In this document: piece by piece, positions 1 to 64,000 of the stretch
Layout: each line of letters starts with the position of its first letter
Numbering within the stretch: position 1 is the first letter of the stretch
Assembly: GCF_946463545.1 (NCBI RefSeq)
Contig: NZ_OX296583.1
Coordinates: forward strand, 1,091,035 to 1,155,034
Length of the DNA stretch: 64,000 nt
DNA from: Methanothermococcus thermolithotrophicus DSM 2095
GTDB taxonomy: Archaea > AGJL01 > Methanococci > Methanococcales > Methanococcaceae
Reading direction: 5' to 3'
Notes under the pieces: generated by a model
The model's database searches: none
The model's input: the letters and a program-made list of their open reading frames with translations, nothing else
What the model was told of the DNA's origin: nothing
Made by a program: the position numbers and the translations under genes

Positions 1-121
1 TAGAAAGGGGGTTGTAAGTACTAAAGGAATTTTATAGTTTAAGTCAGTATTATTTAACATTTCAAAGTTTTATTTAATTTATAAATTAATGCACTTATTG
101 ATACAGTAGGGGAGGTAAAAA

Positions 122-586
122 ATGTTGGAATACTTTGCTGAAATTTTAAGTATTTTGATAAGTATGGTGATATTAAAAAATATTGAGAATTATTTTAAAA
201 GTAGAAATTTTGAAGATAATAGTGTATTAAAATGGATTTTTGAGTTTGTATATTGGGGCATTTGCTTCGTAGTTATGATTCTAATACTTGCCATTACTTG
301 GGTAATATTTGGATTTGAAACACTTGGCAATATAGAGTCTGCAATTTTTCTATCTTCAATAAATGGATTCTCAAGTAGGGTTTTTGGATATACTGAATTT
401 TGGATATTGGTCTTACTAACCATATATTTTGGAATAATGTATGCTGGTATTATAGGTGTTATTTTATCAGTTGCAGTATTTGTCTTTACTAACTATTGTG
501 GCGAATTGTTAGATATTACAGACAATATGAAGAAATTTAAATTTTTAATTCTAAAATTAAAAGCAAATATTGTTAAGTCAAAATAA
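122..586 (+). CDS. Small multi-pass membrane protein, unknown function
   Basis: I do not recognise this 154-aa protein. It has about three hydrophobic segments (near residues 6-20, 43-67 and 92-125), joined by short charged loops, and ends in a Lys-rich cytoplasmic-looking tail. A good ribosome binding site (GGGAGG) lies 5-8 bases before the ATG. It is convergent with argF and stands alone, so context gives no functional clue. It could be a lineage-specific membrane protein; only its reality as a gene is well supported. Confidence 0.6.
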   Translation: MLEYFAEILSILISMVILKNIENYFKSRNFEDNSVLKWIFEFVYWGICFVVMILILAITWVIFGFETLGNIESAIFLSSINGFSSRVFGYTEFWILVLLTIYFGIMYAGIIGVILSVAVFVFTNYCGELLDITDNMKKFKFLILKLKANIVKSK

Positions 587-648
587 TTTTGTTAAAAATG
601 CATCTAAATTAAAATAAAATTAACTAAAAGAATTAATATTACACATTT

Positions 649-722
649 AAAAAAGGTTGCATCCCAACCCTTTTTAAAGTGTTGGATCCAAATCTGAAAC
701 ATTTGGAAGAGGCTAGATCCAA
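649..722. terminator. Two nested hairpins between convergent genes
   Basis: The gap between the membrane-protein gene and argF holds an A/T-flanked hairpin (AAAAGGTTG / CAACCCTTTT, 649-675) followed by a nested hairpin (TTGGATC/GATCCAA outside, CAAAT/ATTTG inside, 682-722). The position between two convergent 3' ends suits a bidirectional terminator, or a unit of the palindromic repeat family seen elsewhere in the window. Function is inferred. Confidence 0.4.
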
Positions 723-749
723 AAAGGAGTATTTTGTTTACTCAAAGCT

Positions 750-1670
750 TTATATTTTATCAAATATATACTTAAATACCGCTTTCTGAGCATGCAATCT
801 ATTCTCTGCTTCATCGTAAACTACAGAATGTTTTCCATCTATAACTTCGTCTGTAATTTCCATACCCCTGTTTGCAGGTAAACAGTGCATTACTATTGCA
901 TCCTCTTTAGCATATCCAAGGAGCTCTTTATTTATTTGGTACGGTGGGAATATCTTTAACACTTCATCCAAATTTTTGTTTTTATCACTCATGCTTATCC
1001 AAACATCAGTATATAATATGTCTGCATCTTTAGCCCCTTCGATTGGATCGTTAGTTAATGTTATACTTCCTTCCCCATATTCATTGATTGCTTCAAGAGC
1101 TCTTTTTACATACATTGCGTTTGGCTCGTATCCTGCAGGGGTTGCAACACATACATCCATCCCAAGTATTGCACCTGCAATCATTAATGAATTGCATACA
1201 TTGTTTCCGTCCCCTAAATAAGTTAATTTAAGTCCTTTAAGCTCATTCTTATATTCTTTTATTGTTAGCATATCTGCGAGAATTTGACAAGGATGTGCAA
1301 GGCTACTTAATGCATTTATAACTGGAACATCCCCGTATTTTGCCAAATCTTCAAGTGTTTTATGGTTCTTAACTCTGGCAACAATGGCATCAACGTATCT
1401 ACTTAATACCTTTGCAGTATCCTTTATACTTTCTTTTTTCCCAAGATGTATCTCCCCTTCATTCATTATTATTGAATGTCCCCCAAGTTCGTTGACTGCA
1501 AAGTCAAAGCTTATTCTAGTTCTGGTTGAAGGGCTTTCGAATATTAGGGCTATACTTTTGTCTTTTAATAGCTTCTCATGGCTGTATCTATTTTTTTTAA
1601 AGTATTCCGCATCCTTAATAATGCCTTCAAGTTCTTCCCTGCTTAAGTTACATAAAGTTAGTAAGTGCAT
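750..1670 (-). CDS. argF: Ornithine carbamoyltransferase
   Basis: Catalyses carbamoyl phosphate + ornithine to citrulline in cytoplasmic arginine synthesis. The 306-aa length is normal for the family. Visible motifs are the carbamoyl-phosphate site STRTR (about residues 49-53), HPCQ (about residue 127-130) and the ornithine-side HCLPANRG near residue 263. The start follows GGTGATAGG directly before ATG. The gene is monocistronic, and its upstream side is divergent from the methyltransferase gene at 1824. Family assignment is secure. Confidence 0.96.
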
Positions 1671-1823
1671 CCTATCACCGTATTTATTCCAACATCTGGT
1701 CCAAAATTATAAACATTATTTTTAACCATTATTATCTTATTAGAAAAGTATTAATTTAATATATCTACTATTTAAAATATAACATTAATACCATATATCA
1801 CAACATCTGTAGCGAGTGAAATT

Positions 1824-2420
1824 ATGCATTATTTTTCCGAGAATCCGGAGTCAAAACACAATGAAATGATTATTGAAGGGATTATACGAGATAAGAGATT
1901 ATCATTTAAAACAGATACTGGAGTTTTTTCTCCTAATAAAATAGATAAAGGTACAAAAATATTAACTGAATCAATAGAAGTAAGTAAAGATGACGATATT
2001 CTTGATGTGGGCTGTGGATATGGCGTTATCGGAATTTCTTTGGCAGATGAAGTTAATTCTGTTACAATGACCGATTTAAATAAAAGATCTGTAAAACTAA
2101 CAAAGTACAATATAAAATTAAATAATTTAGAAAGTTTAAACATAGAAGTATTCCAAGGGGATCTCTACGATAAAGTTAAGGGTAAAAAATACGATGTTAT
2201 AATATCCAATCCACCTATAAAGGCAGGAAAAAAAGTAATACATAAAATAATAAGTGAAGGTAAAGAGTTGTTAAAGGAAAATGGCACTATTTGGTTAGTT
2301 ATTCAGACAAAACACGGTGCAAAATCTCTTGCAAAATTTATGGAAGAAGTTTTTGGAAATGTGGAAACGGTTACGATTAAGGGCGGATATAGGGTTTTAA
2401 AATCCAAGAAAAATGTATAA
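1824..2420 (+). CDS. Class I SAM-dependent methyltransferase (RsmC/small-domain type)
   Basis: A 198-aa single-domain methyltransferase of the MTS family, which I recognise as the MJ0882-like archaeal group, related to the catalytic half of the bacterial 16S rRNA guanine-N2 methyltransferase RsmC. Motif I is DVGCGYGVIGI (about residues 53-63) and the catalytic motif IV is SNPPIKAGK (about residues 129-137), the NPP signature of amino/N-methylating enzymes. The gene is followed after 9 bases by flaK, so both may be cotranscribed. An rRNA substrate is inferred from homology. Confidence 0.8.
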   Translation: MHYFSENPESKHNEMIIEGIIRDKRLSFKTDTGVFSPNKIDKGTKILTESIEVSKDDDILDVGCGYGVIGISLADEVNSVTMTDLNKRSVKLTKYNIKLNNLESLNIEVFQGDLYDKVKGKKYDVIISNPPIKAGKKVIHKIISEGKELLKENGTIWLVIQTKHGAKSLAKFMEEVFGNVETVTIKGGYRVLKSKKNV

Positions 2421-2429
2421 GGAGATATT

Positions 2430-3122
2430 ATGATTGAATACATTTTTGGTTTAGTTGGGCTTCTCATAGCATCCATTCACGACTTCAAAAGTAGGGAAAT
2501 TGAAGATTATATTTGGATTTCCATGGTAGTTTTTGGGTTTTTGTACAGTATATACATGTCATTCAGTACTGGAAATTATTCCTTTTTGATAAATTCAATT
2601 TCTGGATTTGTAGTATGTTTTATACTGGGCTATTTAATGTTTTTATTTGGCATAGGTGGGGGAGATGGTAAAATATTAATGGGATTGGGAGCTCTTGTTC
2701 CAAAGTACCAAATGCCAACATATACTATTTTGGGTAGTCTTTTAAGTGTCAACTATGTTCCATCGTTTCCAATAATAGTATTTATAAACGGAATGTTTTT
2801 TATGATTTTTCTGCCGATAGTGATTTTATTAAGGAATTTGATGAAAGGAATAAGGCCTAAAAACTTAAGGAAATTTCTTTTAATGTGTTTTGGAGAAAAA
2901 ATGAGAGTAAAGGATGCAAAAGAAAAAAATAGGTTAATATTAGGTCATGAAAACAACTTTAAATTATTACCATCCGCAGATGACGATGATTTTTCAAACT
3001 ATAATGACGATGAAGAAATATGGGTAACTCCTATGATACCGTTAATAATCCCAATAACTATCTCATACATAGTAACTCCTATAATAGGGGATAAAATAAT
3101 TCATTTAATAGTCCCTATTTAA
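2430..3122 (+). CDS. flaK: Prepilin/prearchaellin peptidase FlaK (GxGD aspartyl protease)
   Basis: Membrane protease that cleaves class III signal peptides of archaellins and related pilins. The 230-aa length and overall sequence match the methanococcal FlaK. The two catalytic aspartates are visible: one in the loop after TM1 ([12 protein letters not shown]18) and one in the GxGD motif (GIGGGDGK, about residues 74-81). About six hydrophobic segments are seen, with the charged cytoplasmic loop rich in Asp/Glu near residues 185-200. AGGAGATATT precedes the ATG. The pilin-like protein at 28510 may instead be processed by the paralogue EppA, which is not in this window. Confidence 0.88.
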
Positions 3123-3971
3123 TTAAAAGTTAATCTCTATCCCATAAATCTTTTCAATATTTTCTTTGTGGATTTTGAAACACTTTTCTTCGTCAATTAA
3201 TCCAGAATTTATTAGGTTTCTCGTTCTTCTTGGGACAGTTTTTATTCCAAGAACTACTCCTGGCCTTTTAAGGTCATCGATATAGTCGGTTTCCATTACA
3301 AACCTGGAAGATTTTTTTGCAGCTTCATCACAAGGTTTTGAAGCTATTATTGAAGGAAATATTCCGTATTTTTCTCCTTCTAAAACCATGTCTCCACAGT
3401 GGTGTTTTACAACTTTTTCAGGATCCAAAGAAACAGACTTTGCCATATTATTAAACTCTCTAAATTGTTCTTCTGATGCAGTTTCTGCATGAATTTGAAT
3501 AGCACAATCTAAATCTTTTGCCAGTTCCATTGAGTATAATAGTATTTCATTGGAAGCTCTCCATATGTTCTCATCTACAGGATAGTGAGGTCTTCCAACT
3601 TCTCCAATTCCAACTAAAAATTCATTTTCTTCAACAAGTTTTTTTGCATAGTTAAGGCCTTCTATGATTTTATCTTTGGCTTTTTCTAGGGGAATGCCGT
3701 TTTTAACCATAAAGGTTAATTCAGCAGGATGAACTCCAACTAAACCAAATGCTTTTACACCATCTATGCTGTTTATTGTATTTAAATCATTTATTAAGTC
3801 ATCCATAGGTTTTGTTAATTCAGCATCTCCAAATGCAGGTTTGTTTAATACAATCATTACCTTTCCACCTGCATTTTTAAAAATTTTAGCTACTTTCTCA
3901 GCCCCATGCCCATTTACTCCATCTACATGAATGTGATTATCAGTTACCGGCAGATTTTTCAAAATATCCAT
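3123..3971 (-). CDS. TatD-like metal-dependent hydrolase
   Basis: A 282-aa amidohydrolase-fold protein of the archaeal TatD-related group. The metal-binding HIHVDG motif is at about residues 13-18; further candidate ligands are GEVGR (E near 123), the His of IQIHAETA (near 159) and HHCGDM (near 190), plus METDYID near 228. The substrate is unknown; relatives are phosphoesterases or DNases. It converges with flaK with no gap: the two stop codons are adjacent (3122/3123). Confidence 0.8.
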   Translation of the reverse strand: MDILKNLPVTDNHIHVDGVNGHGAEKVAKIFKNAGGKVMIVLNKPAFGDAELTKPMDDLINDLNTINSIDGVKAFGLVGVHPAELTFMVKNGIPLEKAKDKIIEGLNYAKKLVEENEFLVGIGEVGRPHYPVDENIWRASNEILLYSMELAKDLDCAIQIHAETASEEQFREFNNMAKSVSLDPEKVVKHHCGDMVLEGEKYGIFPSIIASKPCDEAAKKSSRFVMETDYIDDLKRPGVVLGIKTVPRRTRNLINSGLIDEEKCFKIHKENIEKIYGIEINF

Positions 3972-4005
3972 TTTATCACTTAGTTTCTTTTAATTTTATT
4001 ATCTA

Positions 4006-4530
4006 TTATCTCTTACTCATTTTAGAGCTCCAAATATAGAGGGGGTTTCCTTTATAGTTAATCAGCTTTAAGCATTCAATAGGCTGTTCACCATGAAGAG
4101 GTTTTATAATTAGGTCACAGCTCACCTTCTTAGCTATGTCATAAATAAACGGCTGTAAATCCCTTGGAGGTCTGATAGAGTATATTAAATCAGATCCTCT
4201 GTAAATGTCCATATTTGGGTTAAATATATCATCAACAACACCATTTAGTAATTGATTTCTTGCTTCTTCTATAGCTTTTTCATTTGCATCTACAACAGTT
4301 ATGTTTGCCCCATTTTCTTTTAATTTTTTAGCTACTTCGAAGTAGAACCCAACACCTATTTCAATTATTTTTGGTTTTCCCACTGGATTCGAAAATCTCT
4401 GATTTTCGTAACCTACCGGATTCGGAAGCCTTTGGCTTCCGTAACCTACTGGATTCGAAAACCGAAGGTTTTCGTAATTTCCGTCTTTTAGTCCGTAATT
4501 CTGATAAATATAATCAAAAACATATTCCAT
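4006..4530 (-). CDS. UPF0146 family protein with in-frame palindromic repeat insertion
   Basis: UPF0146 proteins are small archaeal Rossmann-fold proteins resembling methyltransferases; function is unknown. The nucleotide-binding-like motif KIIEIGVGFYFEVA follows the insertion, with VVDAN as a motif II acidic loop. Between residue 18 and this motif sit about 33 residues made of an 11-aa unit (NPVGYENQRFS and variants) repeated three times, encoded by three tandem 33-bp palindromic units (4381-4479). Without it the protein would have the usual size of about 140 aa. The start at 4530 is chosen because GAGGGATTTC precedes that ATG; an upstream TTG at 4542 is less likely. Confidence 0.82.
   Translation of the reverse strand: MEYVFDYIYQNYGLKDGNYENLRFSNPVGYGSQRLPNPVGYENQRFSNPVGKPKIIEIGVGFYFEVAKKLKENGANITVVDANEKAIEEARNQLLNGVVDDIFNPNMDIYRGSDLIYSIRPPRDLQPFIYDIAKKVSCDLIIKPLHGEQPIECLKLINYKGNPLYIWSSKMSKR
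4381..4479. repeat. Three tandem 33-bp palindromic units inside a CDS (family C)
   Basis: Three adjacent 33-bp units each contain a hairpin (GAAAATCTCTGATTTTC, GGAAGCCTTTGGCTTCC, GAAAACCGAAGGTTTTC) and a shared edge ACTGGATTCG / CGTAACCT. Hairpin arms differ between copies but stay self-complementary. Because 33 is a multiple of three and no stop is created, the UPF0146 frame is kept. The same unit recurs inside the gene at 61013. Confidence 0.9.
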
Positions 4531-4654
4531 GAAATCCCTCAAGCGTATTTTGTTAGATTCGTATGATGATATTGGTATTATGGTCGTTCTAGGACTTTAT
4601 AAAATTTTATATTTATAAATAATAAATAAAACTTTGAAAAATATGGGTGTAAAT

Positions 4655-4828
4655 TAGTTGTTTGCGAAATTTATTGGAATTTGTTCATATATTACAAATT
4701 TTTAAAATGGTTGTTATTATTGCTTTAAATTTTAAAATAAAGGAAATGGATCCTAAAATATATGACAAAACCCAGTTTGCCGATTAATTTTATTGGAGTT
4801 AATATTCAATATCTAACGCAAACAACTA
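4655..4828. mobile_element. Small inverted-repeat element (family B, diverged)
   Basis: A 174-bp AT-rich stretch begins with TAGTTGTTTGCG and ends with its exact complement CGCAAACAACTA. The ends resemble the TAGTCGTTCTGCGAA ends of the other family B elements in this window. It has no coding capacity. It fills most of the 380-bp gap between UPF0146 and the DJ-1/PfpI gene, which also holds TATA-like sequence near 4610. Confidence 0.5.
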
Positions 4829-4912
4829 TGATTGTAAACGACTTATAATAAATGATATAAACCATACGGATATAGTTTTTGTTATAATTTGTAACTTAAT
4901 GAGGGGGTTTGA

Positions 4913-5428
4913 ATGGTTGTATTGATAGTTATAGCTCCAAAAGATTTTAGAGACGATGAACTTTTTGATCCATTGCAGGTGTTTTATAATAAAAATATTG
5001 CTGCACAGATGGTTTCAACTACCGTAGGGGAACACACGGGAATGTTGGGGGGAAGAGCAACAACAAAAAGGACTATTAACGATGTAAATGTTGATGATTT
5101 TGATGCTATAATGATTGTAGGGGGCATAGGATCTAAAAAATACCTCTGGAACAATGAAGATTTGATAGATCTTGTAAAAAAATTCTATGAAAAAGGAAAA
5201 ATAGTTTCTGCAATATGTCTTTCTCCAGTGGTTTTAGCTAAGGCAGGTATTTTAAAAGGTAAAAAAGCTACAGTATATCCTGTAAAAGAAGCAATAGACA
5301 TACTAAAAGAAAATGGTGCCGAGTACGTCGATGAAGGCGTAGTTACAGATGGAAACATCATAACTGCTAAAGGTCCAGAATTTACAATAGTATTTGGAAA
5401 TAAAATAGCTGAAATGCTTGAGAAATAA
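4913..5428 (+). CDS. DJ-1/PfpI family protein
   Basis: A 171-aa single-domain protein of the DJ-1/PfpI superfamily (proteases, chaperones, glyoxalases). The nucleophile-elbow cysteine is C102 in SAICLSPVVLA; the His that follows the Cys in true PfpI proteases (AICHGP) is Leu here, so proteolysis should not be assumed. Glycine-rich IVGGIGS (about 68-74) is the usual loop. GAGGGGG lies 4-9 bases before the ATG. The role in the cell, perhaps in carbonyl or oxidative stress, is inferred from the family only. Confidence 0.85.
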   Translation: MVVLIVIAPKDFRDDELFDPLQVFYNKNIAAQMVSTTVGEHTGMLGGRATTKRTINDVNVDDFDAIMIVGGIGSKKYLWNNEDLIDLVKKFYEKGKIVSAICLSPVVLAKAGILKGKKATVYPVKEAIDILKENGAEYVDEGVVTDGNIITAKGPEFTIVFGNKIAEMLEK

Positions 5429-5531
5429 CTTTTTTAATTTAACTTTTTTAATAAATTAATTTATTAATTTTTTTAATTTAATTTAATATTTATTAAAAAT
5501 TGTTAACATTAAGGTAATATTAGGTAATAGC

Positions 5532-6374
5532 ATGAATGCGAACACTAACTCCAGAGATAACATAACCAAAACAAAATCTGTTCAGAATCCAGGGGAATCT
5601 AAAATAAAGTATCAAAAAATAGGCGACATATTGATTGTTAAAAGAAGTTTAACAGACGATGAAATAAAAGAACTTGTTAAAAGAACCAACTGCAGGACTA
5701 TAGTCAAATATAGTACACATATAACCGGAGATTTTAGAACTCCCCGTGTAAGGGTGATCTATAGCAGTAATATGGGCAGTAACGATAATAACGAAACTGA
5801 AACAATTCACAAAGAACATGGTTGTAGATTTAAAATAGATGTTTCAAAGGTAATGTGGAGCATGGGGAATATAGAAGAAAGGAAAAGAATGGCCCATATA
5901 TCAAATCCAGATGAAACAGTTGTGGACATGTTTGCAGGAATAGGTTATTTCAGCATACCTATGGCAAAATACTCAAAACCTAAAAAAATCTATTCTATTG
6001 AGATAAATCCTAACTCATACCACTATCTCTGTGAAAATATAAAACTAAACAAACTGGACAATATGGTTGCAATATTGAGTGATAATAGAAAGGTTATGAT
6101 GGAGAACATGGCAGATAGAATTATAATGGGATATGTTTTAAAAACCCATAAGTTTTTAGATAAAGCCTTTGAATTCCTAAAAGATAAAGGAGTTATACAT
6201 TACCATGACACGGTGGCAGAAAAAATTATGAATATCAGACCTATAGAACAGCTCAGATATCACGGAGAAAAAAACGGCTATAAATTAACTGACTACAAAA
6301 TAAACAAAATAAAGAAATACTCCCCAGGAGTTTGGCACGTTGTTGTTGATGCTGAATTTGAAAAAAATGAATAG
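5532..6374 (+). CDS. taw2: tRNA(Phe) wybutosine-pathway aminocarboxypropyltransferase (Tyw2/Taw2)
   Basis: Predicted to move the 3-amino-3-carboxypropyl group of SAM onto 4-demethylwyosine at G37 of tRNA-Phe. The 280-aa protein is a Trm5-like fold: N-terminal region with TGDFRTPRVRV, then DMFAGIGYFSIPMA (SAM motif I, about 134-147), YSIEINP (motif II) and CENIKLNK. The motif after the SAM site differs from Trm5, favouring Taw2 over the m1G37 methyltransferase, but confusion between the two is possible. AGGTAAT lies before the start. Confidence 0.78.
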   Translation: MNANTNSRDNITKTKSVQNPGESKIKYQKIGDILIVKRSLTDDEIKELVKRTNCRTIVKYSTHITGDFRTPRVRVIYSSNMGSNDNNETETIHKEHGCRFKIDVSKVMWSMGNIEERKRMAHISNPDETVVDMFAGIGYFSIPMAKYSKPKKIYSIEINPNSYHYLCENIKLNKLDNMVAILSDNRKVMMENMADRIIMGYVLKTHKFLDKAFEFLKDKGVIHYHDTVAEKIMNIRPIEQLRYHGEKNGYKLTDYKINKIKKYSPGVWHVVVDAEFEKNE

Positions 6375-6417
6375 AATAAGAATAAATAATATTAAGTAAT
6401 GATTTAAACAATATAAG

Positions 6418-7350
6418 TTATAAAAACTCAAAACCATCTTCTTTTCTAATGAACCTTTTTCCTACATTAACTGTAAAGTTTATTTCCCTTCCAAGTGCAT
6501 TATCCACCAAAAGGCTTCCAAGTGAAGGGTCTGTACTGATTCCACAAACTGAAGTTGTGATTCTTGGATTTATTTCTAAAATGTTTATTTCTTCACCAAC
6601 TAACACATCCACTCCTACATAGCCGTTTAAACCATCGATTTTTCTCAGCGCCTTTTCGGATTCCTTTATTATTTCTTCCTTTAATGGATGGTTTATGTTT
6701 ACTTCTCCACCACAGTATATATCGTTGATATACTGCCTGTTTAAGCATATAGGATATATTTTGTCATTCTGTCCAACAATAAAACTAACAGAATACGGAG
6801 CTCCTTCTACAAATTCTTGGATTACATATTCTTCATCAAGTACCTGATGAGCACCGCCGCACCCGCTTGTCTCTTTTATAACATATTTTTTTAATGGATA
6901 TGTTTTAGGAGTTTTTACGGCTTCTTTTATGGCTTCGTAGGTTAAATATTTATTTCCTGCGATTTTAACCCCCTTACTTGAAGAACCGATATTGATAACC
7001 TTATGTTTTTCGATTAACTTAGTTAGCTCATATAGGATGTTTTCGCATTCTGGTGCAATAATCAACGCCATATCCACTTCATCCAGAATATTTTCAATTT
7101 TAGATATATAATCGTCATTTTTATTTAAAGATATAACATTGAAATTTGATGAATTATTTTGTGAGTTGTAATATTTTTCATCGATTAGTGAAGTTACCTG
7201 GTGCCCACTACTTAAAAAATGGTTTAAAATAGTATCATACATCAACCTACCTTCTTCAAGTATGTCTTTATCAACGATTTCTCCGCTACCTACTGCATAC
7301 TCAAAAAATAGTATTTTAGGATAATGGGGATTTTCAGATTCTCTATTCAT
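6418..7350 (-). CDS. mfnD: Tyramine-glutamate ligase MfnD (methanofuran synthesis)
   Basis: ATP-grasp ligase joining tyramine to the gamma-carboxyl of glutamate, an early step in making the C1 carrier methanofuran. The N-terminus KILFFEYAVGSGEIVD is characteristic, and the ATP-grasp C-terminal core is seen in YVIQEFVEGAPYSVSF and the metal-binding ILEINPRITTS. The ATG at 7350 is preferred because GGTGCAG precedes it; a GTG at 7368 is the alternative. Its upstream neighbour (7373-8347) is very close, so the two form an operon. Confidence 0.87.
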   Translation of the reverse strand: MNRESENPHYPKILFFEYAVGSGEIVDKDILEEGRLMYDTILNHFLSSGHQVTSLIDEKYYNSQNNSSNFNVISLNKNDDYISKIENILDEVDMALIIAPECENILYELTKLIEKHKVINIGSSSKGVKIAGNKYLTYEAIKEAVKTPKTYPLKKYVIKETSGCGGAHQVLDEEYVIQEFVEGAPYSVSFIVGQNDKIYPICLNRQYINDIYCGGEVNINHPLKEEIIKESEKALRKIDGLNGYVGVDVLVGEEINILEINPRITTSVCGISTDPSLGSLLVDNALGREINFTVNVGKRFIRKEDGFEFL

Positions 7351-7372
7351 ACCTGCACCTTTCTGCACATTT

Positions 7373-8347
7373 TTAAATTTTTACAATCTTCATTATTTCC
7401 TCAGAACCTTCGGTAGGTTCAATTAATCCATTGTAAACATCTGATACAATATCTTCTATCAGTTTTATTTTTGTGTTTTTGTTTTTTTTGTAGGACTGTA
7501 TCATCAATGGACAGTCTAAGTAAATCTGCTGAGCTCGGGAATTAGAAAACTCCAAGATACTTTCTAATTTTTTAATTAATGAATTTCTCTTTAAAGGAAA
7601 TAGTTTAAGGAAATTTACAATATGAATTCCATCCTTAAAGACGTAGTCTTCATCCATATGGTTGTTTATTATGCATTTGATTCCCATATCTTTAGCTTCA
7701 CTTATAACATATTTTTCCAAGCTATTGCAGACCTTATAGCATGGATAATTTTCTATAGCACTTAAAATATCATCCTTACCTAATTTAAAAGGTTCTATAA
7801 ACTTATGTGGGATATTTAATATCTTTAGGACATCTTCAATTGCTTTTTTGTTTTTTGGTGGTAAAATAACAGTTCCAAGGTCATAAGTTATACCGAAAGG
7901 CTGGAAAAATTCCTTTAAATATGCTAAAACTGGTAAATCGTATTTACACTGGACTAAAACAAGAACTTTTTCATCGTTAATTTTTAAATTTTTTTCTTCT
8001 AAGAACTTAATTGCATGTTTGGTTTTTTCATCCAGTATTACTTTATCCACGTAACTTTCGACCCTTATTATCAGGTCTTTATTAAATAAATCCCTAAGAG
8101 ATTTGCTCAACTTTCCTATTGCCCATCCTCCAGGACCTATTAACGTGGATTTATCAGACCTGGTTAATGTATATATTATTAAAAAAGTTTTTTCATTGCC
8201 AATCTTCTCTGCGTCATCCTGCGGGCCAAGTGATTTTATTTCCAAATCTACTATTTCAAATTCGGTTTCTTTTAAATTTAGTTCCTTTCTTATGCTTTTT
8301 ACTTTTTTGTAGATTTCATCCATTAAATGTTCTTTATCCATCATCAT
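7373..8347 (-). CDS. Archaeal protein with KH-like GPGG motif, possibly PP-loop-related
   Basis: A 324-aa protein I only partly recognise. Residues near 75-105 contain GPGGWAIGKLSKSL, resembling the GxxG loop of KH RNA-binding domains. The following segment (VLVLVQCKYDLPVLAYL) sits where PP-loop ATPases carry SGGxDS, but that signature is absent, so any ATPase activity would be degenerate. Conserved-looking Cys occur at YPCYKVCNSLEKY. It may act in tRNA or rRNA modification, which is inference. The start at ATG 8347 follows AGTGATT; a GTG at 8356 is possible. It lies upstream of mfnD in the same operon. Confidence 0.55.
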   Translation of the reverse strand: MMMDKEHLMDEIYKKVKSIRKELNLKETEFEIVDLEIKSLGPQDDAEKIGNEKTFLIIYTLTRSDKSTLIGPGGWAIGKLSKSLRDLFNKDLIIRVESYVDKVILDEKTKHAIKFLEEKNLKINDEKVLVLVQCKYDLPVLAYLKEFFQPFGITYDLGTVILPPKNKKAIEDVLKILNIPHKFIEPFKLGKDDILSAIENYPCYKVCNSLEKYVISEAKDMGIKCIINNHMDEDYVFKDGIHIVNFLKLFPLKRNSLIKKLESILEFSNSRAQQIYLDCPLMIQSYKKNKNTKIKLIEDIVSDVYNGLIEPTEGSEEIMKIVKI

Positions 8348-8439
8348 AGTAATCACTTCAATAAAATAAAAATAAGTATGTAAAATATGATGCTACCCTA
8401 TGTAGGTATTTATTCTATAGGGCGGAATAATAAAAATAG

Positions 8440-9087
8440 TTAGTTATTTATTTGTAATGTTTTGTTTTTCAATTTGGCAATTATGGTTTCTCCTGCATAG
8501 ACTTTATCGTCCTTTTTTACAAGTACTTCATATTTGTCTTTTGGCAATATTACCGCAGCCTGAGAACCTAACTTTATAATACCTATCCTCTGTCCGATAG
8601 TTACATAATCCCCTTCATTAACATTACTAACCGTTCTCCTTGCCACCATTCCGGCAATTTGAACTACCCCAACGTAGTCTGTGCCATTTTTTATAATAAT
8701 CACATTTCTTTCATTTTTCCCTTCTACGCCGCTACCAAATGCAGGATAGTATCCCCCATCAAAGTGCTTAACATATACAACCTCTCCACCAATCGGAGCT
8801 CTATTGACATGGACGTCAAAAGGAGACATGAATATTCCAATCACGTAGGAACCATTTCTGTAGTAATTCTCAATATCTTTTAAAACATACTTGTTGCCAT
8901 CCTTGTAGACTTCTGGAAATCCGTCGTATTCCTTTATGTATAAAACCGTTCCATCTGCAGGGGATATACAGATGCCTCGTTCATTTAGTGGCGGCGTTCT
9001 TTCTGGGTCTCTATAAAAATAAACTGTAAATAACAGTATAGAACATATACCTACTGCCAGGAATTTTTGGTATGATTTCAAATTCAT
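8440..9087 (-). CDS. asd: Archaetidylserine decarboxylase proenzyme (PSD-A type)
   Basis: Pyruvoyl-dependent decarboxylase converting archaetidylserine to archaetidylethanolamine in membrane lipid synthesis. Typical sequences are FYRDPERTPP near the N-terminus, ISPADGTV, FMSPFDVHVNRAPIGG and the self-cleavage site KLGSQAAVI, where the serine (about residue 175) would become the pyruvoyl group. One N-terminal membrane segment is present. The 215-aa start at 9087 gives the usual family length; the frame stays open to an ATG at 9192 (250 aa), but that start lacks a ribosome binding site and would add a second hydrophobic segment. Confidence 0.88.
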   Translation of the reverse strand: MNLKSYQKFLAVGICSILLFTVYFYRDPERTPPLNERGICISPADGTVLYIKEYDGFPEVYKDGNKYVLKDIENYYRNGSYVIGIFMSPFDVHVNRAPIGGEVVYVKHFDGGYYPAFGSGVEGKNERNVIIIKNGTDYVGVVQIAGMVARRTVSNVNEGDYVTIGQRIGIIKLGSQAAVILPKDKYEVLVKKDDKVYAGETIIAKLKNKTLQINN

Positions 9088-9291
9088 TTTTAACACTCTC
9101 AAACTTTGTAACACATATATACATAAAACTAAGAATAAATGAAAATAGTATATATTATTTACCATGGGTAATGCAATATGTTTTATTATCATTATGGTTA
9201 TAATATATTATTAACATAGGACAGTTATAAAAAACGAGAGATTAAAATCGAAGGTTTTCGGAGCTCACCTTCATTACATTCAGGTGATATA

Positions 9292-10065
9292 ATGAAAATA
9301 GCCATTACGGGAAAAGGGGGAGTCGGTAAAACATTTTTATCTGCAACCTTAGCTAGATTATTTGAAAAAAATAATTACAAAGTTATAGCAGTTGATGCCG
9401 ATCCAGATATGAACTTAGGATGTGCCCTTGGAATAGATGAAGAAATAACTCCCCTCTCTAAAATGGACGATTTGATAGAAGAGAGAACAGGAGCAAGAGT
9501 TGGAGAATACGGTAGTGTTTTCAAAATTAACCCAAAGGTAGATGATATTTTAGACAAGTACTCATATACAAAAGGTAATATCAGTTTGTTGGTAATGGGA
9601 ACAGTTGAAAAAGGGGGAGGAGGTTGTGTCTGCCCTGCTACAGTTTTGTTGAGGAGACTTTTAAAGCATTTGGTAACTAAAAGGGATGAAGTTGTTATAC
9701 TGGATATGGAGGCTGGTATAGAACATCTTGGTAGAAAGGTAACTGAAAATGTAGATTTGATGATTGTAGTTGTTGAACCCTCTAAAAAATCCATCCTAAC
9801 TGCAGAAAGGATAAAAAAACTAGCAAATGATATTGGTGTTACAAACCTGAAGGTAGTTGTTAATAAAGTTAAAAACAAAGAAGAAAAAGAAATCTTCAAA
9901 GAAATATTTGAAAAGGAAGTGGGAATCCCAATACTTGGTTTTGTTTCCTATAACGATGAGGTTTCAAAATGTGATTTGGTTGGAAAACCTATAGACTTAA
10001 GTTCAAAACCTGGAAGAGAAATAGAAGATATATTTAAACACATAATAGAAACTAAAAATAAATAA
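9292..10065 (+). CDS. CooC-like nickel-insertion/P-loop ATPase
   Basis: A 257-aa MinD/CooC-type ATPase. The deviant Walker A GKGGVGKT is at residues 7-14, followed by VDADPDMNLG. The motif GGGGCVCPATVLL (about 103-115) matches the metal-binding CxC of CooC, the ATPase that helps nickel enter carbon monoxide dehydrogenase. A role in maturing the CODH/acetyl-CoA synthase is therefore likely, but no CODH gene is in this window. The ribosome binding site is GGTGATATA. Confidence 0.8.
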   Translation: MKIAITGKGGVGKTFLSATLARLFEKNNYKVIAVDADPDMNLGCALGIDEEITPLSKMDDLIEERTGARVGEYGSVFKINPKVDDILDKYSYTKGNISLLVMGTVEKGGGGCVCPATVLLRRLLKHLVTKRDEVVILDMEAGIEHLGRKVTENVDLMIVVVEPSKKSILTAERIKKLANDIGVTNLKVVVNKVKNKEEKEIFKEIFEKEVGIPILGFVSYNDEVSKCDLVGKPIDLSSKPGREIEDIFKHIIETKNK

Positions 10066-10112
10066 AATATATAAAATAAATCTGTAACTTAGAGTTATCA
10101 AAAGATAGTGAA

Positions 10113-11051
10113 TTATGATTTAAAGTATGGTTCTCGCTTATTAATGCATTTAGCAAAATACTTTTTAATATCCTCTCCATTTCTCAATGGGGTTAAAACA
10201 TCAACTAAATTATTGTCCCTAAGTAAACAAGGTTTTAAAAATCCATCGTAAGTTAGTCTAATTCTGGTACAGTGGCTACAAAATTCTGTATTATCCACCG
10301 GCCTTACAAATTCAATTTCCAAATTATCGACAATATATTTTTTTCTGTTTTGCATGAATTTTCTTGTTATTATTTTATCAGCTTTATCGCTTATCATTTT
10401 TTCTATTGGCTGGATGTCAACATAATACTGTTTTAACTCCTCATCTGTGGGTATAAATTCTATAATCTGTAAAATAGCCCCAATATCCCTGCAATAGTTC
10501 ATTATTTCGTCCAAATGATTAATATTAATACTCATTGCCAAATAATTTACTTTTAATGGTGTTAGTCCAACTTCAATGGCTTTTTCTATTCCTTTTTTTG
10601 TTCTCTCGATATTCGTTTCATAGGTTTTGGTTTTGTAATCATTTACTTCGTGGAGACTTCCGCAGGTGATTTTTGTATACAACTCTGGGTCTAAGGTATC
10701 TAAACTAACATTAACCCTATTTAATCCAGCGTTTTTTAATCCCTCAGCATATTTTTCCAATAGCATCCCATTTGTAGTTAATGAAATATCTTTTATTCTT
10801 TCATCCTTAATGTTTTCAACTATTTGCACTATATCCTTCCTTAAAAGTGGCTCCCCTCCGGAAATCTTTATTTTCCTTACGCCAAAATCCAAAGAAGTCC
10901 TTGTAATTTCCCCAATTTCTTCAGGAGTCATTAATATTTTATTGCCATTTGAATTATGCCCCTCCCTATGGCAATAAAAACATTTCAAGTTGCATTCAGG
11001 GGTTACCGAAATCCTTAAGGATCTTATTTCCCGATCAAATCTATCTTTCAT
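10113..11051 (-). CDS. moaA: GTP 3',8-cyclase MoaA (molybdopterin synthesis)
   Basis: Radical SAM enzyme that starts molybdenum/tungsten cofactor synthesis from GTP. The N-terminal cluster motif is CNLKCFYC (about 20-27) and the C-terminal cluster is Cx2Cx13C (CSHC...KPC, about 259-276); GGEPLLR is the SAM-binding motif. The C-terminal Gly-Gly found in many MoaA proteins is not evident; the protein ends in PYFKS. mobA nearby (12077) serves the same cofactor, needed for formylmethanofuran and formate dehydrogenases. GGGATATA precedes the ATG. Confidence 0.93.
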   Translation of the reverse strand: MKDRFDREIRSLRISVTPECNLKCFYCHREGHNSNGNKILMTPEEIGEITRTSLDFGVRKIKISGGEPLLRKDIVQIVENIKDERIKDISLTTNGMLLEKYAEGLKNAGLNRVNVSLDTLDPELYTKITCGSLHEVNDYKTKTYETNIERTKKGIEKAIEVGLTPLKVNYLAMSININHLDEIMNYCRDIGAILQIIEFIPTDEELKQYYVDIQPIEKMISDKADKIITRKFMQNRKKYIVDNLEIEFVRPVDNTEFCSHCTRIRLTYDGFLKPCLLRDNNLVDVLTPLRNGEDIKKYFAKCINKREPYFKS

Positions 11052-11201
11052 TATATCCCTTGTAAATTATTAAAGATATAAAATAACAGAAACACGTGGC
11101 TATAATATACACAATACACTATTACATATATATTATATGTTAATTAATTATGTTGTAAATTTTTATAAATTATATTAGTTAAAAAATAAAAAATTTATAA
11201 T

Positions 11202-11891
11202 TTATTCTTTTTTCCCTTCTTTTTTCTTTAAGAATGTATCTACAAATGAAACTTTTTCAATATCCAATCTTTTCATGATTTCGTTAGCTATGCCCATTTT
11301 GATCATTTGGAGGTTGTTCATGAATACGGTATTTTCAGGGAGTGTTATTGTAGCTGTGTTTTTTGTGAGTTTTATTTTTAATTCTTCGGAGTTTATTTTT
11401 GGGATGTACATTTTTATTAATTCTTCGACTATTTTTTCAGGTTCTTCAACCACTTCTTCTATTTTTATTTTGTAGTTAACTGTTTTTCCAGCTAATTCAT
11501 GGTTGAAGTCAACTAAAACTCTTCCTCCGTTGATACTGGCTACTTTACCAACTTTTCCATCGATGTTCATAGATAATCCAACTACTGGTCTTACATTGTG
11601 TTTTTGGAATTCTTTCATAGGTACGATTTTTACTTTTGATGGATCTCTTTTACCGAATGCTTTTTCTGGAGGTAATTCAAGTTCTCTCTCTTCCCCAACT
11701 TCCATCTCCAATAGTGCCTCATCTAATCCTGGAATAAGCATACCTTCCCCAGCTGCAACTGTGACTGTATCGTAAACCATTACTGGATTGTAAATTCCTT
11801 CTTTTTTAGCCAACTCTTCACTTGTTGTGTCAAATAATTTTCCATCAGCATAACCTTCGTATGATATTTTTACCAGTTTCCCTTTTTCCAT
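11202..11891 (-). CDS. FKBP-type peptidyl-prolyl isomerase (long archaeal form)
   Basis: Protein-folding enzyme and chaperone of the SlyD-like long FKBP class (229 aa). The first about 150 residues carry the FKBP domain with its inserted flap ([49 protein letters not shown]); the rest is an extra C-terminal domain typical of methanogen long FKBPs, ending in a charged Lys/Glu tail. ATG at 11891 is preceded by GGTGAATACC; the GTG at 11900 lies within that site and is unlikely to be the start. Confidence 0.92.
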
Positions 11892-12076
11892 GGTATTCAC
11901 CTTGTATATATTTTATTTGATTCTATCTATTTGATAAAACCCTTAAGGTTTTATAACTTATCTTCGTTTTTATATTATTCTTAAGTGTTCGGATAAACCT
12001 GTACAACAACTATAAATAAAAGACATATATAAATTTTGTTAAAATCCTGTAATGATCTACTAATTGGAGGATATTG

Positions 12077-12781
12077 ATGATTTCAGCTATTATCCTATCG
12101 GGCGGGAAAGCAAAGAGAATGGGTGGAGAAAAATCTTTTAGAAAATATAATGAAAAATTTTTAGTGGAAAATATAGCTGATGTTCTCGTCGAGATGAAAA
12201 TCCCATTTATAACTGTTTTTAAAAATCTGAAATTAATAAATGGGCCGGAAAATTATAAAAAATCTCACTCATTAACTAAAACCATAGATACGGAAATAGC
12301 AAATCAGCTCTATTTTTTTAGAAAATACCGCCAAACAATAACATGGGACATTTTAAGTGATAAAGGACCACTGGTGGGTATCTTATCTGGGATGAGGGTT
12401 TCGAGCTCAGAATGGATTTTAGTACTTCCCTGTGACATGCCTTTTGTAACTAAAGACTCAATAAATAAACTAATAAATTTTATTCCCAATGCAAAATTAA
12501 AAAAATGCAATTGTATAGTCCCAAGACATGAAAATGGTAATTTAGAGCCTCTTTTTTCAATATATCATAAATCCTCAATTAAAGTACTTGAAGAGCTCGC
12601 TAGAAAAATAAAAGAAAATGAAGGTAATGTGAAAAAAGAGAAAAAAGAAAAATATTCCTCAATAAGAAAATTGATAGATAATTTAAAACCCCTTTACGTT
12701 GATGCAAATGAGATAGATCCTACCAAAAAGACTTTTATAAACGTCAATACATTGGATGACTTAAAATTATTAAATGGCTAA
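12077..12781 (+). CDS. mobA: MobA-like molybdenum cofactor guanylyltransferase
   Basis: Nucleotidyltransferase expected to add GMP to molybdopterin. The N-terminal loop ILSGGKAKRMGGEK is the signature, followed by LVGILSGM and the metal-binding LPCDMPFV. At 234 aa it is somewhat longer than bacterial MobA (about 195) because of a Lys-rich insertion near residues 180-200. An alternative is another NTP transferase such as CobY, but the spacing fits MobA better. GGAGGATATTG precedes ATG; a TTG three bases upstream is in frame. Confidence 0.82.
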   Translation: MISAIILSGGKAKRMGGEKSFRKYNEKFLVENIADVLVEMKIPFITVFKNLKLINGPENYKKSHSLTKTIDTEIANQLYFFRKYRQTITWDILSDKGPLVGILSGMRVSSSEWILVLPCDMPFVTKDSINKLINFIPNAKLKKCNCIVPRHENGNLEPLFSIYHKSSIKVLEELARKIKENEGNVKKEKKEKYSSIRKLIDNLKPLYVDANEIDPTKKTFINVNTLDDLKLLNG

Positions 12782-12833
12782 ACGAGTATTTTATTAATTA
12801 TCTCATTAATGGTCATTTATAGTCCTTTCCTTC

Positions 12834-13143
12834 TATAGTGGTGTGCATTACTTAATTAACTAATAAATACAGGTAAATTTTATTCCAAGCCTTTTAGAAA
12901 ATCGAAGCAAATCTTCGATTTGCTGACTCACAAAAATTCGAAGAATTTTTGTCGAGAGGTTTGGATTGAACAAAAATCACGAAGTGATTTTTGTAGCTCA
13001 TCTCGCTTCGCTCGATGATTCCAAAATCGGATACCTACTCAACTTCGTTGAGTAGGTATATATAGATTGGCAAATCCTACGAAAACCATCCTTTATAAAT
13101 GGGTTGAAAATGAGTAGTTAGCTTAAAATTGCACACCACCATA
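12834..13143. mobile_element. Inverted-repeat element (family A, copy 1) invaded by hairpin units
   Basis: Starts with TATAGTGGTGTGCA and ends with TGCACACCACCATA. The first about 50 bp are nearly identical to the inner sequence of the copies at 42064 and 48304. Those are about 150 bp long; this one is 310 bp because several family C hairpins are lodged in the middle. It occupies the gap between mobA and the MBL-fold gene and has no coding capacity. Confidence 0.7.
12895..13070. repeat. Cluster of family C hairpin units
   Basis: At least four palindromes occur in a row: CGAAGCAAATCTTCGATTTGC, AAAAATTCGAAGAATTTTT, AAAAATCACGAAGTGATTTTT and TACTCAACTTCGTTGAGTA. They are separated by short linkers such as GACTCAC, TCGAGA and TTGTAGCTCATC. 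The same linkers flank hairpins at 17.8, 43.9 and 61.4 kb. Confidence 0.8.
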
Positions 13144-13150
13144 ATTATAA

Positions 13151-13963
13151 TTAGAACTCAAAAACACTTCCAACATGCCCTTGAATAAAATTATCCAAAC
13201 TGCTTAGTTCTTTTAAGGCTTTAAATCCCGTACAGTGTAATGGAATTATAAATTCTAAATCCTGATTTTCCAAATACTCTTTAACTGTTTTGATGTATGA
13301 ATCAGAAGAGTTAACTAAATGAAGACCGCCGATAACTCCTCTGATTTTATCTACCTTTTTTATCTTTTTTGCATACTCAATTACGTTTATTATACCACTG
13401 TGGGAGCATCCTGTAATAACTACGCCATCCACAATTAAGAACATGTCGTCATTTACAATATCGTTTTTAAATGTCCCATTTTCCAACTTGTAGAATTCTT
13501 CAGTTTCATAGTATTGGTTTCTTTTAACACATCCAGAGACAATGATATTTTTAGATATATTATAAGGTTTTTCAATTAATTCTATCTTAGGATATTTTTT
13601 CAAAAAATCTTTAATTTCATTTTTAATTCCAATATACTTATTTTTAGTACGGTCATATCTATCAACGAAGGCATCGGGATGCATAATAATCGGAATATCG
13701 ATATTTATATTCGCATTTCCATAGTTGTTCGTTTCTATAAAATAAGAAAATCCATCGGTGTGATCGTAGTGCCCATGACTTAGAACTATGGCGTTAAAAT
13801 CGTCTTTTTCTTCCATAATTTCCAAATTTTTCTTTAAAATTAATGGGTTTTGACCTGTATCAAACAGTATTTTTAAATCTTCAGTTTTTACAATTAGAGA
13901 AAGCCCGTGTTGGGCAAAATATTTTTTCCATGCTAAATTATCAATAATAACTTTTACTTCCAT
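13151..13963 (-). CDS. Metallo-beta-lactamase-fold hydrolase (MJ0301-like group)
   Basis: A 270-aa MBL-fold protein with LFDTGQNP at residues near 33-40, the metal motif LSHGHYDHTDG near 60-70, a further ligand in VITGCSHSGI near 173-182, and a C-terminal LHCTGF. This arrangement belongs to the archaeal group containing MJ0301, which has been proposed to act in pterin metabolism; the substrate here is not settled. It starts after GGTGGTTGG. Its 3' end lies 8 bp from the family A element. Confidence 0.78.
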   Translation of the reverse strand: MEVKVIIDNLAWKKYFAQHGLSLIVKTEDLKILFDTGQNPLILKKNLEIMEEKDDFNAIVLSHGHYDHTDGFSYFIETNNYGNANINIDIPIIMHPDAFVDRYDRTKNKYIGIKNEIKDFLKKYPKIELIEKPYNISKNIIVSGCVKRNQYYETEEFYKLENGTFKNDIVNDDMFLIVDGVVITGCSHSGIINVIEYAKKIKKVDKIRGVIGGLHLVNSSDSYIKTVKEYLENQDLEFIIPLHCTGFKALKELSSLDNFIQGHVGSVFEF

Positions 13964-14109
13964 CCAACCACCACAACACTAAAACACCATTATGCAGTAC
14001 CTTATAACAACATGCCGACAACAATATGTAAAATGATATATACACTTATTTATAATCGGATATAAATATTACACATATGTGCATTATGGAATTATCTTAA
14101 GGTGAAATA

Positions 14110-14868
14110 GTGAAAGTTTCAGGTATTGTAGAGCTCTCAACAATAGATTATCCAAAAAAGTGTTCTGCAGTAGTTTTTTTGTCAGGATGCAATATGAAGT
14201 GTGGATACTGTTATAATTACAAACACATAACTGAAAGATCCTATGAGATGAGTGCGGAAGAAGTCTTTAAAAACATGGATTTGATGTTTGCAGAAGCATT
14301 AGTTATAAGTGGGGGAGAACCTACCCTACAGCCAGAAGGTGTAAAAGAGCTCTGTAAACTGGCAAAAGAAAAAGGATTTCCTGTTAAGATAGATACAAAC
14401 GGGACAAATGTTGATGTCATTAGGGATTTGGTTGAAAATAAATTGGTGGATTATGTGGCAGTTGATGTTAAATGTCGCTTTGATAAATATAAGGAACTAA
14501 CAGGGATTGATGGAGAGACAATAAAAGAAAATATTTTAAAAATAATAAATATTTGTAAAGAAAACAACGTTTTTATTGAGTGCAGGACTACATTTATCCC
14601 AACCATAATGGATAAAGAAGATATAGAAGAAATAGCCAGTACGATTAAAGATTGCGATATGTACGCCATCCAGCAGTTTGATAACGAACATGCCTATTGT
14701 GAAGAATTCAAAAAGATAAAAACTTCTACAACAGAGGAACTCCTTGAACTTGGAAAGATTGCAAAAAATTATATTGATAACGTCGTTGTAAGGACTTTGG
14801 ATGGGGAGTTTAGAATTAACAATGATTTAATGGATAATAACAAAAATAATATTAAAAATAGGAGATAA
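14110..14868 (+). CDS. nrdG: Radical SAM activating enzyme (anaerobic ribonucleotide reductase activase type)
   Basis: A 252-aa glycyl-radical-activating-enzyme-like protein. The FeS motif is CNMKCGYCYN (about 29-38), preceded by TIDYPKKCSAVVFLSGC and followed by SGGEPTLQ and DTNGTN. It is predicted to install the glycyl radical on class III ribonucleotide reductase. A different glycyl radical target is possible, as no reductase gene lies here. It starts with GTG after GGTGAAATA. mptE follows after one base, so both are cotranscribed. Confidence 0.8.
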   Translation: MKVSGIVELSTIDYPKKCSAVVFLSGCNMKCGYCYNYKHITERSYEMSAEEVFKNMDLMFAEALVISGGEPTLQPEGVKELCKLAKEKGFPVKIDTNGTNVDVIRDLVENKLVDYVAVDVKCRFDKYKELTGIDGETIKENILKIINICKENNVFIECRTTFIPTIMDKEDIEEIASTIKDCDMYAIQQFDNEHAYCEEFKKIKTSTTEELLELGKIAKNYIDNVVVRTLDGEFRINNDLMDNNKNNIKNRR

Positions 14869-14869
14869 T

Positions 14870-15622
14870 ATGGATCTAAAAACATGGGGGAGTTACTATA
14901 ATAAAATAATGGAAGATTTTGGATTTGATAAGGAGAAAGACTTTGAAAGTGCAGTAATTTTAAACGAAATAATAGAAAATACAAAAAATAATATTTCATT
15001 AGATGGGGTCAAAAATATCATCGAAGGAAAGGAAGTTTATATTTTTGGTGCAGGACCTTCTTTAAAAAATCATGTTAAAATTGTAAAAGAAATAATTAAA
15101 ACTAAAGCTAAAACTAAAGAAATGGATTTAGAGGACAATTATATTATAATCTCGGCGGATGGTGCTACAAAGGCACTTTTAGAGGAAGGTTTAATCCCAG
15201 ATATAATCGTTTCAGATTTAGATGGTGACATGAGCTCTATTTTTGAAAGTAATGATAAAGGTTCTATTGTGGTTGTTCATGCCCATGGAGATAATATTGA
15301 TAAAATACAAAAGTATGCCGGCAAATTAAAGAATATTGTTGGTAGCACCCAAGTCCCAAAAGAATTTGATTACCTCATAAACTATGGCGGCTTTACAGAT
15401 GGTGACAGATGCTGTTTTTTAGCAGAAGAATTTGGTGCAAAAAAAATAATCCTTTGTGGGATGGATTTTGGGATTTATACAACCAAATACTCTAGACCAA
15501 ATCTAAAAAACGACGTTGAAGTTGCAGATGATATCAAAGTAAAAAAACTCAAATACGCTGAAAAATTTGTTAATTGGTTAAAGGAACATGGAAAATGTGG
15601 TATTGCATATATTGACCAATAA
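14870..15622 (+). CDS. mptE: 6-hydroxymethyl-7,8-dihydropterin pyrophosphokinase MptE
   Basis: Archaeal pyrophosphokinase (DUF115 family) that activates 6-hydroxymethyldihydropterin for methanopterin synthesis; it is not related to bacterial FolK. Visible motifs are YIFGAGPSLKNH near residue 60, SADGATKALLEEG near 101 and VSDLDGDM near 121-128. The 250-aa length is normal. GGAGATAAT overlaps the end of the upstream radical SAM gene, indicating translational linkage. Confidence 0.9.
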   Translation: MDLKTWGSYYNKIMEDFGFDKEKDFESAVILNEIIENTKNNISLDGVKNIIEGKEVYIFGAGPSLKNHVKIVKEIIKTKAKTKEMDLEDNYIIISADGATKALLEEGLIPDIIVSDLDGDMSSIFESNDKGSIVVVHAHGDNIDKIQKYAGKLKNIVGSTQVPKEFDYLINYGGFTDGDRCCFLAEEFGAKKIILCGMDFGIYTTKYSRPNLKNDVEVADDIKVKKLKYAEKFVNWLKEHGKCGIAYIDQ

Positions 15623-15722
15623 TAATCCGCACATATTTCAAAAGACCATAGTTAAATTTAAATAATATAGTTATATTAATACACTTTTGAATTTCTTAAA
15701 TTGCCCATATATTGGAGATAAA

Positions 15723-16013
15723 ATGTCTGATACAAAAATTCGACTTGAGGTCATTAGAAATAGAATTAACGAAATAGATGAACAGATAATAGAACTAATG
15801 GCTGAAAGAACTCATTTTGCAAAAGAGATAGCTTTATTAAAGAAGGCATTGGACATGCCGATATATGATAATAAACGAGAACAAGAAATTTACGAAAAAA
15901 CACGTAAACTGTGTGAGAAATACGATTTTGACCACAATGTGGCTTTACAAATAATGGATATTTTAATCAAACACAACAAAGAATTACAGATGAAGGAATT
16001 TAATAAACTCTAA
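15723..16013 (+). CDS. Chorismate mutase (AroQ class, monofunctional)
   Basis: Converts chorismate to prephenate for phenylalanine and tyrosine. The 96-aa all-helical AroQ domain shows RNRINEIDEQIIELMAERTH (catalytic Arg and Lys region), IYDNKREQEIYE and a C-terminal helix. The start at 15723 is chosen for GGAGATAAA and the standard length; the frame is open 36 bases further upstream. It begins a stretch that continues with S17e, dapA and gatC, an arrangement I recall from related methanococci. Confidence 0.92.
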   Translation: MSDTKIRLEVIRNRINEIDEQIIELMAERTHFAKEIALLKKALDMPIYDNKREQEIYEKTRKLCEKYDFDHNVALQIMDILIKHNKELQMKEFNKL

Positions 16014-16082
16014 CGACAATTATAAATAATAAATAAATGATAATGTATCAGGTTATATATATTGTGAAAATCTATGTTATAA

Positions 16083-16200
16083 ATAAAACCTTCGGGTTTT
16101 AAACACAGGGTTTTAAATCCCTTCACTATATTTGGATTGAACTAATTCCTACAACCTAAGGTTGTGGTGGATGTAACTTTCCACTTCGCTCATATTGGAG
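16083..16200. repeat. Degenerate family C hairpins
   Basis: The gap between chorismate mutase and S17e holds AAAACCTTCGGGTTTT, a copy of the linker TTGGATTGAAC and the hairpin ACAACCTAAGGTTGT. These match the style and linkers of the family C units elsewhere. No gene or clear RNA is seen in them. Confidence 0.5.
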
Positions 16201-16267
16201 TTGAAACGAATATATAATATTGTTAAGAACAACTAATCTATAACTACTTACCATTAGAGGTGATACA

Positions 16268-16459
16268 TTGGGAAGAATTAGACAAACATTTATAAAAAGA
16301 ACTGGAGACGAGCTCTTTGAGAGATTTAGTGATAAATTCACAACAGACTTCGAAACAAACAAAAAAGCTGTTGAAGAAGTTGCATTTATTTCAACAAAAA
16401 CGTTGAGAAACAGAATTGCAGGGTATATAACCTCAAAAGTTAAAAAAATGAGTGCCTAA
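16268..16459 (+). CDS. rps17e: 30S ribosomal protein S17e
   Basis: A small-subunit protein of the archaeal/eukaryotic-type ribosome. The 63-aa sequence ([15 protein letters not shown]..., [12 protein letters not shown]) is typical. It starts with TTG preceded by GAGGTGATACA, and no ATG is available. Its end overlaps the region just before dapA, consistent with an operon. Confidence 0.95.
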
Positions 16460-16475
16460 GAGGGATGTGATTTAT

Positions 16476-17345
16476 ATGCAAGGAGTTTTTCCTGCAATTA
16501 TTACTCCTTTTAAAGATGGGGAAGTAGATTATCAAGGTTTGGAAGAAAATATAAACTTTTTAATTGATAATGGTGTTAGTGGTATAGTTTCAGTTGGAAC
16601 TACCGGTGAATCTCCAACTTTAACTTATGAGGAACATAAAAAAGTAATAGAAAAATCTATAGAAGTAGCAGATGGGAAAATAAAAGTAATTGCAGGAGCA
16701 GGTTCAAACTCTACAGTAGAAGCTGTGGAATTTTCACAGCATGCAGAAGATGTTGGAGCTGATGGTGTACTTTTAATAACCCCTTACTACAACAAACCTA
16801 CTCAAGAGGGTTTAAAAAGGCATTTTGGAGAAATTGCAGGCGCTATAAACGTTCCTATAGTATTGTACAATGTGCCTTCAAGAACTGCAGTAAACCTTGA
16901 ACCAGAAACTATAAAGTACTTATATGAAGAATACAGTAATGTAACAGCAGTTAAGGAAGCCAATCCTAATTTATCGCAGGTTTCAGAAATATCTGAATTG
17001 TGTGATATTCAAATACTATCCGGAAACGATGAGTTAACCCTTCCAATAGTATCTCTTGGGGGTTGCGGCGTAGTGAGTGTTATAGCAAACATCGTTCCAA
17101 AGGAAATGGTTCAAATGGTCAACTATGCACTTGAGGGAAAATTTGATAAGGCTAAGGAAATACACTATAAGTTGTTCCCTCTAATGAAGTTGATGTTTGT
17201 TGAAACCAATCCTATACCCATAAAAACAGCAATGAACTTATTAAACATGCCTGCTGGGGAATTGAGATTACCTCTCTGCGACATGTCTGAAGAAAACAAG
17301 TTAAAGTTAAAAAAGACTTTAATGGATCTTAATTTATTAAAATAA
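16476..17345 (+). CDS. dapA: 4-hydroxy-tetrahydrodipicolinate synthase
   Basis: Condenses pyruvate with aspartate semialdehyde in lysine synthesis. TIM-barrel protein of 289 aa with GVFPAIITPF at the start, VGTTGESPTL, YYNKPTQEGL, YNVPSRTAVN and the Schiff-base lysine in AVKEANPN (about 161). The ATG at 16476 is preceded by GATGTGATTT and gives the standard length; a GTG at 16452 overlapping the S17e stop codon is also in frame. Confidence 0.95.
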   Translation: MQGVFPAIITPFKDGEVDYQGLEENINFLIDNGVSGIVSVGTTGESPTLTYEEHKKVIEKSIEVADGKIKVIAGAGSNSTVEAVEFSQHAEDVGADGVLLITPYYNKPTQEGLKRHFGEIAGAINVPIVLYNVPSRTAVNLEPETIKYLYEEYSNVTAVKEANPNLSQVSEISELCDIQILSGNDELTLPIVSLGGCGVVSVIANIVPKEMVQMVNYALEGKFDKAKEIHYKLFPLMKLMFVETNPIPIKTAMNLLNMPAGELRLPLCDMSEENKLKLKKTLMDLNLLK

Positions 17346-17431
17346 GTCTGTCTCAAATACGTCAATTATATATTTTAGTTTTGAGATGGTTTTAGTGATT
17401 ATTTAATTATATTTTCTCTTTAAGTGATAAG

Positions 17432-17671
17432 ATGGTAGATGTCGAAAAAATACAAAAGCAGGCTGAAGAAATTGTTGACAAGTTTTCAAAAGTTCTTGAA
17501 AGCTTTGATTTGGGTGATGAAGAAGAATATTATATCCTTGAAACCAAAAACGTTTTAAGGGATGATGACGAACCATCTATAGATCCTTCATTCAGAGATA
17601 ATGCTTTAAATATTGCTCCAAAAACAAAAGAAGGCTATATCGTTGTTGAAAAAAGTAAATGGAGCCAATAA
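17432..17671 (+). CDS. gatC: Aspartyl/glutamyl-tRNA amidotransferase subunit C
   Basis: Small 79-aa subunit of GatCAB, which converts Glu-tRNA(Gln) or Asp-tRNA(Asn) to the amidated forms. An N-terminal helix (VEKIQKQAEEIVDKFSKVLE) is followed by the low-complexity acidic middle and the C-terminal LNIAPKTKEGYIVVEKS that threads between GatA and GatB. AAGTGATAAG precedes the ATG. The match is short, so confidence is lower than for the larger genes. Confidence 0.8.
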   Translation: MVDVEKIQKQAEEIVDKFSKVLESFDLGDEEEYYILETKNVLRDDDEPSIDPSFRDNALNIAPKTKEGYIVVEKSKWSQ

Positions 17672-17714
17672 ATGTTAGGTTCCAACAATTGAGTTTTGAA
17701 CTTTGGATGCAACC

Positions 17715-17960
17715 TATCGACGAAACCGAAGGTTTCGTGAGTCTTAACGAAAACCTTTCAGGTTTTCGTAAGTCAGCGAATTTTTTGAAATTCGCTTCGA
17801 CTCGACAAAAATTCAAAGAATTTTTGTGAGTCAGCGAATCCAAAGGATTCGCTTCGACAGCAAATTTCTTTGAAATTTGCTTCGATTTCTAAAGGTTGGA
17901 GATAAAGCTTTAAAAAAGCTTTCAGATAAATCCCTTCGGGATTTGGCTTTGCCGTGATGA
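17715..17960. repeat. Long cluster of family C hairpin units
   Basis: At least six palindromes follow one another between gatC and L41e: CGAAACCGAAGGTTTCG, CGAAAACCTTTCAGGTTTTCG, AGCGAATTTTTTGAAATTCGCT, CAAAAATTCAAAGAATTTTTG, AGCGAATCCAAAGGATTCGCT and CAAATTTCTTTGAAATTTG, then a GCTTTAAAAAAGC-type hairpin and TCCCTTCGGGA. Linkers GTGAGTC and TTCGAC alternate between units. No coding function is seen; transcripts would fold into a chain of hairpins. Confidence 0.85.
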
Positions 17961-18010
17961 TGCAAAGTATTACATATTAAACCATAAAAAGAAAAAAGGA
18001 GCGTGGTACT

Positions 18011-18109
18011 ATAAAAAGAAGTTCAAGAAGATGGAAAAAGAAAGGACAAATGAGATGGAAGCACTACAAAAAGAGAATTAGAAGAATGAAAAGAGCTAAA
18101 AGACAATAA
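18011..18109 (+). CDS. rpl41e: 50S ribosomal protein L41e, apparent AUA start
   Basis: A 32-aa extremely basic peptide, too short for usual gene finders. Its core RRWKKKGQMRWKHYKKRIRR matches archaeal L41e. The alignable N-terminus (M-K-R-x-x-R-x-W-K-K-K-G in other archaea, from memory) falls on an ATA codon at 18011. The frame is open upstream to a stop at 17978 but contains no ATG, GTG or TTG. GGAG at 17998-18001 sits nine bases before the ATA, the correct distance. An internal ATG at 18050 would give only 19 residues. The gene follows the hairpin cluster and is read in the direction of gatC. Confidence 0.8.
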   Translation: MKRSSRRWKKKGQMRWKHYKKRIRRMKRAKRQ

Positions 18110-18122
18110 ATTTAATTAATGC

Positions 18123-18165
18123 TCTTTTTTCTGTTTTTAATAAATTACTATTTTTTAATTTTAGC
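18123..18165 (+). terminator. Oligo-T terminator after L41e
   Basis: Several T runs (TTTTTT, TTTTT, TTTTTT) follow the L41e stop within 15-60 bases, the usual archaeal termination signal. No strong hairpin is associated with them. Confidence 0.4.
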
Positions 18166-18219
18166 TATTTTAAAAAAATTTATAATGGATAAATTTTTAA
18201 TTTAACTTAAATTGTAAAA

Positions 18220-18234
18220 TTGCACACCCCTATA
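18220..18234. repeat. Solitary family A end
   Basis: TTGCACACCCCTATA matches the right-hand end of the family A elements. No partner end is visible upstream, so this is a remnant or a diverged copy. It lies 27 bp beyond the valS 3' end. Confidence 0.5.
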
Positions 18235-18261
18235 ATTACGCTTTTAAAAAATAAATAATAA

Positions 18262-20937
18262 TTAATGTATTATAGCTAACGTATCAACTAATCCATCAAT
18301 ACTCGTAGTTTCTACTACTTCTCCTTCGTTGAATATCGCTCTTTTTACATCTTTAATGTGTTCTTTGGTTAAAAATGCTTCAAATTCATCCTCTACCTTA
18401 AGACCTTCACTGAGTATTTTTTCAATGGTTTCTTCGTCTGCGTTTTTTATAAAGTTCATGACTTTTCCAGCATCTTTTTTGAATTCTGGACCTATTTTAG
18501 ATTTATTTGGCACAACCTCAACTATCTTCTGTTCAAGGGCAGGCTTTCCGTGTATTATTTCCAACTCTTTTATTTTCAATGCCCCTTTTACATCACATTT
18601 GGCCTTTAAAAGAGCGTTATAATCTTTTTCATCACTGACGTATATTTCAACTTTACTGAGCTCTGAGTTCAAAGGCATACCTTTATTTGATTTGAATCTT
18701 CTTAGTGAAGATACTGTGTTTTTAGCCACTTCACCGATGTATTCGTTTTCTTCGTTTATTAAGCTTTCATCGACCCTACACCATGATGTGTGTATATTGT
18801 CCATTTTGTATATTTCACCAACGATATCTGCGAAATGTGGTGTAAACGGAGTTATTAATCTTAAAGAGTCTGTAATAACTTTGTATAGCGTGTATTGAGC
18901 CATTAATTTATCTTTCTGTGCCTCTTCGGTAGATTCTTTGTTGTAGAGTCTGTGTTTTACCATTTCAATATAGTTATCACAGAATTCATGCCATACGAAT
19001 TTTTGGATTTCAACAACTGTATTGAACCTGTAATTTTCTAAATCCTCTGTAACTCTCTTAATTAGTCTGTTCAATTTACTTAAAATCCATAAATCAACAG
19101 GGTTTTCTATATTTGCACTTGCATCTTCCATTGTCTTAAGTTTTTCAATAACTTCATCATCTATGTTCATCTTTGCAAATCTTGCAGCATTCCAGAATTT
19201 CCTCAAGAACCTGTACCCGTAGTCAACTTCCTTCCATGCAAATGGAACATCGTTTCCAATGGTACTGTTTGCAGCCCAAAGTCTAAGTGCATCTGCACCA
19301 TACTCTTTGGTGATTTCCCCTGGTTCAACAACGTTTCCCCTACTTTTACTCATTTTATGTCCATCTTCACCAAATACCATTCCGTTAATTACTATTTCAT
19401 CCCAAGGTTTTTCCCCGGTTAGTGCAATGGATTTTATTATTGTGTAAAATGCCCAGGTTCTTATGATGTCGTGGCCCTGTGGTCTGAGCTGAACAGGGTA
19501 GTGTTTTTTAAAGAATTCCTCATCTTCAAGCCATCCTGCTATAACCATAGGTGTTATTGAAGAATCCATCCATGTATCTAAAACATCAGTTTCTGGAATT
19601 AAATCGCTATTTCCACATTTACAAGTATATGGTGATTCCTTTGTAGGATCTAGTGGTAAATCTTCCTCTTTTGCCACAATAACTTCCCCACATTTTGGAC
19701 AGTACCATACAGGGATAGGTGTTGCGAACAATCTCTGCCTACTGATACACCAGTCCCAATCCATATCCTTAATCCAGTTTAAAAGTCTTGTTTTCATGTG
19801 TTCAGGTACCCAGTTAAGTTCGTTGGTTACTTTTTCAGATTCAGGAAGCAACTTTTTAACATTTACAAACCACTGATCTCCAACTATGATTTCGATAGGT
19901 GTTTTACATCTCCAGCATACACCAACGTTTTGTTCCAAAGGTTCCTGTTTAATTAAGTATCCTTCACATTTTAAATCTTCGATTATTTTTCCTCTGGCTT
20001 CTTCCGACTTCATTCCTGAGTATTTTCCACATATTTCTGTTAATTCCCCTTTTTCGTCAATGGCCTTTTTAATTTCTAATCCATGTCTATTTACCCATAC
20101 AACGTCGGTCTTATCCCCAAATGTACAGACCATAACTACTCCAGTACCAAATTCCTTTTCAACATCTTCATCTGGATAAACGGTAACTTCTTGGTTAAAT
20201 AAAGGAACTTTTACTTTTTTGCCAATTACATCCTTGTATCTTTCATCCTCAGGGTGTACGACAATACCGACACACGCAGCCATTAATTCAGGTCTTGATG
20301 TGGCTATTGTTAAATATTTTTCTTCGTTTTCCATGTATGGGAACTTAATGTAATTTAATTTTGAGGTTCTTTCCTTGTACTCTACCTCTGCAAAGGCTAT
20401 GGCAGTTTGACATCTTGGACACCAGTTTACAGGGTGTTTGCCTCTGTAAATTAAACCATCTTTGTACATTCTTACGAATGCTGTCTGAGACTTTTTAACG
20501 TACTCAGGAGTCATTGTAATATATTCCCTATCCCAGTCTATGGAGATACCCAATGATTTAACCTGGTTTCTCATTTTTTCAATGTTTTCCTCTGTTAGTT
20601 CAACACATAGTCTTCTAAATTCGTGCCTATCAATATCGGATTTTGTTATGTTGTTAATTTCTTCGACTTTAACCTCTGTTGGAAGCCCGTGACAATCCCA
20701 ACCTTGCGGAAACAAAACGTCATAACCATTCATTCTCTTAAATCTAGCTATAATATCCATATAGGTCCAGTTTAAGCCATGACCTAGGTGCATCCTTCCG
20801 GTTGGATATGGAGGTGGTGTATCGATTATATATGGCGGTCTTTTTTCGTCATTCATGAATTTGTAAATTTTGTTATTTTCCCATTTTTTTTGCACTTCTT
20901 TTTCCATTTCAATGGAGTATTCCTTCTGCATTTCCAT
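18262..20937 (-). CDS. valS: Valyl-tRNA synthetase
   Basis: Class I aminoacyl-tRNA synthetase of 891 aa, normal for archaeal ValRS. The HIGH signature is [10 protein letters not shown] (about residue 46-55) and the KMSKS loop is KMSKSRGN (about 524-531). The editing domain and two Cys-rich zinc-knuckle-like segments ([13 protein letters not shown]...CKCGN) lie between. The start at 20937 follows GAGGGAAAAA; an ATG two codons later is also possible. It is monocistronic and divergent from the marker-15 gene across a 640-bp gap. Confidence 0.97.
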
Positions 20938-21120
20938 TTTTTCCCTCGATACATATTTATATCTATTATTAATGTTTGATATGTATTAAAAGTCCCAATA
21001 ATATATGAAACATCAATATATTATTTACACTTTCCTAATTTTAATCAAATAGAATTTTGACTTTCAGGGTGCAAGAATTTATTGAGTTTTAAAATTCAGT
21101 TTAAACTATTAAAAAAAGAT

Positions 21121-21179
21121 GGATTCAGCTCGGGTAAGTATCATCATAGTATCAGATAACCCTCTTTTCATCATTATCC
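21121..21179 (-). ncRNA. C/D box guide sRNA (dual guide)
   Basis: Read on the minus strand: terminal stem GGAT, C box ATGATGA, 12-nt guide AAAGAGGGTTAT, D' box CTGA, short spacer, C' box TGATGA, 12-nt guide TACTTACCCGAG, D box CTGA, closing stem ATCC. All four boxes are perfect and the total is 59 nt, the textbook archaeal architecture. By the N+5 rule the D guide would direct 2'-O-methylation of G in CUCGG*GUAAG; the string UCGGGUAAGU recalls a conserved 23S rRNA segment. The D' guide would target C in AUAAC*CCUC. It stands alone in the valS/marker-15 gap. Confidence 0.92.
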
Positions 21180-21239
21180 ATTGTTTTCTATTTTTACATG
21201 TTTTTCATTTTTTATTTATTATTGCCTACTTAGTATAGC

Positions 21240-21560
21240 CTAAATTTAAGTATATATAACTTAGTTATTGCAAAAAGAAACAGAACATATATAATCATCA
21301 TATATATTAAATGTTAAGTATATACATGTAACGTATGTTAAAACATATGTCAATAGTTAAAATATATGTATATGTATTACTGGTTCTAAAATAAAATCTC
21401 ACTTCACATGTTCTCAACTAGAACGATTTAACTTATATACTTAGAAATAAATATTTGAAGTAAGGTTAATATAAATAAACTTATATAATTTCAGTATTTT
21501 GCAATTACTAAGATTATACCCATTACCTATATTATACACTGGATTATTATATCGGATCGA
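21240..21560 (+). promoter_or_regulatory. AT-rich promoter region of the marker-15 gene
   Basis: Apart from the sRNA, the 640-bp gap contains several TATA-box-like stretches (TATATAAC near 21253, ACATATATAA near 21288, TTATATACTT near 21434). Which one drives the marker-15 gene cannot be decided from sequence. No ORF or repeat is seen in this part. Confidence 0.3.
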
Positions 21561-21578
21561 ATTACATTGGTGACTGTT

Positions 21579-22820
21579 ATGGTAGTAAAAATAGCTGAAT
21601 TAACTTGTGGAGCAGAGTACAGCGGTGTTCAAAAAGAAATAGAAAAAGCTGCTACCGCAGTTGGTGGGGAAATAGTTTTCCCTGAAGTTGATTTGGAATA
21701 TATTGATAAAGTAGAGGAACATTTAGGATTTGAGGTAGGTTCTGCAAACTTAAAATTAATGTTTGCAAGGGCTATGTCGATTATAGAAGGAAACACCGAT
21801 GCTGATGCAGTTTTTATTTCAACCTGTTTTAGATGTGCTGAAGGAGCGTTAGTTAGAAACGAAGTAAGGAGATTACTCCAACAGAACACAGATTTACCTG
21901 TGGTTATGTACTCTTTTACAGAGAGAACAAAAGCTCCAGAATTGTTGACTAGGATGGAAGCTCTTGTAACTATTGTTGATAAAAAATCACTTTTAGCAAG
22001 AAAAAAACAGGAAGGTATAAGTTTAGGTATAGACAGCGGTTCTACAACAACTAAGGCCATAATAATGCAAGATAACGAGGTTGTTGGAAAAGGATGGGTT
22101 TATACAAAAGACGTTGTAGAGTCGGCAAAAGAAGCTGTAGATGCTGCATTAAAAGAAGCAGGCTTAAAAATGGAAGATATTGAAACAATAGGAACTACTG
22201 GCTATGGAAGGCACACACTTGGGGAATACTTCAACGCAGACCTTATACAGGAAGAATTAACGGTTAACTCAAAAGGTGCTGCGTTTTTAGCAGATAAACA
22301 GGATGGAGAAGCAACAGTTATTGATATTGGCGGTATGGATAACAAAGCAATCTCATTAAATAATGCAATCCCCGACAACTTTACAATGGGAGGTATTTGT
22401 GCAGGAGCAAGCGGTAGATTCTTTGAAATAACTGCGAGAAGATTGGGAGTTTCAATACAGGAGTTAGGGGATTTAGCTGCTGAAGGAAACTGGAAGAATG
22501 TTATGATGAACAGCTACTGTATTGTATTTGGTATACAGGATTTAGTTACAGCTTTGGCAGGAGGTTCTCACGCTAAAGACGTTGCCGCGGCTGCAGCACA
22601 CTCAGTTGCAGAACAAATTTACGAACAACAGTTACAAGAAGTGGATGTTAGAGATCCAGTTATACTTGTTGGAGGAAGTAGTTTGTTGAAAGGTATGGTG
22701 CTTGCTTTAGAAGAAATTCTTGGTACAAAAATAGTAGTTCCGCCTTATTCACAACATATTGGTGCAGTTGGTGCTGCATTACTTTCATCAGGGTACAGGC
22801 ATCTTAAGAAAAAGATTTAA
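21579..22820 (+). CDS. Methanogenesis marker protein 15 (BadF/BcrA-type ATPase)
   Basis: A 413-aa protein of the 2-hydroxyacyl-CoA dehydratase activator/BcrAD ATPase superfamily, methanogen-specific marker 15. The C-terminal ASKHA ATPase has [14 protein letters not shown] near residue 148, [21 protein letters not shown], and [11 protein letters not shown] plus NSYCIVFG, whose cysteines correspond to those holding the bridging 4Fe-4S cluster in related activators. It is probably an ATP-driven electron donor in methyl-coenzyme M reductase activation; that role is inferred. The ATG at 21579 follows GGTGACTGTT; TTG and GTG codons just upstream lie in that site. Confidence 0.88.
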
Positions 22821-22887
22821 TATAGGTCATCTCCCAATACTTCCTTTTTATTTTCAAATTATTATTTACGGACTTTAAGGTGATTAA

Positions 22888-24513
22888 ATGAATCAGGATT
22901 TGGATGAAAAACTAGTGGAGATATTGAATATCCTGCTAGAATCTAAGGAACCTACGGGAGCTAAAATAATTGCCAATGAACTAAAGAATAGAGGTTACAA
23001 TATAGGGGAACGAGCTGTAAGGTATCATCTCCAGATCTTAGATGAAAAAAACCTTACTAAAAAGTTGGGATATTCTGGAAGGATGATAACTGAAAAAGGT
23101 ATTGAAGAGCTCGAAAAGGCAAACATATCCTATAGGATGGGTTCAATATTTTCCCAGATCATGGAAAATCTTTACCTTTCAAACTTCCCAGTTAAAATAA
23201 TTGTAAATACTGCAACTTTTGAAGGGGATTATAAGACTATCAAGAATTTAATATTAAAATCCTTTGAAAATGGTTTTTCAGTGGGGGATTACTTAAATAT
23301 CCAAAATAAAGGTGGACTTGTAGAGGTAGAAACCCTGTGCAGCATTACATTTGACAACTTTTTATTAAAAAATGGTATTATTCCACTCCCCAGATATGGA
23401 GGGATTGTTAAATTTGAAGATTACGAACCAGTACACTTTGAAGGAGTAATTGATTATAGGGATTCTTCAATTGATCCCCTTGTAGCATTCATTACACAGG
23501 ATAAAACTGATGTACTTGGGATAATTGAAAATGGAGAAGGATATTTACCTGCCAATTTTAGGGTAATTCCTAGTTCAACAAAAGAAAAATTTGAGAACCT
23601 CCTAAAAAAAGATCTTTTAAACTGTGTACTGGCATATGGGGAAGAAAACGTACTTGGTTTGAACATTAACGAAGAAGAAATTGGAGTTGCTCTTGTAGGT
23701 GGTTTAACGCCTTTATGTATCCCTATTGAAAAAGGTTATAAGATGGAAATAAACGCAGCAGCTACTAAATTAAAAAATCTGGTTTCGATGGAGAGGAGAA
23801 ATAAAAAATACCTTGAACCAGTATGTAAAAAAGGAAAACGTGCTGTAAAACCTGTCTTATCAAAAATGTTATCTTTAATGGAGAGAGTGACCTACGATAT
23901 AGAGGAGAAAAAAGGAGATATAATTGTAAACACAGGATGTGTCGATAAAAAATATAAAAAAGAAGTTTTTGATGCATTGAGGGAAAGTTACGAAAAGAAA
24001 CTGACAATATCGGATAGGGTAGGGATAGAAACAAAAGACGGGCAAATATTTATACATACGCTATGTTCACTAACAATAGATGGTATAATATTAAAAAATG
24101 AAATTCCTGTAATACCGTGCTATGGTGGAGTTCTAGAGCTCAGAAGTGGTAAAGGTAATAGGTTTATAGATGTTATTGCCTACAGAGGTACTTCATTAGA
24201 CCCTCACGAAGTATTCTTCAATAAAACAGATGGAGAGAAAAATATACTGGCAGGGATAAGGGAGGCCCCAATGTCTGCCAAAGATCATATAGCTCAACTG
24301 AATGAAAAATTGGAATGGAATGGAATAATTGAAATTGGAAGGCCAAATAATGATATTTCTGGCGTGAGGGTTGAAAAAGGTATGATTGGATTCACAACAG
24401 TTGGTGGGATAAATCCACTGGTCCTTATTAAAAAAAGAGGAGTTCCAATTGAAATTAATGCATTACATAAAACTATGAACTATTCTGATTTAATACATTT
24501 TGAAGAGCTCTAA
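22888..24513 (+). CDS. nrpR: NrpR, transcriptional repressor of nitrogen assimilation
   Basis: Represses nif and glnA operators in methanogens until 2-oxoglutarate rises. The 541-aa protein has an N-terminal winged helix (residues about 5-75, with ERAVRYHLQILDEKNL as recognition region) and two tandem NrpR (DUF128) domains of about 230 residues, each with a D-x-RGTSLDPHEVF/DYRDSSIDPLVAF-type motif and a GG(I/L)xPLxL motif near its end. The double-domain form with fused HTH is the Methanococcus arrangement. GGTGATTAA precedes ATG. No NrpR operator (GGAA-N6-TTCC) was noticed before its own gene. Confidence 0.94.
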   Translation: MNQDLDEKLVEILNILLESKEPTGAKIIANELKNRGYNIGERAVRYHLQILDEKNLTKKLGYSGRMITEKGIEELEKANISYRMGSIFSQIMENLYLSNFPVKIIVNTATFEGDYKTIKNLILKSFENGFSVGDYLNIQNKGGLVEVETLCSITFDNFLLKNGIIPLPRYGGIVKFEDYEPVHFEGVIDYRDSSIDPLVAFITQDKTDVLGIIENGEGYLPANFRVIPSSTKEKFENLLKKDLLNCVLAYGEENVLGLNINEEEIGVALVGGLTPLCIPIEKGYKMEINAAATKLKNLVSMERRNKKYLEPVCKKGKRAVKPVLSKMLSLMERVTYDIEEKKGDIIVNTGCVDKKYKKEVFDALRESYEKKLTISDRVGIETKDGQIFIHTLCSLTIDGIILKNEIPVIPCYGGVLELRSGKGNRFIDVIAYRGTSLDPHEVFFNKTDGEKNILAGIREAPMSAKDHIAQLNEKLEWNGIIEIGRPNNDISGVRVEKGMIGFTTVGGINPLVLIKKRGVPIEINALHKTMNYSDLIHFEEL

Positions 24514-24675
24514 AAAATAGAGAAGTTTTTATATTTTTCTTTTTAATGTATTTGGCCTAACATGCTTATTTTTGAACTAGTCAAGTCTAGCTAAGTATAT
24601 TTTAAGTATATTTTATGGTATATCATTTATGAGATAAGGACTTTATAATTTAGTATATGGAGGTTATGATTCAAT

Positions 24676-25440
24676 ATGGGAAAAAAAGATAAAAGATGGA
24701 TTTTACAAAGAAAGAAAGATTATTACTACAACTTAGCAAAGAAAAACAAGTATCGGTCAAGGGCATCATACAAACTGTTTCAATTAAACAGCAAGTTTAA
24801 AATAATTAAAGAAGGCAATGTTGTAGTTGATTTAGGGTGTGCTCCAGGCGGATGGTTACAAATTGCAAGGGAAATCGTAGGAGAAAAAGGTTTTGTAGTA
24901 GGGGTGGATTTACAAAGTGTGAAACCTCTCCCCTATGAAAATGTAAAAACCATAAAAGGGGATATGACCAAAGATGAAACACTTGAAAAATTAAGGAGTT
25001 TATTAAGCTCTGACCCTGATGTGGTTATCTGTGATGCTTCACCAAACATAAGCGGGGTTTGGGATGTGGATCATACTAGGTCAATAGAATTAACAACAAT
25101 GGCTTTAATGACTGCTACAAAACTACTGAAAACTGGTGGAAATTTCACAGTTAAAGTTTTTCAGGGCGATTTATTTGACCAGTATGTAAAACTTGTAAAA
25201 AATTATTTTGAAAAGGTTTACACCACAAAGCCTAAAGCTTCGAGAGATGAGAGTGCAGAACTATATGTAATCGGAAAAAGATTTTTAGGTAAAAAATTCG
25301 ACATGGACATGAAGTTACCAATCTTAAAACTGTTAAAACCGGAAGATGAAGAAAAAACGAAGGAAAATAAATTCAAAACTAAAAAAAGTGAACAGGGACT
25401 TCTTATAAAAAAGATAAAAGAAATGAGAAAGGAAAAATAA
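24676..25440 (+). CDS. rlmE: 23S rRNA 2'-O-ribose methyltransferase RlmE/FtsJ
   Basis: SAM-dependent methyltransferase of the large-subunit A-loop uridine. SAM motif [13 protein letters not shown] is near residues 53-65, and the K-D-K-E catalytic tetrad is visible as [24 protein letters not shown] and DESAELY. The core is about 200 residues, as in bacterial FtsJ; a Lys/Glu-rich tail of about 50 residues replaces the TRAM domain seen in some archaeal relatives. GGAGG precedes the ATG at a rather long distance (about 12 bases). Confidence 0.93.
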
Positions 25441-25454
25441 ATTATACTGGTTAA

Positions 25455-26012
25455 TTATTTTTTCCAGAGTTCTAGTTCTTTTCTTTTTATTTTCTGTCTC
25501 TGTCTTTCAAGATATTTGTACATTTTAGCGTGGGAGGTTCCTCTCAGTATCATTTCAACTGCTTCTTTTGCAGTCTGGACAGATTCAAATTCACCAAGTA
25601 TTGCCACAGTTTTCCCAAATATCGAAAGATCAGTTCCGGTTAAGTCTTCAATATATTTTCTTGATTTTCCTCCACTGCCAATAACCCTTCCTTTTAACCT
25701 TTTAATTGCGCTGTCTGATGTTGCGTATTCAGTTATGTCTATTATTTCAAGTAAATATTGATCAGAGACTAACTTTAAAGCCTTTTCAGGGTTGAATCCT
25801 CTTCCAACTGCTTTTACAATATCCCTAGCTTTCCATGTAGCTAAGGCGTCTTCCTGTTTTTCCGTTGAAAATATTGTAACTTCACCATCGTCCCCTATAT
25901 CAAGTTCAACACCAAGTTTTTCCTCTATTCCTTTTTTTGTTTCTCCGCCTTTTCCTATTAATATTGCTATTCTATTCTTTGGAATTTTTACAACTTCCAC
26001 ATTTCCATACAT
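25455..26012 (-). CDS. KH-domain RNA-binding protein (Pno1/Dim2-like)
   Basis: Archaeal homologue of the eukaryotic 18S processing factor Pno1/Dim2/Krr1. Two KH domains are visible: AILIGKGGETKKGIEEKLG (about 13-31) and RVIGSGGKSRKYIEDLTG (about 108-125). The Lys/Arg-rich end (RQRQKIKRKEL) suits RNA binding. It lies downstream of rio1 and aIF1A on the same strand, the standard archaeal cluster for small-subunit assembly and initiation; a 200-bp AT-rich gap separates it from rio1. Confidence 0.9.
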   Translation of the reverse strand: MYGNVEVVKIPKNRIAILIGKGGETKKGIEEKLGVELDIGDDGEVTIFSTEKQEDALATWKARDIVKAVGRGFNPEKALKLVSDQYLLEIIDITEYATSDSAIKRLKGRVIGSGGKSRKYIEDLTGTDLSIFGKTVAILGEFESVQTAKEAVEMILRGTSHAKMYKYLERQRQKIKRKELELWKK

Positions 26013-26179
26013 ATTATTTCACCGTAAATAGATATAAAATTAAATTTATAAATAATTATTTTATTTTAAAAAAGAAAAATATATATTCATTCTACATACA
26101 ATTATATTACACACAATAGAGTCTTTAAATTAAATTTAAAGTTTGTTAAATATTTTAACGTTAAATTTAACTTATTTTC

Positions 26180-26205
26180 ATAGAGCTCATTCGCAGACGA
26201 CAAAT
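26180..26205. repeat. Solitary family B end motif
   Basis: CATTCGCAGACGACAA at 26189 resembles the right end CATTCGCAGAACGACTATA of family B elements. No matching left end was found, so it is listed as a solo or decayed copy between the KH and rio1 genes. Confidence 0.35.
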
Positions 26206-26215
26206 TAATTGGCCA

Positions 26216-27073
26216 TTAATAGATATTTGCCATTTCTTCGTCGATAATACTGAGCTCTTCTCCAGTAACATATTTGTAGAGCTCCCTGTAGTCGCACTTT
26301 ACTCCTTTTCTCTTAAAAAAATTGCAGATATTTTTGACATCCCTAATAAGCAGGGATTTGGAGAGAGGATGTTGAGTTATAACGCCTTGGGAAAAGTCTA
26401 TATATACAGGTTCATCATCCTTCACAAGTATGTTGTACTCAGACAGGTCTCCGTGAACCAGCTGAGCATCTTGATAAAGTGTTTTTAGATCTTCCCTTAT
26501 GAGCTCATAAAATTCATTGTAATTGACTTTAACATCCTTTAATCGAGGTGCGGGAGTACCACTTTCTCCAATAAACTCCATAAGTAGTACGTTTTCCCTT
26601 CTTAAAATCGGTTCGGGAGTATTTATATGTTCTAAGGCTCTCATTAGGTTTCTATATTCTTTTTCTACCCATGCCTTTATGATTTGCCTTGTACTACTTT
26701 TTCTTAAGTGAAATCTTGGATCTCCTTGAATATACTTCCACATGGTTTTAAAATCACAGTTGGATACTCGATATATCTTCACGGCAAAATATTCGTTTCC
26801 TTTCTTTGCCTTAAAAACTACCGCTTCTTTTCCAGAGTTTATTATACCTGAAAATTCATCAATATGCTTTCCAGTTAATAGGCTATAAATATTTAGAAGA
26901 GTCCTGTTGTCGAATACTTCGTTTTCAGTCTTTAATTCTTCCAAAAATTTCTTTTTTCTTTCCACTATTTTTTTTTGAAATTCAGCATCCAACTGTTTTT
27001 CTCTTTTTGAAATATAGTCATTGTTAGATTTTGGGTCTAAATTTAAGGAATCCTTATTCACATCCTTATCCAT
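26216..27073 (-). CDS. rio1: Serine protein kinase Rio1
   Basis: Atypical kinase/ATPase acting in late small-subunit maturation. The 285-aa protein shows the RIO ATP loop GIINSGKEAVVFKAK, the STRQIIKAW segment, catalytic LVHGDLSEYNILV and metal-binding VYIDFSQGV, all specific to RIO1. The ATG at 27073 follows AGTGATTATT; a GTG at 27082 is within that site. aIF1A ends ten bases before, so the two form an operon. Confidence 0.93.
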   Translation of the reverse strand: MDKDVNKDSLNLDPKSNNDYISKREKQLDAEFQKKIVERKKKFLEELKTENEVFDNRTLLNIYSLLTGKHIDEFSGIINSGKEAVVFKAKKGNEYFAVKIYRVSNCDFKTMWKYIQGDPRFHLRKSSTRQIIKAWVEKEYRNLMRALEHINTPEPILRRENVLLMEFIGESGTPAPRLKDVKVNYNEFYELIREDLKTLYQDAQLVHGDLSEYNILVKDDEPVYIDFSQGVITQHPLSKSLLIRDVKNICNFFKRKGVKCDYRELYKYVTGEELSIIDEEMANIY

Positions 27074-27082
27074 AATAATCAC

Positions 27083-27397
27083 TTAATATGTGAAATCTAA
27101 GTAGCCTTTTCTCCTTAACCATTCAACCTGTCCTTTTGTGTATCTCCATACTATGTCACACTTTTCGTCACTTTGAACTTCCCAAGGTACTACAATTACG
27201 ATATCTCCTTCTCTAACCCATATTTTTCTTTTTAACTTTCCAGGAATTCTTCCCATTCTGAGTTTTCCATCCATACATCTTACTCTAACTCTACTTGCAC
27301 CTAACATTTGTTCGATCATCCCAAGAATTTCATTCTGATCCTGTCTTGGAGTCCTAACCCTCGTTGGTTGTTGAGGTCCTTGGTATTTTTTTTGCAT
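27083..27397 (-). CDS. Translation initiation factor aIF1A
   Basis: OB-fold factor that binds the 30S A site during initiation (eIF1A homologue). The 104-aa sequence has [30 protein letters not shown] and a C-terminal helix [17 protein letters not shown]. The ATG at 27397 is preceded by GGTGAAAACT; GTG at 27406 belongs to that site. It leads the aIF1A-rio1-KH cluster. Confidence 0.95.
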
Positions 27398-27427
27398 AGT
27401 TTTCACCTTCTGTTATTAATCTTAATG

Positions 27428-27535
27428 CCTTGAAAATCCTTTTGGATTTTCAAAATCACCAATAAAGATTGGGAGCTACAAAGCCACCAATTGTTTAGCT
27501 TCCTCGCGTCGCTTGAAGAAAATCAAGATAAAATG
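27428..27535. repeat. Family C hairpin and degenerate linker copies
   Basis: TTGAAAATCCTTTTGGATTTTCAA-type palindrome (27431-27454), then GGGAGCTACAAAG, which matches the GAGCTACAAA linker of the 44.0 and 61.4 kb units, and TCCTCGCGTCGCTTGA, similar to the TCTCGCTTCGCTCGA stretch at 13 kb. It sits in the divergent gap upstream of aIF1A and pyrF. Confidence 0.6.
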
Positions 27536-27643
27536 ATAGCAATCTTGAAACTAAAAATAAACTAAAAAATAGTTTTTCGTTTATGTTTTTATAGTTAATG
27601 GTAGTATTAATCATTTATATACTTAATTATGGGTGATATATTT

Positions 27644-28300
27644 ATGGTAAAACTGATGCTTGCTCTTGATGTTATGGATAAAAAAGGAGCTCTAAATATT
27701 GCAAAAGAAACTTCTGAATATGTTGATGCCATTAAAATAGGGTATCCTCTTGTGTTGGCAACAGGTTTAGATATTGTGAAAGAAATTAAGGAATTAACTG
27801 GAAAAGAAGTTATTTGTGATTTCAAAGTTGCAGACATACCTCCAACAAATGAAAAAATCGCAGAATTAACTTTAAGATATGCTGATGGGATAATTTGCCA
27901 TGGGTTTGTTGGGGCAGAAAGTGTTGAAGCTATTCAGAAAGTTGCGGAGAAGTTTAAAGAAACTGGGAGCTCAAAAAAAGTCATAGTTGTAACTGAAATG
28001 TCACACCCTGGTGCTGTACAGTTTATACAGCCTATTGCAAATGAACTGGCTAGGATGGCAAAGGAATTAAAAGTAGATGGAATTGTAGCTCCTTCAACAC
28101 GTCCAGAGAGATTAAAAGAGATAAAAAATCTAGTTGGAGATATACCCATAATTTCTCCGGGGGTCGGAGCTCAGGGGGGAAGCCCAGAAGAAGTTATAAA
28201 GATTTTAGACGATGATGATTATATAATAGTTGGTAGATCCATATATCAAAGTGAAAACCCGAAAAAAAGCGCCTGTGATTACAAAAAACTCCTGGAATAA
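27644..28300 (+). CDS. pyrF: Orotidine 5'-phosphate decarboxylase
   Basis: Last step of UMP synthesis. The 218-aa TIM barrel shows LALDVMDK, the catalytic DFKVADIPPTN, the phosphate-binding PGVGAQGG and IVGRSIYQS. The ATG at 27644 is preceded by GGTGATATATTT; the ORF could open at 27629 but that ATG overlaps the ribosome binding site. pyrD is also in the window (48585), not adjacent. Confidence 0.96.
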   Translation: MVKLMLALDVMDKKGALNIAKETSEYVDAIKIGYPLVLATGLDIVKEIKELTGKEVICDFKVADIPPTNEKIAELTLRYADGIICHGFVGAESVEAIQKVAEKFKETGSSKKVIVVTEMSHPGAVQFIQPIANELARMAKELKVDGIVAPSTRPERLKEIKNLVGDIPIISPGVGAQGGSPEEVIKILDDDDYIIVGRSIYQSENPKKSACDYKKLLE

Positions 28301-28509
28301 AATCATTATTAAGTTATTTAATATGTAACTTAAAAATAACAAATAATAACTTTTTTACCTGATTTTTTAAATAATTCACATCATGAGAATTATATTTTAA
28401 TACATGTATTTGATGAGCTAATTATAAATCCATATATATTAATAATATGCCGTACAAATTAATATATTGACAAACACATATACGAGAATATTAGATATGG
28501 GGTGGAACT

Positions 28510-30084
28510 ATGTTCAAACTCTCTTTTAAAAGAGGACAGACATCATTAGAATTATTTATACTAATGTTAGTTGTAATGCTTGGGGCTGCAGTTGTGGCTA
28601 CTGAAATGTCTAAAGTCAGTTTTGAAAGTAATACTACTACTGATATTAAATACACGACATTAGGAGCATTTGCCACTGGTGGAAGTTTTGTCTACAATGA
28701 TCACAGTGGAAAAAATACCGGAGGATATGATAAGGACAATGAAAAGGACCTTGAGGATCTACTAAAAAATGAAACAAAAGATAAGGATAAAGATGGAGAT
28801 AAGGATGTTTACGAGTTAGGGGAAGGAAGTTTATACATAGAACTAGTTGGTAATTCACATGCATTAATAACAAAAGATGAGATACCTAATGGGATATGGA
28901 TTTCAGGATATATAGAAATACCTGAAAAAGAAAAGAAAGATAAAGAAGAAGATGATAAAGAAGATGATAAAGACGACTATAGTAAGGATACTGAGAATGA
29001 TGATAAAGATAAAGAAAAAGATGATGACAAAGACAACCATAGTGCGGATAAAGATAATGATAATGACAAAGATACAGAAGACAAAAATAACGACGAAAAA
29101 GATAAGTCTAGTAATAAAGAATATCTATACAATGCCAATGGTACAATTTCAGGACACATTAAATTAAAAGGCAATGAGGAATTGTCACTGGGTCATCTAT
29201 TCACGGTTAACGAACTGGTAGTGAATGTAAAAGGAGGCGGCGGAAAAAAAGAATTTGCATCACTGGATGTTAAAGTACCTTCAATAGGTAAATTTACAAT
29301 AGGTAAATTAAAGTTAAAAGATGATGAAGAAGAGATAAAAGAAGAAAAAATAAATGGTAATGTAAAAATAAACGTAGATTCATCAAAAATAGGCGAATTC
29401 AATGTTAAAGAAATAAAAGGCGATGCAGAACTAAATATGGATTCATCAATAATAAGCGAGTTCTATGTCAAAAAAGTAGGAGGTCATGCGACTCTAACTT
29501 TTATCAACTCATATGTGGGCATATTTAATGTGCACGATAAAATAGATGGTAGCTCAAATATAATATTTGATAACACCAAAGTAGGAAACTTCGACGTAAA
29601 TAAAGAAATAAAAGGTAATGTAAAATTTATTCAATCAAATATTACCAAATGTACTGCTAAAAAAATAGACGGAGAAATGGAATTTATTAATTCAAACATT
29701 GATGATCTGATAGTTGATGATGAAGTAAAAAGCATAAAAATGACATTTAGTAATTCAAACGTGAAAAACTTTGTAGTGGCTAAAGAAATAAAAAATAAGG
29801 CAAATATCGTCTTTAGTGGTTCAAACATTACAACATTTAGAATTGAGAAAGAATTGGATGATGCAGAAATAACATTTGTTAACTCAAACGTAGGAGAGCT
29901 CTATGTTAAAAAATATAAATTAAAACATAACCTCATTACAATAGAAAATTCAAAAGTTGACAGTATTACTGTAGAAGAATGGGACGAACACAAAGACTCA
30001 GAGATAATAATTAAAAACTCACATGTTAATAGCACCTACTATGAATATGCCATAATGAACCGCAGTGGAATATTCCCAAAATAA
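28510..30084 (+). CDS. Type IV pilin-like surface protein with EF-hand-like loop and beta-solenoid
   Basis: A 524-aa secreted protein. Residues 1-30 are an archaeal class III signal peptide: KRG followed by QTSLELFIL, expected to be cut between G9 and Q10 by a prepilin peptidase, with the hydrophobic helix retained. DKDKDGDKDVYE at 91-102 fits the 12-residue EF-hand loop consensus. Residues about 139-205 are almost only Asp, Lys, Glu and Asn. From about 205 to 515 there are some dozen repeats of about 21 residues of the form NSNV-x2-F-x-V-x-KEI, which predicts a right-handed beta-solenoid. This suggests a stalk or adhesin anchored in a pilus-like assembly. I know no named relative. Confidence 0.8.
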   Translation: MFKLSFKRGQTSLELFILMLVVMLGAAVVATEMSKVSFESNTTTDIKYTTLGAFATGGSFVYNDHSGKNTGGYDKDNEKDLEDLLKNETKDKDKDGDKDVYELGEGSLYIELVGNSHALITKDEIPNGIWISGYIEIPEKEKKDKEEDDKEDDKDDYSKDTENDDKDKEKDDDKDNHSADKDNDNDKDTEDKNNDEKDKSSNKEYLYNANGTISGHIKLKGNEELSLGHLFTVNELVVNVKGGGGKKEFASLDVKVPSIGKFTIGKLKLKDDEEEIKEEKINGNVKINVDSSKIGEFNVKEIKGDAELNMDSSIISEFYVKKVGGHATLTFINSYVGIFNVHDKIDGSSNIIFDNTKVGNFDVNKEIKGNVKFIQSNITKCTAKKIDGEMEFINSNIDDLIVDDEVKSIKMTFSNSNVKNFVVAKEIKNKANIVFSGSNITTFRIEKELDDAEITFVNSNVGELYVKKYKLKHNLITIENSKVDSITVEEWDEHKDSEIIIKNSHVNSTYYEYAIMNRSGIFPK

Positions 30085-30155
30085 CTATCTAAACAATACT
30101 CTTTTTTTAATTATTTTTATTTTAAAAAACAATTTATGTGAAACTAAGTGAAACT

Positions 30156-30941
30156 ATGACGACGATTTTAATAATGGGCGGAACAAGTGATGCCAATAAA
30201 ATAGCAGAAGAGCTTAAAAGAAAATTTAAAGATTTATTTATAATAACCACAACGACTACAGATTTTGGTGGAAGAATTGCAAGAAACTATGCCGATGAAG
30301 TAATTTCAAAGCCTTTGGATAAGGAAGAATTAAAAAAACTAATACTTGACCGAAATATTAACATTTTAATAGATGCCACACATCCATTTGCAGTAGTTGC
30401 GAGTAAAAACGCCATGGAAGTCTCAAAAGAACTAAATATCAATTACATAAGGTATGAAAGACCAGATGAAAAGTTTGATATGGAAAAATTTGGGCATAAC
30501 AATAATATCGATATTGTTTATGTTGAGGATTTTGAAGGAGCTGCAAAAAGAGCAGTTGAACTAAGTAAAAAAAATATATTCTATATGGCAGGAATTAAAA
30601 ACCTGAAAAAAATCGTAGATATAGTAGGAAAAGACAGAACAATTGCAAGAATTCTCCCGACTTCAGTTAATGAAGGTCTGGAGCTATTACCTTCAAAGAA
30701 TATTGTTGCAATGCAGGGAATATTTTCAAAAGAGCTCAACAGGTATTTAATCCAAGACTACAACTGTGATGTGATTATAACAAAGAATAGTGGGGATAGT
30801 GGAGGGTTAAAAGAAAAAGTACTTGGAGCTCTTGAAGCGGGTGCTATCCCAATAATAATCAAAAGACCAAATATGAAATATCCACATAAGTTTGAGAGTG
30901 TGGATGATCTTATAAAACATATCGAAAAACATGCCTTTTGA
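30156..30941 (+). CDS. cbiJ: Precorrin-6A/cobalt-precorrin-6A reductase
   Basis: NAD(P)H-dependent reductase of corrin-ring synthesis, needed for the cobamides of methyltransferases. The 261-aa protein begins TTILIMGGTSDANKIAEEL (Rossmann-type), with ATHPFAVVASKNAM, YIRYERP, the GIKNL and ARILPT segments and TKNSGDSGG near the end, all typical for CobK/CbiJ. ATG at 30156 is favoured; a GTG at 30138 in frame lacks a better binding site. cbiC (56301) serves the same pathway. Confidence 0.9.
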   Translation: MTTILIMGGTSDANKIAEELKRKFKDLFIITTTTTDFGGRIARNYADEVISKPLDKEELKKLILDRNINILIDATHPFAVVASKNAMEVSKELNINYIRYERPDEKFDMEKFGHNNNIDIVYVEDFEGAAKRAVELSKKNIFYMAGIKNLKKIVDIVGKDRTIARILPTSVNEGLELLPSKNIVAMQGIFSKELNRYLIQDYNCDVIITKNSGDSGGLKEKVLGALEAGAIPIIIKRPNMKYPHKFESVDDLIKHIEKHAF

Positions 30942-31048
30942 TAATATCTTATATCGTATAATTTTTCTATAATATATGTTAATTACTCCATAATTTAAAT
31001 TAGATTTTTATTTAAATATTGAATGAAAATTTGTACTTATTTTGGCAT

Positions 31049-31066
31049 CCATTCGCAGAACGACAA
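31049..31066. repeat. Solitary family B end motif
   Basis: CCATTCGCAGAACGACAA matches the family B right end. It lies in the 360-bp gap before the His-rich protein gene. No partner is visible. The rest of this gap is plain AT-rich sequence up to the promoter. Confidence 0.4.
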
Positions 31067-31221
31067 GTCCAAAACTTTCTGAACTCTTGACAAACTTTTA
31101 TTGCCTATATAAAGATCGCATATAAAGAACACCTAACACCCGTGTGATTATATTATAAAATGATTATGGCTATTTTTTAGAGATTATCACCAATAGTGGA
31201 TTAACTTTGCACAACTTAGTA

Positions 31222-31276
31222 AACCATATATACCATTATTTTTCTAAGTATATGTGTAGCTAAATTGCTACATATA
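31222..31276 (+). promoter_or_regulatory. TATA box and overlapping inverted-repeat operator candidate
   Basis: A TATA-like ACCATATATACC at 31223-31234 is followed, about 25 bases on, by an imperfect inverted repeat TATGTGTAGC-TAAATT-GCTACATATA (31251-31276). It would cover the transcription start of the gene at 31302, a normal place for an ArsR-type repressor to act. The ArsR-like gene at 32585 is the obvious candidate regulator; binding is inferred. Confidence 0.5.
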
Positions 31277-31301
31277 CAATAATAGTAAAACAGGTGGTAA
31301 A

Positions 31302-31730
31302 ATGAAGAAATTAATTGCTGGCTTGATATTTGCAACGGTGCTTATATCAAGCGTTTCAGCCTTTATGGGCTATGGCTATGATTCAAACTATGGCATAACT
31401 GAAATACTACAAAATAGTCAAGAGATTTTAAACAATGCTACATTAGTTGAAATACCTTCCCCTACAAATACAACTTACTACTCCATCACATACAATGATG
31501 AAGAAGTGGGAAAACTTTGGAAAAATGTGGATTTAAAAGAGCTTACAATAGGCGATCCTCGATTCACAATGTGGGGGGTTGTAGTTCCGTTATACTCTAG
31601 CCTTGAAGAATATGTAGGTAACCTGTACCTAGATTGGACAAATTATGGATCTTACGGAAGAGGATATCCAATGGGTCATATGGGTCATTATGGTTACAAT
31701 CACGGTCCGCAATGGTGCCACAATTATTAA
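31302..31730 (+). CDS. Secreted His/Tyr/Gly-rich protein, possible metal binder
   Basis: A 142-aa protein with a clear Sec signal peptide (KKLIAGLIFATVLISSVSA, cleavage after about residue 20). The mature part contains NATL and NTTY N-glycosylation sequons. Its C-terminal 27 residues are rich in His, Tyr, Gly, Met and one Cys (GHMGHYGYNHGPQWCHNY). That tail is suited to copper, nickel or zinc binding. I do not recognise a family. GGTGGTAAA precedes the ATG. It leads a run of four small same-strand genes that ends with an ArsR-type regulator. Confidence 0.65.
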   Translation: MKKLIAGLIFATVLISSVSAFMGYGYDSNYGITEILQNSQEILNNATLVEIPSPTNTTYYSITYNDEEVGKLWKNVDLKELTIGDPRFTMWGVVVPLYSSLEEYVGNLYLDWTNYGSYGRGYPMGHMGHYGYNHGPQWCHNY

Positions 31731-31887
31731 CTATCATATAATTTTTTAAGCATGTGAAAGATGGCATATTGATTAGATCTATTATATAAGGCCTGCTAGG
31801 GGATACTATCTACAATACTAACCTATTAACGTAATGGCATTAGAATATTAATATATGATTTAAATAAATGCGAGAAGGGACCATATT

Positions 31888-31998
31888 ATGAATTCAATAC
31901 TTACAACAATCTTGTTAATTGCTGGGATTGCTTTATTGGCATGGGTATTCACCAGGGGGAGACATGGAAGCAAACATGGAAAAAGAGGGTGTTGTTGA
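31888..31998 (+). CDS. 36-aa membrane peptide with basic/His and Cys-Cys tail
   Basis: ATG AAT TCA... encodes one membrane helix (SILTTILLIAGIALLAWVF) followed by TRGRHGSKHGKRGCC and a stop. The layout resembles the very small Cys-tailed membrane peptides found next to metal transporters such as FeoB, but no direct match is claimed. A weak binding site (GAAGGGA) lies about 12 bases upstream. The His and vicinal Cys residues echo the metal-binding look of the preceding gene. Confidence 0.45.
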   Translation: MNSILTTILLIAGIALLAWVFTRGRHGSKHGKRGCC

Positions 31999-32062
31999 GA
32001 GTAGTTCAAAACCCAGTAAAATTTAGCCATATCTTAGTAAATATTAAAATATGCTATTTTTT

Positions 32063-32077
32063 GGGGAGAACTTCCCC
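32063..32077 (+). terminator. Small GC-rich hairpin
   Basis: GGGGAGAACTTCCCC, stem GGGGA/TCCCC, stands out in AT-rich surroundings 65 bases after the 36-aa gene, with T runs just before it. Possibly a terminator or attenuator within the small-gene cluster. Confidence 0.35.
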
Positions 32078-32120
32078 ATTATTTAATATATCACTCAATT
32101 TAACTAAATGTGTTTTTATA

Positions 32121-32212
32121 TAAATGTTCTGCAATATATGCTAGTTATCTGATTGATTTAACCTGTTTTTTTGAACTTATGTTTTTATAACCTCCATTCG
32201 CAGAACGAATGT
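32121..32212. mobile_element. Possible short family B element
   Basis: ATGTTCTGCAATA near 32125 and ATTCGCAGAACGAAT near 32197 are inverted copies of the family B end (GTTCTGC / GCAGAAC core), 70-80 bp apart. The outer TATAGTCG bases are not preserved, so this copy is degenerate. It lies in the 310-bp gap before the membrane/coiled-coil gene; the remainder of that gap shows only TATA-like ATTATATAAAG at 32242. Confidence 0.35.
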
Positions 32213-32306
32213 ATTGTGGTATCTACATATAGCGCTACCAAAATTATATAAAGTCGGCCAATGATACTACTCTAACAAATTGGGATTAATATATGTGAGT
32301 TGGGTG

Positions 32307-32543
32307 ATGAATGTGTTCCAATATGGCCGAGATATTATAGATTATTGCGGGATTGGAGGTTATGGAGGGGATGTTATGTTTATAGTGTCATTATTGTTTA
32401 TTGGAATTATTGCATTGTTGGCATATTTAATATTCAAAAAGCCAAGTTCAGACAATGAAAGACTGGTAAAGATAGAAAAAGATGTTGAAGAAATAAAAGA
32501 AACTGTAAAGGAATTGAAGAAAAAATGGGATGAAATTGAGTAA
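32307..32543 (+). CDS. Small membrane protein with C-terminal coiled coil
   Basis: About 78 aa: a Gly/Tyr-rich lead (GIGGYGGD), one membrane helix (VMFIVSLLFIGIIALLAYLIF), then a charged heptad-type helix (ERLVKIEKDVEEIKETVKEL). It resembles the short Gly-rich one-helix proteins that often neighbour metal or redox regulators, with a coiled coil where many have a SHOCT segment. The start is uncertain: ATG 32307, GTG 32313 and ATG 32376 are all possible, the last having the strongest ribosome binding site (GGAGGGG). It is followed at once by the ArsR-type gene. Confidence 0.6.
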   Translation: MNVFQYGRDIIDYCGIGGYGGDVMFIVSLLFIGIIALLAYLIFKKPSSDNERLVKIEKDVEEIKETVKELKKKWDEIE

Positions 32544-32584
32544 AATGGTTTTTTATTTGATGGATAACATATTTTGTGGTTTTT

Positions 32585-32905
32585 ATGAATTTAGGACCTA
32601 ATGAGGAACAAAGTAAGGGACGGCACTCAATAGATGAAATAATTAAAATAAGTGATGCCCTGTCAAACAATATGCGTATTAAAATATTACATCTACTAAA
32701 TCAAAAACCATGGAATATATATGAACTGGCAAAAGCTCTTAACTTGTCCAGGCCTGTTGTTTATGCTCACTTAAAGAAATTAGAGGAGGCCGATTTAGTT
32801 GAGAGCGATTTAGTTTTAGATGATGCTAGAGCAAAAAGAATATATAAAGCAAAAAAATTCAGATTTGAGATAGATAACGATATGATAGATAAATTGTTTG
32901 AATAA
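32585..32905 (+). CDS. ArsR-type winged-helix transcriptional regulator
   Basis: A 106-aa DNA-binding protein. The winged-helix core is KISDALSNNMRIKILHLLNQKPWNIYELAKALNLSRPVVYAHLKKLEEADLVES, with the recognition helix at SRPVVYAHL. The metal-binding ELCVCDL of classical ArsR/SmtB is not present (IYELAKA instead), so the signal sensed is unknown. It ends the small-gene run and may bind the inverted repeat at 31251. A GTG nine bases upstream of the ATG is also in frame. Confidence 0.8.
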   Translation: MNLGPNEEQSKGRHSIDEIIKISDALSNNMRIKILHLLNQKPWNIYELAKALNLSRPVVYAHLKKLEEADLVESDLVLDDARAKRIYKAKKFRFEIDNDMIDKLFE

Positions 32906-32945
32906 ATTTAATATATTGAACAAAAATATTCAAATATGGGTAAAA

Positions 32946-34337
32946 TTAGAGTTTACTAAACTCCTCTATACTTTCATACAGCTTTTCACAGAGGAATTTA
33001 ATTTCATCTTCTGTTATTGATAGAGGAGGAACGAGTATAATGGTGTTAAATATAGGCCTCATGTAAATTCCCTTTTGTAATAGTATCTCTGCAACTTTAT
33101 ATCCTGCTTTGTATTCATAAGGATAAGGTTCTTTTGTTTTTTTGTCCTTTACAAGTTCAATTCCAACCATAAATCCTTTTTTCCTAATGTCTCCTACATT
33201 TTCCAGTTCTTTGAGTTTTTCCAGTTCCTCATGGAACAGTTTTATTTTTGGCTGGATTTTTTCAAATATTTTATCCTGTTCTATGATATCCAATGTTGCA
33301 ATTCCTGCAGAACATAGTATTTGATTTCCAGTGTAGGTATGGCCATGGAAGAATTGTTTACACTCTTCAAAATCTCCTAAAAATGCGTTGTAGATTTCCT
33401 CAGTCGTCATAGTAACTGCCAATGGCAAATATCCCCCAGTTATTCCTTTTCCAAGACATATTATATCTGGTTTTTCTAACTTTTTAAGTTCTTCATTGTC
33501 TGAATACAATAGTTTCCCAGTTCTTCCAAAGGTTGCCACCTCATCGAGTATAAATATTATATCGTGTTCCTTACAGGTTTTTGCAACCTCTTCAATGTAC
33601 CCTTCAGGATATGGTATCATCCCAGCAGACCCCATCATTCCTCCTTCGAATATTACGCAAAATACTTCATCCTTATGTTTTTCAATTAAATCCTTCATGT
33701 TTTCAAGGCATTTCATATCGCAGCCTTTTTCGTTTCTTTCGTCGGTGTCTTTGAAATTGTGGTGTTTACACCTGTAGCAGTATGGTGTTTCTGCATAGTA
33801 TCCTTTAAAGAGCAGAGGTTTAAAATATCCGTGAAATGTTTCGCTTCCCCCAACACTCATAGCTCCTATGGTATCTCCATGGTAGCCTTCCTTAACAGAG
33901 ATGAATTTGTTTCTTTTACTAGATTTTCCTTCTTTTAGCAGGTAATACTCAAATGCCATTTTAACGGCAATCTCTACAGCTTCGGCACCATCTTCTGAAT
34001 AAAATACTTTTTTAAGATGTTCTGGTGTAATATCTACCAATTTTTTTGCTAAAACCGCTGAAGGGACATTCCCACATCCTAAAAGTGTTGAATGACAAAT
34101 TTTTTCAGTCTGATTTTTTATGGCATCGATAATTCTCTTTTCACCATGTCCAAACATGTTGCACCATATTGAAGAAACTGCATCCAAATATTTTTTACCA
34201 TGGATATCGATTAAATAATTCCCTTCACCTTTTTCAATTATTAAATTCTTTGAATTTTCATATTCTTTCATCTGTGTATATGGATGCCAAATATACTCTT
34301 TATCCCATCTGTCTATCAAGTTAGGATCAATTTTCAT
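32946..34337 (-). CDS. bioA: Adenosylmethionine-8-amino-7-oxononanoate aminotransferase
   Basis: PLP enzyme of biotin synthesis that uses SAM as amino donor. The 463-aa sequence has WHPYTQMKEYE, AVSSIWCNMFGHG, FYSEDGAEAVEIAVKMA, ILDEVATFGRTG and the PLP lysine in ICLGKGITGGYLP (about 296), and HGHTYTGNQ. This matches BioA rather than other class III aminotransferases. The rest of the biotin operon is not here. GAGGTGATTGT precedes the ATG. Confidence 0.94.
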   Translation of the reverse strand: MKIDPNLIDRWDKEYIWHPYTQMKEYENSKNLIIEKGEGNYLIDIHGKKYLDAVSSIWCNMFGHGEKRIIDAIKNQTEKICHSTLLGCGNVPSAVLAKKLVDITPEHLKKVFYSEDGAEAVEIAVKMAFEYYLLKEGKSSKRNKFISVKEGYHGDTIGAMSVGGSETFHGYFKPLLFKGYYAETPYCYRCKHHNFKDTDERNEKGCDMKCLENMKDLIEKHKDEVFCVIFEGGMMGSAGMIPYPEGYIEEVAKTCKEHDIIFILDEVATFGRTGKLLYSDNEELKKLEKPDIICLGKGITGGYLPLAVTMTTEEIYNAFLGDFEECKQFFHGHTYTGNQILCSAGIATLDIIEQDKIFEKIQPKIKLFHEELEKLKELENVGDIRKKGFMVGIELVKDKKTKEPYPYEYKAGYKVAEILLQKGIYMRPIFNTIILVPPLSITEDEIKFLCEKLYESIEEFSKL

Positions 34338-34424
34338 ACAATCACCTCAAAAGTGTAAATATAACTTAAAAAATAGAATAAATAAAATATAATGGCTATT
34401 CTTAACAAGATCGGCAAGACGAGG

Positions 34425-35117
34425 TTATTTTCCCTTCCAAACTCCCACAAACATAACGTGGTCTTTTTCAAATGGTTCTATATTGACTGTTTCTAAAATT
34501 TTAAAGCCGCCATCTGTTAAAATCTGTTTTTGTTCTTCAAATATCTCCTTTGGATTTTTTGTTACGTCGATACTTCTGGCTTTTATGGATATCATACCAT
34601 AGCCATTTTCTTTTAAAAACCATTCTGCGTTTTTTACCAGAATTTCAGCCTGATTTGGCTGGGCAACATCCTCATAAAGTACATCGACTTCTTCAACTAT
34701 ATTTGAATATTCGTTAGGCTTATTTGCATCCCCCAATATCGGAATTAAATTTTTTCTGTCATTACATACCTCTAAAAACTCCCTCATAATTCTTGGGGCA
34801 AATTCTACAGAGTAAACCGGTGAAGTTTCGGTTATGTCTGCAACATGAGATGGGGTGGTACCTGCAGAAGCTCCGAGATAAAGGACCTTTGTATTTCTCT
34901 TTATTGGGACGTTTTTCAAACCATTTATAATGGCAGCTCCCATTTTACTCTTGTTTGGATTCCAGATTCTATATTCTGTTCCATCAACATTAATTAATTT
35001 TTCTCCATAAACCCTTTTGGACGGAACTAAGGATTTTGTGGCAATTCTTTTTAATCCATCCCCTAAATCGACTTCGTATATATTTTCAAATATCTCTTTT
35101 ATCTTTATTTTTTCCAT
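34425..35117 (-). CDS. flpA: Fibrillarin, C/D box RNP 2'-O-methyltransferase
   Basis: Catalytic subunit of the archaeal C/D box sRNP that 2'-O-methylates rRNA and tRNA. The 230-aa protein has LYLGASAGTTPSHVADI (SAM motif I, about 79-95), YSVEFAPR and DVLYEDVAQPNQAE. Two guide RNAs that it would use are in this window (21121 and 44152), and its partner Nop5 lies at 35795, separated by a LysE-family gene on the other strand. GGTGGAAAT precedes the ATG. Confidence 0.96.
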   Translation of the reverse strand: MEKIKIKEIFENIYEVDLGDGLKRIATKSLVPSKRVYGEKLINVDGTEYRIWNPNKSKMGAAIINGLKNVPIKRNTKVLYLGASAGTTPSHVADITETSPVYSVEFAPRIMREFLEVCNDRKNLIPILGDANKPNEYSNIVEEVDVLYEDVAQPNQAEILVKNAEWFLKENGYGMISIKARSIDVTKNPKEIFEEQKQILTDGGFKILETVNIEPFEKDHVMFVGVWKGK

Positions 35118-35191
35118 ATTTCCACCAAATATATAAATAATAATTTATTAATATAAATAATACATTATAACAACGCTAACATTGAGGTATT

Positions 35192-35791
35192 ATGAATATA
35201 TCAGATTTATTGAATTTTATAGCCATTATGGCCATTTTTGTAGCAATTCCTGGCGCTGGAACTTTTTTGGTAACTTCAGTGGCCATTCAGTCGGGAAAAA
35301 CAGGAGCATTTATAACAGCACTTGGAATTAGTTTAGGGGATATTATATATTTACTTTTTGCCATTTTCGGATGGTTAGTTATATCTCAAAGGTTTGAAAA
35401 TATTGTATATTTAGTTAAATTTATTGGGAGTATGTATTTAATCTATCTTGGAATTAAAGTATTTTCTTCACCGCAGGCATTTGAAAATATTGAGTTTACA
35501 AAAAGTAAAAACTTTTGCACTGGATTTTTTGTTTCCATCACTAATCCTAAGGTAATTCTCTTCTATCTGAGTATTTTACCTTTATTTTTAGATTTGAAGT
35601 ATTTAACAACGTCTGACATAGTTTTAGTCTTATTTACTGCGGTTTTTGTAATTATGTTCGTACTATTTGGATATGCGTTAATTGCTCAAAAGATAAAGGA
35701 TATTTTGATAAAAAAAGATAAATTAATTTTGCTAGATAAAATTTCTGGGATAATAATAGTTGTTGTTGGAATTTTAATGCTATTGAAGTAA
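35192..35791 (+). CDS. LysE/RhtB family amino-acid exporter
   Basis: A 199-aa membrane protein with about six hydrophobic segments. The N-terminal PGAGTFLVTSVAIQSGKTGAFITALGISLGD and FITNPKVILFYLS-like segment (SITNPKVILFYLSILPLF) are characteristic of LysE/RhtB exporters. The exported amino acid is unknown. GAGGTATT precedes ATG. It is inserted between the divergent-facing fibrillarin and convergent Nop5 genes, on the opposite strand to both. Confidence 0.88.
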   Translation: MNISDLLNFIAIMAIFVAIPGAGTFLVTSVAIQSGKTGAFITALGISLGDIIYLLFAIFGWLVISQRFENIVYLVKFIGSMYLIYLGIKVFSSPQAFENIEFTKSKNFCTGFFVSITNPKVILFYLSILPLFLDLKYLTTSDIVLVLFTAVFVIMFVLFGYALIAQKIKDILIKKDKLILLDKISGIIIVVVGILMLLK

Positions 35792-35794
35792 TAA

Positions 35795-37168
35795 TTAATT
35801 TTGGGAAGATGTTTTTCCAATAACTTTTCTTTCCATTTTAACTTTTTTCTTTTTTACATCTTCTTTAGGTCTTTCAGGTTTTGATTTTTTGTCTTTTTTC
35901 CCAGTTCCTTTAGGTCTTCCTTTTTCTTTAGGGGCCCTGTCTTTTTTACTGCCTTTTCTTTCTCTTTTACCTTTGTTCCCTTTTCCTTTTCCTTCTTTCC
36001 TTCTGCCACCTTCTGCTTTTTTAGGTTCTCTTTTACCAGCTTTCTTCTTCTTTGGTGGATTTGGATATTTTTCAGCTATTTCCTTGACTCTTTTATTTAA
36101 CTGTTCCATCAGATCTTCTGCAATGTAGTGTCCATAAACATCAGCTCTAACTGCAATTGAAAGTTTACATGCCAGAGCTCTTGCTATTTTACCATGCACC
36201 CACCATTTGGATGATTGAATCAAAGGATGTTGGTAAATTACACCATGTTTAGGTGGATTTGCATGTTCCCTTAAATGGGCAAATAATGCCTTTTCTGCCC
36301 CAATAACCTGTATTGTAGATGCAGGAAGTTTTGAAAGTCTGTCTATTCCGCCTGCTAAACTTATCAATCTTGCACCTAATGATGCCCCCCCAACAGCCGT
36401 TAAATTAGGGGCCACTTCTTCCATTGCAGACTCTAAGTATTTTTGAAGGTTTTCCCTATATTCATAAAGCCTTTTTACTTCTTCTGCAAGACTCTTTAAA
36501 ACTTGAAGATCCTCTTCAGATATCTCAGCGCCCATAGATTCTTTTGCAGCAAGTGCCAAAGTTCTTGCAAGATTTGATGGTAAGGTCTTTTTTAATCGTG
36601 TTCTGGTAAAATTGTCTCTGTAACTGAAGTCAGACACTAAATTGATATATATTTCGTGTTTTTTTACCAGCTTATCCATTTCAGGGAAGTATAATGAATA
36701 CCACTCCCTCAACCTCTCAGAAAATAGATTGAGCGTCTCATCTAAGTTATCCAAAGCATTAACTGTTTGAATTACAAGCTTATCCTTCTGTTCAGAGGAC
36801 TTTTTCATTAGGGATTTTGTAAGTCCCAGTGACCATGAATTCATTTTTTCAATAAATTCCTCATGACTGCTGAAAACTCCAAATTTTGCCCCTAATTCAT
36901 AAAGATTTTTTCTTATTAACCTTCCAGCAATATTGGGTTCGCTACTGGATAGTTCCACCGCCATTTCTTTATCTTCTACATTCCACTCTTTTTTGAGCTC
37001 TTCGACAATTTCAAAGTTTCCTTTTCTTAAATCACGCATTATTTCAGGGATTTCCCCTTCTTCGAATATTTTATAATATTTTAAATCCTCGATACTGTAG
37101 TCTCCGTTTTTCGGATCTTCAGATTCCAGAGCAAATGCCCCATACGGTGCAAAGGCTATAAATAACAT
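35795..37168 (-). CDS. nop5: Nop5/Nop56-Nop58 C/D box RNP scaffold with long lysine-rich tail
   Basis: Scaffold that bridges L7Ae-bound kink-turns and fibrillarin. The 457-aa protein has the N-terminal fibrillarin-binding domain, a coiled coil (about 130-260) and the Nop domain with NLTAVGGASLGARLISLAGG, LPASTIQVIGAEKALFAHL and PKHGVIYQHPLIQ. Residues 369-457 form an extension in which Lys, Arg, Gly, Glu and Pro dominate, similar in character to the KKE/D tails of eukaryotic Nop56/58 and absent or short in many archaea. GGTGAGACTCT precedes the ATG. Confidence 0.94.
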   Translation of the reverse strand: MLFIAFAPYGAFALESEDPKNGDYSIEDLKYYKIFEEGEIPEIMRDLRKGNFEIVEELKKEWNVEDKEMAVELSSSEPNIAGRLIRKNLYELGAKFGVFSSHEEFIEKMNSWSLGLTKSLMKKSSEQKDKLVIQTVNALDNLDETLNLFSERLREWYSLYFPEMDKLVKKHEIYINLVSDFSYRDNFTRTRLKKTLPSNLARTLALAAKESMGAEISEEDLQVLKSLAEEVKRLYEYRENLQKYLESAMEEVAPNLTAVGGASLGARLISLAGGIDRLSKLPASTIQVIGAEKALFAHLREHANPPKHGVIYQHPLIQSSKWWVHGKIARALACKLSIAVRADVYGHYIAEDLMEQLNKRVKEIAEKYPNPPKKKKAGKREPKKAEGGRRKEGKGKGNKGKRERKGSKKDRAPKEKGRPKGTGKKDKKSKPERPKEDVKKKKVKMERKVIGKTSSQN

Positions 37169-37420
37169 AGAGTCTCACCTAAAAATTTATAAAACTATAA
37201 TATTGTACGTATGTAGTTGTTTTTATGATAAACCTTAATGACTAAATCTAACTAAAATCTATTTAATCATTTAGATAGATACTACTAATTACAGATATAT
37301 AATCCATCTCCTATAAATCAATACAACAATATAATATATTTTTAATAATATTTTTCAATGAATTTATTATCAATAAATTCAATTACAAATTACCATATCT
37401 GTATTTTGTACTAAAACATA

Positions 37421-37470
37421 TTAAGTGTTATTTAGTGTTATTAGTGTTATGCGGGATATAAAATATATAA
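37421..37470 (+). promoter_or_regulatory. Three tandem TTAGTGTTA boxes and TATA box upstream of spcS
   Basis: TTAAGTGTTA, TTTAGTGTTA and TTAGTGTTA follow one another at about 10-bp spacing (37421-37449), immediately before GATATAAAATATATAA (37455-37470), a strong TATA candidate about 100 bases upstream of spcS. One-turn spacing suggests a protein that contacts one DNA face. The rest of the 400-bp nop5-spcS gap shows nothing but AT-rich sequence. Confidence 0.4.
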
Positions 37471-37570
37471 TTGTTTAATTCGTTTCATTTATTGATAGGT
37501 AATATATCCATTAATCAATAACGTTATGTACTTTATCGTCTCAAAAACTATAAAATTAAAATGTGATATT

Positions 37571-38881
37571 ATGTTTAACTTAAATTTTCAGGGATTAATT
37601 CCAACTAATATGGAAAAAAGGGGAGAATTGGTTTTAAAGGATAATCTAAAAGAAATAGAAGAGATATTCAACCAAAGAAAGGTGCCTAAAAAGGGTATGG
37701 ATGAAGAAAAAATAAGGTTATTTTTAAAAATACTATCAATGATGGATACCAATAAGGATCCAAAATCAGTAAGGATCGGGGAAAGGGAAGCTAGGATAGT
37801 TTCAAAAATCCAAGAGGAATTGGTTTCTGGTTTTTCTCATGGGGTTGGAAGGAGTGGAAGTTTAATTGATCCACAACCAAAGGCTCCTGGAGCAAGTATA
37901 ATGTACTCACTTACAAATAAAATTCTAAAAAGTTTTTTAAAAAATTTCGGGTTAAATGTTGATACAATAGCAACACCTGTAGCTACTGGAATGTCGTTAT
38001 CCCTTTGTTTAAGTGCAGCTAGAAAAAAATATGGTTCTAATGTTGTTATATATCCATATGCGGCCCATAAAAGCCCTATAAAATCCACATCGTATATTGG
38101 ACTTAGAATGAGATTGGTGGAAACCCAACTATATGGAGATAGGGTAAAAGTAGATGTTGGAGATATTGAAGATGCAGTAAAAAAAGAAATAAGTGAGAAC
38201 AATAGGCCCTGTGTATTTAGTACGCTAACTTTCTTTCCACCAAGAGATAGCGACAATATTGAAGAAATAGGTAAAATATGTGAAGAATACGACGTCCCCC
38301 ACATTGTAAATGGGGCCTATGCTATTCAAAATAGTTTTTACATGGAAAAATTGAAAAAAGGTTTAAAGCATAGAATCGATGCAGTAGTGAGCTCTTCGGA
38401 TAAGAATCTTTTTACACCAATAGGTGGAGGAATTGTTTATTCAAAAGACAAAGAGTTTTTAAAAGAAATCTCACTTTCTTATCCTGGCAGGGCTTGTGCA
38501 ACACCTATTGTAAACACATTGGTATCTATGCTGTCATTGGGTATTGATAAATACAAAGAGCTCATGAAAAAACAGAAGGAAAGTAAGAAACTATTGGATG
38601 ACTTACTAGCTGAACTGGCAGAAAAAACCAATAATAAAGTTTTAGATGTGGAAAGTCCGATATCATCATGCATAACTGTAAAAAGCGATCCGATAGATAT
38701 TGCGGCTAAACTATATAATCTAAGGGTTACAGGCCCTAGGGGCGTAAGAAAGACCGATAGATTTGGAAATTGTTATCTAGGTGAGTACCCATACAACTAT
38801 ATTGTCATTAATGCAGCCATAGGGGTTGGGGATAATGACATTATAGGTGCCGTAGAAAAACTTGAAAAGGTTTTGAGGTAA
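37571..38881 (+). CDS. spcS: O-phosphoseryl-tRNA(Sec) selenium transferase (SepSecS)
   Basis: PLP enzyme converting phosphoseryl-tRNA(Sec) to selenocysteinyl-tRNA(Sec). With the start at 37571 the protein is 436 aa, the same length I recall for the M. maripaludis enzyme, and the PLP lysine falls at residue 278 in SSSDKNLFTPIGG. GFSHGVGRSGSL and ATPVATGMSL are also typical. The frame opens 45 bases upstream, but GTGATATT before this ATG decides the start. Its presence implies that the organism makes selenoproteins, though none was recognised in the window. Confidence 0.95.
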   Translation: MFNLNFQGLIPTNMEKRGELVLKDNLKEIEEIFNQRKVPKKGMDEEKIRLFLKILSMMDTNKDPKSVRIGEREARIVSKIQEELVSGFSHGVGRSGSLIDPQPKAPGASIMYSLTNKILKSFLKNFGLNVDTIATPVATGMSLSLCLSAARKKYGSNVVIYPYAAHKSPIKSTSYIGLRMRLVETQLYGDRVKVDVGDIEDAVKKEISENNRPCVFSTLTFFPPRDSDNIEEIGKICEEYDVPHIVNGAYAIQNSFYMEKLKKGLKHRIDAVVSSSDKNLFTPIGGGIVYSKDKEFLKEISLSYPGRACATPIVNTLVSMLSLGIDKYKELMKKQKESKKLLDDLLAELAEKTNNKVLDVESPISSCITVKSDPIDIAAKLYNLRVTGPRGVRKTDRFGNCYLGEYPYNYIVINAAIGVGDNDIIGAVEKLEKVLR

Positions 38882-38885
38882 CTTT

Positions 38886-39539
38886 ATGATCGGGATAACA
38901 AAAATGTACTATGAAATAGCTGATTTGGCGGGAATAGATTCTTATAAGATAGTAAATCCATATAATGAATCCTGTAACTGTGATATATTGATCATATCTA
39001 AAGGATACGCCCAAAAAGTTAAAAAATTAAATCCAAATTCGAAAATAATAGAAATAAAATCTGCAACATTTTTAGATTTGATTGAAAGTTTAGAAAACCT
39101 TAAAGAATTAAAGGTCGGAAATCCTGAAAAGATAGACAAAAGCATATCTTATCTAAAAGAAAAAGATTTAGAAATAAAACTTAAATCTCAAAATCTAAAG
39201 AAAAAGATCAGCAATATTAATATTAAAGTAAGAACAAGTTCTGAATTCATAAAAAAGATAGTTGAAGATTTGGGATTTCCTATTTCTAACGATGTTTCAT
39301 ATGTATCCAGCAAAGTTGGACAGGATTTTATGGTAGTAGAGGTAATACCAGACTATATGGTGGATATGGTGGAGGATAAATTAAATGAAATCGAGAGCTC
39401 TACAACCATTATTCAAAAGAAACATGATATAAACAATACAATAGTAGTATTAAAAACCCATAACTATCAACTAAAACTTGTAGATAGAATAGAAGACCGA
39501 TATTTATCAATACTGCACAGTATGTCTGAATTAGTTTAG
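38886..39539 (+). CDS. Conserved-looking protein of unknown function downstream of spcS
   Basis: A 217-aa protein that I do not recognise. It is soluble-looking, with an N-terminal alpha/beta half containing NESCNCD and a Lys-rich helical link (about residues 85-115). Its C-terminal half has alternating strands and helices. The start lies four bases after the spcS stop with GAGGTAACTTT as binding site, so it is translationally linked to spcS. A role connected with selenium metabolism is possible from position only. Confidence 0.55.
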   Translation: MIGITKMYYEIADLAGIDSYKIVNPYNESCNCDILIISKGYAQKVKKLNPNSKIIEIKSATFLDLIESLENLKELKVGNPEKIDKSISYLKEKDLEIKLKSQNLKKKISNINIKVRTSSEFIKKIVEDLGFPISNDVSYVSSKVGQDFMVVEVIPDYMVDMVEDKLNEIESSTTIIQKKHDINNTIVVLKTHNYQLKLVDRIEDRYLSILHSMSELV

Positions 39540-39633
39540 ATATTTTCATAAAAGGTAATATATACCATAAAAATTATACGTTGTTGAATACATTATATTT
39601 ATCACAATTGTGTTATGAGGGTAAGGTGAAATC

Positions 39634-40419
39634 ATGGCGATTACCATTGCAATTGCCTCAGGAAAGGGGGGCACTGGTAAAACAACTATTTCTGCTAACT
39701 TAGCTGTGGCACTTTCCATTTTTGGTAAGGAAGTGATAGTAATTGACGCCGATATCGCCATGGCCAATTTGGAGTTAATAATGGGCATAGAAGGAATGCC
39801 TGTAACATTAAATGACGTTCTTTCCGGTAGTGCGGATATTAACGATGCGATATATAACGGCCCAGGTGGCGTGAAAGTAGTTCCTGCAGGAGTGTCATTA
39901 GACGGGTTTAAAAAGGCAAAACCTGAAAAATTAATGGAAGTTTTAGCAGAATTGGATCAAAAAGGGGACATTTTACTTATTGACTGTCCGGCAGGTATTG
40001 GAAAGGAGGGATTAACTGCAATTTCTGCCGCTGAACATCTAATAGTTGTAGTGAACCCAGAAATTTCATCTATTTCCGACGCTTTAAAGGTTGTAGCTAT
40101 TGCAAATAGAATGGAAACAAGTGTTTTAGGGGCAATAATAAACAGAGTTACTGAAGATAGCTCAGAAATCAGTGCAAAAGCAATTGAAACCATTTTAGAG
40201 ATCCCAATAATTGGCATAATACCCGAAGATCCAAACGTTAGAAGGAGTGCTGCTTTTGGAGAACCTATTGTTTTGAGATATAAAGATTCTCCCGCTTCAA
40301 TTGCGATTATGGAAATAGCAGCTAAACTAACTGGTAAAGAGTATATCCCTGAGAAAAAGGAACAAGAATCATTTATTAAAAAATTCATTAAGGGTTTATT
40401 CGGGGGGAGGAAAAGATGA
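39634..40419 (+). CDS. minD: MinD-like ParA-family ATPase
   Basis: A 261-aa membrane-associating ATPase. The deviant Walker A SGKGGTGKTT (residues about 9-18), VIDADIAMANLELIMG and LLIDCPAGIG are MinD signatures; the C-terminus FIKKFIKGLFGGRKR is an amphipathic, basic helix of the membrane-targeting type. Archaeal MinD homologues position surface structures and other polar assemblies in some species. It starts an operon: the next gene overlaps it by four bases. Confidence 0.88.
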   Translation: MAITIAIASGKGGTGKTTISANLAVALSIFGKEVIVIDADIAMANLELIMGIEGMPVTLNDVLSGSADINDAIYNGPGGVKVVPAGVSLDGFKKAKPEKLMEVLAELDQKGDILLIDCPAGIGKEGLTAISAAEHLIVVVNPEISSISDALKVVAIANRMETSVLGAIINRVTEDSSEISAKAIETILEIPIIGIIPEDPNVRRSAAFGEPIVLRYKDSPASIAIMEIAAKLTGKEYIPEKKEQESFIKKFIKGLFGGRKR

Positions 40420-40604
40420 TAGATTATAATGTAATACTTGTTATAGTCCTTATAAGTCTTTTGCTGAATGTAATACTTTTCTTTAAGGTAGTTCAATTAA
40501 AGAAGGAAATGGATGGAATTAAGGATTCTACAAGACTTACCAAAGAGGAGGTCAGTAAGTTAAATGAAAGACTTAAACGATTGAAAATGAACGGGGGATT
40601 TTGA
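40416..40604 (+). CDS. 62-aa membrane protein with coiled coil, in minD operon
   Basis: One N-terminal membrane helix (VILVIVLISLLLNVILFF) is followed by a charged helix with heptad character (KKEMDGIKDSTRLTKEEVSKLNERL). The ATG overlaps the minD stop codon (ATGA), and the secreted-protein gene starts right after its stop, so the three are cotranscribed. It could serve as a membrane partner for the MinD ATPase; that is inference. I know no named family. Confidence 0.65.
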   Translation: MIDYNVILVIVLISLLLNVILFFKVVQLKKEMDGIKDSTRLTKEEVSKLNERLKRLKMNGGF

Positions 40605-41297
40605 ATGAGAGGATTATCTATTTTATTACTCCTGTTTTTTTTAGTGACTACTGTTCATGGATCCACATATGTAGTTCCAGAAGAGGTTCCTGTAAATGGT
40701 AGTGTTTATGTGATATACCAATGGGAATCACCAGTTAACATTCATAATTTTAGCTTAAATATATATTCAAATGGCGTCCAATTTGGGAATAATTCCGTAA
40801 ATGTGAGCCATATCGATGAGGGTCAAAAAATACTTTGGGTATTTGAAGGTAAAGTTACCGAGTTAGGCAATCAATCTATTATGGTATCTACCTCCTATAC
40901 TATAATTAACTCTTCAATAAATTCCGTGGAGCTCTTTCAAATAGAAGCAATATCCAAAAGAGCCGAAACAACCGAAAATGTTGTTAAGAATAATACCATA
41001 ATATTAAACAATTCAGAGATCCAAAATACTTATGAAGAGATCAATGAAACTAATGCCACAATGTCTTACGGAAAGTCTGAAAGCTTTTCGCGCAACTATT
41101 CGAAAACTAAAAATGAAACTAAACCATTCAACACCTGCGGATCCGGTGGTAATTCTACAGACGTTGTTTTATCAAAAACTAATGTAAAAGAAGATAAAGG
41201 AGAAATAATAACCTTAAATGATATATACTATATAATCAGTGGACTAATTGCGGGGATCCTACTGGGTCTAATTATTATGTATGTCTATGAATCCTAA
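40605..41297 (+). CDS. Secreted, membrane-anchored Asn/Ser-rich protein
   Basis: A 230-aa protein with signal peptide (GLSILLLLFFLVTTVHG), a beta-rich domain (about 20-115), a Ser/Asn/Thr-rich stalk with many N-x-S/T glycosylation sequons (NSS, NNT, NNS, NET, NAT, NYS, NST) and a C-terminal membrane helix (ISGLIAGILLGLIIMYVY). So most of it should be outside the cell. It is in the minD operon, just upstream of a family 2 glycosyltransferase. Function is unknown. Confidence 0.65.
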   Translation: MRGLSILLLLFFLVTTVHGSTYVVPEEVPVNGSVYVIYQWESPVNIHNFSLNIYSNGVQFGNNSVNVSHIDEGQKILWVFEGKVTELGNQSIMVSTSYTIINSSINSVELFQIEAISKRAETTENVVKNNTIILNNSEIQNTYEEINETNATMSYGKSESFSRNYSKTKNETKPFNTCGSGGNSTDVVLSKTNVKEDKGEIITLNDIYYIISGLIAGILLGLIIMYVYES

Positions 41298-41357
41298 TTA
41301 GTAATTTTTGATCCTATCTTTTTCTATTTTATTTGGTTAAATGATTACTGTGATAAC

Positions 41358-42056
41358 ATGATCGTAGTTATTCCGGCATACAATGAAGAAAAGAATATAA
41401 TAAGAGTTCTAAAAGAGTTAAGTGATTTAAACATAGATTCAATAGTGGTAGACGACGGCAGTGTAGATAAGACAAGGAAATTAGTTGAGGAGTTCATAAA
41501 AAACAACGAAAATAACAATAAAATATATACCATATTCAAGGATAAAAATCAAGGTAAGTCAAGTGCACTAAAAGACGGTACAAAACTTGCTCTGGATTTA
41601 AACTACGAATATATAGTTTATATGGATGGAGACCATCAACACAAGCCAGAAGATATACCAAAGATGTTTAAAAAACTAAAAGAAAAAAATGCAGATGCTG
41701 TTTTTGGAATTAGGAAATATAACCATATACCGTTTCATAGGCAGATATCCAATTTTGTAGCAAGTATTATTATGTCATTAACTGTTTCTTTTTACTCTAG
41801 AAGGCCTTACATATTTAGGGACATACAATGTGGGTTTAGGATAATCAAAAGCAGTTTTCTAAAAGACGCTTATTTTGGAGATGGATATAGTGTAGAACAT
41901 CTTATAGCACTACAGCTTGCAAAAAAAGGTGCTAAGATAGTTGAAGAATACGTGACTATTGAATACCATCCTGATGCAACTTCATATATTACAACAAAAA
42001 AGATAGTCGATGTTGTAAAGGAGGTTGCGAAATTTGTTTTATTTAGGAATCGTTAA
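41358..42056 (+). CDS. Family 2 glycosyltransferase (dolichyl-phosphate sugar synthase type)
   Basis: A 232-aa GT-A fold enzyme with VVIPAYNEEKNIIRVL, the nucleotide-sugar VDDGSVDKT motif, KDKNQGKSSALKDG and the metal-binding MDGDHQHKPED, and QCGFRIIK. This is typical of DPM1-like synthases that charge dolichyl phosphate for protein glycosylation. No long C-terminal membrane region is present. It is downstream of a heavily glycosylatable secreted protein, which fits a role at the cell surface. Confidence 0.85.
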   Translation: MIVVIPAYNEEKNIIRVLKELSDLNIDSIVVDDGSVDKTRKLVEEFIKNNENNNKIYTIFKDKNQGKSSALKDGTKLALDLNYEYIVYMDGDHQHKPEDIPKMFKKLKEKNADAVFGIRKYNHIPFHRQISNFVASIIMSLTVSFYSRRPYIFRDIQCGFRIIKSSFLKDAYFGDGYSVEHLIALQLAKKGAKIVEEYVTIEYHPDATSYITTKKIVDVVKEVAKFVLFRNR

Positions 42057-42063
42057 TCAATTA

Positions 42064-42213
42064 TATAGTAGTATGCAATTTTAAATAAGCCAATAATACA
42101 TTAAAATAAATAGCCATAATAAATAAACTCATATTTCAATTTAACAGTATATTTTATGTTTAAATAAAATTTAACCGTATTTATTAGTTAAGTAAGTAAT
42201 GCACACCACTATA
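42064..42213. mobile_element. Inverted-repeat element (family A, copy 2)
   Basis: A 150-bp element from TATAGTAGTATGCA to TGCACACCACTATA. Read from its right end it starts TATAGTGGTGTGCATTACTT and continues almost exactly like copies 1 and 3 for about 50 bp. The right end overlaps the stop codon of the radical SAM gene (TAG at 42211-42209 on the minus strand lies inside TATAG). Confidence 0.75.
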
Positions 42214-43741
42214 CTTCGCCTGTTATGGATCTCCTACCGTAACCTGTAATTTTTACATCTCTAAATTCTCCAACCTTTATAGATGAATCATCTTTTTTAG
42301 GTATGCCTATAAGAATTGGATAGGTCCCAAACTGTCTTCCAAAATATAAATTCTCTTTTTCGACTTCAATAAATACATCTTTTAAAATCGTTCCCTTTGG
42401 TACCATCCTTTTTAACATTGGATTGTCAATTTCATTTCTTATTTTTTCCTTAAAGCTTAAAAATAAGTTTTTCCTTTTTTTCGCTTTTTTAACATCTTTT
42501 ATGGTCAATTCAGTTCCAAAAAACGGAACTACTTGCCTAATGTTTATCCTCCTTATCATAAAGCCAGAATCATATATCTCTTTTAAATAGTTGTAGTTTA
42601 TTTCAAAGGTCTCCTTGGTTTCGCCTTTGAGTCCGAACAATAGATTTATCCCGGGTAAGAGATAAGGTAAACCTGTAGGACTTCTGTTTCCTCCAATTTC
42701 ATTGAGTATTTTAACGGCCTTTAAAACGTCCTCAGGGGTTGTAAGTAAATTATTCTTTTTAATAACTTTTTCATCAAAGCTTTCTACACCAAAAGCAGCT
42801 ATATTTCCTCCAGTACAGTATCTTACCAGTATTTTAGCCACTTCCCTACTTTCTTCTTCATGCCTTGCAATAACTGCAGGGTTGGCATTGTCTATGTGTA
42901 GAACTTTAGGGTTTGAAACGTTTTGAATACCTTTAAACAGCCTTTCAATTTCAACAACATTTGGCTTTGGTACTTCTTCATCAGCTCCTTCCAGAGATTT
43001 GTAAGAAAACATGCAAGGCTGTCTTCCGATTCTAAAGTACTCTATGCCTAAATTGTAAAGATTCTTAACCTCCTCCACAATATCCTCGGGTTCCCTATAC
43101 TTTGGAGCTCCGAACCTTCGGGGCTCTGTACAAAAACTGCATCCGTTACCTAGAGCTCTTGAACATCCCCTATAGGTTTCTATCTCTGCTATAATATATG
43201 GATAGTTTGGATGCTGTTTTACAATTCTTGCACCAATGTTTGCAAACTCCCTCAATTCGTCATAATTTCTTTTTCTCTGTGGATCTACGTTTTCTAAGTT
43301 AAATCCATTACCCAATAAATCGTATAAAACAGCTTCAATATCCCCTTCAGCTATGACATCAAAGAAGTACTTCAACCTATCTTCGTCCTCTATTTTCCCT
43401 CCTTCTGCTGAAGAACCGAATTTAGTTGCCACAGGTCCTCCAAGTATTTTAATACCTTTAAAATTGTATAAAATCGATACAATTTCCCTAAGAGTGGCAG
43501 GATTGGCATTTAAATATTTTCCAGGGGTATGGAACCCGCAAATTGCGATTACTGCATCAAATCTATTAAAATCATAACCTTTCTTAATTTCTTCTCTAAG
43601 TTTATCGATAGTTATATAATGAACATCGTGTTTAAATTTATAGAGAGCTCCTGCTACATATCTTGGATATGTTCCTATGTAAGGGGGAACTCCTAAACCA
43701 GCAGGTTCGTCCGTATATCCATCCAATATTAAGAATTTCAT
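42209..43741 (-). CDS. Radical SAM protein with unusual Cx7Cx2C motif
   Basis: A 510-aa protein with an N-terminal cobalamin-binding-like Rossmann region (LDGYTDEPAGLGVPPYIGTYPRY), then a radical SAM core. The cluster cysteines read CSRALGNGCSFC, that is C-x7-C-x2-C rather than the standard C-x3-C-x2-C. FRIGRQPCMFSY and GLPYLLPGINLLFGLKGETKETF follow, with a TRAM-like C-terminal domain (LYFGRQFGTYPILIGIPKKD) suggesting RNA binding. The reaction is unknown; a tRNA-modifying role is plausible. ATG 43741 after GGTGATACA is preferred over the longer frame start at 43768. Confidence 0.72.
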   Translation of the reverse strand: MKFLILDGYTDEPAGLGVPPYIGTYPRYVAGALYKFKHDVHYITIDKLREEIKKGYDFNRFDAVIAICGFHTPGKYLNANPATLREIVSILYNFKGIKILGGPVATKFGSSAEGGKIEDEDRLKYFFDVIAEGDIEAVLYDLLGNGFNLENVDPQRKRNYDELREFANIGARIVKQHPNYPYIIAEIETYRGCSRALGNGCSFCTEPRRFGAPKYREPEDIVEEVKNLYNLGIEYFRIGRQPCMFSYKSLEGADEEVPKPNVVEIERLFKGIQNVSNPKVLHIDNANPAVIARHEEESREVAKILVRYCTGGNIAAFGVESFDEKVIKKNNLLTTPEDVLKAVKILNEIGGNRSPTGLPYLLPGINLLFGLKGETKETFEINYNYLKEIYDSGFMIRRINIRQVVPFFGTELTIKDVKKAKKRKNLFLSFKEKIRNEIDNPMLKRMVPKGTILKDVFIEVEKENLYFGRQFGTYPILIGIPKKDDSSIKVGEFRDVKITGYGRRSITGEV

Positions 43742-43859
43742 TGTATCACCGGGGGCCATATGTTCCACATCTTGCCTGTAGATGTGATTTACTATCTATT
43801 AATTATAGTCAGGTGCATAACAAATTTAACACCATCTGACATAAAACTTGACTAAAATA

Positions 43860-44095
43860 TACTTCTCGACAAAAACCAAAGGTTTTTGTGAGTCTCGACA
43901 AAAATTCTTCGAATTTTTGTGAGTCAGCGAATTTCTTTGAAATTTGCTTCGACAGCGAATCTTCGATTCGCTTCGACTTAACTTCGTTAAGAAGTATCCG
44001 GTTTTGGAATCACCAACGAAGTTGGTGAGCTACAAAATCCCTTAGGATTTTGTTCAATCAAAACCTTTTTCTAAAAGGTTTTGCTCTATACTATA
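43860..44095. repeat. Cluster of family C hairpin units
   Basis: At least eight palindromes in a row, including CAAAAACCAAAGGTTTTTG, CAAAAATTCTTCGAATTTTTG, AGCGAATCTTCGATTCGCT, CTTAACTTCGTTAAG, CACCAACGAAGTTGGTG, CAAAATCCCTTAGGATTTTG and AAAACCTTTTTCTAAAAGGTTTT. Linkers GTGAGTC, TTCGAC, GAGCTA and TTCAATC recur as at 13, 17.8 and 61.4 kb. It lies directly upstream of a C/D sRNA. Confidence 0.85.
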
Positions 44096-44151
44096 ATATT
44101 AAGAACCATAATATTCCCACCCTTAAAGTTATTTACTTATTTTCTAAAATC

Positions 44152-44254
44152 GTTGTCGATGATGAATAGTTTTTGCTGATCTCGAACCAAAGGCTGAGTA
44201 TTAATTGCTCAGCAATTTCAAGTATGTGATGAACCGTATGAGCTCTGAGACAAC
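44152..44254 (+). ncRNA. C/D box guide sRNA with extended, hairpin-bearing D'-C' spacer
   Basis: Terminal stem GTTGTC (44152) / GACAAC (44249) encloses C box ATGATGA, guide ATAGTTTTTG, D' CTGA, a 46-nt spacer, C' GTGATGA, guide ACCGTATGAGCT and D CTGA. Normal archaeal spacers are a few nt; here the spacer contains the palindrome GCTGAG...CTCAGC and looks like an inserted hairpin unit. The D guide is complementary to AGCUCAUA, the anticodon loop of elongator tRNA-Met, and N+5 places the methyl on C34, a known archaeal C/D target. Target matching is from memory. Confidence 0.82.
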
Positions 44255-44257
44255 ATT

Positions 44258-45265
44258 TTAATTTTTATCATCTTCATGGTGAGTTGTAAAATTATATGCC
44301 ATGTTTGATTTTGGTCTGTGTATTATTTCCATATGTGGGTAGGCTATCTCTACATCATCCTCATTTTCCAACTTATTTAGGATATTTTTAGTAATTTCCG
44401 TCTTTACTTCGGCCCATTTAAATGCATCTACCAAATACCTGACTTTTATTTCAATCCCGCTATCTAATAGCTTTACCCGCATAATCGGCTTATCATATAC
44501 TTTTGATTTTGCAAAGATTCGAGGTTTATTTTTCCAGAGCTCAGCTAATTTTGCCATCTCCTCCCCAACAACATCATCGCATGCTTCAAAAATCAATTTT
44601 TCAGCCTTTTTCCAGTCACTTTCATATGTGATACTTACTTCGACACTATCCCATATGTACCTGGAGCCTTTTGAATAATTTACCACCGAATTAGTTAAGA
44701 TGTATGAGTTTGGTATGGTTAAACTTCTTCCAGTTGACTCTACTTCAACCTCTCTTAAACTTATATACATTATATCTATCTTATAGACGTCTCCACCCCC
44801 AACGCCTTTTATATAAATCCTGTCGTTAATTTTGAATGGTTGGGTAAATATAATAGTTAGCCATCCTACAAAGTTTATAATTGGTTTTTGTAGCGCAAGA
44901 GTTAAAGCTGCCCCCATAAGACCAAGGGACATCATAAGGGAACCTACATCTTTATAGATAAGGGAAATTGCAATTAAACCTGCTATAAGCCATGTCACAT
45001 ATTTAACTACTGAGGCAGCAATTGGGTATTCCCTTATATCTACCTTTTCAAAATATTTTCTTAAAATTTCCAAAACTATATCTAAAAATATTAGGGTACC
45101 GAGAATTAAGACAACTAATATAGTAATTTGGGGACTGTAACTCTCTAATTTTAATAAATACTGGTAAAAATTTAGCTTACTACTTAAGTAATACAAAATA
45201 CCTAACAAAATTAGAACTTTAGATATAAACTTGGTTTTTAATATTGGATTTTCATTTTTATTCAT
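44258..45265 (-). CDS. mscS: Small-conductance mechanosensitive channel (MscS family)
   Basis: A 335-aa channel relieving hypo-osmotic stress. Four hydrophobic segments precede the pore-lining helix LMSLGLMGAALTLALQKPIINF (about 115-136), then the beta domain with FKINDRIYIKG and the C-terminal alpha/beta cage. ATG 45265 after GGGATT is preferred. The frame stays open to 45307, but its extra codons run into the end of a family B element (45290-45382), so the longer N-terminus is probably accidental. Confidence 0.9.
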   Translation of the reverse strand: MNKNENPILKTKFISKVLILLGILYYLSSKLNFYQYLLKLESYSPQITILVVLILGTLIFLDIVLEILRKYFEKVDIREYPIAASVVKYVTWLIAGLIAISLIYKDVGSLMMSLGLMGAALTLALQKPIINFVGWLTIIFTQPFKINDRIYIKGVGGGDVYKIDIMYISLREVEVESTGRSLTIPNSYILTNSVVNYSKGSRYIWDSVEVSITYESDWKKAEKLIFEACDDVVGEEMAKLAELWKNKPRIFAKSKVYDKPIMRVKLLDSGIEIKVRYLVDAFKWAEVKTEITKNILNKLENEDDVEIAYPHMEIIHRPKSNMAYNFTTHHEDDKN

Positions 45266-45289
45266 GGTAATCCCTACAGGCATGGTGTA

Positions 45290-45382
45290 TATAGAGCCGT
45301 TCTGCAATAAAATTAGAATTATTAAACAAATTTCAATTAATTTAATATAGATATTTACACTTATTTGCAGATGACGACTATA
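45290..45382. mobile_element. Inverted-repeat element (family B)
   Basis: Begins TATAGAGCCGTTCTGCAATAA and ends ATTTGCAGATGACGACTATA, imperfect inverted copies of the TATAGTCGTTCTGCGAA end. It is 93 bp long and non-coding, immediately upstream of mscS. Confidence 0.55.
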
Positions 45383-45485
45383 CTGATGTCTTAAATTTGT
45401 AATAATAATATATTTTTCATAGTTTTTAAATACTGGTTTAATATTGCAATATTTATCTTATTTTAAAAAAGAGGTGGGATTGTAA

Positions 45486-46253
45486 CTATATGTTCTCACA
45501 CAAATATTTTAAAGCGTCTTCTTCCATAAAGTGAAGTTTCCCAGGTATTATTATACAGTGAAGTGGCCCCCCGAAGTCGTAGTTTATCAAATCTTTTATT
45601 TTTCCATAAACCAGTTTTGGCTTTAGACTTCCAGCTCTTGCCAGTACAACAGCTTTTGTATCTTCACTTAAGATGTTTTCATTTTTCTTTTCTTCAATTT
45701 TCAAAAGTGTTTCAAGACCTTCATTTGCGGTCATGAATCTGTTTTCATGGGCATGAATATCCAATAGACATAGGGTGTGGTAGCCCATATTTAAATTATC
45801 TTTTATAACATCGTAGGGAGTTTCAGGGAAATAATTTGGTTCTGGAAATACTATTGAAGTAGTTTTACCAAATTTATACAGTTGCAAACCAGTTATCCCT
45901 ATTGCAGAATAAATTGAAGGGGCATTTAATATTACAACTTCAATACCTTTTTTTCTTGCTTCAACTGCAATATCAACGTGGGTAGTTGCAACCATAGGAT
46001 CTCCAGCTGTCAGGAACATTATATCTTTTTCTTTAGCTTCATCAATAAGCTTATTTGTTTCATACTCTACTTTTTCCCTGTCTAAAACGGTTATTTCTTT
46101 TCCCAGAGTTTCTTGGATTTTTTCTATTGTTGTACCGGTTAGAACTGCAGTATAAAATTCTGCATATATTTTATCCACTTTCTTTGCAAATTCCAAGGTT
46201 TTTAAAGTCGTGTCTTTTTCATCGTATAAACCTAGTCCTGCTAATACGAGCAT
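45486..46253 (-). CDS. dph5: Diphthine synthase
   Basis: SAM-dependent methyltransferase that methylates the modified histidine of elongation factor 2 in diphthamide synthesis. The 255-aa tetrapyrrole-methylase fold shows LVLAGLGLYDEKD at the start, YAEFYTAVLTG, FLTAGDPMVATTH, NAPSIYSAIGITGLQLYKFG and a C-terminal GPLHCIIIPGKLHFMEEDAL. The assignment is secure. GGTGACATA precedes the ATG. Confidence 0.96.
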   Translation of the reverse strand: MLVLAGLGLYDEKDTTLKTLEFAKKVDKIYAEFYTAVLTGTTIEKIQETLGKEITVLDREKVEYETNKLIDEAKEKDIMFLTAGDPMVATTHVDIAVEARKKGIEVVILNAPSIYSAIGITGLQLYKFGKTTSIVFPEPNYFPETPYDVIKDNLNMGYHTLCLLDIHAHENRFMTANEGLETLLKIEEKKNENILSEDTKAVVLARAGSLKPKLVYGKIKDLINYDFGGPLHCIIIPGKLHFMEEDALKYLCENI

Positions 46254-46542
46254 TATGTCACCTTATAATTGTTAAATAGTCGTTGATAAATTTCAATCAA
46301 ATATGGTTCTGTTTTACAATATTAGAAAGTTACATATGTTATTAATCGCCAAACACGAATTCAGACATTATATTATTAGTATTGATACATTAATACCATA
46401 TCATATAAAAATGAAAAAATAAATAAAATTTAAAACATTTATACGACAATTAAAATTATATAGTGAACATTATAATTTAATTATCTTTATAGCAAACGAT
46501 CTTATAATTAATGTTAACTGGTCTTAAGTATTGGTGAAATTA

Positions 46543-47709
46543 ATGGACATGTATTTACTATTTTTTATAATAATAACTTCCATATTTATCGCACCTGAAA
46601 TACTAAAGAGATTTAATGTTCCAGGTATTACCGCCACGATGTTGGCAGGGATGGTAATAGGACCATATGGGTTGGGGTTAATAGACGTGGACAACACTAT
46701 AGAAGTATTTTCATCATTCGGCGCCATATTTTTAATGTTTTTGGCAGGTGTGGAAGTAGACAATGGGACTTTAAGGGAGGAATTTGGAAAGTCGACCATA
46801 ATAAGTTTGTTCTCCCTTGTAATTCCAGCTATGGGCGGGTATTTAATAGGAACGTGGTTCGGGCTTGATTTTATAGGTTCCCTATTGTATGCGTCTATAT
46901 TCTCGTCCCACTCTGTTGGAATGATATATGCCCTTATGAATGAACTTGATTTAACCAAAACAAGGTTTGGTACAACGGCATTAAGTGCCACGATAATAGT
47001 GGATTTAATTAGTCTTATAGTTCTCTCAATAATAATAAGAATGAGCATGAATACTCAGAATTCAGATATCGGATATTTTATAGGCCTTGTTTTACTATAT
47101 ATATTGGGACTTTTACTCACGATTCCATATATCTCAAAAATAATATTCCAAAAGTTTGAAAAACTCCATATTAAGAAAATACACTTTGTTTTGTTTGTCA
47201 TACTGATTTCCATTCTTGCAGGGGAACGTATTGGACTTCACCCAATAATTGGGGCATTTATTACGGGAATAGCAGTCTCGGAATCCCTAACAAAGAAAGA
47301 GCACGATGAATTATTAAATAAAAATTTAAATGCAATTGGTTATGGGTTTTTTATACCGATATTCTTCCTTACATTGGGAATGACTACTGATACTGGAGTT
47401 TTATTTAATTTGAAAAATATGGGTTTAATTTTAGCCACCATAATTGGTGCAATGACTTTAAAACTTACATCAGGATACATGTCATTTAAATTAATAGGGT
47501 ACAATAAATTACAGAGTATTTGTGGTGGATTATTGACCATACCACAAATTTCGGCTTCACTTGTTGCAGCATCAGTTGGTAGAGAGCTCGGGATAATATC
47601 CGATGAATTTTTTGTTGCAATAGTTGTATTGTCGTTGGTAACCTCCATGATAACTCCGATATTTGTGAAAAAACTTGTAATGGATAATAGGGAAAAATTT
47701 GTCAATTAA
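46543..47709 (+). CDS. Na+(K+)/H+ antiporter, CPA2 family
   Basis: A 388-aa membrane protein with about 11-12 helices (NapA/KefB type). Motifs FNVPGITATMLAGMVIGPYGLGL, FGAIFLMFLAGVE and GERIGLHPIIGAFITGIAV are characteristic. The conserved transport aspartate region appears as SATIIVDLISLIVLS, with a single Asp rather than the Asp-Asp pair of NapA. The cation cannot be settled from sequence. ATG 46543 follows GGTGAAATTA; a TTG at 46531 is in frame. It lacks the C-terminal TrkA domains of KefB. Confidence 0.85.
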   Translation: MDMYLLFFIIITSIFIAPEILKRFNVPGITATMLAGMVIGPYGLGLIDVDNTIEVFSSFGAIFLMFLAGVEVDNGTLREEFGKSTIISLFSLVIPAMGGYLIGTWFGLDFIGSLLYASIFSSHSVGMIYALMNELDLTKTRFGTTALSATIIVDLISLIVLSIIIRMSMNTQNSDIGYFIGLVLLYILGLLLTIPYISKIIFQKFEKLHIKKIHFVLFVILISILAGERIGLHPIIGAFITGIAVSESLTKKEHDELLNKNLNAIGYGFFIPIFFLTLGMTTDTGVLFNLKNMGLILATIIGAMTLKLTSGYMSFKLIGYNKLQSICGGLLTIPQISASLVAASVGRELGIISDEFFVAIVVLSLVTSMITPIFVKKLVMDNREKFVN

Positions 47710-47741
47710 CTAAAATAGAAATGAAATAAAATAATAAATTA

Positions 47742-48194
47742 TTATTCTGATTCTTCTGATCCATATTTTTTGACCAACAGTATTGGACAGTGGGATTTTT
47801 TAGTAACTTTTTCTGCAACACTACCGAGTAATAACTTATCCAAACCAGTTTTTCCAGTAGTTCCCATTACAATCAAATCGACTTTTTTTCTTTCGGCGTA
47901 ATCTACAATTTCTTTTACAGGGTTTCCTTCCAATATTTCTACTTTAATATCAACATTGTAATCCTTGGCCATATGGGATATTTTATTAAGTGCATCATTG
48001 CCTTCCTCTTCTAAAATTTCCTTCATACTTTCCCAAAGCCCCTCTGTAGGAAGTCCTATAAATGGAACTATATCAACAACGTATATAGCATATATTCTGG
48101 AATTCATGGCTTTTGCCATTTCAATAGCATGTTTTGCAGCTTCTAAAGATACTTCTGAACCATCGGTTGGTACCAATATTTTATTATAAACCAT
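47742..48194 (-). CDS. Universal stress protein A family, ATP-binding type
   Basis: A 150-aa UspA-fold protein. The ATP-binding signature is GTTGKTGLDKLLLGSVAEKVTKKS (G-2x-G-9x-G-S/T type), with the N-terminal ILVPTDGSEVSLEAAKHAIEMA. It is similar to the structurally known ATP-binding MJ0577 group. The physiological role is unknown. It is convergent with the antiporter gene, 33 bases away. GGTGAAAATAT precedes ATG. Confidence 0.93.
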   Translation of the reverse strand: MVYNKILVPTDGSEVSLEAAKHAIEMAKAMNSRIYAIYVVDIVPFIGLPTEGLWESMKEILEEEGNDALNKISHMAKDYNVDIKVEILEGNPVKEIVDYAERKKVDLIVMGTTGKTGLDKLLLGSVAEKVTKKSHCPILLVKKYGSEESE

Positions 48195-48303
48195 ATATTT
48201 TCACCTGTATATTATATGCATATAGTACTATTTTATCGGATAATATTTATAGTATTTTAAATCCTTAATTAGTTTAATATATATTGGTAATATATACTAC
48301 ATT

Positions 48304-48449
48304 TATAGTGTGCATTAGTTACTTAACTAATGAATACAGATAATTTTATTTAAAAATGTGATATATGCATTGTTAATTAAATTAAGCTTATTTACTGCAG
48401 TCTTAAATTATAATATTTTGATTTTCATTTAACTGCACACCCCCTATAC
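48304..48449. mobile_element. Inverted-repeat element (family A, copy 3)
   Basis: A 146-bp element, TATAGTGTGCATTAG at the left and TGCACACCCCCTATA at the right. Its left interior (ACTTAACTAATGAATACAG...TTTTATT) matches copies 1 and 2. It occupies the middle of the 390-bp gap between uspA and pyrD; the rest of the gap is plain AT-rich sequence. Confidence 0.7.
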
Positions 48450-48584
48450 ACACATTGAGTTTTATATACTGATGATAGAAAATTTAAGTTATTGGGTTAT
48501 AAGCCTATTTTTAGAATAATTTTATACAAAAATCATATTATATGATAATCGTTTATACGGATATAATGATAATAGAGGGTAATT

Positions 48585-49496
48585 ATGTTGAAAACTAAAA
48601 TTTGGAATATTGACTTCAAAAATCCGGTTTTTTTAGCTGCTGGAGTTATGGGAGAAACTGGAAGTGCCTTAAAAAGAATAGCAAAAAATGGCGCAGGAGC
48701 AGTATGTACAAAGTCCGTTGGATTGGAGAAAAAAGAAGGCCATAAAAACCCAACAATGGTTGAAGTGGAAGGTGGTTTTTTAAATGCCATGGGGTTGCCA
48801 AACCCTGGTGTGGAAGAATATATTGAAGAAATTGAAGGAGTTAATGAAGATTTAAGAAGAATAAATACTAAAATAATCGGTTCAATTTATGGAAAAGATG
48901 AAAAAGAATTTTCAAAAGTTGCAGAGATTATGGCCCCACATGTGGATTTAATCGAGCTGAATATATCCTGTCCTCATGCTGGAGGATGTTATGGAGCCAC
49001 AATTGGACAAAATCCTGATTTATGTTATAAGGTAGTTTCTGCGGTAAAAGATGCTGTAAAGGTTCCAGTAATTGCAAAATTAACCCCCAATGTTACCGAT
49101 ATAAAAGAAATAGCGTCTGTAGTAGTTGAGGCTGGAGCCGACGGAATCACAGCAATTAACACTTTAGGTCCAGGTATGGTCATAGACATAGACACAAAAA
49201 CACCTATATTGGGAAATAAATTTGGTGGAATGTCTGGAAAAGCCATAAAACCAATAGCAATAAAACAAATTTATGACATTTATGAAACTGTAGATGTTCC
49301 AATAATCGGAGTAGGGGGAATTACTACAGGTTACGATGCCATAGAATTCATGATGGCAGGAGCTTCTGCTGTTCAGGTTGGAACAGGGGTTTACTACAGG
49401 GGATATGACATATTTAAAAAAATATGCGATGAAATTGAAGGATTCTTGAAATCAAAGAACCTTGAACTTAAAGATATTGTTGGGGCAGCCCATTAA
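48585..49496 (+). CDS. pyrD: Dihydroorotate dehydrogenase, class 1B catalytic subunit
   Basis: FMN enzyme oxidising dihydroorotate in pyrimidine synthesis. The 303-aa barrel shows NPVFLAAGVMGETG, KSVGLEKKEGHKNPT, NAMGLPNPG, ELNISCPHAGG (the Cys is the class 1B base) and GVGGITTGYDAIEFMMAGASAVQVGT. Class 1B enzymes work with PyrK, which is not in this window. GAGGGTAATT precedes ATG. Confidence 0.95.
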   Translation: MLKTKIWNIDFKNPVFLAAGVMGETGSALKRIAKNGAGAVCTKSVGLEKKEGHKNPTMVEVEGGFLNAMGLPNPGVEEYIEEIEGVNEDLRRINTKIIGSIYGKDEKEFSKVAEIMAPHVDLIELNISCPHAGGCYGATIGQNPDLCYKVVSAVKDAVKVPVIAKLTPNVTDIKEIASVVVEAGADGITAINTLGPGMVIDIDTKTPILGNKFGGMSGKAIKPIAIKQIYDIYETVDVPIIGVGGITTGYDAIEFMMAGASAVQVGTGVYYRGYDIFKKICDEIEGFLKSKNLELKDIVGAAH

Positions 49497-49500
49497 AAGT

Positions 49501-49592
49501 TATTCTGCGAATGGATGAGGTAAATCTTTCTTAAATTTCTTTTTGAAGCTAAATAATACTGTTTAATACTGTTTAATTGCAGAACGACTATA
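49501..49592. mobile_element. Inverted-repeat element (family B)
   Basis: TTATTCTGCGAATGG near 49500 and AATTGCAGAACGACTATA ending at 49592 are inverted family B ends about 90 bp apart; the left end is degenerate. It lies wholly between pyrD and fae-hps, ending 26 bases before the fae-hps start. Confidence 0.5.
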
Positions 49593-49618
49593 AAATAAAA
49601 AATCAAAAAGATGATATT

Positions 49619-50806
49619 ATGGTACATTTTGGTGAGGCAATCCTTGGAAAGGATTTAAAAGCTATTGTTAATGTTGTAGTTGGAAAAGGTAGTGAAATAG
49701 ATGCTGTATTTACAAACGCACTAACGAGAGTTCCTTCTCCAATTTTTGCAAATTTAAGGGACAATTTAATTGTTAAACCTTTAACCTTGGTGGTTCCAAG
49801 GCACACAATCCAAAATGAAATTCAAGATGAACTTTTAAACGGCGTTATACAGTACGGTGTAGCTAAGGCAGTAGCTGATTTAGATTTGGAAGAAGATTTA
49901 AAAATAGTAGCTACTGTTTCTGTCCCAGACGTTCCTTTAACAAATTTAAATAAAAGAAAATTATTTCATTACTACTATGGGGCAACCAAGCTGGCAATAA
50001 CGAGAAGCTTAAATGAATATCCATCAAAGGAAAAAATCAAAAAAGAAAAATACAGAGCTCTGCATCCCCTTGTTGGGTTTAGGGATATTAAATTAGAGAG
50101 GCCTCCATATCTACAGGTTGCACTTGATGTACCTACAATTGAAAACATGGAATTCATTATAAATTCTCTTCCAAAGAGCGATAGAATAATAATAGAGGCC
50201 GGGACACCATTAATTAAAAGATTTGGAATAGAAATTATAGAACATATAAGGGAGCTCTTTGATGGATTTATAGTGGCTGATTTGAAAACTATGGACACTG
50301 GAAGGATAGAAGTTAGAATGGCTTTTGAATGTACTGCAAATGCAGTAGCTTTAAGTGGTGTGGCCCCAAAGTCAACGATACTTAAAGGCATTCACGAATG
50401 CCAAAAATGCGGCATAATGAGTTATTTAGACGTCATAAATGTTGAAAATCCATTAAAACTTTACAATTCTTTGGAACTAAAACCAGATGTTTTAATGGTT
50501 CACAGAGCCATAGATGAGGAATCTTTCAATATCCAAAGGGATCTTAAAGAAGATGAATATGGTGTAAGGGCGAATGCAATTAAAAAAGACGATATAGACG
50601 CTTTGCTGGGAATTGCCGGCGGAGTTTCATTTGAAAATGTGGATGAAATAAAGGACAGGTACGATATAATCGTAGTTGGTAGGGGCATAACCAAATCAAG
50701 AGACCCTGGAAGAACTGCCAGAGCAATTGTGAATAAATTAGGGGACGATATAGAACAGTACCGGTTATACTTGGATGAAGATGAAGATATAAATTACAGG
50801 GATTAA
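49619..50806 (+). CDS. Fused Fae / 3-hexulose-6-phosphate synthase
   Basis: A 395-aa fusion: residues about 1-160 resemble formaldehyde-activating enzyme (GEAILGKDLKAIVN..., FTNALTR), and about 170-395 are the Hps TIM barrel (LQVALDVPTIENMEF, DGFIVADLKTMDTG, AGGVSFENVDEI). In methanogens Hps works with Phi in reverse to make ribulose 5-phosphate while releasing formaldehyde. The Fae catalytic His seems to be replaced: the usual EVAHxDL segment reads LKAIVNV. ATG 49619 is chosen (395 aa); the frame opens further up, into the family B end. Confidence 0.88.
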   Translation: MVHFGEAILGKDLKAIVNVVVGKGSEIDAVFTNALTRVPSPIFANLRDNLIVKPLTLVVPRHTIQNEIQDELLNGVIQYGVAKAVADLDLEEDLKIVATVSVPDVPLTNLNKRKLFHYYYGATKLAITRSLNEYPSKEKIKKEKYRALHPLVGFRDIKLERPPYLQVALDVPTIENMEFIINSLPKSDRIIIEAGTPLIKRFGIEIIEHIRELFDGFIVADLKTMDTGRIEVRMAFECTANAVALSGVAPKSTILKGIHECQKCGIMSYLDVINVENPLKLYNSLELKPDVLMVHRAIDEESFNIQRDLKEDEYGVRANAIKKDDIDALLGIAGGVSFENVDEIKDRYDIIVVGRGITKSRDPGRTARAIVNKLGDDIEQYRLYLDEDEDINYRD

Positions 50807-50895
50807 GTATAAACCCAAATATTTTGTAAAATTTTGTAAAATATACGATCATATAATGCATTATTAAAGAAAAAAATAAGATAAAAAGTGAAACC

Positions 50896-51960
50896 ATGGC
50901 CATTATATCCATTAATGAAAATGGATTTTTAGAAAAGATAAAAAGTAAAAATGAACGTGAAAACAATCATGTTCAATTTGCATGTGTAATATCCTCAATA
51001 GAGACTACAAAACACCACCCTATATCAGGAGTTAATAAAAAAGTTATAGACTACACTCCGGCAGCAGATATGGAGCTAGTTACATTGGGAAAGAGCCTAT
51101 CACTTCCAACACCTCCGATAGATGCTACAGGATGTCCCAGCCCTGCAACAATAACGAGAGCTGCAGTGGATTTAATGAAAATCCCTGTTTTAACAGTGGA
51201 TGCAGGAAGTTATGTAAAACCTCAGGTGCCGTACATATCCATAGATCAAAAGCCTACTGGGGATATTTTTAAAGGTCTTGCAATGGATAACTCAAAGGAG
51301 CTCTTTAAAAAAGGACTGATTCTCGGGGAAAATATCATATATGATAGTTTGGTTATTGGTGAAAGTGTTCCTGGGGGAACTACAACTGCACTCGGGGTTT
51401 TACTAGGTTTGGGATATGATGCAAAAGACAAGATAAGTTCAGGTTCTGTTGAAAATCCAAAGGAGCTCAAACTAAAAGTTGTAGAAAATGGTTTAAAGTA
51501 CGCCAAATCTAAGGATGTTTTTGATGTATTAAATGCAGTTGGGGACAAAATGATGCCAGTAGTTGCGGGAATGGTTATTTCAGCAGTTAAAAGAAATAAA
51601 CCTGTTATTTTGGCAGGTGGAACTCAGATGGCTGCAGTTCTTTCGGTAATAAAAGAGATAGATCCCGGAGCTCTGAAAAGTGGATTGGTAGCAATTAGTA
51701 CTACAGAGTTTGTTTTAAACGATAAAAATGCAGATTTAAAGAATATAGTTGAACAAATTGAGGAGATTCCATTATTTGCCTCAAAGTTCAACTATGAGAA
51801 ATCCAAAATAAAAGGATTAAGGGCATACTGTGAAGGGTCTGTAAAAGAGGGAGTTGGTGCAGGAGGGATTGCCACATATACCTATGTGAATGGTTTAAAT
51901 CCAGAAGATATTAGAAACTATGTTGAAGAAAATTATCAAAAATGGTACTCAATGAAGTGA
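50896..51960 (+). CDS. CobT-like nicotinate-nucleotide phosphoribosyltransferase family protein (UPF0284)
   Basis: A 354-aa protein of the archaeal CobT-related UPF0284 family, presumed to activate the lower ligand base for cobamide assembly. Recognisable segments are LSLPTPPIDATGCPSPATITRA, VIGESVPGGTTTALGVLLGLG, ILAGGTQMAAVLSVIKE and a GVGAGGIATY end. The activity of this archaeal branch is inferred from distant CobT similarity. GTGAAACC precedes the ATG. Confidence 0.85.
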   Translation: MAIISINENGFLEKIKSKNERENNHVQFACVISSIETTKHHPISGVNKKVIDYTPAADMELVTLGKSLSLPTPPIDATGCPSPATITRAAVDLMKIPVLTVDAGSYVKPQVPYISIDQKPTGDIFKGLAMDNSKELFKKGLILGENIIYDSLVIGESVPGGTTTALGVLLGLGYDAKDKISSGSVENPKELKLKVVENGLKYAKSKDVFDVLNAVGDKMMPVVAGMVISAVKRNKPVILAGGTQMAAVLSVIKEIDPGALKSGLVAISTTEFVLNDKNADLKNIVEQIEEIPLFASKFNYEKSKIKGLRAYCEGSVKEGVGAGGIATYTYVNGLNPEDIRNYVEENYQKWYSMK

Positions 51961-52046
51961 TTGATTAACTCAAAAAATCTTTAAACCTTTACAGTTACTA
52001 AAAAATTTCATATAGTACATATTATATATTTATTATCGGTGAGGTT

Positions 52047-52490
52047 ATGAAATCTAAAGTTATCGTACTGGCAGAAAATGCAAATACAACACCTTCAAGA
52101 TTGTTTAGATATTTGAATTCTTTAGATTATGATATAAATGTTAAAGAAACGTGCTTTGGAGCATACATTGAAGGCGAAGATGAGGTTGTTGATAAAATAG
52201 CAGAAATGGTAAGAGATCTCGAAAAGAACAAAATATTCTGTAAAGATAGGGGTTTTCCAATCTGGGATAAAAGAAGATGCAGAGCATTCAGAAAAGGGGG
52301 TCCAAGAGAAGGATTTCACCAATTGGAAGCTGAACAGAAAATATTGGATAGAATTGCAAAAGGACTGGAAAGTGTTGAGAGTGAAGAAAAATTGAATAAG
52401 GAGGAAATTGAAGAAGAATATGAAAAAATAAAAACCAAAAAGCTAAGTCCTGAAAAATTTAAAGAAATTATGGATAGCATTAGTGCTTAG
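52047..52490 (+). CDS. Methanogenesis marker protein 6 (DUF2102-like)
   Basis: A 147-aa methanogen-specific protein. The middle segment KDRGFPIWDKRRCRAFRKGGPREGFHQLEAEQKIL is strongly conserved in this family as I recall it; the N-terminal 60 residues form an alpha/beta unit. Marker proteins co-occur with methyl-coenzyme M reductase; a precise role is not known. The acidic, Lys-rich C-terminus is probably helical. GGTGAGGTT precedes the ATG. Confidence 0.72.
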   Translation: MKSKVIVLAENANTTPSRLFRYLNSLDYDINVKETCFGAYIEGEDEVVDKIAEMVRDLEKNKIFCKDRGFPIWDKRRCRAFRKGGPREGFHQLEAEQKILDRIAKGLESVESEEKLNKEEIEEEYEKIKTKKLSPEKFKEIMDSISA

Positions 52491-52565
52491 TGACCAATTA
52501 ACATAAAATTGACTAATTATACAATATAAAATATCTTATTTGTTATTATACTGTGAGGTGTATTT

Positions 52566-52958
52566 ATGATCTCAAAATATATGGTTAGAGACGTAATGAA
52601 GAGAGGAATTCATGAAGTATCATTAAATGATAAAATATCAGATGTTGTTAAAAAAATGGCAGAGTACAATATTTCATCTGTTGTAGTTTCAGATAATCAG
52701 GTGTTTTGGGGGATTATCACAGATACCACCATATTGAAGCATTACCATGAAAACTTAAACAACTTAAAAGCAGAAGATATCATGACCTCAAAACTCATTA
52801 CAATAAGTCCTGAAGCACCACTTGAAAAGGCCGTTGAAGTTATGACAAATAACAATATTCATCACCTATATGTTCTTTCAGAACTTAATGAGGATAAAAT
52901 TGTTGGAGTATTGAGCTCAAAGGATGTTATAAAATTAATGGCAAAATTAATGGATTAA
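52566..52958 (+). CDS. Tandem CBS-domain protein
   Basis: A 130-aa protein consisting only of a CBS pair (Bateman module): domain 1 about 6-62 ([31 protein letters not shown]...WGIITDTTI), domain 2 about 68-128 ([31 protein letters not shown]...VGVLSSKDV). Such modules sense adenine nucleotides or SAM. The target is unknown; the downstream gene is the Hjc resolvase, not an obvious partner. Confidence 0.92.
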
Positions 52959-53051
52959 CAGATATGGATTAATGAATTGATCCAACTATATATTTTTAAA
53001 CAATTTAAAATATTTTTATTTTTATTGGTGCTTTGTTGGAAGGGTGTAAGT

Positions 53052-53456
53052 GTGTATAGAAAGGGGTCAGGATTCGAGAGGGAATTGAAGAAAGCCCTGG
53101 AAGATAAAGGATTCGCCGTTATAAGGAGTGCAGGAAGTCATGGGGTGGATTTAGTAGCCGGAAAAAATGGAAAAATTTACATCTTTGAATGTAAGGTAAC
53201 TTCAAAAGAAAAGTTCTACATCTCAAAGGAAGATGTGGATAAACTTGTGGAATTCTCAGAAACTTTTGGAGGAGCTCCATATATTGCTTTGAAAATGAAA
53301 GGAGAACGACTTTTTATAAACCCCTATCTTTTAACCACCAACGGAAAAAACTATGCGTTGGATTATAACAAAATATGCCCAATAGCCACCGATTTTAAAG
53401 AGTTAATTGGAGAAGGAAAACAGATTAGATTGACTGGATCAGATAAATTAATTTAA
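53052..53456 (+). CDS. hjc: Holliday junction resolvase Hjc
   Basis: Archaeal structure-specific nuclease cutting four-way DNA junctions in recombination and repair. The 134-aa protein has KGSGFERELKKAL (catalytic Glu), SAGSHGVDLVAG (Asp) and IYIFECKVTS (E-x-K), the PD-(D/E)XK core. The start is a GTG at 53052, which gives the family length; the frame is open 75 bases further upstream, encoding an unlikely hydrophobic extension. Confidence 0.93.
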   Translation: MYRKGSGFERELKKALEDKGFAVIRSAGSHGVDLVAGKNGKIYIFECKVTSKEKFYISKEDVDKLVEFSETFGGAPYIALKMKGERLFINPYLLTTNGKNYALDYNKICPIATDFKELIGEGKQIRLTGSDKLI

Positions 53457-53493
53457 AAAACGATAAAAAACTAAAAATAGAATGGAAAAATAG

Positions 53494-53910
53494 TTATTCA
53501 GCAATATTTGAAATTATGAGTTTTGTTATTAAAATTCCCAAATAAGCTGCTCTTTTTGGTTTTATAATAATTGAAGAATGTTCAGCCTCCCTGTGGAATC
53601 CAATCAATATAGATGCTGTTCTCCTATCATCTGCAGGAAGTATTGCTATTGAGACTCTGCTATTGTCTGCGAAACAAGTCCCCACATCCTGTATTTTTTG
53701 TAGTCTTATGCCTTCTTTTTTGAATTTTCTATTTATTTCTTCAGCAGAAACTACGCCATGATTTAACAATGTGAGAAACAGTGAGGTAGTTTCCTTATCC
53801 AATGATACTGAATCTATTTCCTCACCGTTTTCATTTAACAATTTTAATATTATATTTTCATTATCGTGTTCAAGGACCAATACCTTCCCTTGTGCACCAG
53901 ATATAAACAT
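53494..53910 (-). CDS. Unknown small protein
   Basis: A 138-aa protein that I cannot assign. The N-terminal half is predicted beta-strand-rich (VLVLEHDNENIILKLLNENGEEIDSVSL) followed by a short helix pair that could be an HTH-like segment (LFLTLLNHGVVSAEEINRKF). The C-terminus is a hydrophobic helix (AAYLGILITKLIISNIAE). ATG 53910 is preferred with AGGTGAGGGG before it; a GTG at 53919 is in frame. It converges with hjc. Confidence 0.5.
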   Translation of the reverse strand: MFISGAQGKVLVLEHDNENIILKLLNENGEEIDSVSLDKETTSLFLTLLNHGVVSAEEINRKFKKEGIRLQKIQDVGTCFADNSRVSIAILPADDRRTASILIGFHREAEHSSIIIKPKRAAYLGILITKLIISNIAE

Positions 53911-54021
53911 TCCCCTCACCTATCGACAATTTTCTGGCTGATTTTCTAGCTAATTAAACATGTATTATTGTAGTATATAATTGATAACCTTTAAAAAATT
54001 TTCCATATGGTTCTTATTATT

Positions 54022-54732
54022 TTATTTATCATTTGCTATTTTTTCTTTAAAGACACACATAATGGTGTTTGCCTCTTTTCCACTAATAAATGCCCGGCTT
54101 ATAAGTCTTTTAAAAATGGTTTTACACATTTCTTTCCTGTATTCTTGAATATTTGGCGATCTATCAACGAACTCATCAAATACCTTTATTAAAACATTCT
54201 TTTCCGTCTTTGAAGCCTTTCTCATTCTAACGTTGTACGGAATTTCGTTTTCGATTGAAGAAATATAGAGCTCATATAGTATAACTGAAACTGCATGGGA
54301 TAAATTCATTATTGGATATTCATCGGATGTGGGGATTGAAACCAGTAAATCGCATAGTTCCAGATCTTCATTTGTAAGGCCATCGTCTTCTCTTCCAAAA
54401 ACTATTCCTAAGGTACCATCTACATCCTGTTGTTTTTCTGCAAGTTCTCTTGGGGTTATTGGGACTCTTTTAATATTCCTATCCCCACAGACAGCACCCG
54501 ATGTAGCTACAACAAAATCAACGTCTTCAATTGCATCTTTTAAACTATCATAAAACTCGGCGTTATCTAAAATATCTTTAGCGTGAACTGCCCTAATATA
54601 TGCTTCCTTATCTAAAATATCTCTGCTACCTACTATTCTCAATTTTTTTACTCCAAAATTCATCATGCATCTTGCAATTGCGCCTAAGTTTCCGCTGTAC
54701 TTTGGGTTAACTAAAATAACTACTTTTTCCAT
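54022..54732 (-). CDS. trmJ: TrmJ-like SPOUT 2'-O-methyltransferase
   Basis: RNA ribose methyltransferase of the SpoU superfamily, in archaea generally acting on residue 32 of tRNA. The 236-aa protein shows LVNPKYSGNLGAIARCMMNFG (motif 1), LGIVFGREDDGLTNEDLELCD (motif 2) and IPTSDEYPIMNLSHAVSVILYEL (motif 3 with the knot). The C-terminal helical extension fits TrmJ. It is 12 bases downstream of the DUF92 gene, so cotranscribed. Confidence 0.88.
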   Translation of the reverse strand: MEKVVILVNPKYSGNLGAIARCMMNFGVKKLRIVGSRDILDKEAYIRAVHAKDILDNAEFYDSLKDAIEDVDFVVATSGAVCGDRNIKRVPITPRELAEKQQDVDGTLGIVFGREDDGLTNEDLELCDLLVSIPTSDEYPIMNLSHAVSVILYELYISSIENEIPYNVRMRKASKTEKNVLIKVFDEFVDRSPNIQEYRKEMCKTIFKRLISRAFISGKEANTIMCVFKEKIANDK

Positions 54733-54744
54733 CTTATCCCTTAG

Positions 54745-55458
54745 TTAAAATATTTTTGTATAAATCAGTATTGCACTGAGGCTTCCCACAAGGGTGGCTA
54801 TAAAATTAACGTGTTCGTTATTGATTATTCCCTTTCTTTCAAATAGAGCTCCAACAAGACTGTCTGAAAGATTGCCCAATAATCCAGCAACTGTGGCTAT
54901 CCAAATTAAATTCAAATCCTTAAATAGCAGGAATGCTAAAAAACCTATTGAAAATGAACCTAAAAGCCCCAAAAGTGTTCCAAAGAGTGTTATCCCACCA
55001 TCAGTACCTTTTTCAACTTTTTTAAGAGTGGTTATTAATCTTGGAGTTTCTTTTGAGAGCACCCCGAGCTCAGATGAAAATGTATCTGAAGTAGCAGCAG
55101 CAATTGAGCCTGCATATCCTATCAGTGCCACATCATAATTCAGAATTCCAAATGCATAGGCTAAGACAAATAAAACAGCCATAATCCCATTTGCAAGGAC
55201 ATTTTTAATTGTCCTTTTACATTCTCCTAATTTCATAGAATCTTTTGTAGAATATCCTATTTTACTTACTAAACTCCCCAGTACAAGGAATGAAAAAAGT
55301 AATATCAACCAGCTTATCTCAGTACTTATAAGGATTATAAATGCCATTATTGATGAAGCGTAAATCCCACAATCATCCAAATACCCTTTTTTCTTTATCA
55401 AATATGCCAATAATAAAACAATAACAAGGGAATAAATTATCTTAATGTAAAGTTCCAT
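54745..55458 (-). CDS. DUF92 (TIGR00297) integral membrane protein
   Basis: A 237-aa membrane protein with about six helices. It carries SIAAATSDTFSSELGVLSKETPRLIT and KGTDGGITLFGTLLGLLGS, the signature of the DUF92 family, whose plant/cyanobacterial members include VTE6 phytyl-phosphate kinase. In archaea a prenyl-phosphate kinase activity linked to lipid salvage is conceivable but unproven. GGTGGAAAC precedes ATG; trmJ follows. Confidence 0.85.
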   Translation of the reverse strand: MELYIKIIYSLVIVLLLAYLIKKKGYLDDCGIYASSIMAFIILISTEISWLILLFSFLVLGSLVSKIGYSTKDSMKLGECKRTIKNVLANGIMAVLFVLAYAFGILNYDVALIGYAGSIAAATSDTFSSELGVLSKETPRLITTLKKVEKGTDGGITLFGTLLGLLGSFSIGFLAFLLFKDLNLIWIATVAGLLGNLSDSLVGALFERKGIINNEHVNFIATLVGSLSAILIYTKIF

Positions 55459-55524
55459 GTTTCCACCGAGCTAAATATAAATAAATTTTAATAACTTTTA
55501 ATGTTTTAAAGTTTTTGGTATGTT

Positions 55525-55645
55525 TATAGTCGTTCTGCGAATGTATGCATATAAGTATTATCTAATTTCAATTATGTATTGTTTAAAAACTTCCATAATT
55601 TAAAATTAAGTAATATAACAATCGCTTAATTGCAGAACGACTATA
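55525..55645. mobile_element. Inverted-repeat element (family B, best copy)
   Basis: TATAGTCGTTCTGC at the left and GCAGAACGACTATA at the right are exact complements (14 bp), bounding a 121-bp AT-rich element with no ORF. It lies in the 430-bp gap before the HIT gene. The remainder of this gap (55646-55893) shows only AT-rich sequence and a short inverted pair TTTCTTTTTCGG / TTTTGAAATAG without clear meaning. Confidence 0.65.
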
Positions 55646-55893
55646 TTTTATATTGTTGATGTTATGAAATGAATTTTCAAGAACTTCAAAGAAGTTTATA
55701 ACATTCAATCCTTTGTGTATATCTATTTCTTTTTCGGTTCAAATTTTGAAATAGATCCCATTAAAAGTTTTAAATTTACCAGGCCTTAACTGTTGATTAT
55801 GATAATGATAAAATAACTCAAATAAAAAAATTATTAAGTAGTTATAATATATACTTTATATTAAAAGTATATAAACAAATCAAAGGTGTGAAT

Positions 55894-56286
55894 ATGTGTA
55901 TATTCTGCAAAATCGTAAATAAAGAGATACCTGCTAAAGTGGTTTATGAAGACGAAAAGACCATGGCTTTTTTGGATGTAAATCCAAGAAGTAAAGGCCA
56001 TACTCTTGTAATTCCAAAGGAACACTACGAGACATTTGATGAGCTCCCTGATGATGAAATGATCAATTTAATGAAAACTGTTAAAAAAGTTGTTGAAATC
56101 TTAAAATCACTAAACCCTGATGGATATAACATTTTAAACAACAACAAACCTGCTGCTGGGCAGGAAGTTCCACATGTTCATTTTCATGTAATTCCAAGAT
56201 ATAATGAAGAAAAAGAAGAGGTTATAAAATTCTCTGAACCTATAGCTGTAAATTTAGATGATGTTTTGAATGAATTAAAAAAATAA
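55894..56286 (+). CDS. HIT family nucleotide-binding protein
   Basis: A 130-aa histidine-triad hydrolase/transferase acting on nucleotide conjugates. The triad is HVHFHVIPR (about 97-105) and the N-terminal CIFCKIVNKEIPAKVVYEDE is usual for Hint-type proteins. ATG 55894 gives the family length, with AAGGTG upstream; a GTG at 55888 is possible. Confidence 0.93.
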   Translation: MCIFCKIVNKEIPAKVVYEDEKTMAFLDVNPRSKGHTLVIPKEHYETFDELPDDEMINLMKTVKKVVEILKSLNPDGYNILNNNKPAAGQEVPHVHFHVIPRYNEEKEEVIKFSEPIAVNLDDVLNELKK

Positions 56287-56300
56287 TTTTTTAATTCAAA

Positions 56301-56939
56301 TCATGCCTTTTCATTATTACTTAAGGCAATAATGCCATTTGCTATAGCTACTGCAACTGGGGTGCCTCCCTTAGGTCCTACCGTAGTTATTGAAGGGATA
56401 TCAGTATCTCTAAGAAGTTCTTTTGATTCACTGGCTTTTACAAAGCCCACAGGAACCCCAATAATCAATTTTGGTTTTACTCCCTCTTCTTTTACCATCC
56501 TTATAACTTCTAAAAGTGCAGTTGGCGCATTACCTACTACCACTACCCCTCCATCGATGAGATCTTTTGCAATTCTCATAGAAGCCACTGCCCTAGTTAT
56601 TTCCTCTTCTTTAGCTATTTTATAGGTATTTTCATCACTTATAAAGCACTTTATATTCTCGTACCTTATACCTGCGCCTACCATGTTTATATCGACAATC
56701 AAAGGCTTTCCATGTTTAATGGCTTCAACTCCATATTTTATTGCATCCCCCTTGAATTTAACCAATTTGGCATATTCTGGGTCAGCTGTTGCATGGACTA
56801 CCCTTTCTATTATTCCCAATTCCGCCTCTGAATAGTCATTTATGTTGGAGCCGAGAACCTCTTTTATTTTACTTTTTACTATTTCCCTAGATTTTTCAGC
56901 GATATTTAACCCGTCTCTGGTGGTGGCACCCATGAACAT
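56301..56939 (-). CDS. cbiC: Precorrin-8X / cobalt-precorrin-8 methylmutase
   Basis: Moves the C-11 methyl to C-12 in corrin synthesis, producing (cobalt-)hydrogenobyrinic acid. The 212-aa protein shows the catalytic histidine in RVVHATADPEYAKL (about 43), VDINMVGAGI, VGNAPTALLEVIRM and PVGFVKASESKELL. ATG 56939 after GGTAGATACT gives the usual length; the ORF can open at 56969. It complements cbiJ (30156) in the same pathway. Confidence 0.94.
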   Translation of the reverse strand: MFMGATTRDGLNIAEKSREIVKSKIKEVLGSNINDYSEAELGIIERVVHATADPEYAKLVKFKGDAIKYGVEAIKHGKPLIVDINMVGAGIRYENIKCFISDENTYKIAKEEEITRAVASMRIAKDLIDGGVVVVGNAPTALLEVIRMVKEEGVKPKLIIGVPVGFVKASESKELLRDTDIPSITTVGPKGGTPVAVAIANGIIALSNNEKA

Positions 56940-57114
56940 AGTATCTACCTTGAATAATGTGTTTAACAATTAAAACATACTAACTTAAAAATTTTAAGAG
57001 CTCCTTAATTTCATAAAACTAAATAAAATTGATTGTTAGAGATTCATATTTGTTTCTATTTATAGGCCCTAATACTTATTTATATAGTTGTGGTAGTTAT
57101 CTTTTTAATCAAAA

Positions 57115-57387
57115 CTAGATAATTCTAAGAACTACTTTTTCTTTTTCACTGTGTTCTTTTATATGAACTACTTCAATTAAATCCTTTACAACATCTGCAA
57201 TATCCAGTTCCAATACTCCCATTAAATCGTTATCTGTATCCACCCTAAAGTAGGTCCCACTTTTACAAACTACTGTGCCTTCCACATGGCATCTCCCAAA
57301 GTAGGCTTCTATATGGTCCCCCTCTTCAATAGAATCTAGATAATCATACAGTTCGTCTTTATTAACATCTCTTTCAATAACCTTCAT
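57115..57387 (-). CDS. DUF2097 methanogen protein
   Basis: A 90-aa protein of the DUF2097 family, found in methanogens, function unknown. The sequence EGDHIEAYFGRCHVEGTVVCKSGTYFRVDTD suggests a small beta-barrel (SH3/OB-like). ATG 57387 after GGTGATTTT is preferred over the longer frame at 57417. It stands alone between cbiC and the DUF63 gene. Confidence 0.7.
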   Translation of the reverse strand: MKVIERDVNKDELYDYLDSIEEGDHIEAYFGRCHVEGTVVCKSGTYFRVDTDNDLMGVLELDIADVVKDLIEVVHIKEHSEKEKVVLRII

Positions 57388-57486
57388 AAAATCACCTTTA
57401 TTGAGGATATTCAACAACTATTTTAAAAGTTATTAAATAAATAATATATTATTATTTAAATAAATAAGGTTTTGAGACCACTTCAT

Positions 57487-58311
57487 TTAAACTCCCATCA
57501 CAATCCTGAACAGGTTCCTAAGGCCTGGAGCTAATCCTAAAGACATTATGGTTATTTTCAATATATTTCTTAAATCCTTATTATCAATTTCTTTGTTAAT
57601 AATATATAGCACCAATACGACCACGATTAATTTTAAGGGTATGAGAATATACGGACCAAGAATATCCATAAAAAACCTTGGTACTGGATGCTGTTCCCAA
57701 TAGCCGTAAATGCCAATACCTATGGATGTGGCTGATGCATCCACTAATTGAGAAAATATAGCGTATTTATCAATTCTATCGATTTTGCCAATGTTTAGTT
57801 TTTTTATATTTTTGAGTTTCTCTAAAATACGAATTGCAATGAAATATGTTGGGAATAGAACCACTAAGGTGTAAAATAATGCTTCTAAATGCGTTATTCT
57901 CTTTAAAAACTCCGGTAAAAGGTAAATTATAGGAACCAGAGCCATTAAACTAGCTGAAATATAGTATCTATTTTTAAACAATGCTCCAGAGCCGATTATT
58001 GAAAGCATATAATATAGTCCAACTAAAACCACTATCCCTGGAGTTACCGTGTAGTATAAACGGGGGATAACGCCTGCATCAACTAATGCCCTCATTAAGG
58101 TTATTAAAATTACGTAAAAAATAGTTACCTCTGCAAATCTTTTATCGACACGTATATTTAAAAAGTTACATGCCTTATAGAATATATAAACCATTACAAA
58201 TAGTAAAGTACCATAAGTTATCTCTTGGATAAGATTATAACCGGTTTTAGCATGTATTGGATAGATGTAGTATTTATTTATGAATTCAAGTACAGTATTT
58301 TTTATATCCAT
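57487..58311 (-). CDS. DUF63 integral membrane protein
   Basis: A 274-aa protein with about seven membrane helices, matching the archaeal DUF63 family (LMRALVDAGVIPRLYYTVTPGI near 90-111 and DASATSIGIGIYGYWEQHPVP near 191-211 are the conserved stretches). Function is unknown. GGTGAACTACA precedes the ATG. Confidence 0.82.
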   Translation of the reverse strand: MDIKNTVLEFINKYYIYPIHAKTGYNLIQEITYGTLLFVMVYIFYKACNFLNIRVDKRFAEVTIFYVILITLMRALVDAGVIPRLYYTVTPGIVVLVGLYYMLSIIGSGALFKNRYYISASLMALVPIIYLLPEFLKRITHLEALFYTLVVLFPTYFIAIRILEKLKNIKKLNIGKIDRIDKYAIFSQLVDASATSIGIGIYGYWEQHPVPRFFMDILGPYILIPLKLIVVVLVLYIINKEIDNKDLRNILKITIMSLGLAPGLRNLFRIVMGV

Positions 58312-58421
58312 TGTAGTTCACCACATGTTTTATCCCTACTATAAAGTATCCCCTAAATATTAAATGCTTTTTTATAATTAAACAAAAAAAATTATAGTGA
58401 AATCGAAAATCAGTAGATTAT

Positions 58422-58772
58422 TTAAAGTAATTTCAGTTTTCCAGTGATTTTATTGATATTGTCTTCTTTTTCGGGTCCAATGCCTACTGCAGTAATTGTC
58501 CCAGGTTCTAGCTGGGTTCTGCCTGCATCCCTAATTAAACTACATGGGAGACCTTCTATATTGGCATTTTTAAATACTTCGAGTAATTCTTTTTCAGAAT
58601 TTACTTTTAACACTACTTTCTTTTGTCCAGATCTTAACCATTCCTTAACTATATTTGGACATATTTTTTGAGCATGAATAAATGATTCAATTGAAGCATG
58701 ACATGCCTGAGCTGCAATTTTACCCTTACCCATTTTTAAATCGTTTCTAATAATAATGACCTGTTCATACAT
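58422..58772 (-). CDS. pth2: Peptidyl-tRNA hydrolase, Pth2 type
   Basis: Releases stalled peptidyl-tRNA. The 116-aa protein is the archaeal/eukaryotic Pth2 form: [66 protein letters not shown]. Length and motifs are complete. TTGATTTT precedes the ATG. Confidence 0.96.
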
Positions 58773-59009
58773 AAAATCAACTCACAAAAGTTTATAAATA
58801 ACGGTGCTGGATAGATGATACATTATCTATTTTAATATTTGTAGCTTTCATTATAATGCTTCCACAAACATGCAAATTCGGCTTAAATAGATTAAAATCA
58901 ATTAAGGTCACAAGTGATGAAGTGATGAAGTGGTTTTATTGACTTTGTGGGGTCATTATATTTATTAATTTTAGTGAAATTATAATTTTATTAAATCTAC
59001 GGTGGAAAC

Positions 59010-60962
59010 ATGTTTGAGATAAAACATAGAGATGCAATGGGCAGAATAGGAAAAATAAAAATAAACGGTAAAACAATCGAAACACCAACAATAATGCCGG
59101 TAGTTCATCCTAATCCAAAAAAACAAACCGTTTCAATGGATATCATCAACAACCTTGCAGACGTAATTATAACAAACTCATATATAACTTACTCGAATCC
59201 TGAACTAAGGGCTATTGCAGAGGAAAAAGGAATCCACGAGCTCGTAGGATTTGATAAGGTTGTGGTTACAGATAGTGGATCTTTTCAGCTCAGTGTTTAT
59301 GGGGATGTAGAAGTAAAACCTTTGGAGATAATAGAATTTCAAGAAAAAATTGGGGTCGATGTAGGTACCATATTGGATATACCGACACCGCCATTTGTTG
59401 ATAGGGAAAGAGCTGAAAAAGAGCTGGAAGAAACGATTAATAGGGCAAAGTTATCTTTGGAATTAAAAAAAGAAAACAACTACAAACTGTTATTGAATGG
59501 AACTGTCCAAGGTTCAACACATATGGATTTAAGAAGAAAAAGTGCGGAAGTAATGGGAAGTATGGACTTTGATATCTATCCAATTGGTGCAGTTGTACCA
59601 TTAATGGAGGATTACAGGTACAAAGAAGTTGCTGAGATTATAATAAACTCCAAAATGCATCTTCCAACAAATAAGCCTGTCCATCTCTTTGGGTGCGGTC
59701 ATCCTATGTTTTTTGCACTTGCAGTGGCGTTGGGATGTGACTTATTTGACAGTGCAGCTTATGCACTCTACGCAAAACAGGGAAGGTATTTAACTGAAAG
59801 AGGAACCTTGCATTTAGAAGAATTAAAGGATTTAGATAAATTCCCATGTTCCTGTAAAGTATGTAGTGAATACTCACCAAAAGAGCTCTACAAAATGGAG
59901 AAGAAAAAAAGAACACAGTTACTTGCTGAACACAACCTTTACGTAACATTTGAAGAGATAAACAGAATTAAAAATGCCATTAAAGATGGAAACCTTTGGG
60001 AGCTCGTAGAGGAAAGATGCAGATGCCACCCAATGTTATTGAGTGCTCTAAGGGTAGTTTCAAATTATATGGATTTTATAGAAAAGTATGACCCAGTTTC
60101 AAAAAAATCTGCATTCTTTTACGGCGGATATGAGAGTATGTTTAGACCAGAAGTTTTAAGGCATAAACAGAGGCTTAAAAGAATAAAATTTGATAAAATA
60201 TATGTTACAACACTATCGAACAAGGTAAATAAACCATACAGTGAAAATGTCAATATTATACCTTCTGACGTGGATGTTTTAGTTAAAGATTATGTATTTG
60301 GTTTAGTGCCGTTGAATGTTGATACAATATATCCGCTTTCCCAAAGTGAAGTTCCAGAACTTTACGATATTGAAAAACAACACAATAAACAATTTATTGA
60401 AGGATTTTTAAAAGAACACGAAGATAAAATAATGGATATATCTTCATACAACTACTACACCAGTCATTACGGTTCAAATAGAAATAAAAACAAAGTAAAT
60501 AAAGACGCCTTAAGAATAGACAGAATGCTCCAGTATCAGTATGGATTTAAGATTTTAGATGATGAATTGTTAAACAACATAGTAATAAAGAGAAGCAGAA
60601 AAACAGGAAGAATTAGAAATGTAATGTTGGACAATAAAGAAGTCATATTTACAGTTAGAGCCAACGATAACTTCCTTATACCTACAAAAGAAGGTGCTAA
60701 ACTTTTGCATGAAAAAATACCATATCCTAAATACAGGGTTGTAGTGGATAAAAGTGTTCAGGACTTTGCAAGGGACGGTAGGTCAGTTTATGCCAAGTTT
60801 GTAATCGATTGTGATAATGATTTAAGACCTTACGAAGAAGTATTAATAGTTAATGAAGATGATGAACTACTTGCATACGGGACTACGATTCTAAATAGTA
60901 GGGAATTGATGGAATTTGATTACGGCGTAGCTGTTGATGTGAGAGGCGGTATTAAGTTATAA
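59010..60962 (+). CDS. tgtA: tRNA-guanine(15) transglycosylase (archaeosine synthesis)
   Basis: Exchanges G15 in archaeal tRNA for preQ0, the first step to archaeosine. The 650-aa protein has the TGT barrel (VVTDSGSFQL with the catalytic Asp, VQGSTHMDLR, HLFGCGHPMFFALAV), the zinc motif FPCSCKVCSEYSPKEL with a downstream His, and the archaeal C-terminal domains ending in a PUA domain (YRVVVDKSVQDFARDGRSVYAKFV). The length equals that of other archaeal enzymes. GGTGGAAAC precedes ATG. Confidence 0.97.
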   Translation: MFEIKHRDAMGRIGKIKINGKTIETPTIMPVVHPNPKKQTVSMDIINNLADVIITNSYITYSNPELRAIAEEKGIHELVGFDKVVVTDSGSFQLSVYGDVEVKPLEIIEFQEKIGVDVGTILDIPTPPFVDRERAEKELEETINRAKLSLELKKENNYKLLLNGTVQGSTHMDLRRKSAEVMGSMDFDIYPIGAVVPLMEDYRYKEVAEIIINSKMHLPTNKPVHLFGCGHPMFFALAVALGCDLFDSAAYALYAKQGRYLTERGTLHLEELKDLDKFPCSCKVCSEYSPKELYKMEKKKRTQLLAEHNLYVTFEEINRIKNAIKDGNLWELVEERCRCHPMLLSALRVVSNYMDFIEKYDPVSKKSAFFYGGYESMFRPEVLRHKQRLKRIKFDKIYVTTLSNKVNKPYSENVNIIPSDVDVLVKDYVFGLVPLNVDTIYPLSQSEVPELYDIEKQHNKQFIEGFLKEHEDKIMDISSYNYYTSHYGSNRNKNKVNKDALRIDRMLQYQYGFKILDDELLNNIVIKRSRKTGRIRNVMLDNKEVIFTVRANDNFLIPTKEGAKLLHEKIPYPKYRVVVDKSVQDFARDGRSVYAKFVIDCDNDLRPYEEVLIVNEDDELLAYGTTILNSRELMEFDYGVAVDVRGGIKL

Positions 60963-61012
60963 TTGATTTTTTATTTTTTATAACTGGAAAAAGTTAGTTG
61001 GAGCTGAGCTAC

Positions 61013-61705
61013 ATGTTAAAACTACTTTATAAAGGGATATTGATTAGGGATAACGATAGAATAAAAAAAGCCTCATCATCTGTAACGTACATTGGTACAA
61101 AAAAACATAATATAATAGTTGACACATCGTCTAAGGATAATAGGGAGCTCATAATAGAAGAATTAAAAAAGTTAGGATTAAAACCCGCTGACATAGATAT
61201 TGTTATAAACACTCACAGCCATCATGACCATGTTGGAAACAACGATTTATTCAATAATGCAGAATTTATAAACTACAGCAACATCGAAAACCTAAAAGAT
61301 TACGAAAATCAAAGATTAAACAAAAACTCTTCGAGTTTACGAAAACCTTCGGTTTTCGAATCCAGTAGGTTTTGTAGCCCACCACTATCACCGAGCGAAG
61401 CGAAGGTGAGCTACAAATCCGAAGGATTTGTTCAATCGTGGTGGTTTTCGAATCCAGTAGGTGATGAAATTGAGATTATAAAAACTCCAGGCCATACTCC
61501 AGACAGTATTTCAGTAATTTATAAAGAATATATAGTTGTTGGAGATGCAGCACCGTTAAAAAATAATATTTTAAAAAATATTCCCCCAAAATTAAACTAT
61601 GACGCCGGTATTGCATTAGCATCTTTAAGAAGGATAAAAAGCATTGGGAAAAACATTGTAACAGGTCATGAAGGCATAGTGTACAGGGATGAATATATTA
61701 AATAA
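61013..61705 (+). CDS. MBL-fold hydrolase with in-frame hairpin-repeat insertion
   Basis: A 230-aa metallo-beta-lactamase-fold protein: zinc motif NTHSHHDHVGN (about 65-75), then TPGHTPDSISVIYKEYIVVGDAA and GHEGIVY. Between these lies a stretch of about 45 residues (roughly SSSLRKPSVFESS... to ...FSNPVG) encoded by family C hairpin units at 61335-61470; it replaces nothing essential and would be an exposed loop. Removing it brings the protein to about 185 aa. The substrate is unknown. ATG 61013 follows GGAGCTGAGC; a TTG at 60998 is in frame. Confidence 0.8.
   Translation: MLKLLYKGILIRDNDRIKKASSSVTYIGTKKHNIIVDTSSKDNRELIIEELKKLGLKPADIDIVINTHSHHDHVGNNDLFNNAEFINYSNIENLKDYENQRLNKNSSSLRKPSVFESSRFCSPPLSPSEAKVSYKSEGFVQSWWFSNPVGDEIEIIKTPGHTPDSISVIYKEYIVVGDAAPLKNNILKNIPPKLNYDAGIALASLRRIKSIGKNIVTGHEGIVYRDEYIK
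61335..61470. repeat. Family C hairpin units inside a CDS
   Basis: A unit CGAAAACCTTCGGTTTTCG + AATCCAGTAGGT opens the segment and a partial copy TTTTCGAATCCAGTAGGT closes it, with ACAAATCCGAAGGATTTGT and CACCGAGCGAAGCGAAGGTG hairpins between. CGAAAACC.../...AATCCAGTAGGT is the reverse complement of the 33-bp unit in the UPF0146 gene at 4.4 kb. Confidence 0.88.
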
Positions 61706-61718
61706 TATTAAAATCAAT

Positions 61719-62246
61719 TCACCATTTTTTAATGAGCTCGTAAATTGGACCTTCAGGAGTTAGCTCACTTTTTATTAAACATATATTTTTTATCTTCAAC
61801 TCTCCAATATCTACATGTTTATGCTTCTCTACACGATGTTGCAGTTCTTTTTTATTTTCTACAAACTTAACCCTTCCAATTGTTATATGGGGGACGTATT
61901 CTTTTTCTTTCTTGAAGCCCAGTTTTGATAGTTTTTCATCAACTTCTTTAAAAAGTTCTACTAAATTATGAGCTCCTACCCAAATAACTCTTATGTAGTT
62001 TTCATTTGGAAAAACCCCAATATTTTCTATTTTACTAATTAGGGGCCTTGAAGACATACCAAAATCCAGATCCAAATTCTTAATTTTTTCTAAGGTTTCT
62101 TCATCAACATCTCCTAAAAATTTAATGGTTATATGGAGATTTTCTTTTTCAACCAGCTTTATTCCTTTTAACTTGAATTTACTCTTTAGTAATTCCAGCT
62201 TATCCTTTATACTATCGTCCAGTTCAATGGCTAAAAAACATCTCAT
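61719..62246 (-). CDS. thpR: RNA 2',3'-cyclic phosphodiesterase ThpR (LigT family)
   Basis: 2H phosphoesterase opening 2',3'-cyclic phosphate ends. The two H-x-T/I-h motifs are HITIKFLGDV (about 40-49) and HITIGRVKF (about 123-131). The 175-aa length is typical. ATG 62246 follows GGTGATTTC; the ORF continues upstream to 62282 but would touch the preceding gene. It follows the zinc-ribbon gene at 62283 and is probably cotranscribed. Confidence 0.93.
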   Translation of the reverse strand: MRCFLAIELDDSIKDKLELLKSKFKLKGIKLVEKENLHITIKFLGDVDEETLEKIKNLDLDFGMSSRPLISKIENIGVFPNENYIRVIWVGAHNLVELFKEVDEKLSKLGFKKEKEYVPHITIGRVKFVENKKELQHRVEKHKHVDIGELKIKNICLIKSELTPEGPIYELIKKW

Positions 62247-62282
62247 GAAATCACCTGAGCAAAGCGAAGGGGGTATAATCAC

Positions 62283-62426
62283 CTATTTTAGTAGAATAGG
62301 TATGTTGTCAACTATTTTAAAGGTTTTTTTGCATTTTTTGCATTTTAATAATTCATTACTTAACTCTAGATCCCCATTACAACACGGACACTGGAGTATA
62401 TCTATATAATTTTTTATCCAGGTCAT
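62283..62426 (-). CDS. Trm112-like zinc-ribbon mini protein
   Basis: A 47-aa protein. Two Cys pairs, LQCPCCNGD (about 12-19) and LKCKKCKK (about 28-34), form a zinc ribbon, followed by FKIVDNIPILL, the hydrophobic end typical of Trm112-type partners of methyltransferases. It is shorter than yeast Trm112 and similar to the small bacterial/archaeal YcaR-Trm112 proteins. It might activate a methyltransferase encoded elsewhere. No strong binding site is seen before the ATG; thpR follows 36 bases on. Confidence 0.7.
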   Translation of the reverse strand: MTWIKNYIDILQCPCCNGDLELSNELLKCKKCKKTFKIVDNIPILLK

Positions 62427-62560
62427 GCCAACACCAAATTTATGCAGTTATAATTTATAATTATTTGAAAAACAAGTTAAAAAGTTATCCTAACCCTATA
62501 AAACAGAAATTATATTATTAAAAAAAGCATTGTATAAGCTTTAACGCTCTAAATAGTATA

Positions 62561-62697
62561 ATGACAGATATAATGTATCTACTACCAACCCCTTTAAGAA
62601 AGGTGTTGGATTCCCAAACCCGATACTTCTTAACTTCGTTAAGAAGTATAATTTTTGTATTTTCTTTTGGCATCCATGACAGATATAATGTATCTAC
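62561..62697. repeat. 22-bp direct repeat flanking a family C unit
   Basis: An exact 22-bp sequence beginning ATGACAGATATAATG occurs at 62561-62582 and 62676-62697. The 93 bp between contain the hairpin ACTTCTTAACTTCGTTAAGAAGT and the TTGGATTCCCAAACC linker of family C. The pattern looks like insertion of a unit with duplication of target sequence, or a local duplication that captured it. Confidence 0.65.
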
Positions 62698-62794
62698 CTT
62701 TGGAAAACCACATTATCATTGAAACTCAACAGCTACTCAATGTGGCCGCCTTGTAGGTAGAACTGTCAGAGGCAATATCATCAAATCAATTGCC
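62677..62794. ncRNA. Candidate structured RNA of unknown type
   Basis: A GC-enriched stretch with three nested stems: TGACAG (62677)/CTGTCA (62763), TCTACCT (62693)/AGGTAGA (62755) and CCACATT (62708)/AATGTGG (62739), closing a 24-base loop. A further hairpin GGCAAT/ATTGCC (62771-62794) follows, then a T-rich run. The strand is not certain; on the plus strand the last hairpin could terminate. It is not a tRNA and I recognise no family. Lies in the 460-bp gap between the zinc-ribbon gene and truD. Confidence 0.5.
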
Positions 62795-62839
62795 ATTATT
62801 ATATTTGGTTTTTTGATATATATAACTTAACTACATATT

Positions 62840-62860
62840 TATAGTGGCGTGCAATTTAAA
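62840..62860. repeat. Solitary family A end
   Basis: TATAGTGGCGTGCAATTTAA at 62840 is a family A end without a visible partner, 29-49 bp beyond the truD 3' end. Confidence 0.45.
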
Positions 62861-62888
62861 TGAACTGTTAACTATATTTCACAGGATT

Positions 62889-64000
62889 TTATTCAAGCTT
62901 TTCTATGAATTCCCTTAAAACTGCTGTGGCGTAATTTCCTTTTCTCAGCTTAAATTTTAAAACATATCCATCATCATCGATTTTACAGTCGAAGTCATAA
63001 ACTTTGGCTATTAATTTTCTTCTAGCACCTTGGAAGTTTCCAAAGTCTTCAATTCTGAACTTTTTTAGGTCCAGATTTTCTCTTTCAGCTATTTCTTTTT
63101 CTATTTCCCCTTGAATTCCGTCTGCAAATTTAGTATTATATCCATACAATACCCCGGTTGGAACACCATCTTTTAAAATATCTCCTTCCATAGGTTCAAA
63201 GCCATATTCATATCTTTTATTTATCATTTCGTTGAATAGGTAGGACTGATAGGCATTTACAAACATGCTGTTAAGCTGTGGAGGTAAAGCCTTAAATGCT
63301 TTTTTAAAGTCCTTGTATCTTAAATAATACTCCAACATTCTTCTTTCGTAGTTCTGTCTCTTAGGATATAGTTCCAATGCCTTTTTAAATTCTCCATTAT
63401 CAACGAGTTCTCTTGCTTCCTTTAAAATTCCTTCTTCATTTATTGGAGTTCCACAGTAGGTATAAAATGCACTTTCAAAATCCCTTTGATATATGAACTT
63501 ACCAACAACGTGAGTTATAGGCCTATAGTGTCCAAACCTTTGGATTCCATAGTAGTTTAATACATATTCTATCTTGATGTTTTTCAACGTGTTTTCAAGT
63601 TCTTCCCTACTACATTCTACATCTCTTACTTTTATTGTAAATCTATTTCCCCACAAATGCCCCATTCTAAGTTTTTTATTGCTTTTATGGATGTCCCTCA
63701 ATGTAATGCCAGGTATATTGACTTTTTTTAGGTCTTCCATTTTTATTCCAAAACATCCTACTTTCTGGGTCGTTATGGCAAACTTATCTTTAGTTCCTGC
63801 AAATCCGAAGTTCTTTCTCCTTGACTTAGTAGCTCTTGCAATTTTCCCTATGGCATCCATTGTGTTCCAGTTGTTTTTTTCCAGTGTGAATTGGATAAAT
63901 GAGCCGTTCCATTTTTCTACATCCTTAAATCCAATATCCTTTCCAACTTCCAAAACAATGCCGTCTTCTGTAATTTCCTCTACAATGAAATCTTCAGGAT
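62889..64000 (-). CDS. truD: tRNA pseudouridine(13) synthase TruD, 5' end outside window
   Basis: Isomerises U13 of tRNA to pseudouridine. The frame runs off the right edge: upstream of the first possible internal start it continues with PEDFIVEEITEDG, the normal TruD N-terminal motif, so the true start lies beyond 64000. Visible are NFGFAGTKDKFAITTQ (catalytic Asp region), LRMGHLWGNRFTIKV, NYYGIQRFGHYRP and the TRUD insertion domain, then MFVNAYQSYLFNEM. At least 370 residues are present. Confidence 0.94.
   Translation of the reverse strand, partial: PEDFIVEEITEDGIVLEVGKDIGFKDVEKWNGSFIQFTLEKNNWNTMDAIGKIARATKSRRKNFGFAGTKDKFAITTQKVGCFGIKMEDLKKVNIPGITLRDIHKSNKKLRMGHLWGNRFTIKVRDVECSREELENTLKNIKIEYVLNYYGIQRFGHYRPITHVVGKFIYQRDFESAFYTYCGTPINEEGILKEARELVDNGEFKKALELYPKRQNYERRMLEYYLRYKDFKKAFKALPPQLNSMFVNAYQSYLFNEMINKRYEYGFEPMEGDILKDGVPTGVLYGYNTKFADGIQGEIEKEIAERENLDLKKFRIEDFGNFQGARRKLIAKVYDFDCKIDDDGYVLKFKLRKGNYATAVLREFIEKLE

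Follow-up and report, generated by a model that had tools for sequence, protein, structure and literature searches.

In-frame palindromes in two genes

The window, a stretch of 64,000 nucleotides from Methanothermococcus thermolithotrophicus DSM 2095, contains two genes whose reading frames run through palindromic inserts (Table 1). One codes for a protein of the UPF0146 family, which matches Pfam PF03686 with E=4e-35 and whose score exceeds the cut-off of NF003165. Three 33-bp units lie inside this gene, head to tail; on the gene strand they read TTACG-stem-loop-stem-CGAATCC(A/G)GTRGG, each with a different stem type. The first-pass annotation had recognized this triple tandem correctly but had placed it two bases off, at 4381-4479 instead of 4379-4477. 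The other gene codes for an MBL-fold protein with matches in 21 of the 22 genomes of the family. Its insert consists of an 81-bp element, whose termini are those of the 33-bp unit, interrupted by a complete 33-bp unit and by a 48-bp palindrome piece. The mixture of units had been noted before, but the range then given, 61335-61470, was too short, and the insert spans the 162 bp listed in Table 1. Likewise, NPVG is translated in both proteins as claimed, but in the MBL protein it comes from the 81-bp element, and the complete unit uses the other open frame. The ACCGAGCGAAGCGAAGGTGAGCTACA stretch of the 48-bp palindrome is also found at two intergenic sites (L015 and L095). AlphaFold models predicted from single sequences for the two host proteins had a mean pLDDT of 35 and were uninformative.

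Table 1. Positions of the two host genes and of their palindromic units in the window
Feature	Position	Strand	Description
UPF0146 family gene, host of the array	4006..4530	-	174 aa from ATG at 4530; ORF and Pfam
33-bp unit 1 (gene order)	4445..4477	-	stem GAAAACC/GGTTTTC, loop TTC; peptide YENLRFSNPVG
33-bp unit 2 (gene order)	4412..4444	-	stem GGAAGCC/GGCTTCC, loop AAA; peptide YGSQRLPNPVG
33-bp unit 3 (gene order)	4379..4411	-	stem GAAAATC/GATTTTC, loop AGA; peptide YENQRFSNPVG
MBL-fold gene, host of the nested insert	61013..61705	+	230 aa; Pfam PF00753, E=3.2e-20
Entire palindromic insert in the MBL gene	61300..61461	+	162 bp = 54 codons
81-bp element, first part (TTACGAAAATCAAAGATTAAACAAAAACTCTTCGAGT)	61300..61336	+	
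Complete 33-bp unit inside the 81-bp element	61337..61369	+	peptide LRKPSVFESSR
81-bp element, middle part	61370..61389	+	
48-bp palindrome-bearing unit inside the 81-bp element	61390..61437	+	
81-bp element, last part, 3' end CGAATCCAGTAGG	61438..61461	+	peptide FSNPVG

The 33-bp unit can be written as CCTACTGGATTCG-stem/3-nt loop/stem-CGTAA. Its edges are TTACG-like and GTAGG-like across copies, and it has relatives of 42 bp and 81 bp with the same termini (TTACG...GAATCC.GTAGG). Among 14 distinct copies, four of the eight stem pairs are altered on both sides, 98.2% of the cells pair, and the covariation score is above that of all 500 shuffles and of every slid control, which bears out the earlier observation that the hairpins keep pairing as their sequence varies. 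As single-stranded DNA, the units have folding z-scores of -3.2 to -4.6. The same three stem types are found at different genes and mixed inside arrays, from which we infer that whole hairpin cassettes have probably been exchanged or duplicated, rather than the stems changing by paired mutation in place. What the first-pass annotation saw as the maintenance or copying of a structure is better understood as cassettes being exchanged or duplicated, given the recurring stem types and a whole-unit difference between two near-identical strains (see below).

Copies in the genome and in other genomes

The pattern GGATTCG-N8-24-CGTAA had 15 matches in the genome (one for the reversed control), a 19-base edge with up to three mismatches had 18 (none for the controls), and a covariance model made from 14 copies (R1) had 17 at a threshold of E<=1e-4. 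Combining the searches yields 21 edge-bearing copies; they occupy 14 sites, and at 11 of these the copies lie in frame in a gene. These matches are not due to chance, and the suggestion that the unit might be absent elsewhere in the genome does not hold, since it is present at many other sites.

Single units are found in the genes for AksF (homoisocitrate dehydrogenase), an EcnA-type nuclease, XTP diphosphatase, and a LarE-like/DUF7411 protein; two units each are found in those for MetRS, Trm5, NnrDE, and a TIGR00375 protein, with one of the two degenerate in the last. The remaining in-gene sites are the UPF0146 gene with its three units, the MBL gene, and a prepilin-like gene. AksF, MetRS, XTP diphosphatase, EcnA, TIGR00375, and UPF0146 score over their NCBIfam cut-offs despite the insert. 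As 11 genic sites out of 14 is what random insertion predicts at a coding fraction of about 0.84, the elements of the 33-bp-unit family do not avoid genes. The genome's other palindromes do avoid them: the strong hairpins of the window that fall outside this family are almost all intergenic.

The larger arrangements are also found away from the window. The nesting seen in the MBL insert recurs in an unlinked intergenic copy (1583215), which indicates that composites are copied whole. The leader of a class III prepilin-like gene contains an intact 81-bp relative (G000:C1:605217); our own reading of the KGQVSLDAV signal-peptide motif suggests that this gene codes for a prepilin. Two candidates were set aside: a weak match of the covariance model at 370329 resembles a tRNA T-arm (GGATTCGAA) and was judged coincidental, and a palindrome in an M. 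aeolicus-like MtnA (L103) is in a variable loop and is no clean insert when compared with 1t9k.

The distribution in relatives is patchy. In an order-level search of 36 genomes, two had one full-length unit each: that of G007 keeps the frame of an unrelated gene (LYENLRFSNPVG), and that of G006 lies in EcnA. G003, a congener of G006, had none, and neither did the seven genomes of genus g3. Among 14 Methanocaldococcaceae-like genomes the model R1 had no match at E<=1e-4, and the viral contigs searched for the unit gave no match. When 84,980 species genomes were scanned for the exact degenerate unit, a single contig, labelled Bacteroidales, was recovered. Horizontal transfer to Bacteroidales was rejected: the contig is 99.9% identical to window positions 4382-13058 and is misbinned DNA from the window's own species.

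Frames, empty sites, and strain differences

In the 33-bp unit, each strand has two open frames and one with a stop. Of the two open ones on the TTACG strand, one is used six times and the other five, and the frame containing a stop is never used. In-gene inserts have lengths of 33, 66, 99, and 162, all multiples of three. Because of these lengths and of the two stop-free frames per strand, an insertion would add whole residues, namely 11 (or 22, 33, 54), where a change in length is tolerated, and the host enzyme would survive. The peptide would be translated and retained in the mature protein, and the insertion would be neutral for the host. It could be argued instead that the peptide never appears in proteins, the hairpins being cut out as introns before translation or bypassed in the course of it. 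There is a precedent in the mitochondria of Magnusiomyces capitatus, where palindromic inserts are skipped by translational bypassing (PMC6649704). Nevertheless, an insert that is removed needs neither a length in multiples of three nor an open frame, these are the only lengths and frames seen, and no Rfam family matched anywhere in the window; we regard such removal as very improbable.

The genes have counterparts without inserts. The M. jannaschii orthologue of XTPase (structure 1b78) lacks exactly 11 residues, and the alignments of MetRS, AksF, and Trm5 with their solved relatives have a gap where the insert sits. Similarly, the 33 residues encoded by the three units of UPF0146 and the 54 insert residues of the MBL protein are missing from the orthologues aligned, including those from other genera, and the doubt raised by the first-pass annotation, that distant orthologues might have the same residues, can be dismissed for these two proteins. 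The EcnA nuclease differs in that 11 extra residues are present at the same place in both the window's species and G006, and a site common to two genera is what would be expected of ancestral residues that merely resemble the repeats. These residues are, however, missing from the other orthologues aligned, including that of a sister species of one carrier, and the same DNA is found in eleven unrelated genes. Ancestry is refuted for UPF0146 and MBL, and we give it practically no weight for the family.

The EcnA gene of G003 lacks exactly 33 bp at this place, as do those of the other relatives aligned, and in this gene G003 is nearer to G006 than the window's species is (80% versus 74% nucleotide identity). 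The pattern could be explained either by a clean loss in G003 or by two entries at one site, and in either case the unit must have been gained or lost precisely; a short-tract exchange between the carriers is a third possibility. The comparison with the empty site reveals no clear target-site duplication, and at most a TA could be one.

The misbinned MAG contig comes from another, near-identical strain of this species, with three SNPs in about 8.6 kb outside palindromes. In this strain the third UPF0146 unit differs from that of the window at eight positions and is of the GGAAGCC type; it is equally likely that an extra tandem unit is present and is cut by the end of the contig. The strain also has an extra 57 bp with two hairpins between window positions 12925 and 12926. 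As 133 matching bases lie beyond this stretch, the indel is not an artefact of the contig end. The longer arrangement is found again at other places in the genome of the window, whose strain may plausibly have lost the 57 bp. In this one pair of strains, turnover of palindromes is far more rapid than single-base change.

Mode of spread and relation to known elements

We consider it quite probable that these units form a family of RPE-like palindromic mobile elements, built in multiples of codons, which enter genes and persist in the encoded proteins as translated peptide. New copies would come from the duplicative insertion of complete units, nested composites included, followed by tandem duplication or exchange of units. 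The hairpin itself would be the feature recognized, either by an enzyme or by the replication and repair machinery of the host. It is possible to imagine, at the other extreme, that the insertions are old and immobile, and that tandem duplication, slippage, and template switching make and repair the hairpins with no transposition at all. The tandem arrays, the cassette-like stems, and the differences between strains are all explicable by tandem duplication or deletion, and a Y1 transposase was not found in the genome. Slippage, on the other hand, cannot put one 33-bp unit into eleven unrelated genes or into other genera, nor does it account for a composite common to the MBL gene and an unlinked intergenic site, and we therefore hold an origin without transposition to be unlikely.

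Of 12 independent insertions, 11 have the TTACG orientation with respect to their gene (two-sided p = 0.006). This bias could come from tolerance of the peptide or from a strand-biased insertion mechanism. It is also what might be expected, together with the conservation of stem pairing, if the inserts were kept for a function, as an adaptive surface loop or as an mRNA hairpin acting on expression. Yet the hosts have no common pathway, near-identical strains appear to differ in the UPF0146 array, and orthologues manage without the insert, all of which makes retention for a function improbable.

Returning to mobile elements that persist as peptide, palindromic elements in frame in genes were described in Rickettsia (Ogata et al. 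2000, 2002) and in Wolbachia. The likeness to the Rickettsia palindromic elements (RPE) proposed by the first-pass annotation is borne out: here as there, palindromes lie within unrelated genes, often ones with housekeeping roles, the reading frame continues through them, and orthologues lack them. However, RPE are 105-146 bp long (PMC2229807) and end in CGTC (PMC3733652), whereas the unit here has 33 bp, relatives of 42 and 81 bp, and no CGTC, forms tandem and nested arrays, and is found in an archaeon. The belief that nothing of the kind had been described for methanococci was wrong at the level of the order, as in-gene coding palindromes of Methanocaldococcus jannaschii were published in 2005, according to the accounts in PMC2996958 and PMC2229807 (Suyama et al. 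2005, FEBS Lett 579:5281). Both sets of palindromes are fused into protein genes in the same archaeal order. The M. jannaschii elements are reportedly about 100 bp long, with some 141 copies of which only about three are in genes, in contrast to 11 of 14 sites here.

Other small repeats resemble the unit in part. GTAG REP elements, which RAYT tyrosine transposases mobilize, are likewise hairpins of 20-40 bp in many copies, and many units here have GTAG near one end. The REP tag is fixed, whereas here GTGG, GTTG, GCAG, GCCG, and ATAG also occur, and most copies are inside genes. The REP reading was dropped on account of the variable tag and of the Y1/IS200-type transposase (PF01797), which had no match in the window's genome (G000) but did in 5 of 14 control genomes; no transposase could be linked to the element. 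Bacterial and archaeal MITEs are also non-autonomous, hairpin-forming, and patchily distributed, but the 33-bp unit is far shorter, and no matching transposon termini were identified. The elements described here have an RPE-like way of life and, as far as tested, would be a family of their own. What is new is the length of the unit, the tandem and nested arrays, the turnover at the level of strains, and the many genic copies. This would be a second, very small methanococcal example of "selfish" DNA living inside working proteins, in at least 11 unrelated genes.

The proposal that proteins acquire new segments through palindromes inside genes dates back two decades, and to our knowledge their movement is unsettled. 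Here the tiny unit sits in enzymes that are well studied and whose relatives have known structures (XTPase, MetRS, and Trm5), and its gain, its loss, and its effect on the protein are directly testable, with exact empty sites, strain differences, and a probably culturable archaeon at hand. One could speculate further, although we find this rather doubtful as a whole, that a mobile element of 33 bp (11 codons), with no transposase of its own and no recognizable one, spreads inside genes through hairpin-templated copying during replication or repair, coupled to the direction of transcription (11:1), and is still moving or turning over between near-identical strains. If true, a living archaeon would now be adding peptides to its core enzymes.

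Further copies in the window's genome

In the window's own genome (G000), a class III prepilin-like gene carries the 81-bp element in its leader (G000:C1:605217, locus L094); the element is positioned ahead of the presumed cleavage site and therefore might be removed along with the leader. A degenerate hairpin core also lies in frame near G000:C1:80754-80777 (locus L084), within a long HD/helicase-like gene that is possibly of the Cas3 type.

Related hairpin cores in other genomes

The mtnA gene of a M. aeolicus-like genome harbors a related hairpin core, CGAAAACCAAAGGTTTTCG, in frame and in a variable loop (L103, 1501-1520); its edges are different. The same core, with edges TTAGA...TTGCTCGCTTGC, was found in the M. 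voltae-like genome G006 (loci L106 and L107, 1501-1520 in both), bordering integrase-like transposase reading frames; there are two copies, each with ~440 bp between the sites.

Intergenic arrays and a strain difference

A mosaic family distinct from the 33-bp in-gene unit forms arrays at four window sites, with stems mostly of 8-13 bp and 3-nt loops, and recurs at several further intergenic sites of the same genome.

Intergenic hairpin arrays in the window
Feature	Position	Structure
Intergenic hairpin array	12906-13059	back-to-back perfect hairpins
Intergenic hairpin array	17720-17944	back-to-back perfect hairpins
Intergenic hairpin array	43869-44083	back-to-back perfect hairpins
Intergenic hairpin array	62623-62649	back-to-back perfect hairpins

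Within one array, a two-hairpin, 57-bp indel at 12925-12926 distinguishes near-identical strains. Contig L161 (JASGMZ010000119.1), assigned to a Bacteroidales MAG, is 99.9% identical over its whole length to window 4382-13058; it is a misbinned fragment from the window's own species.
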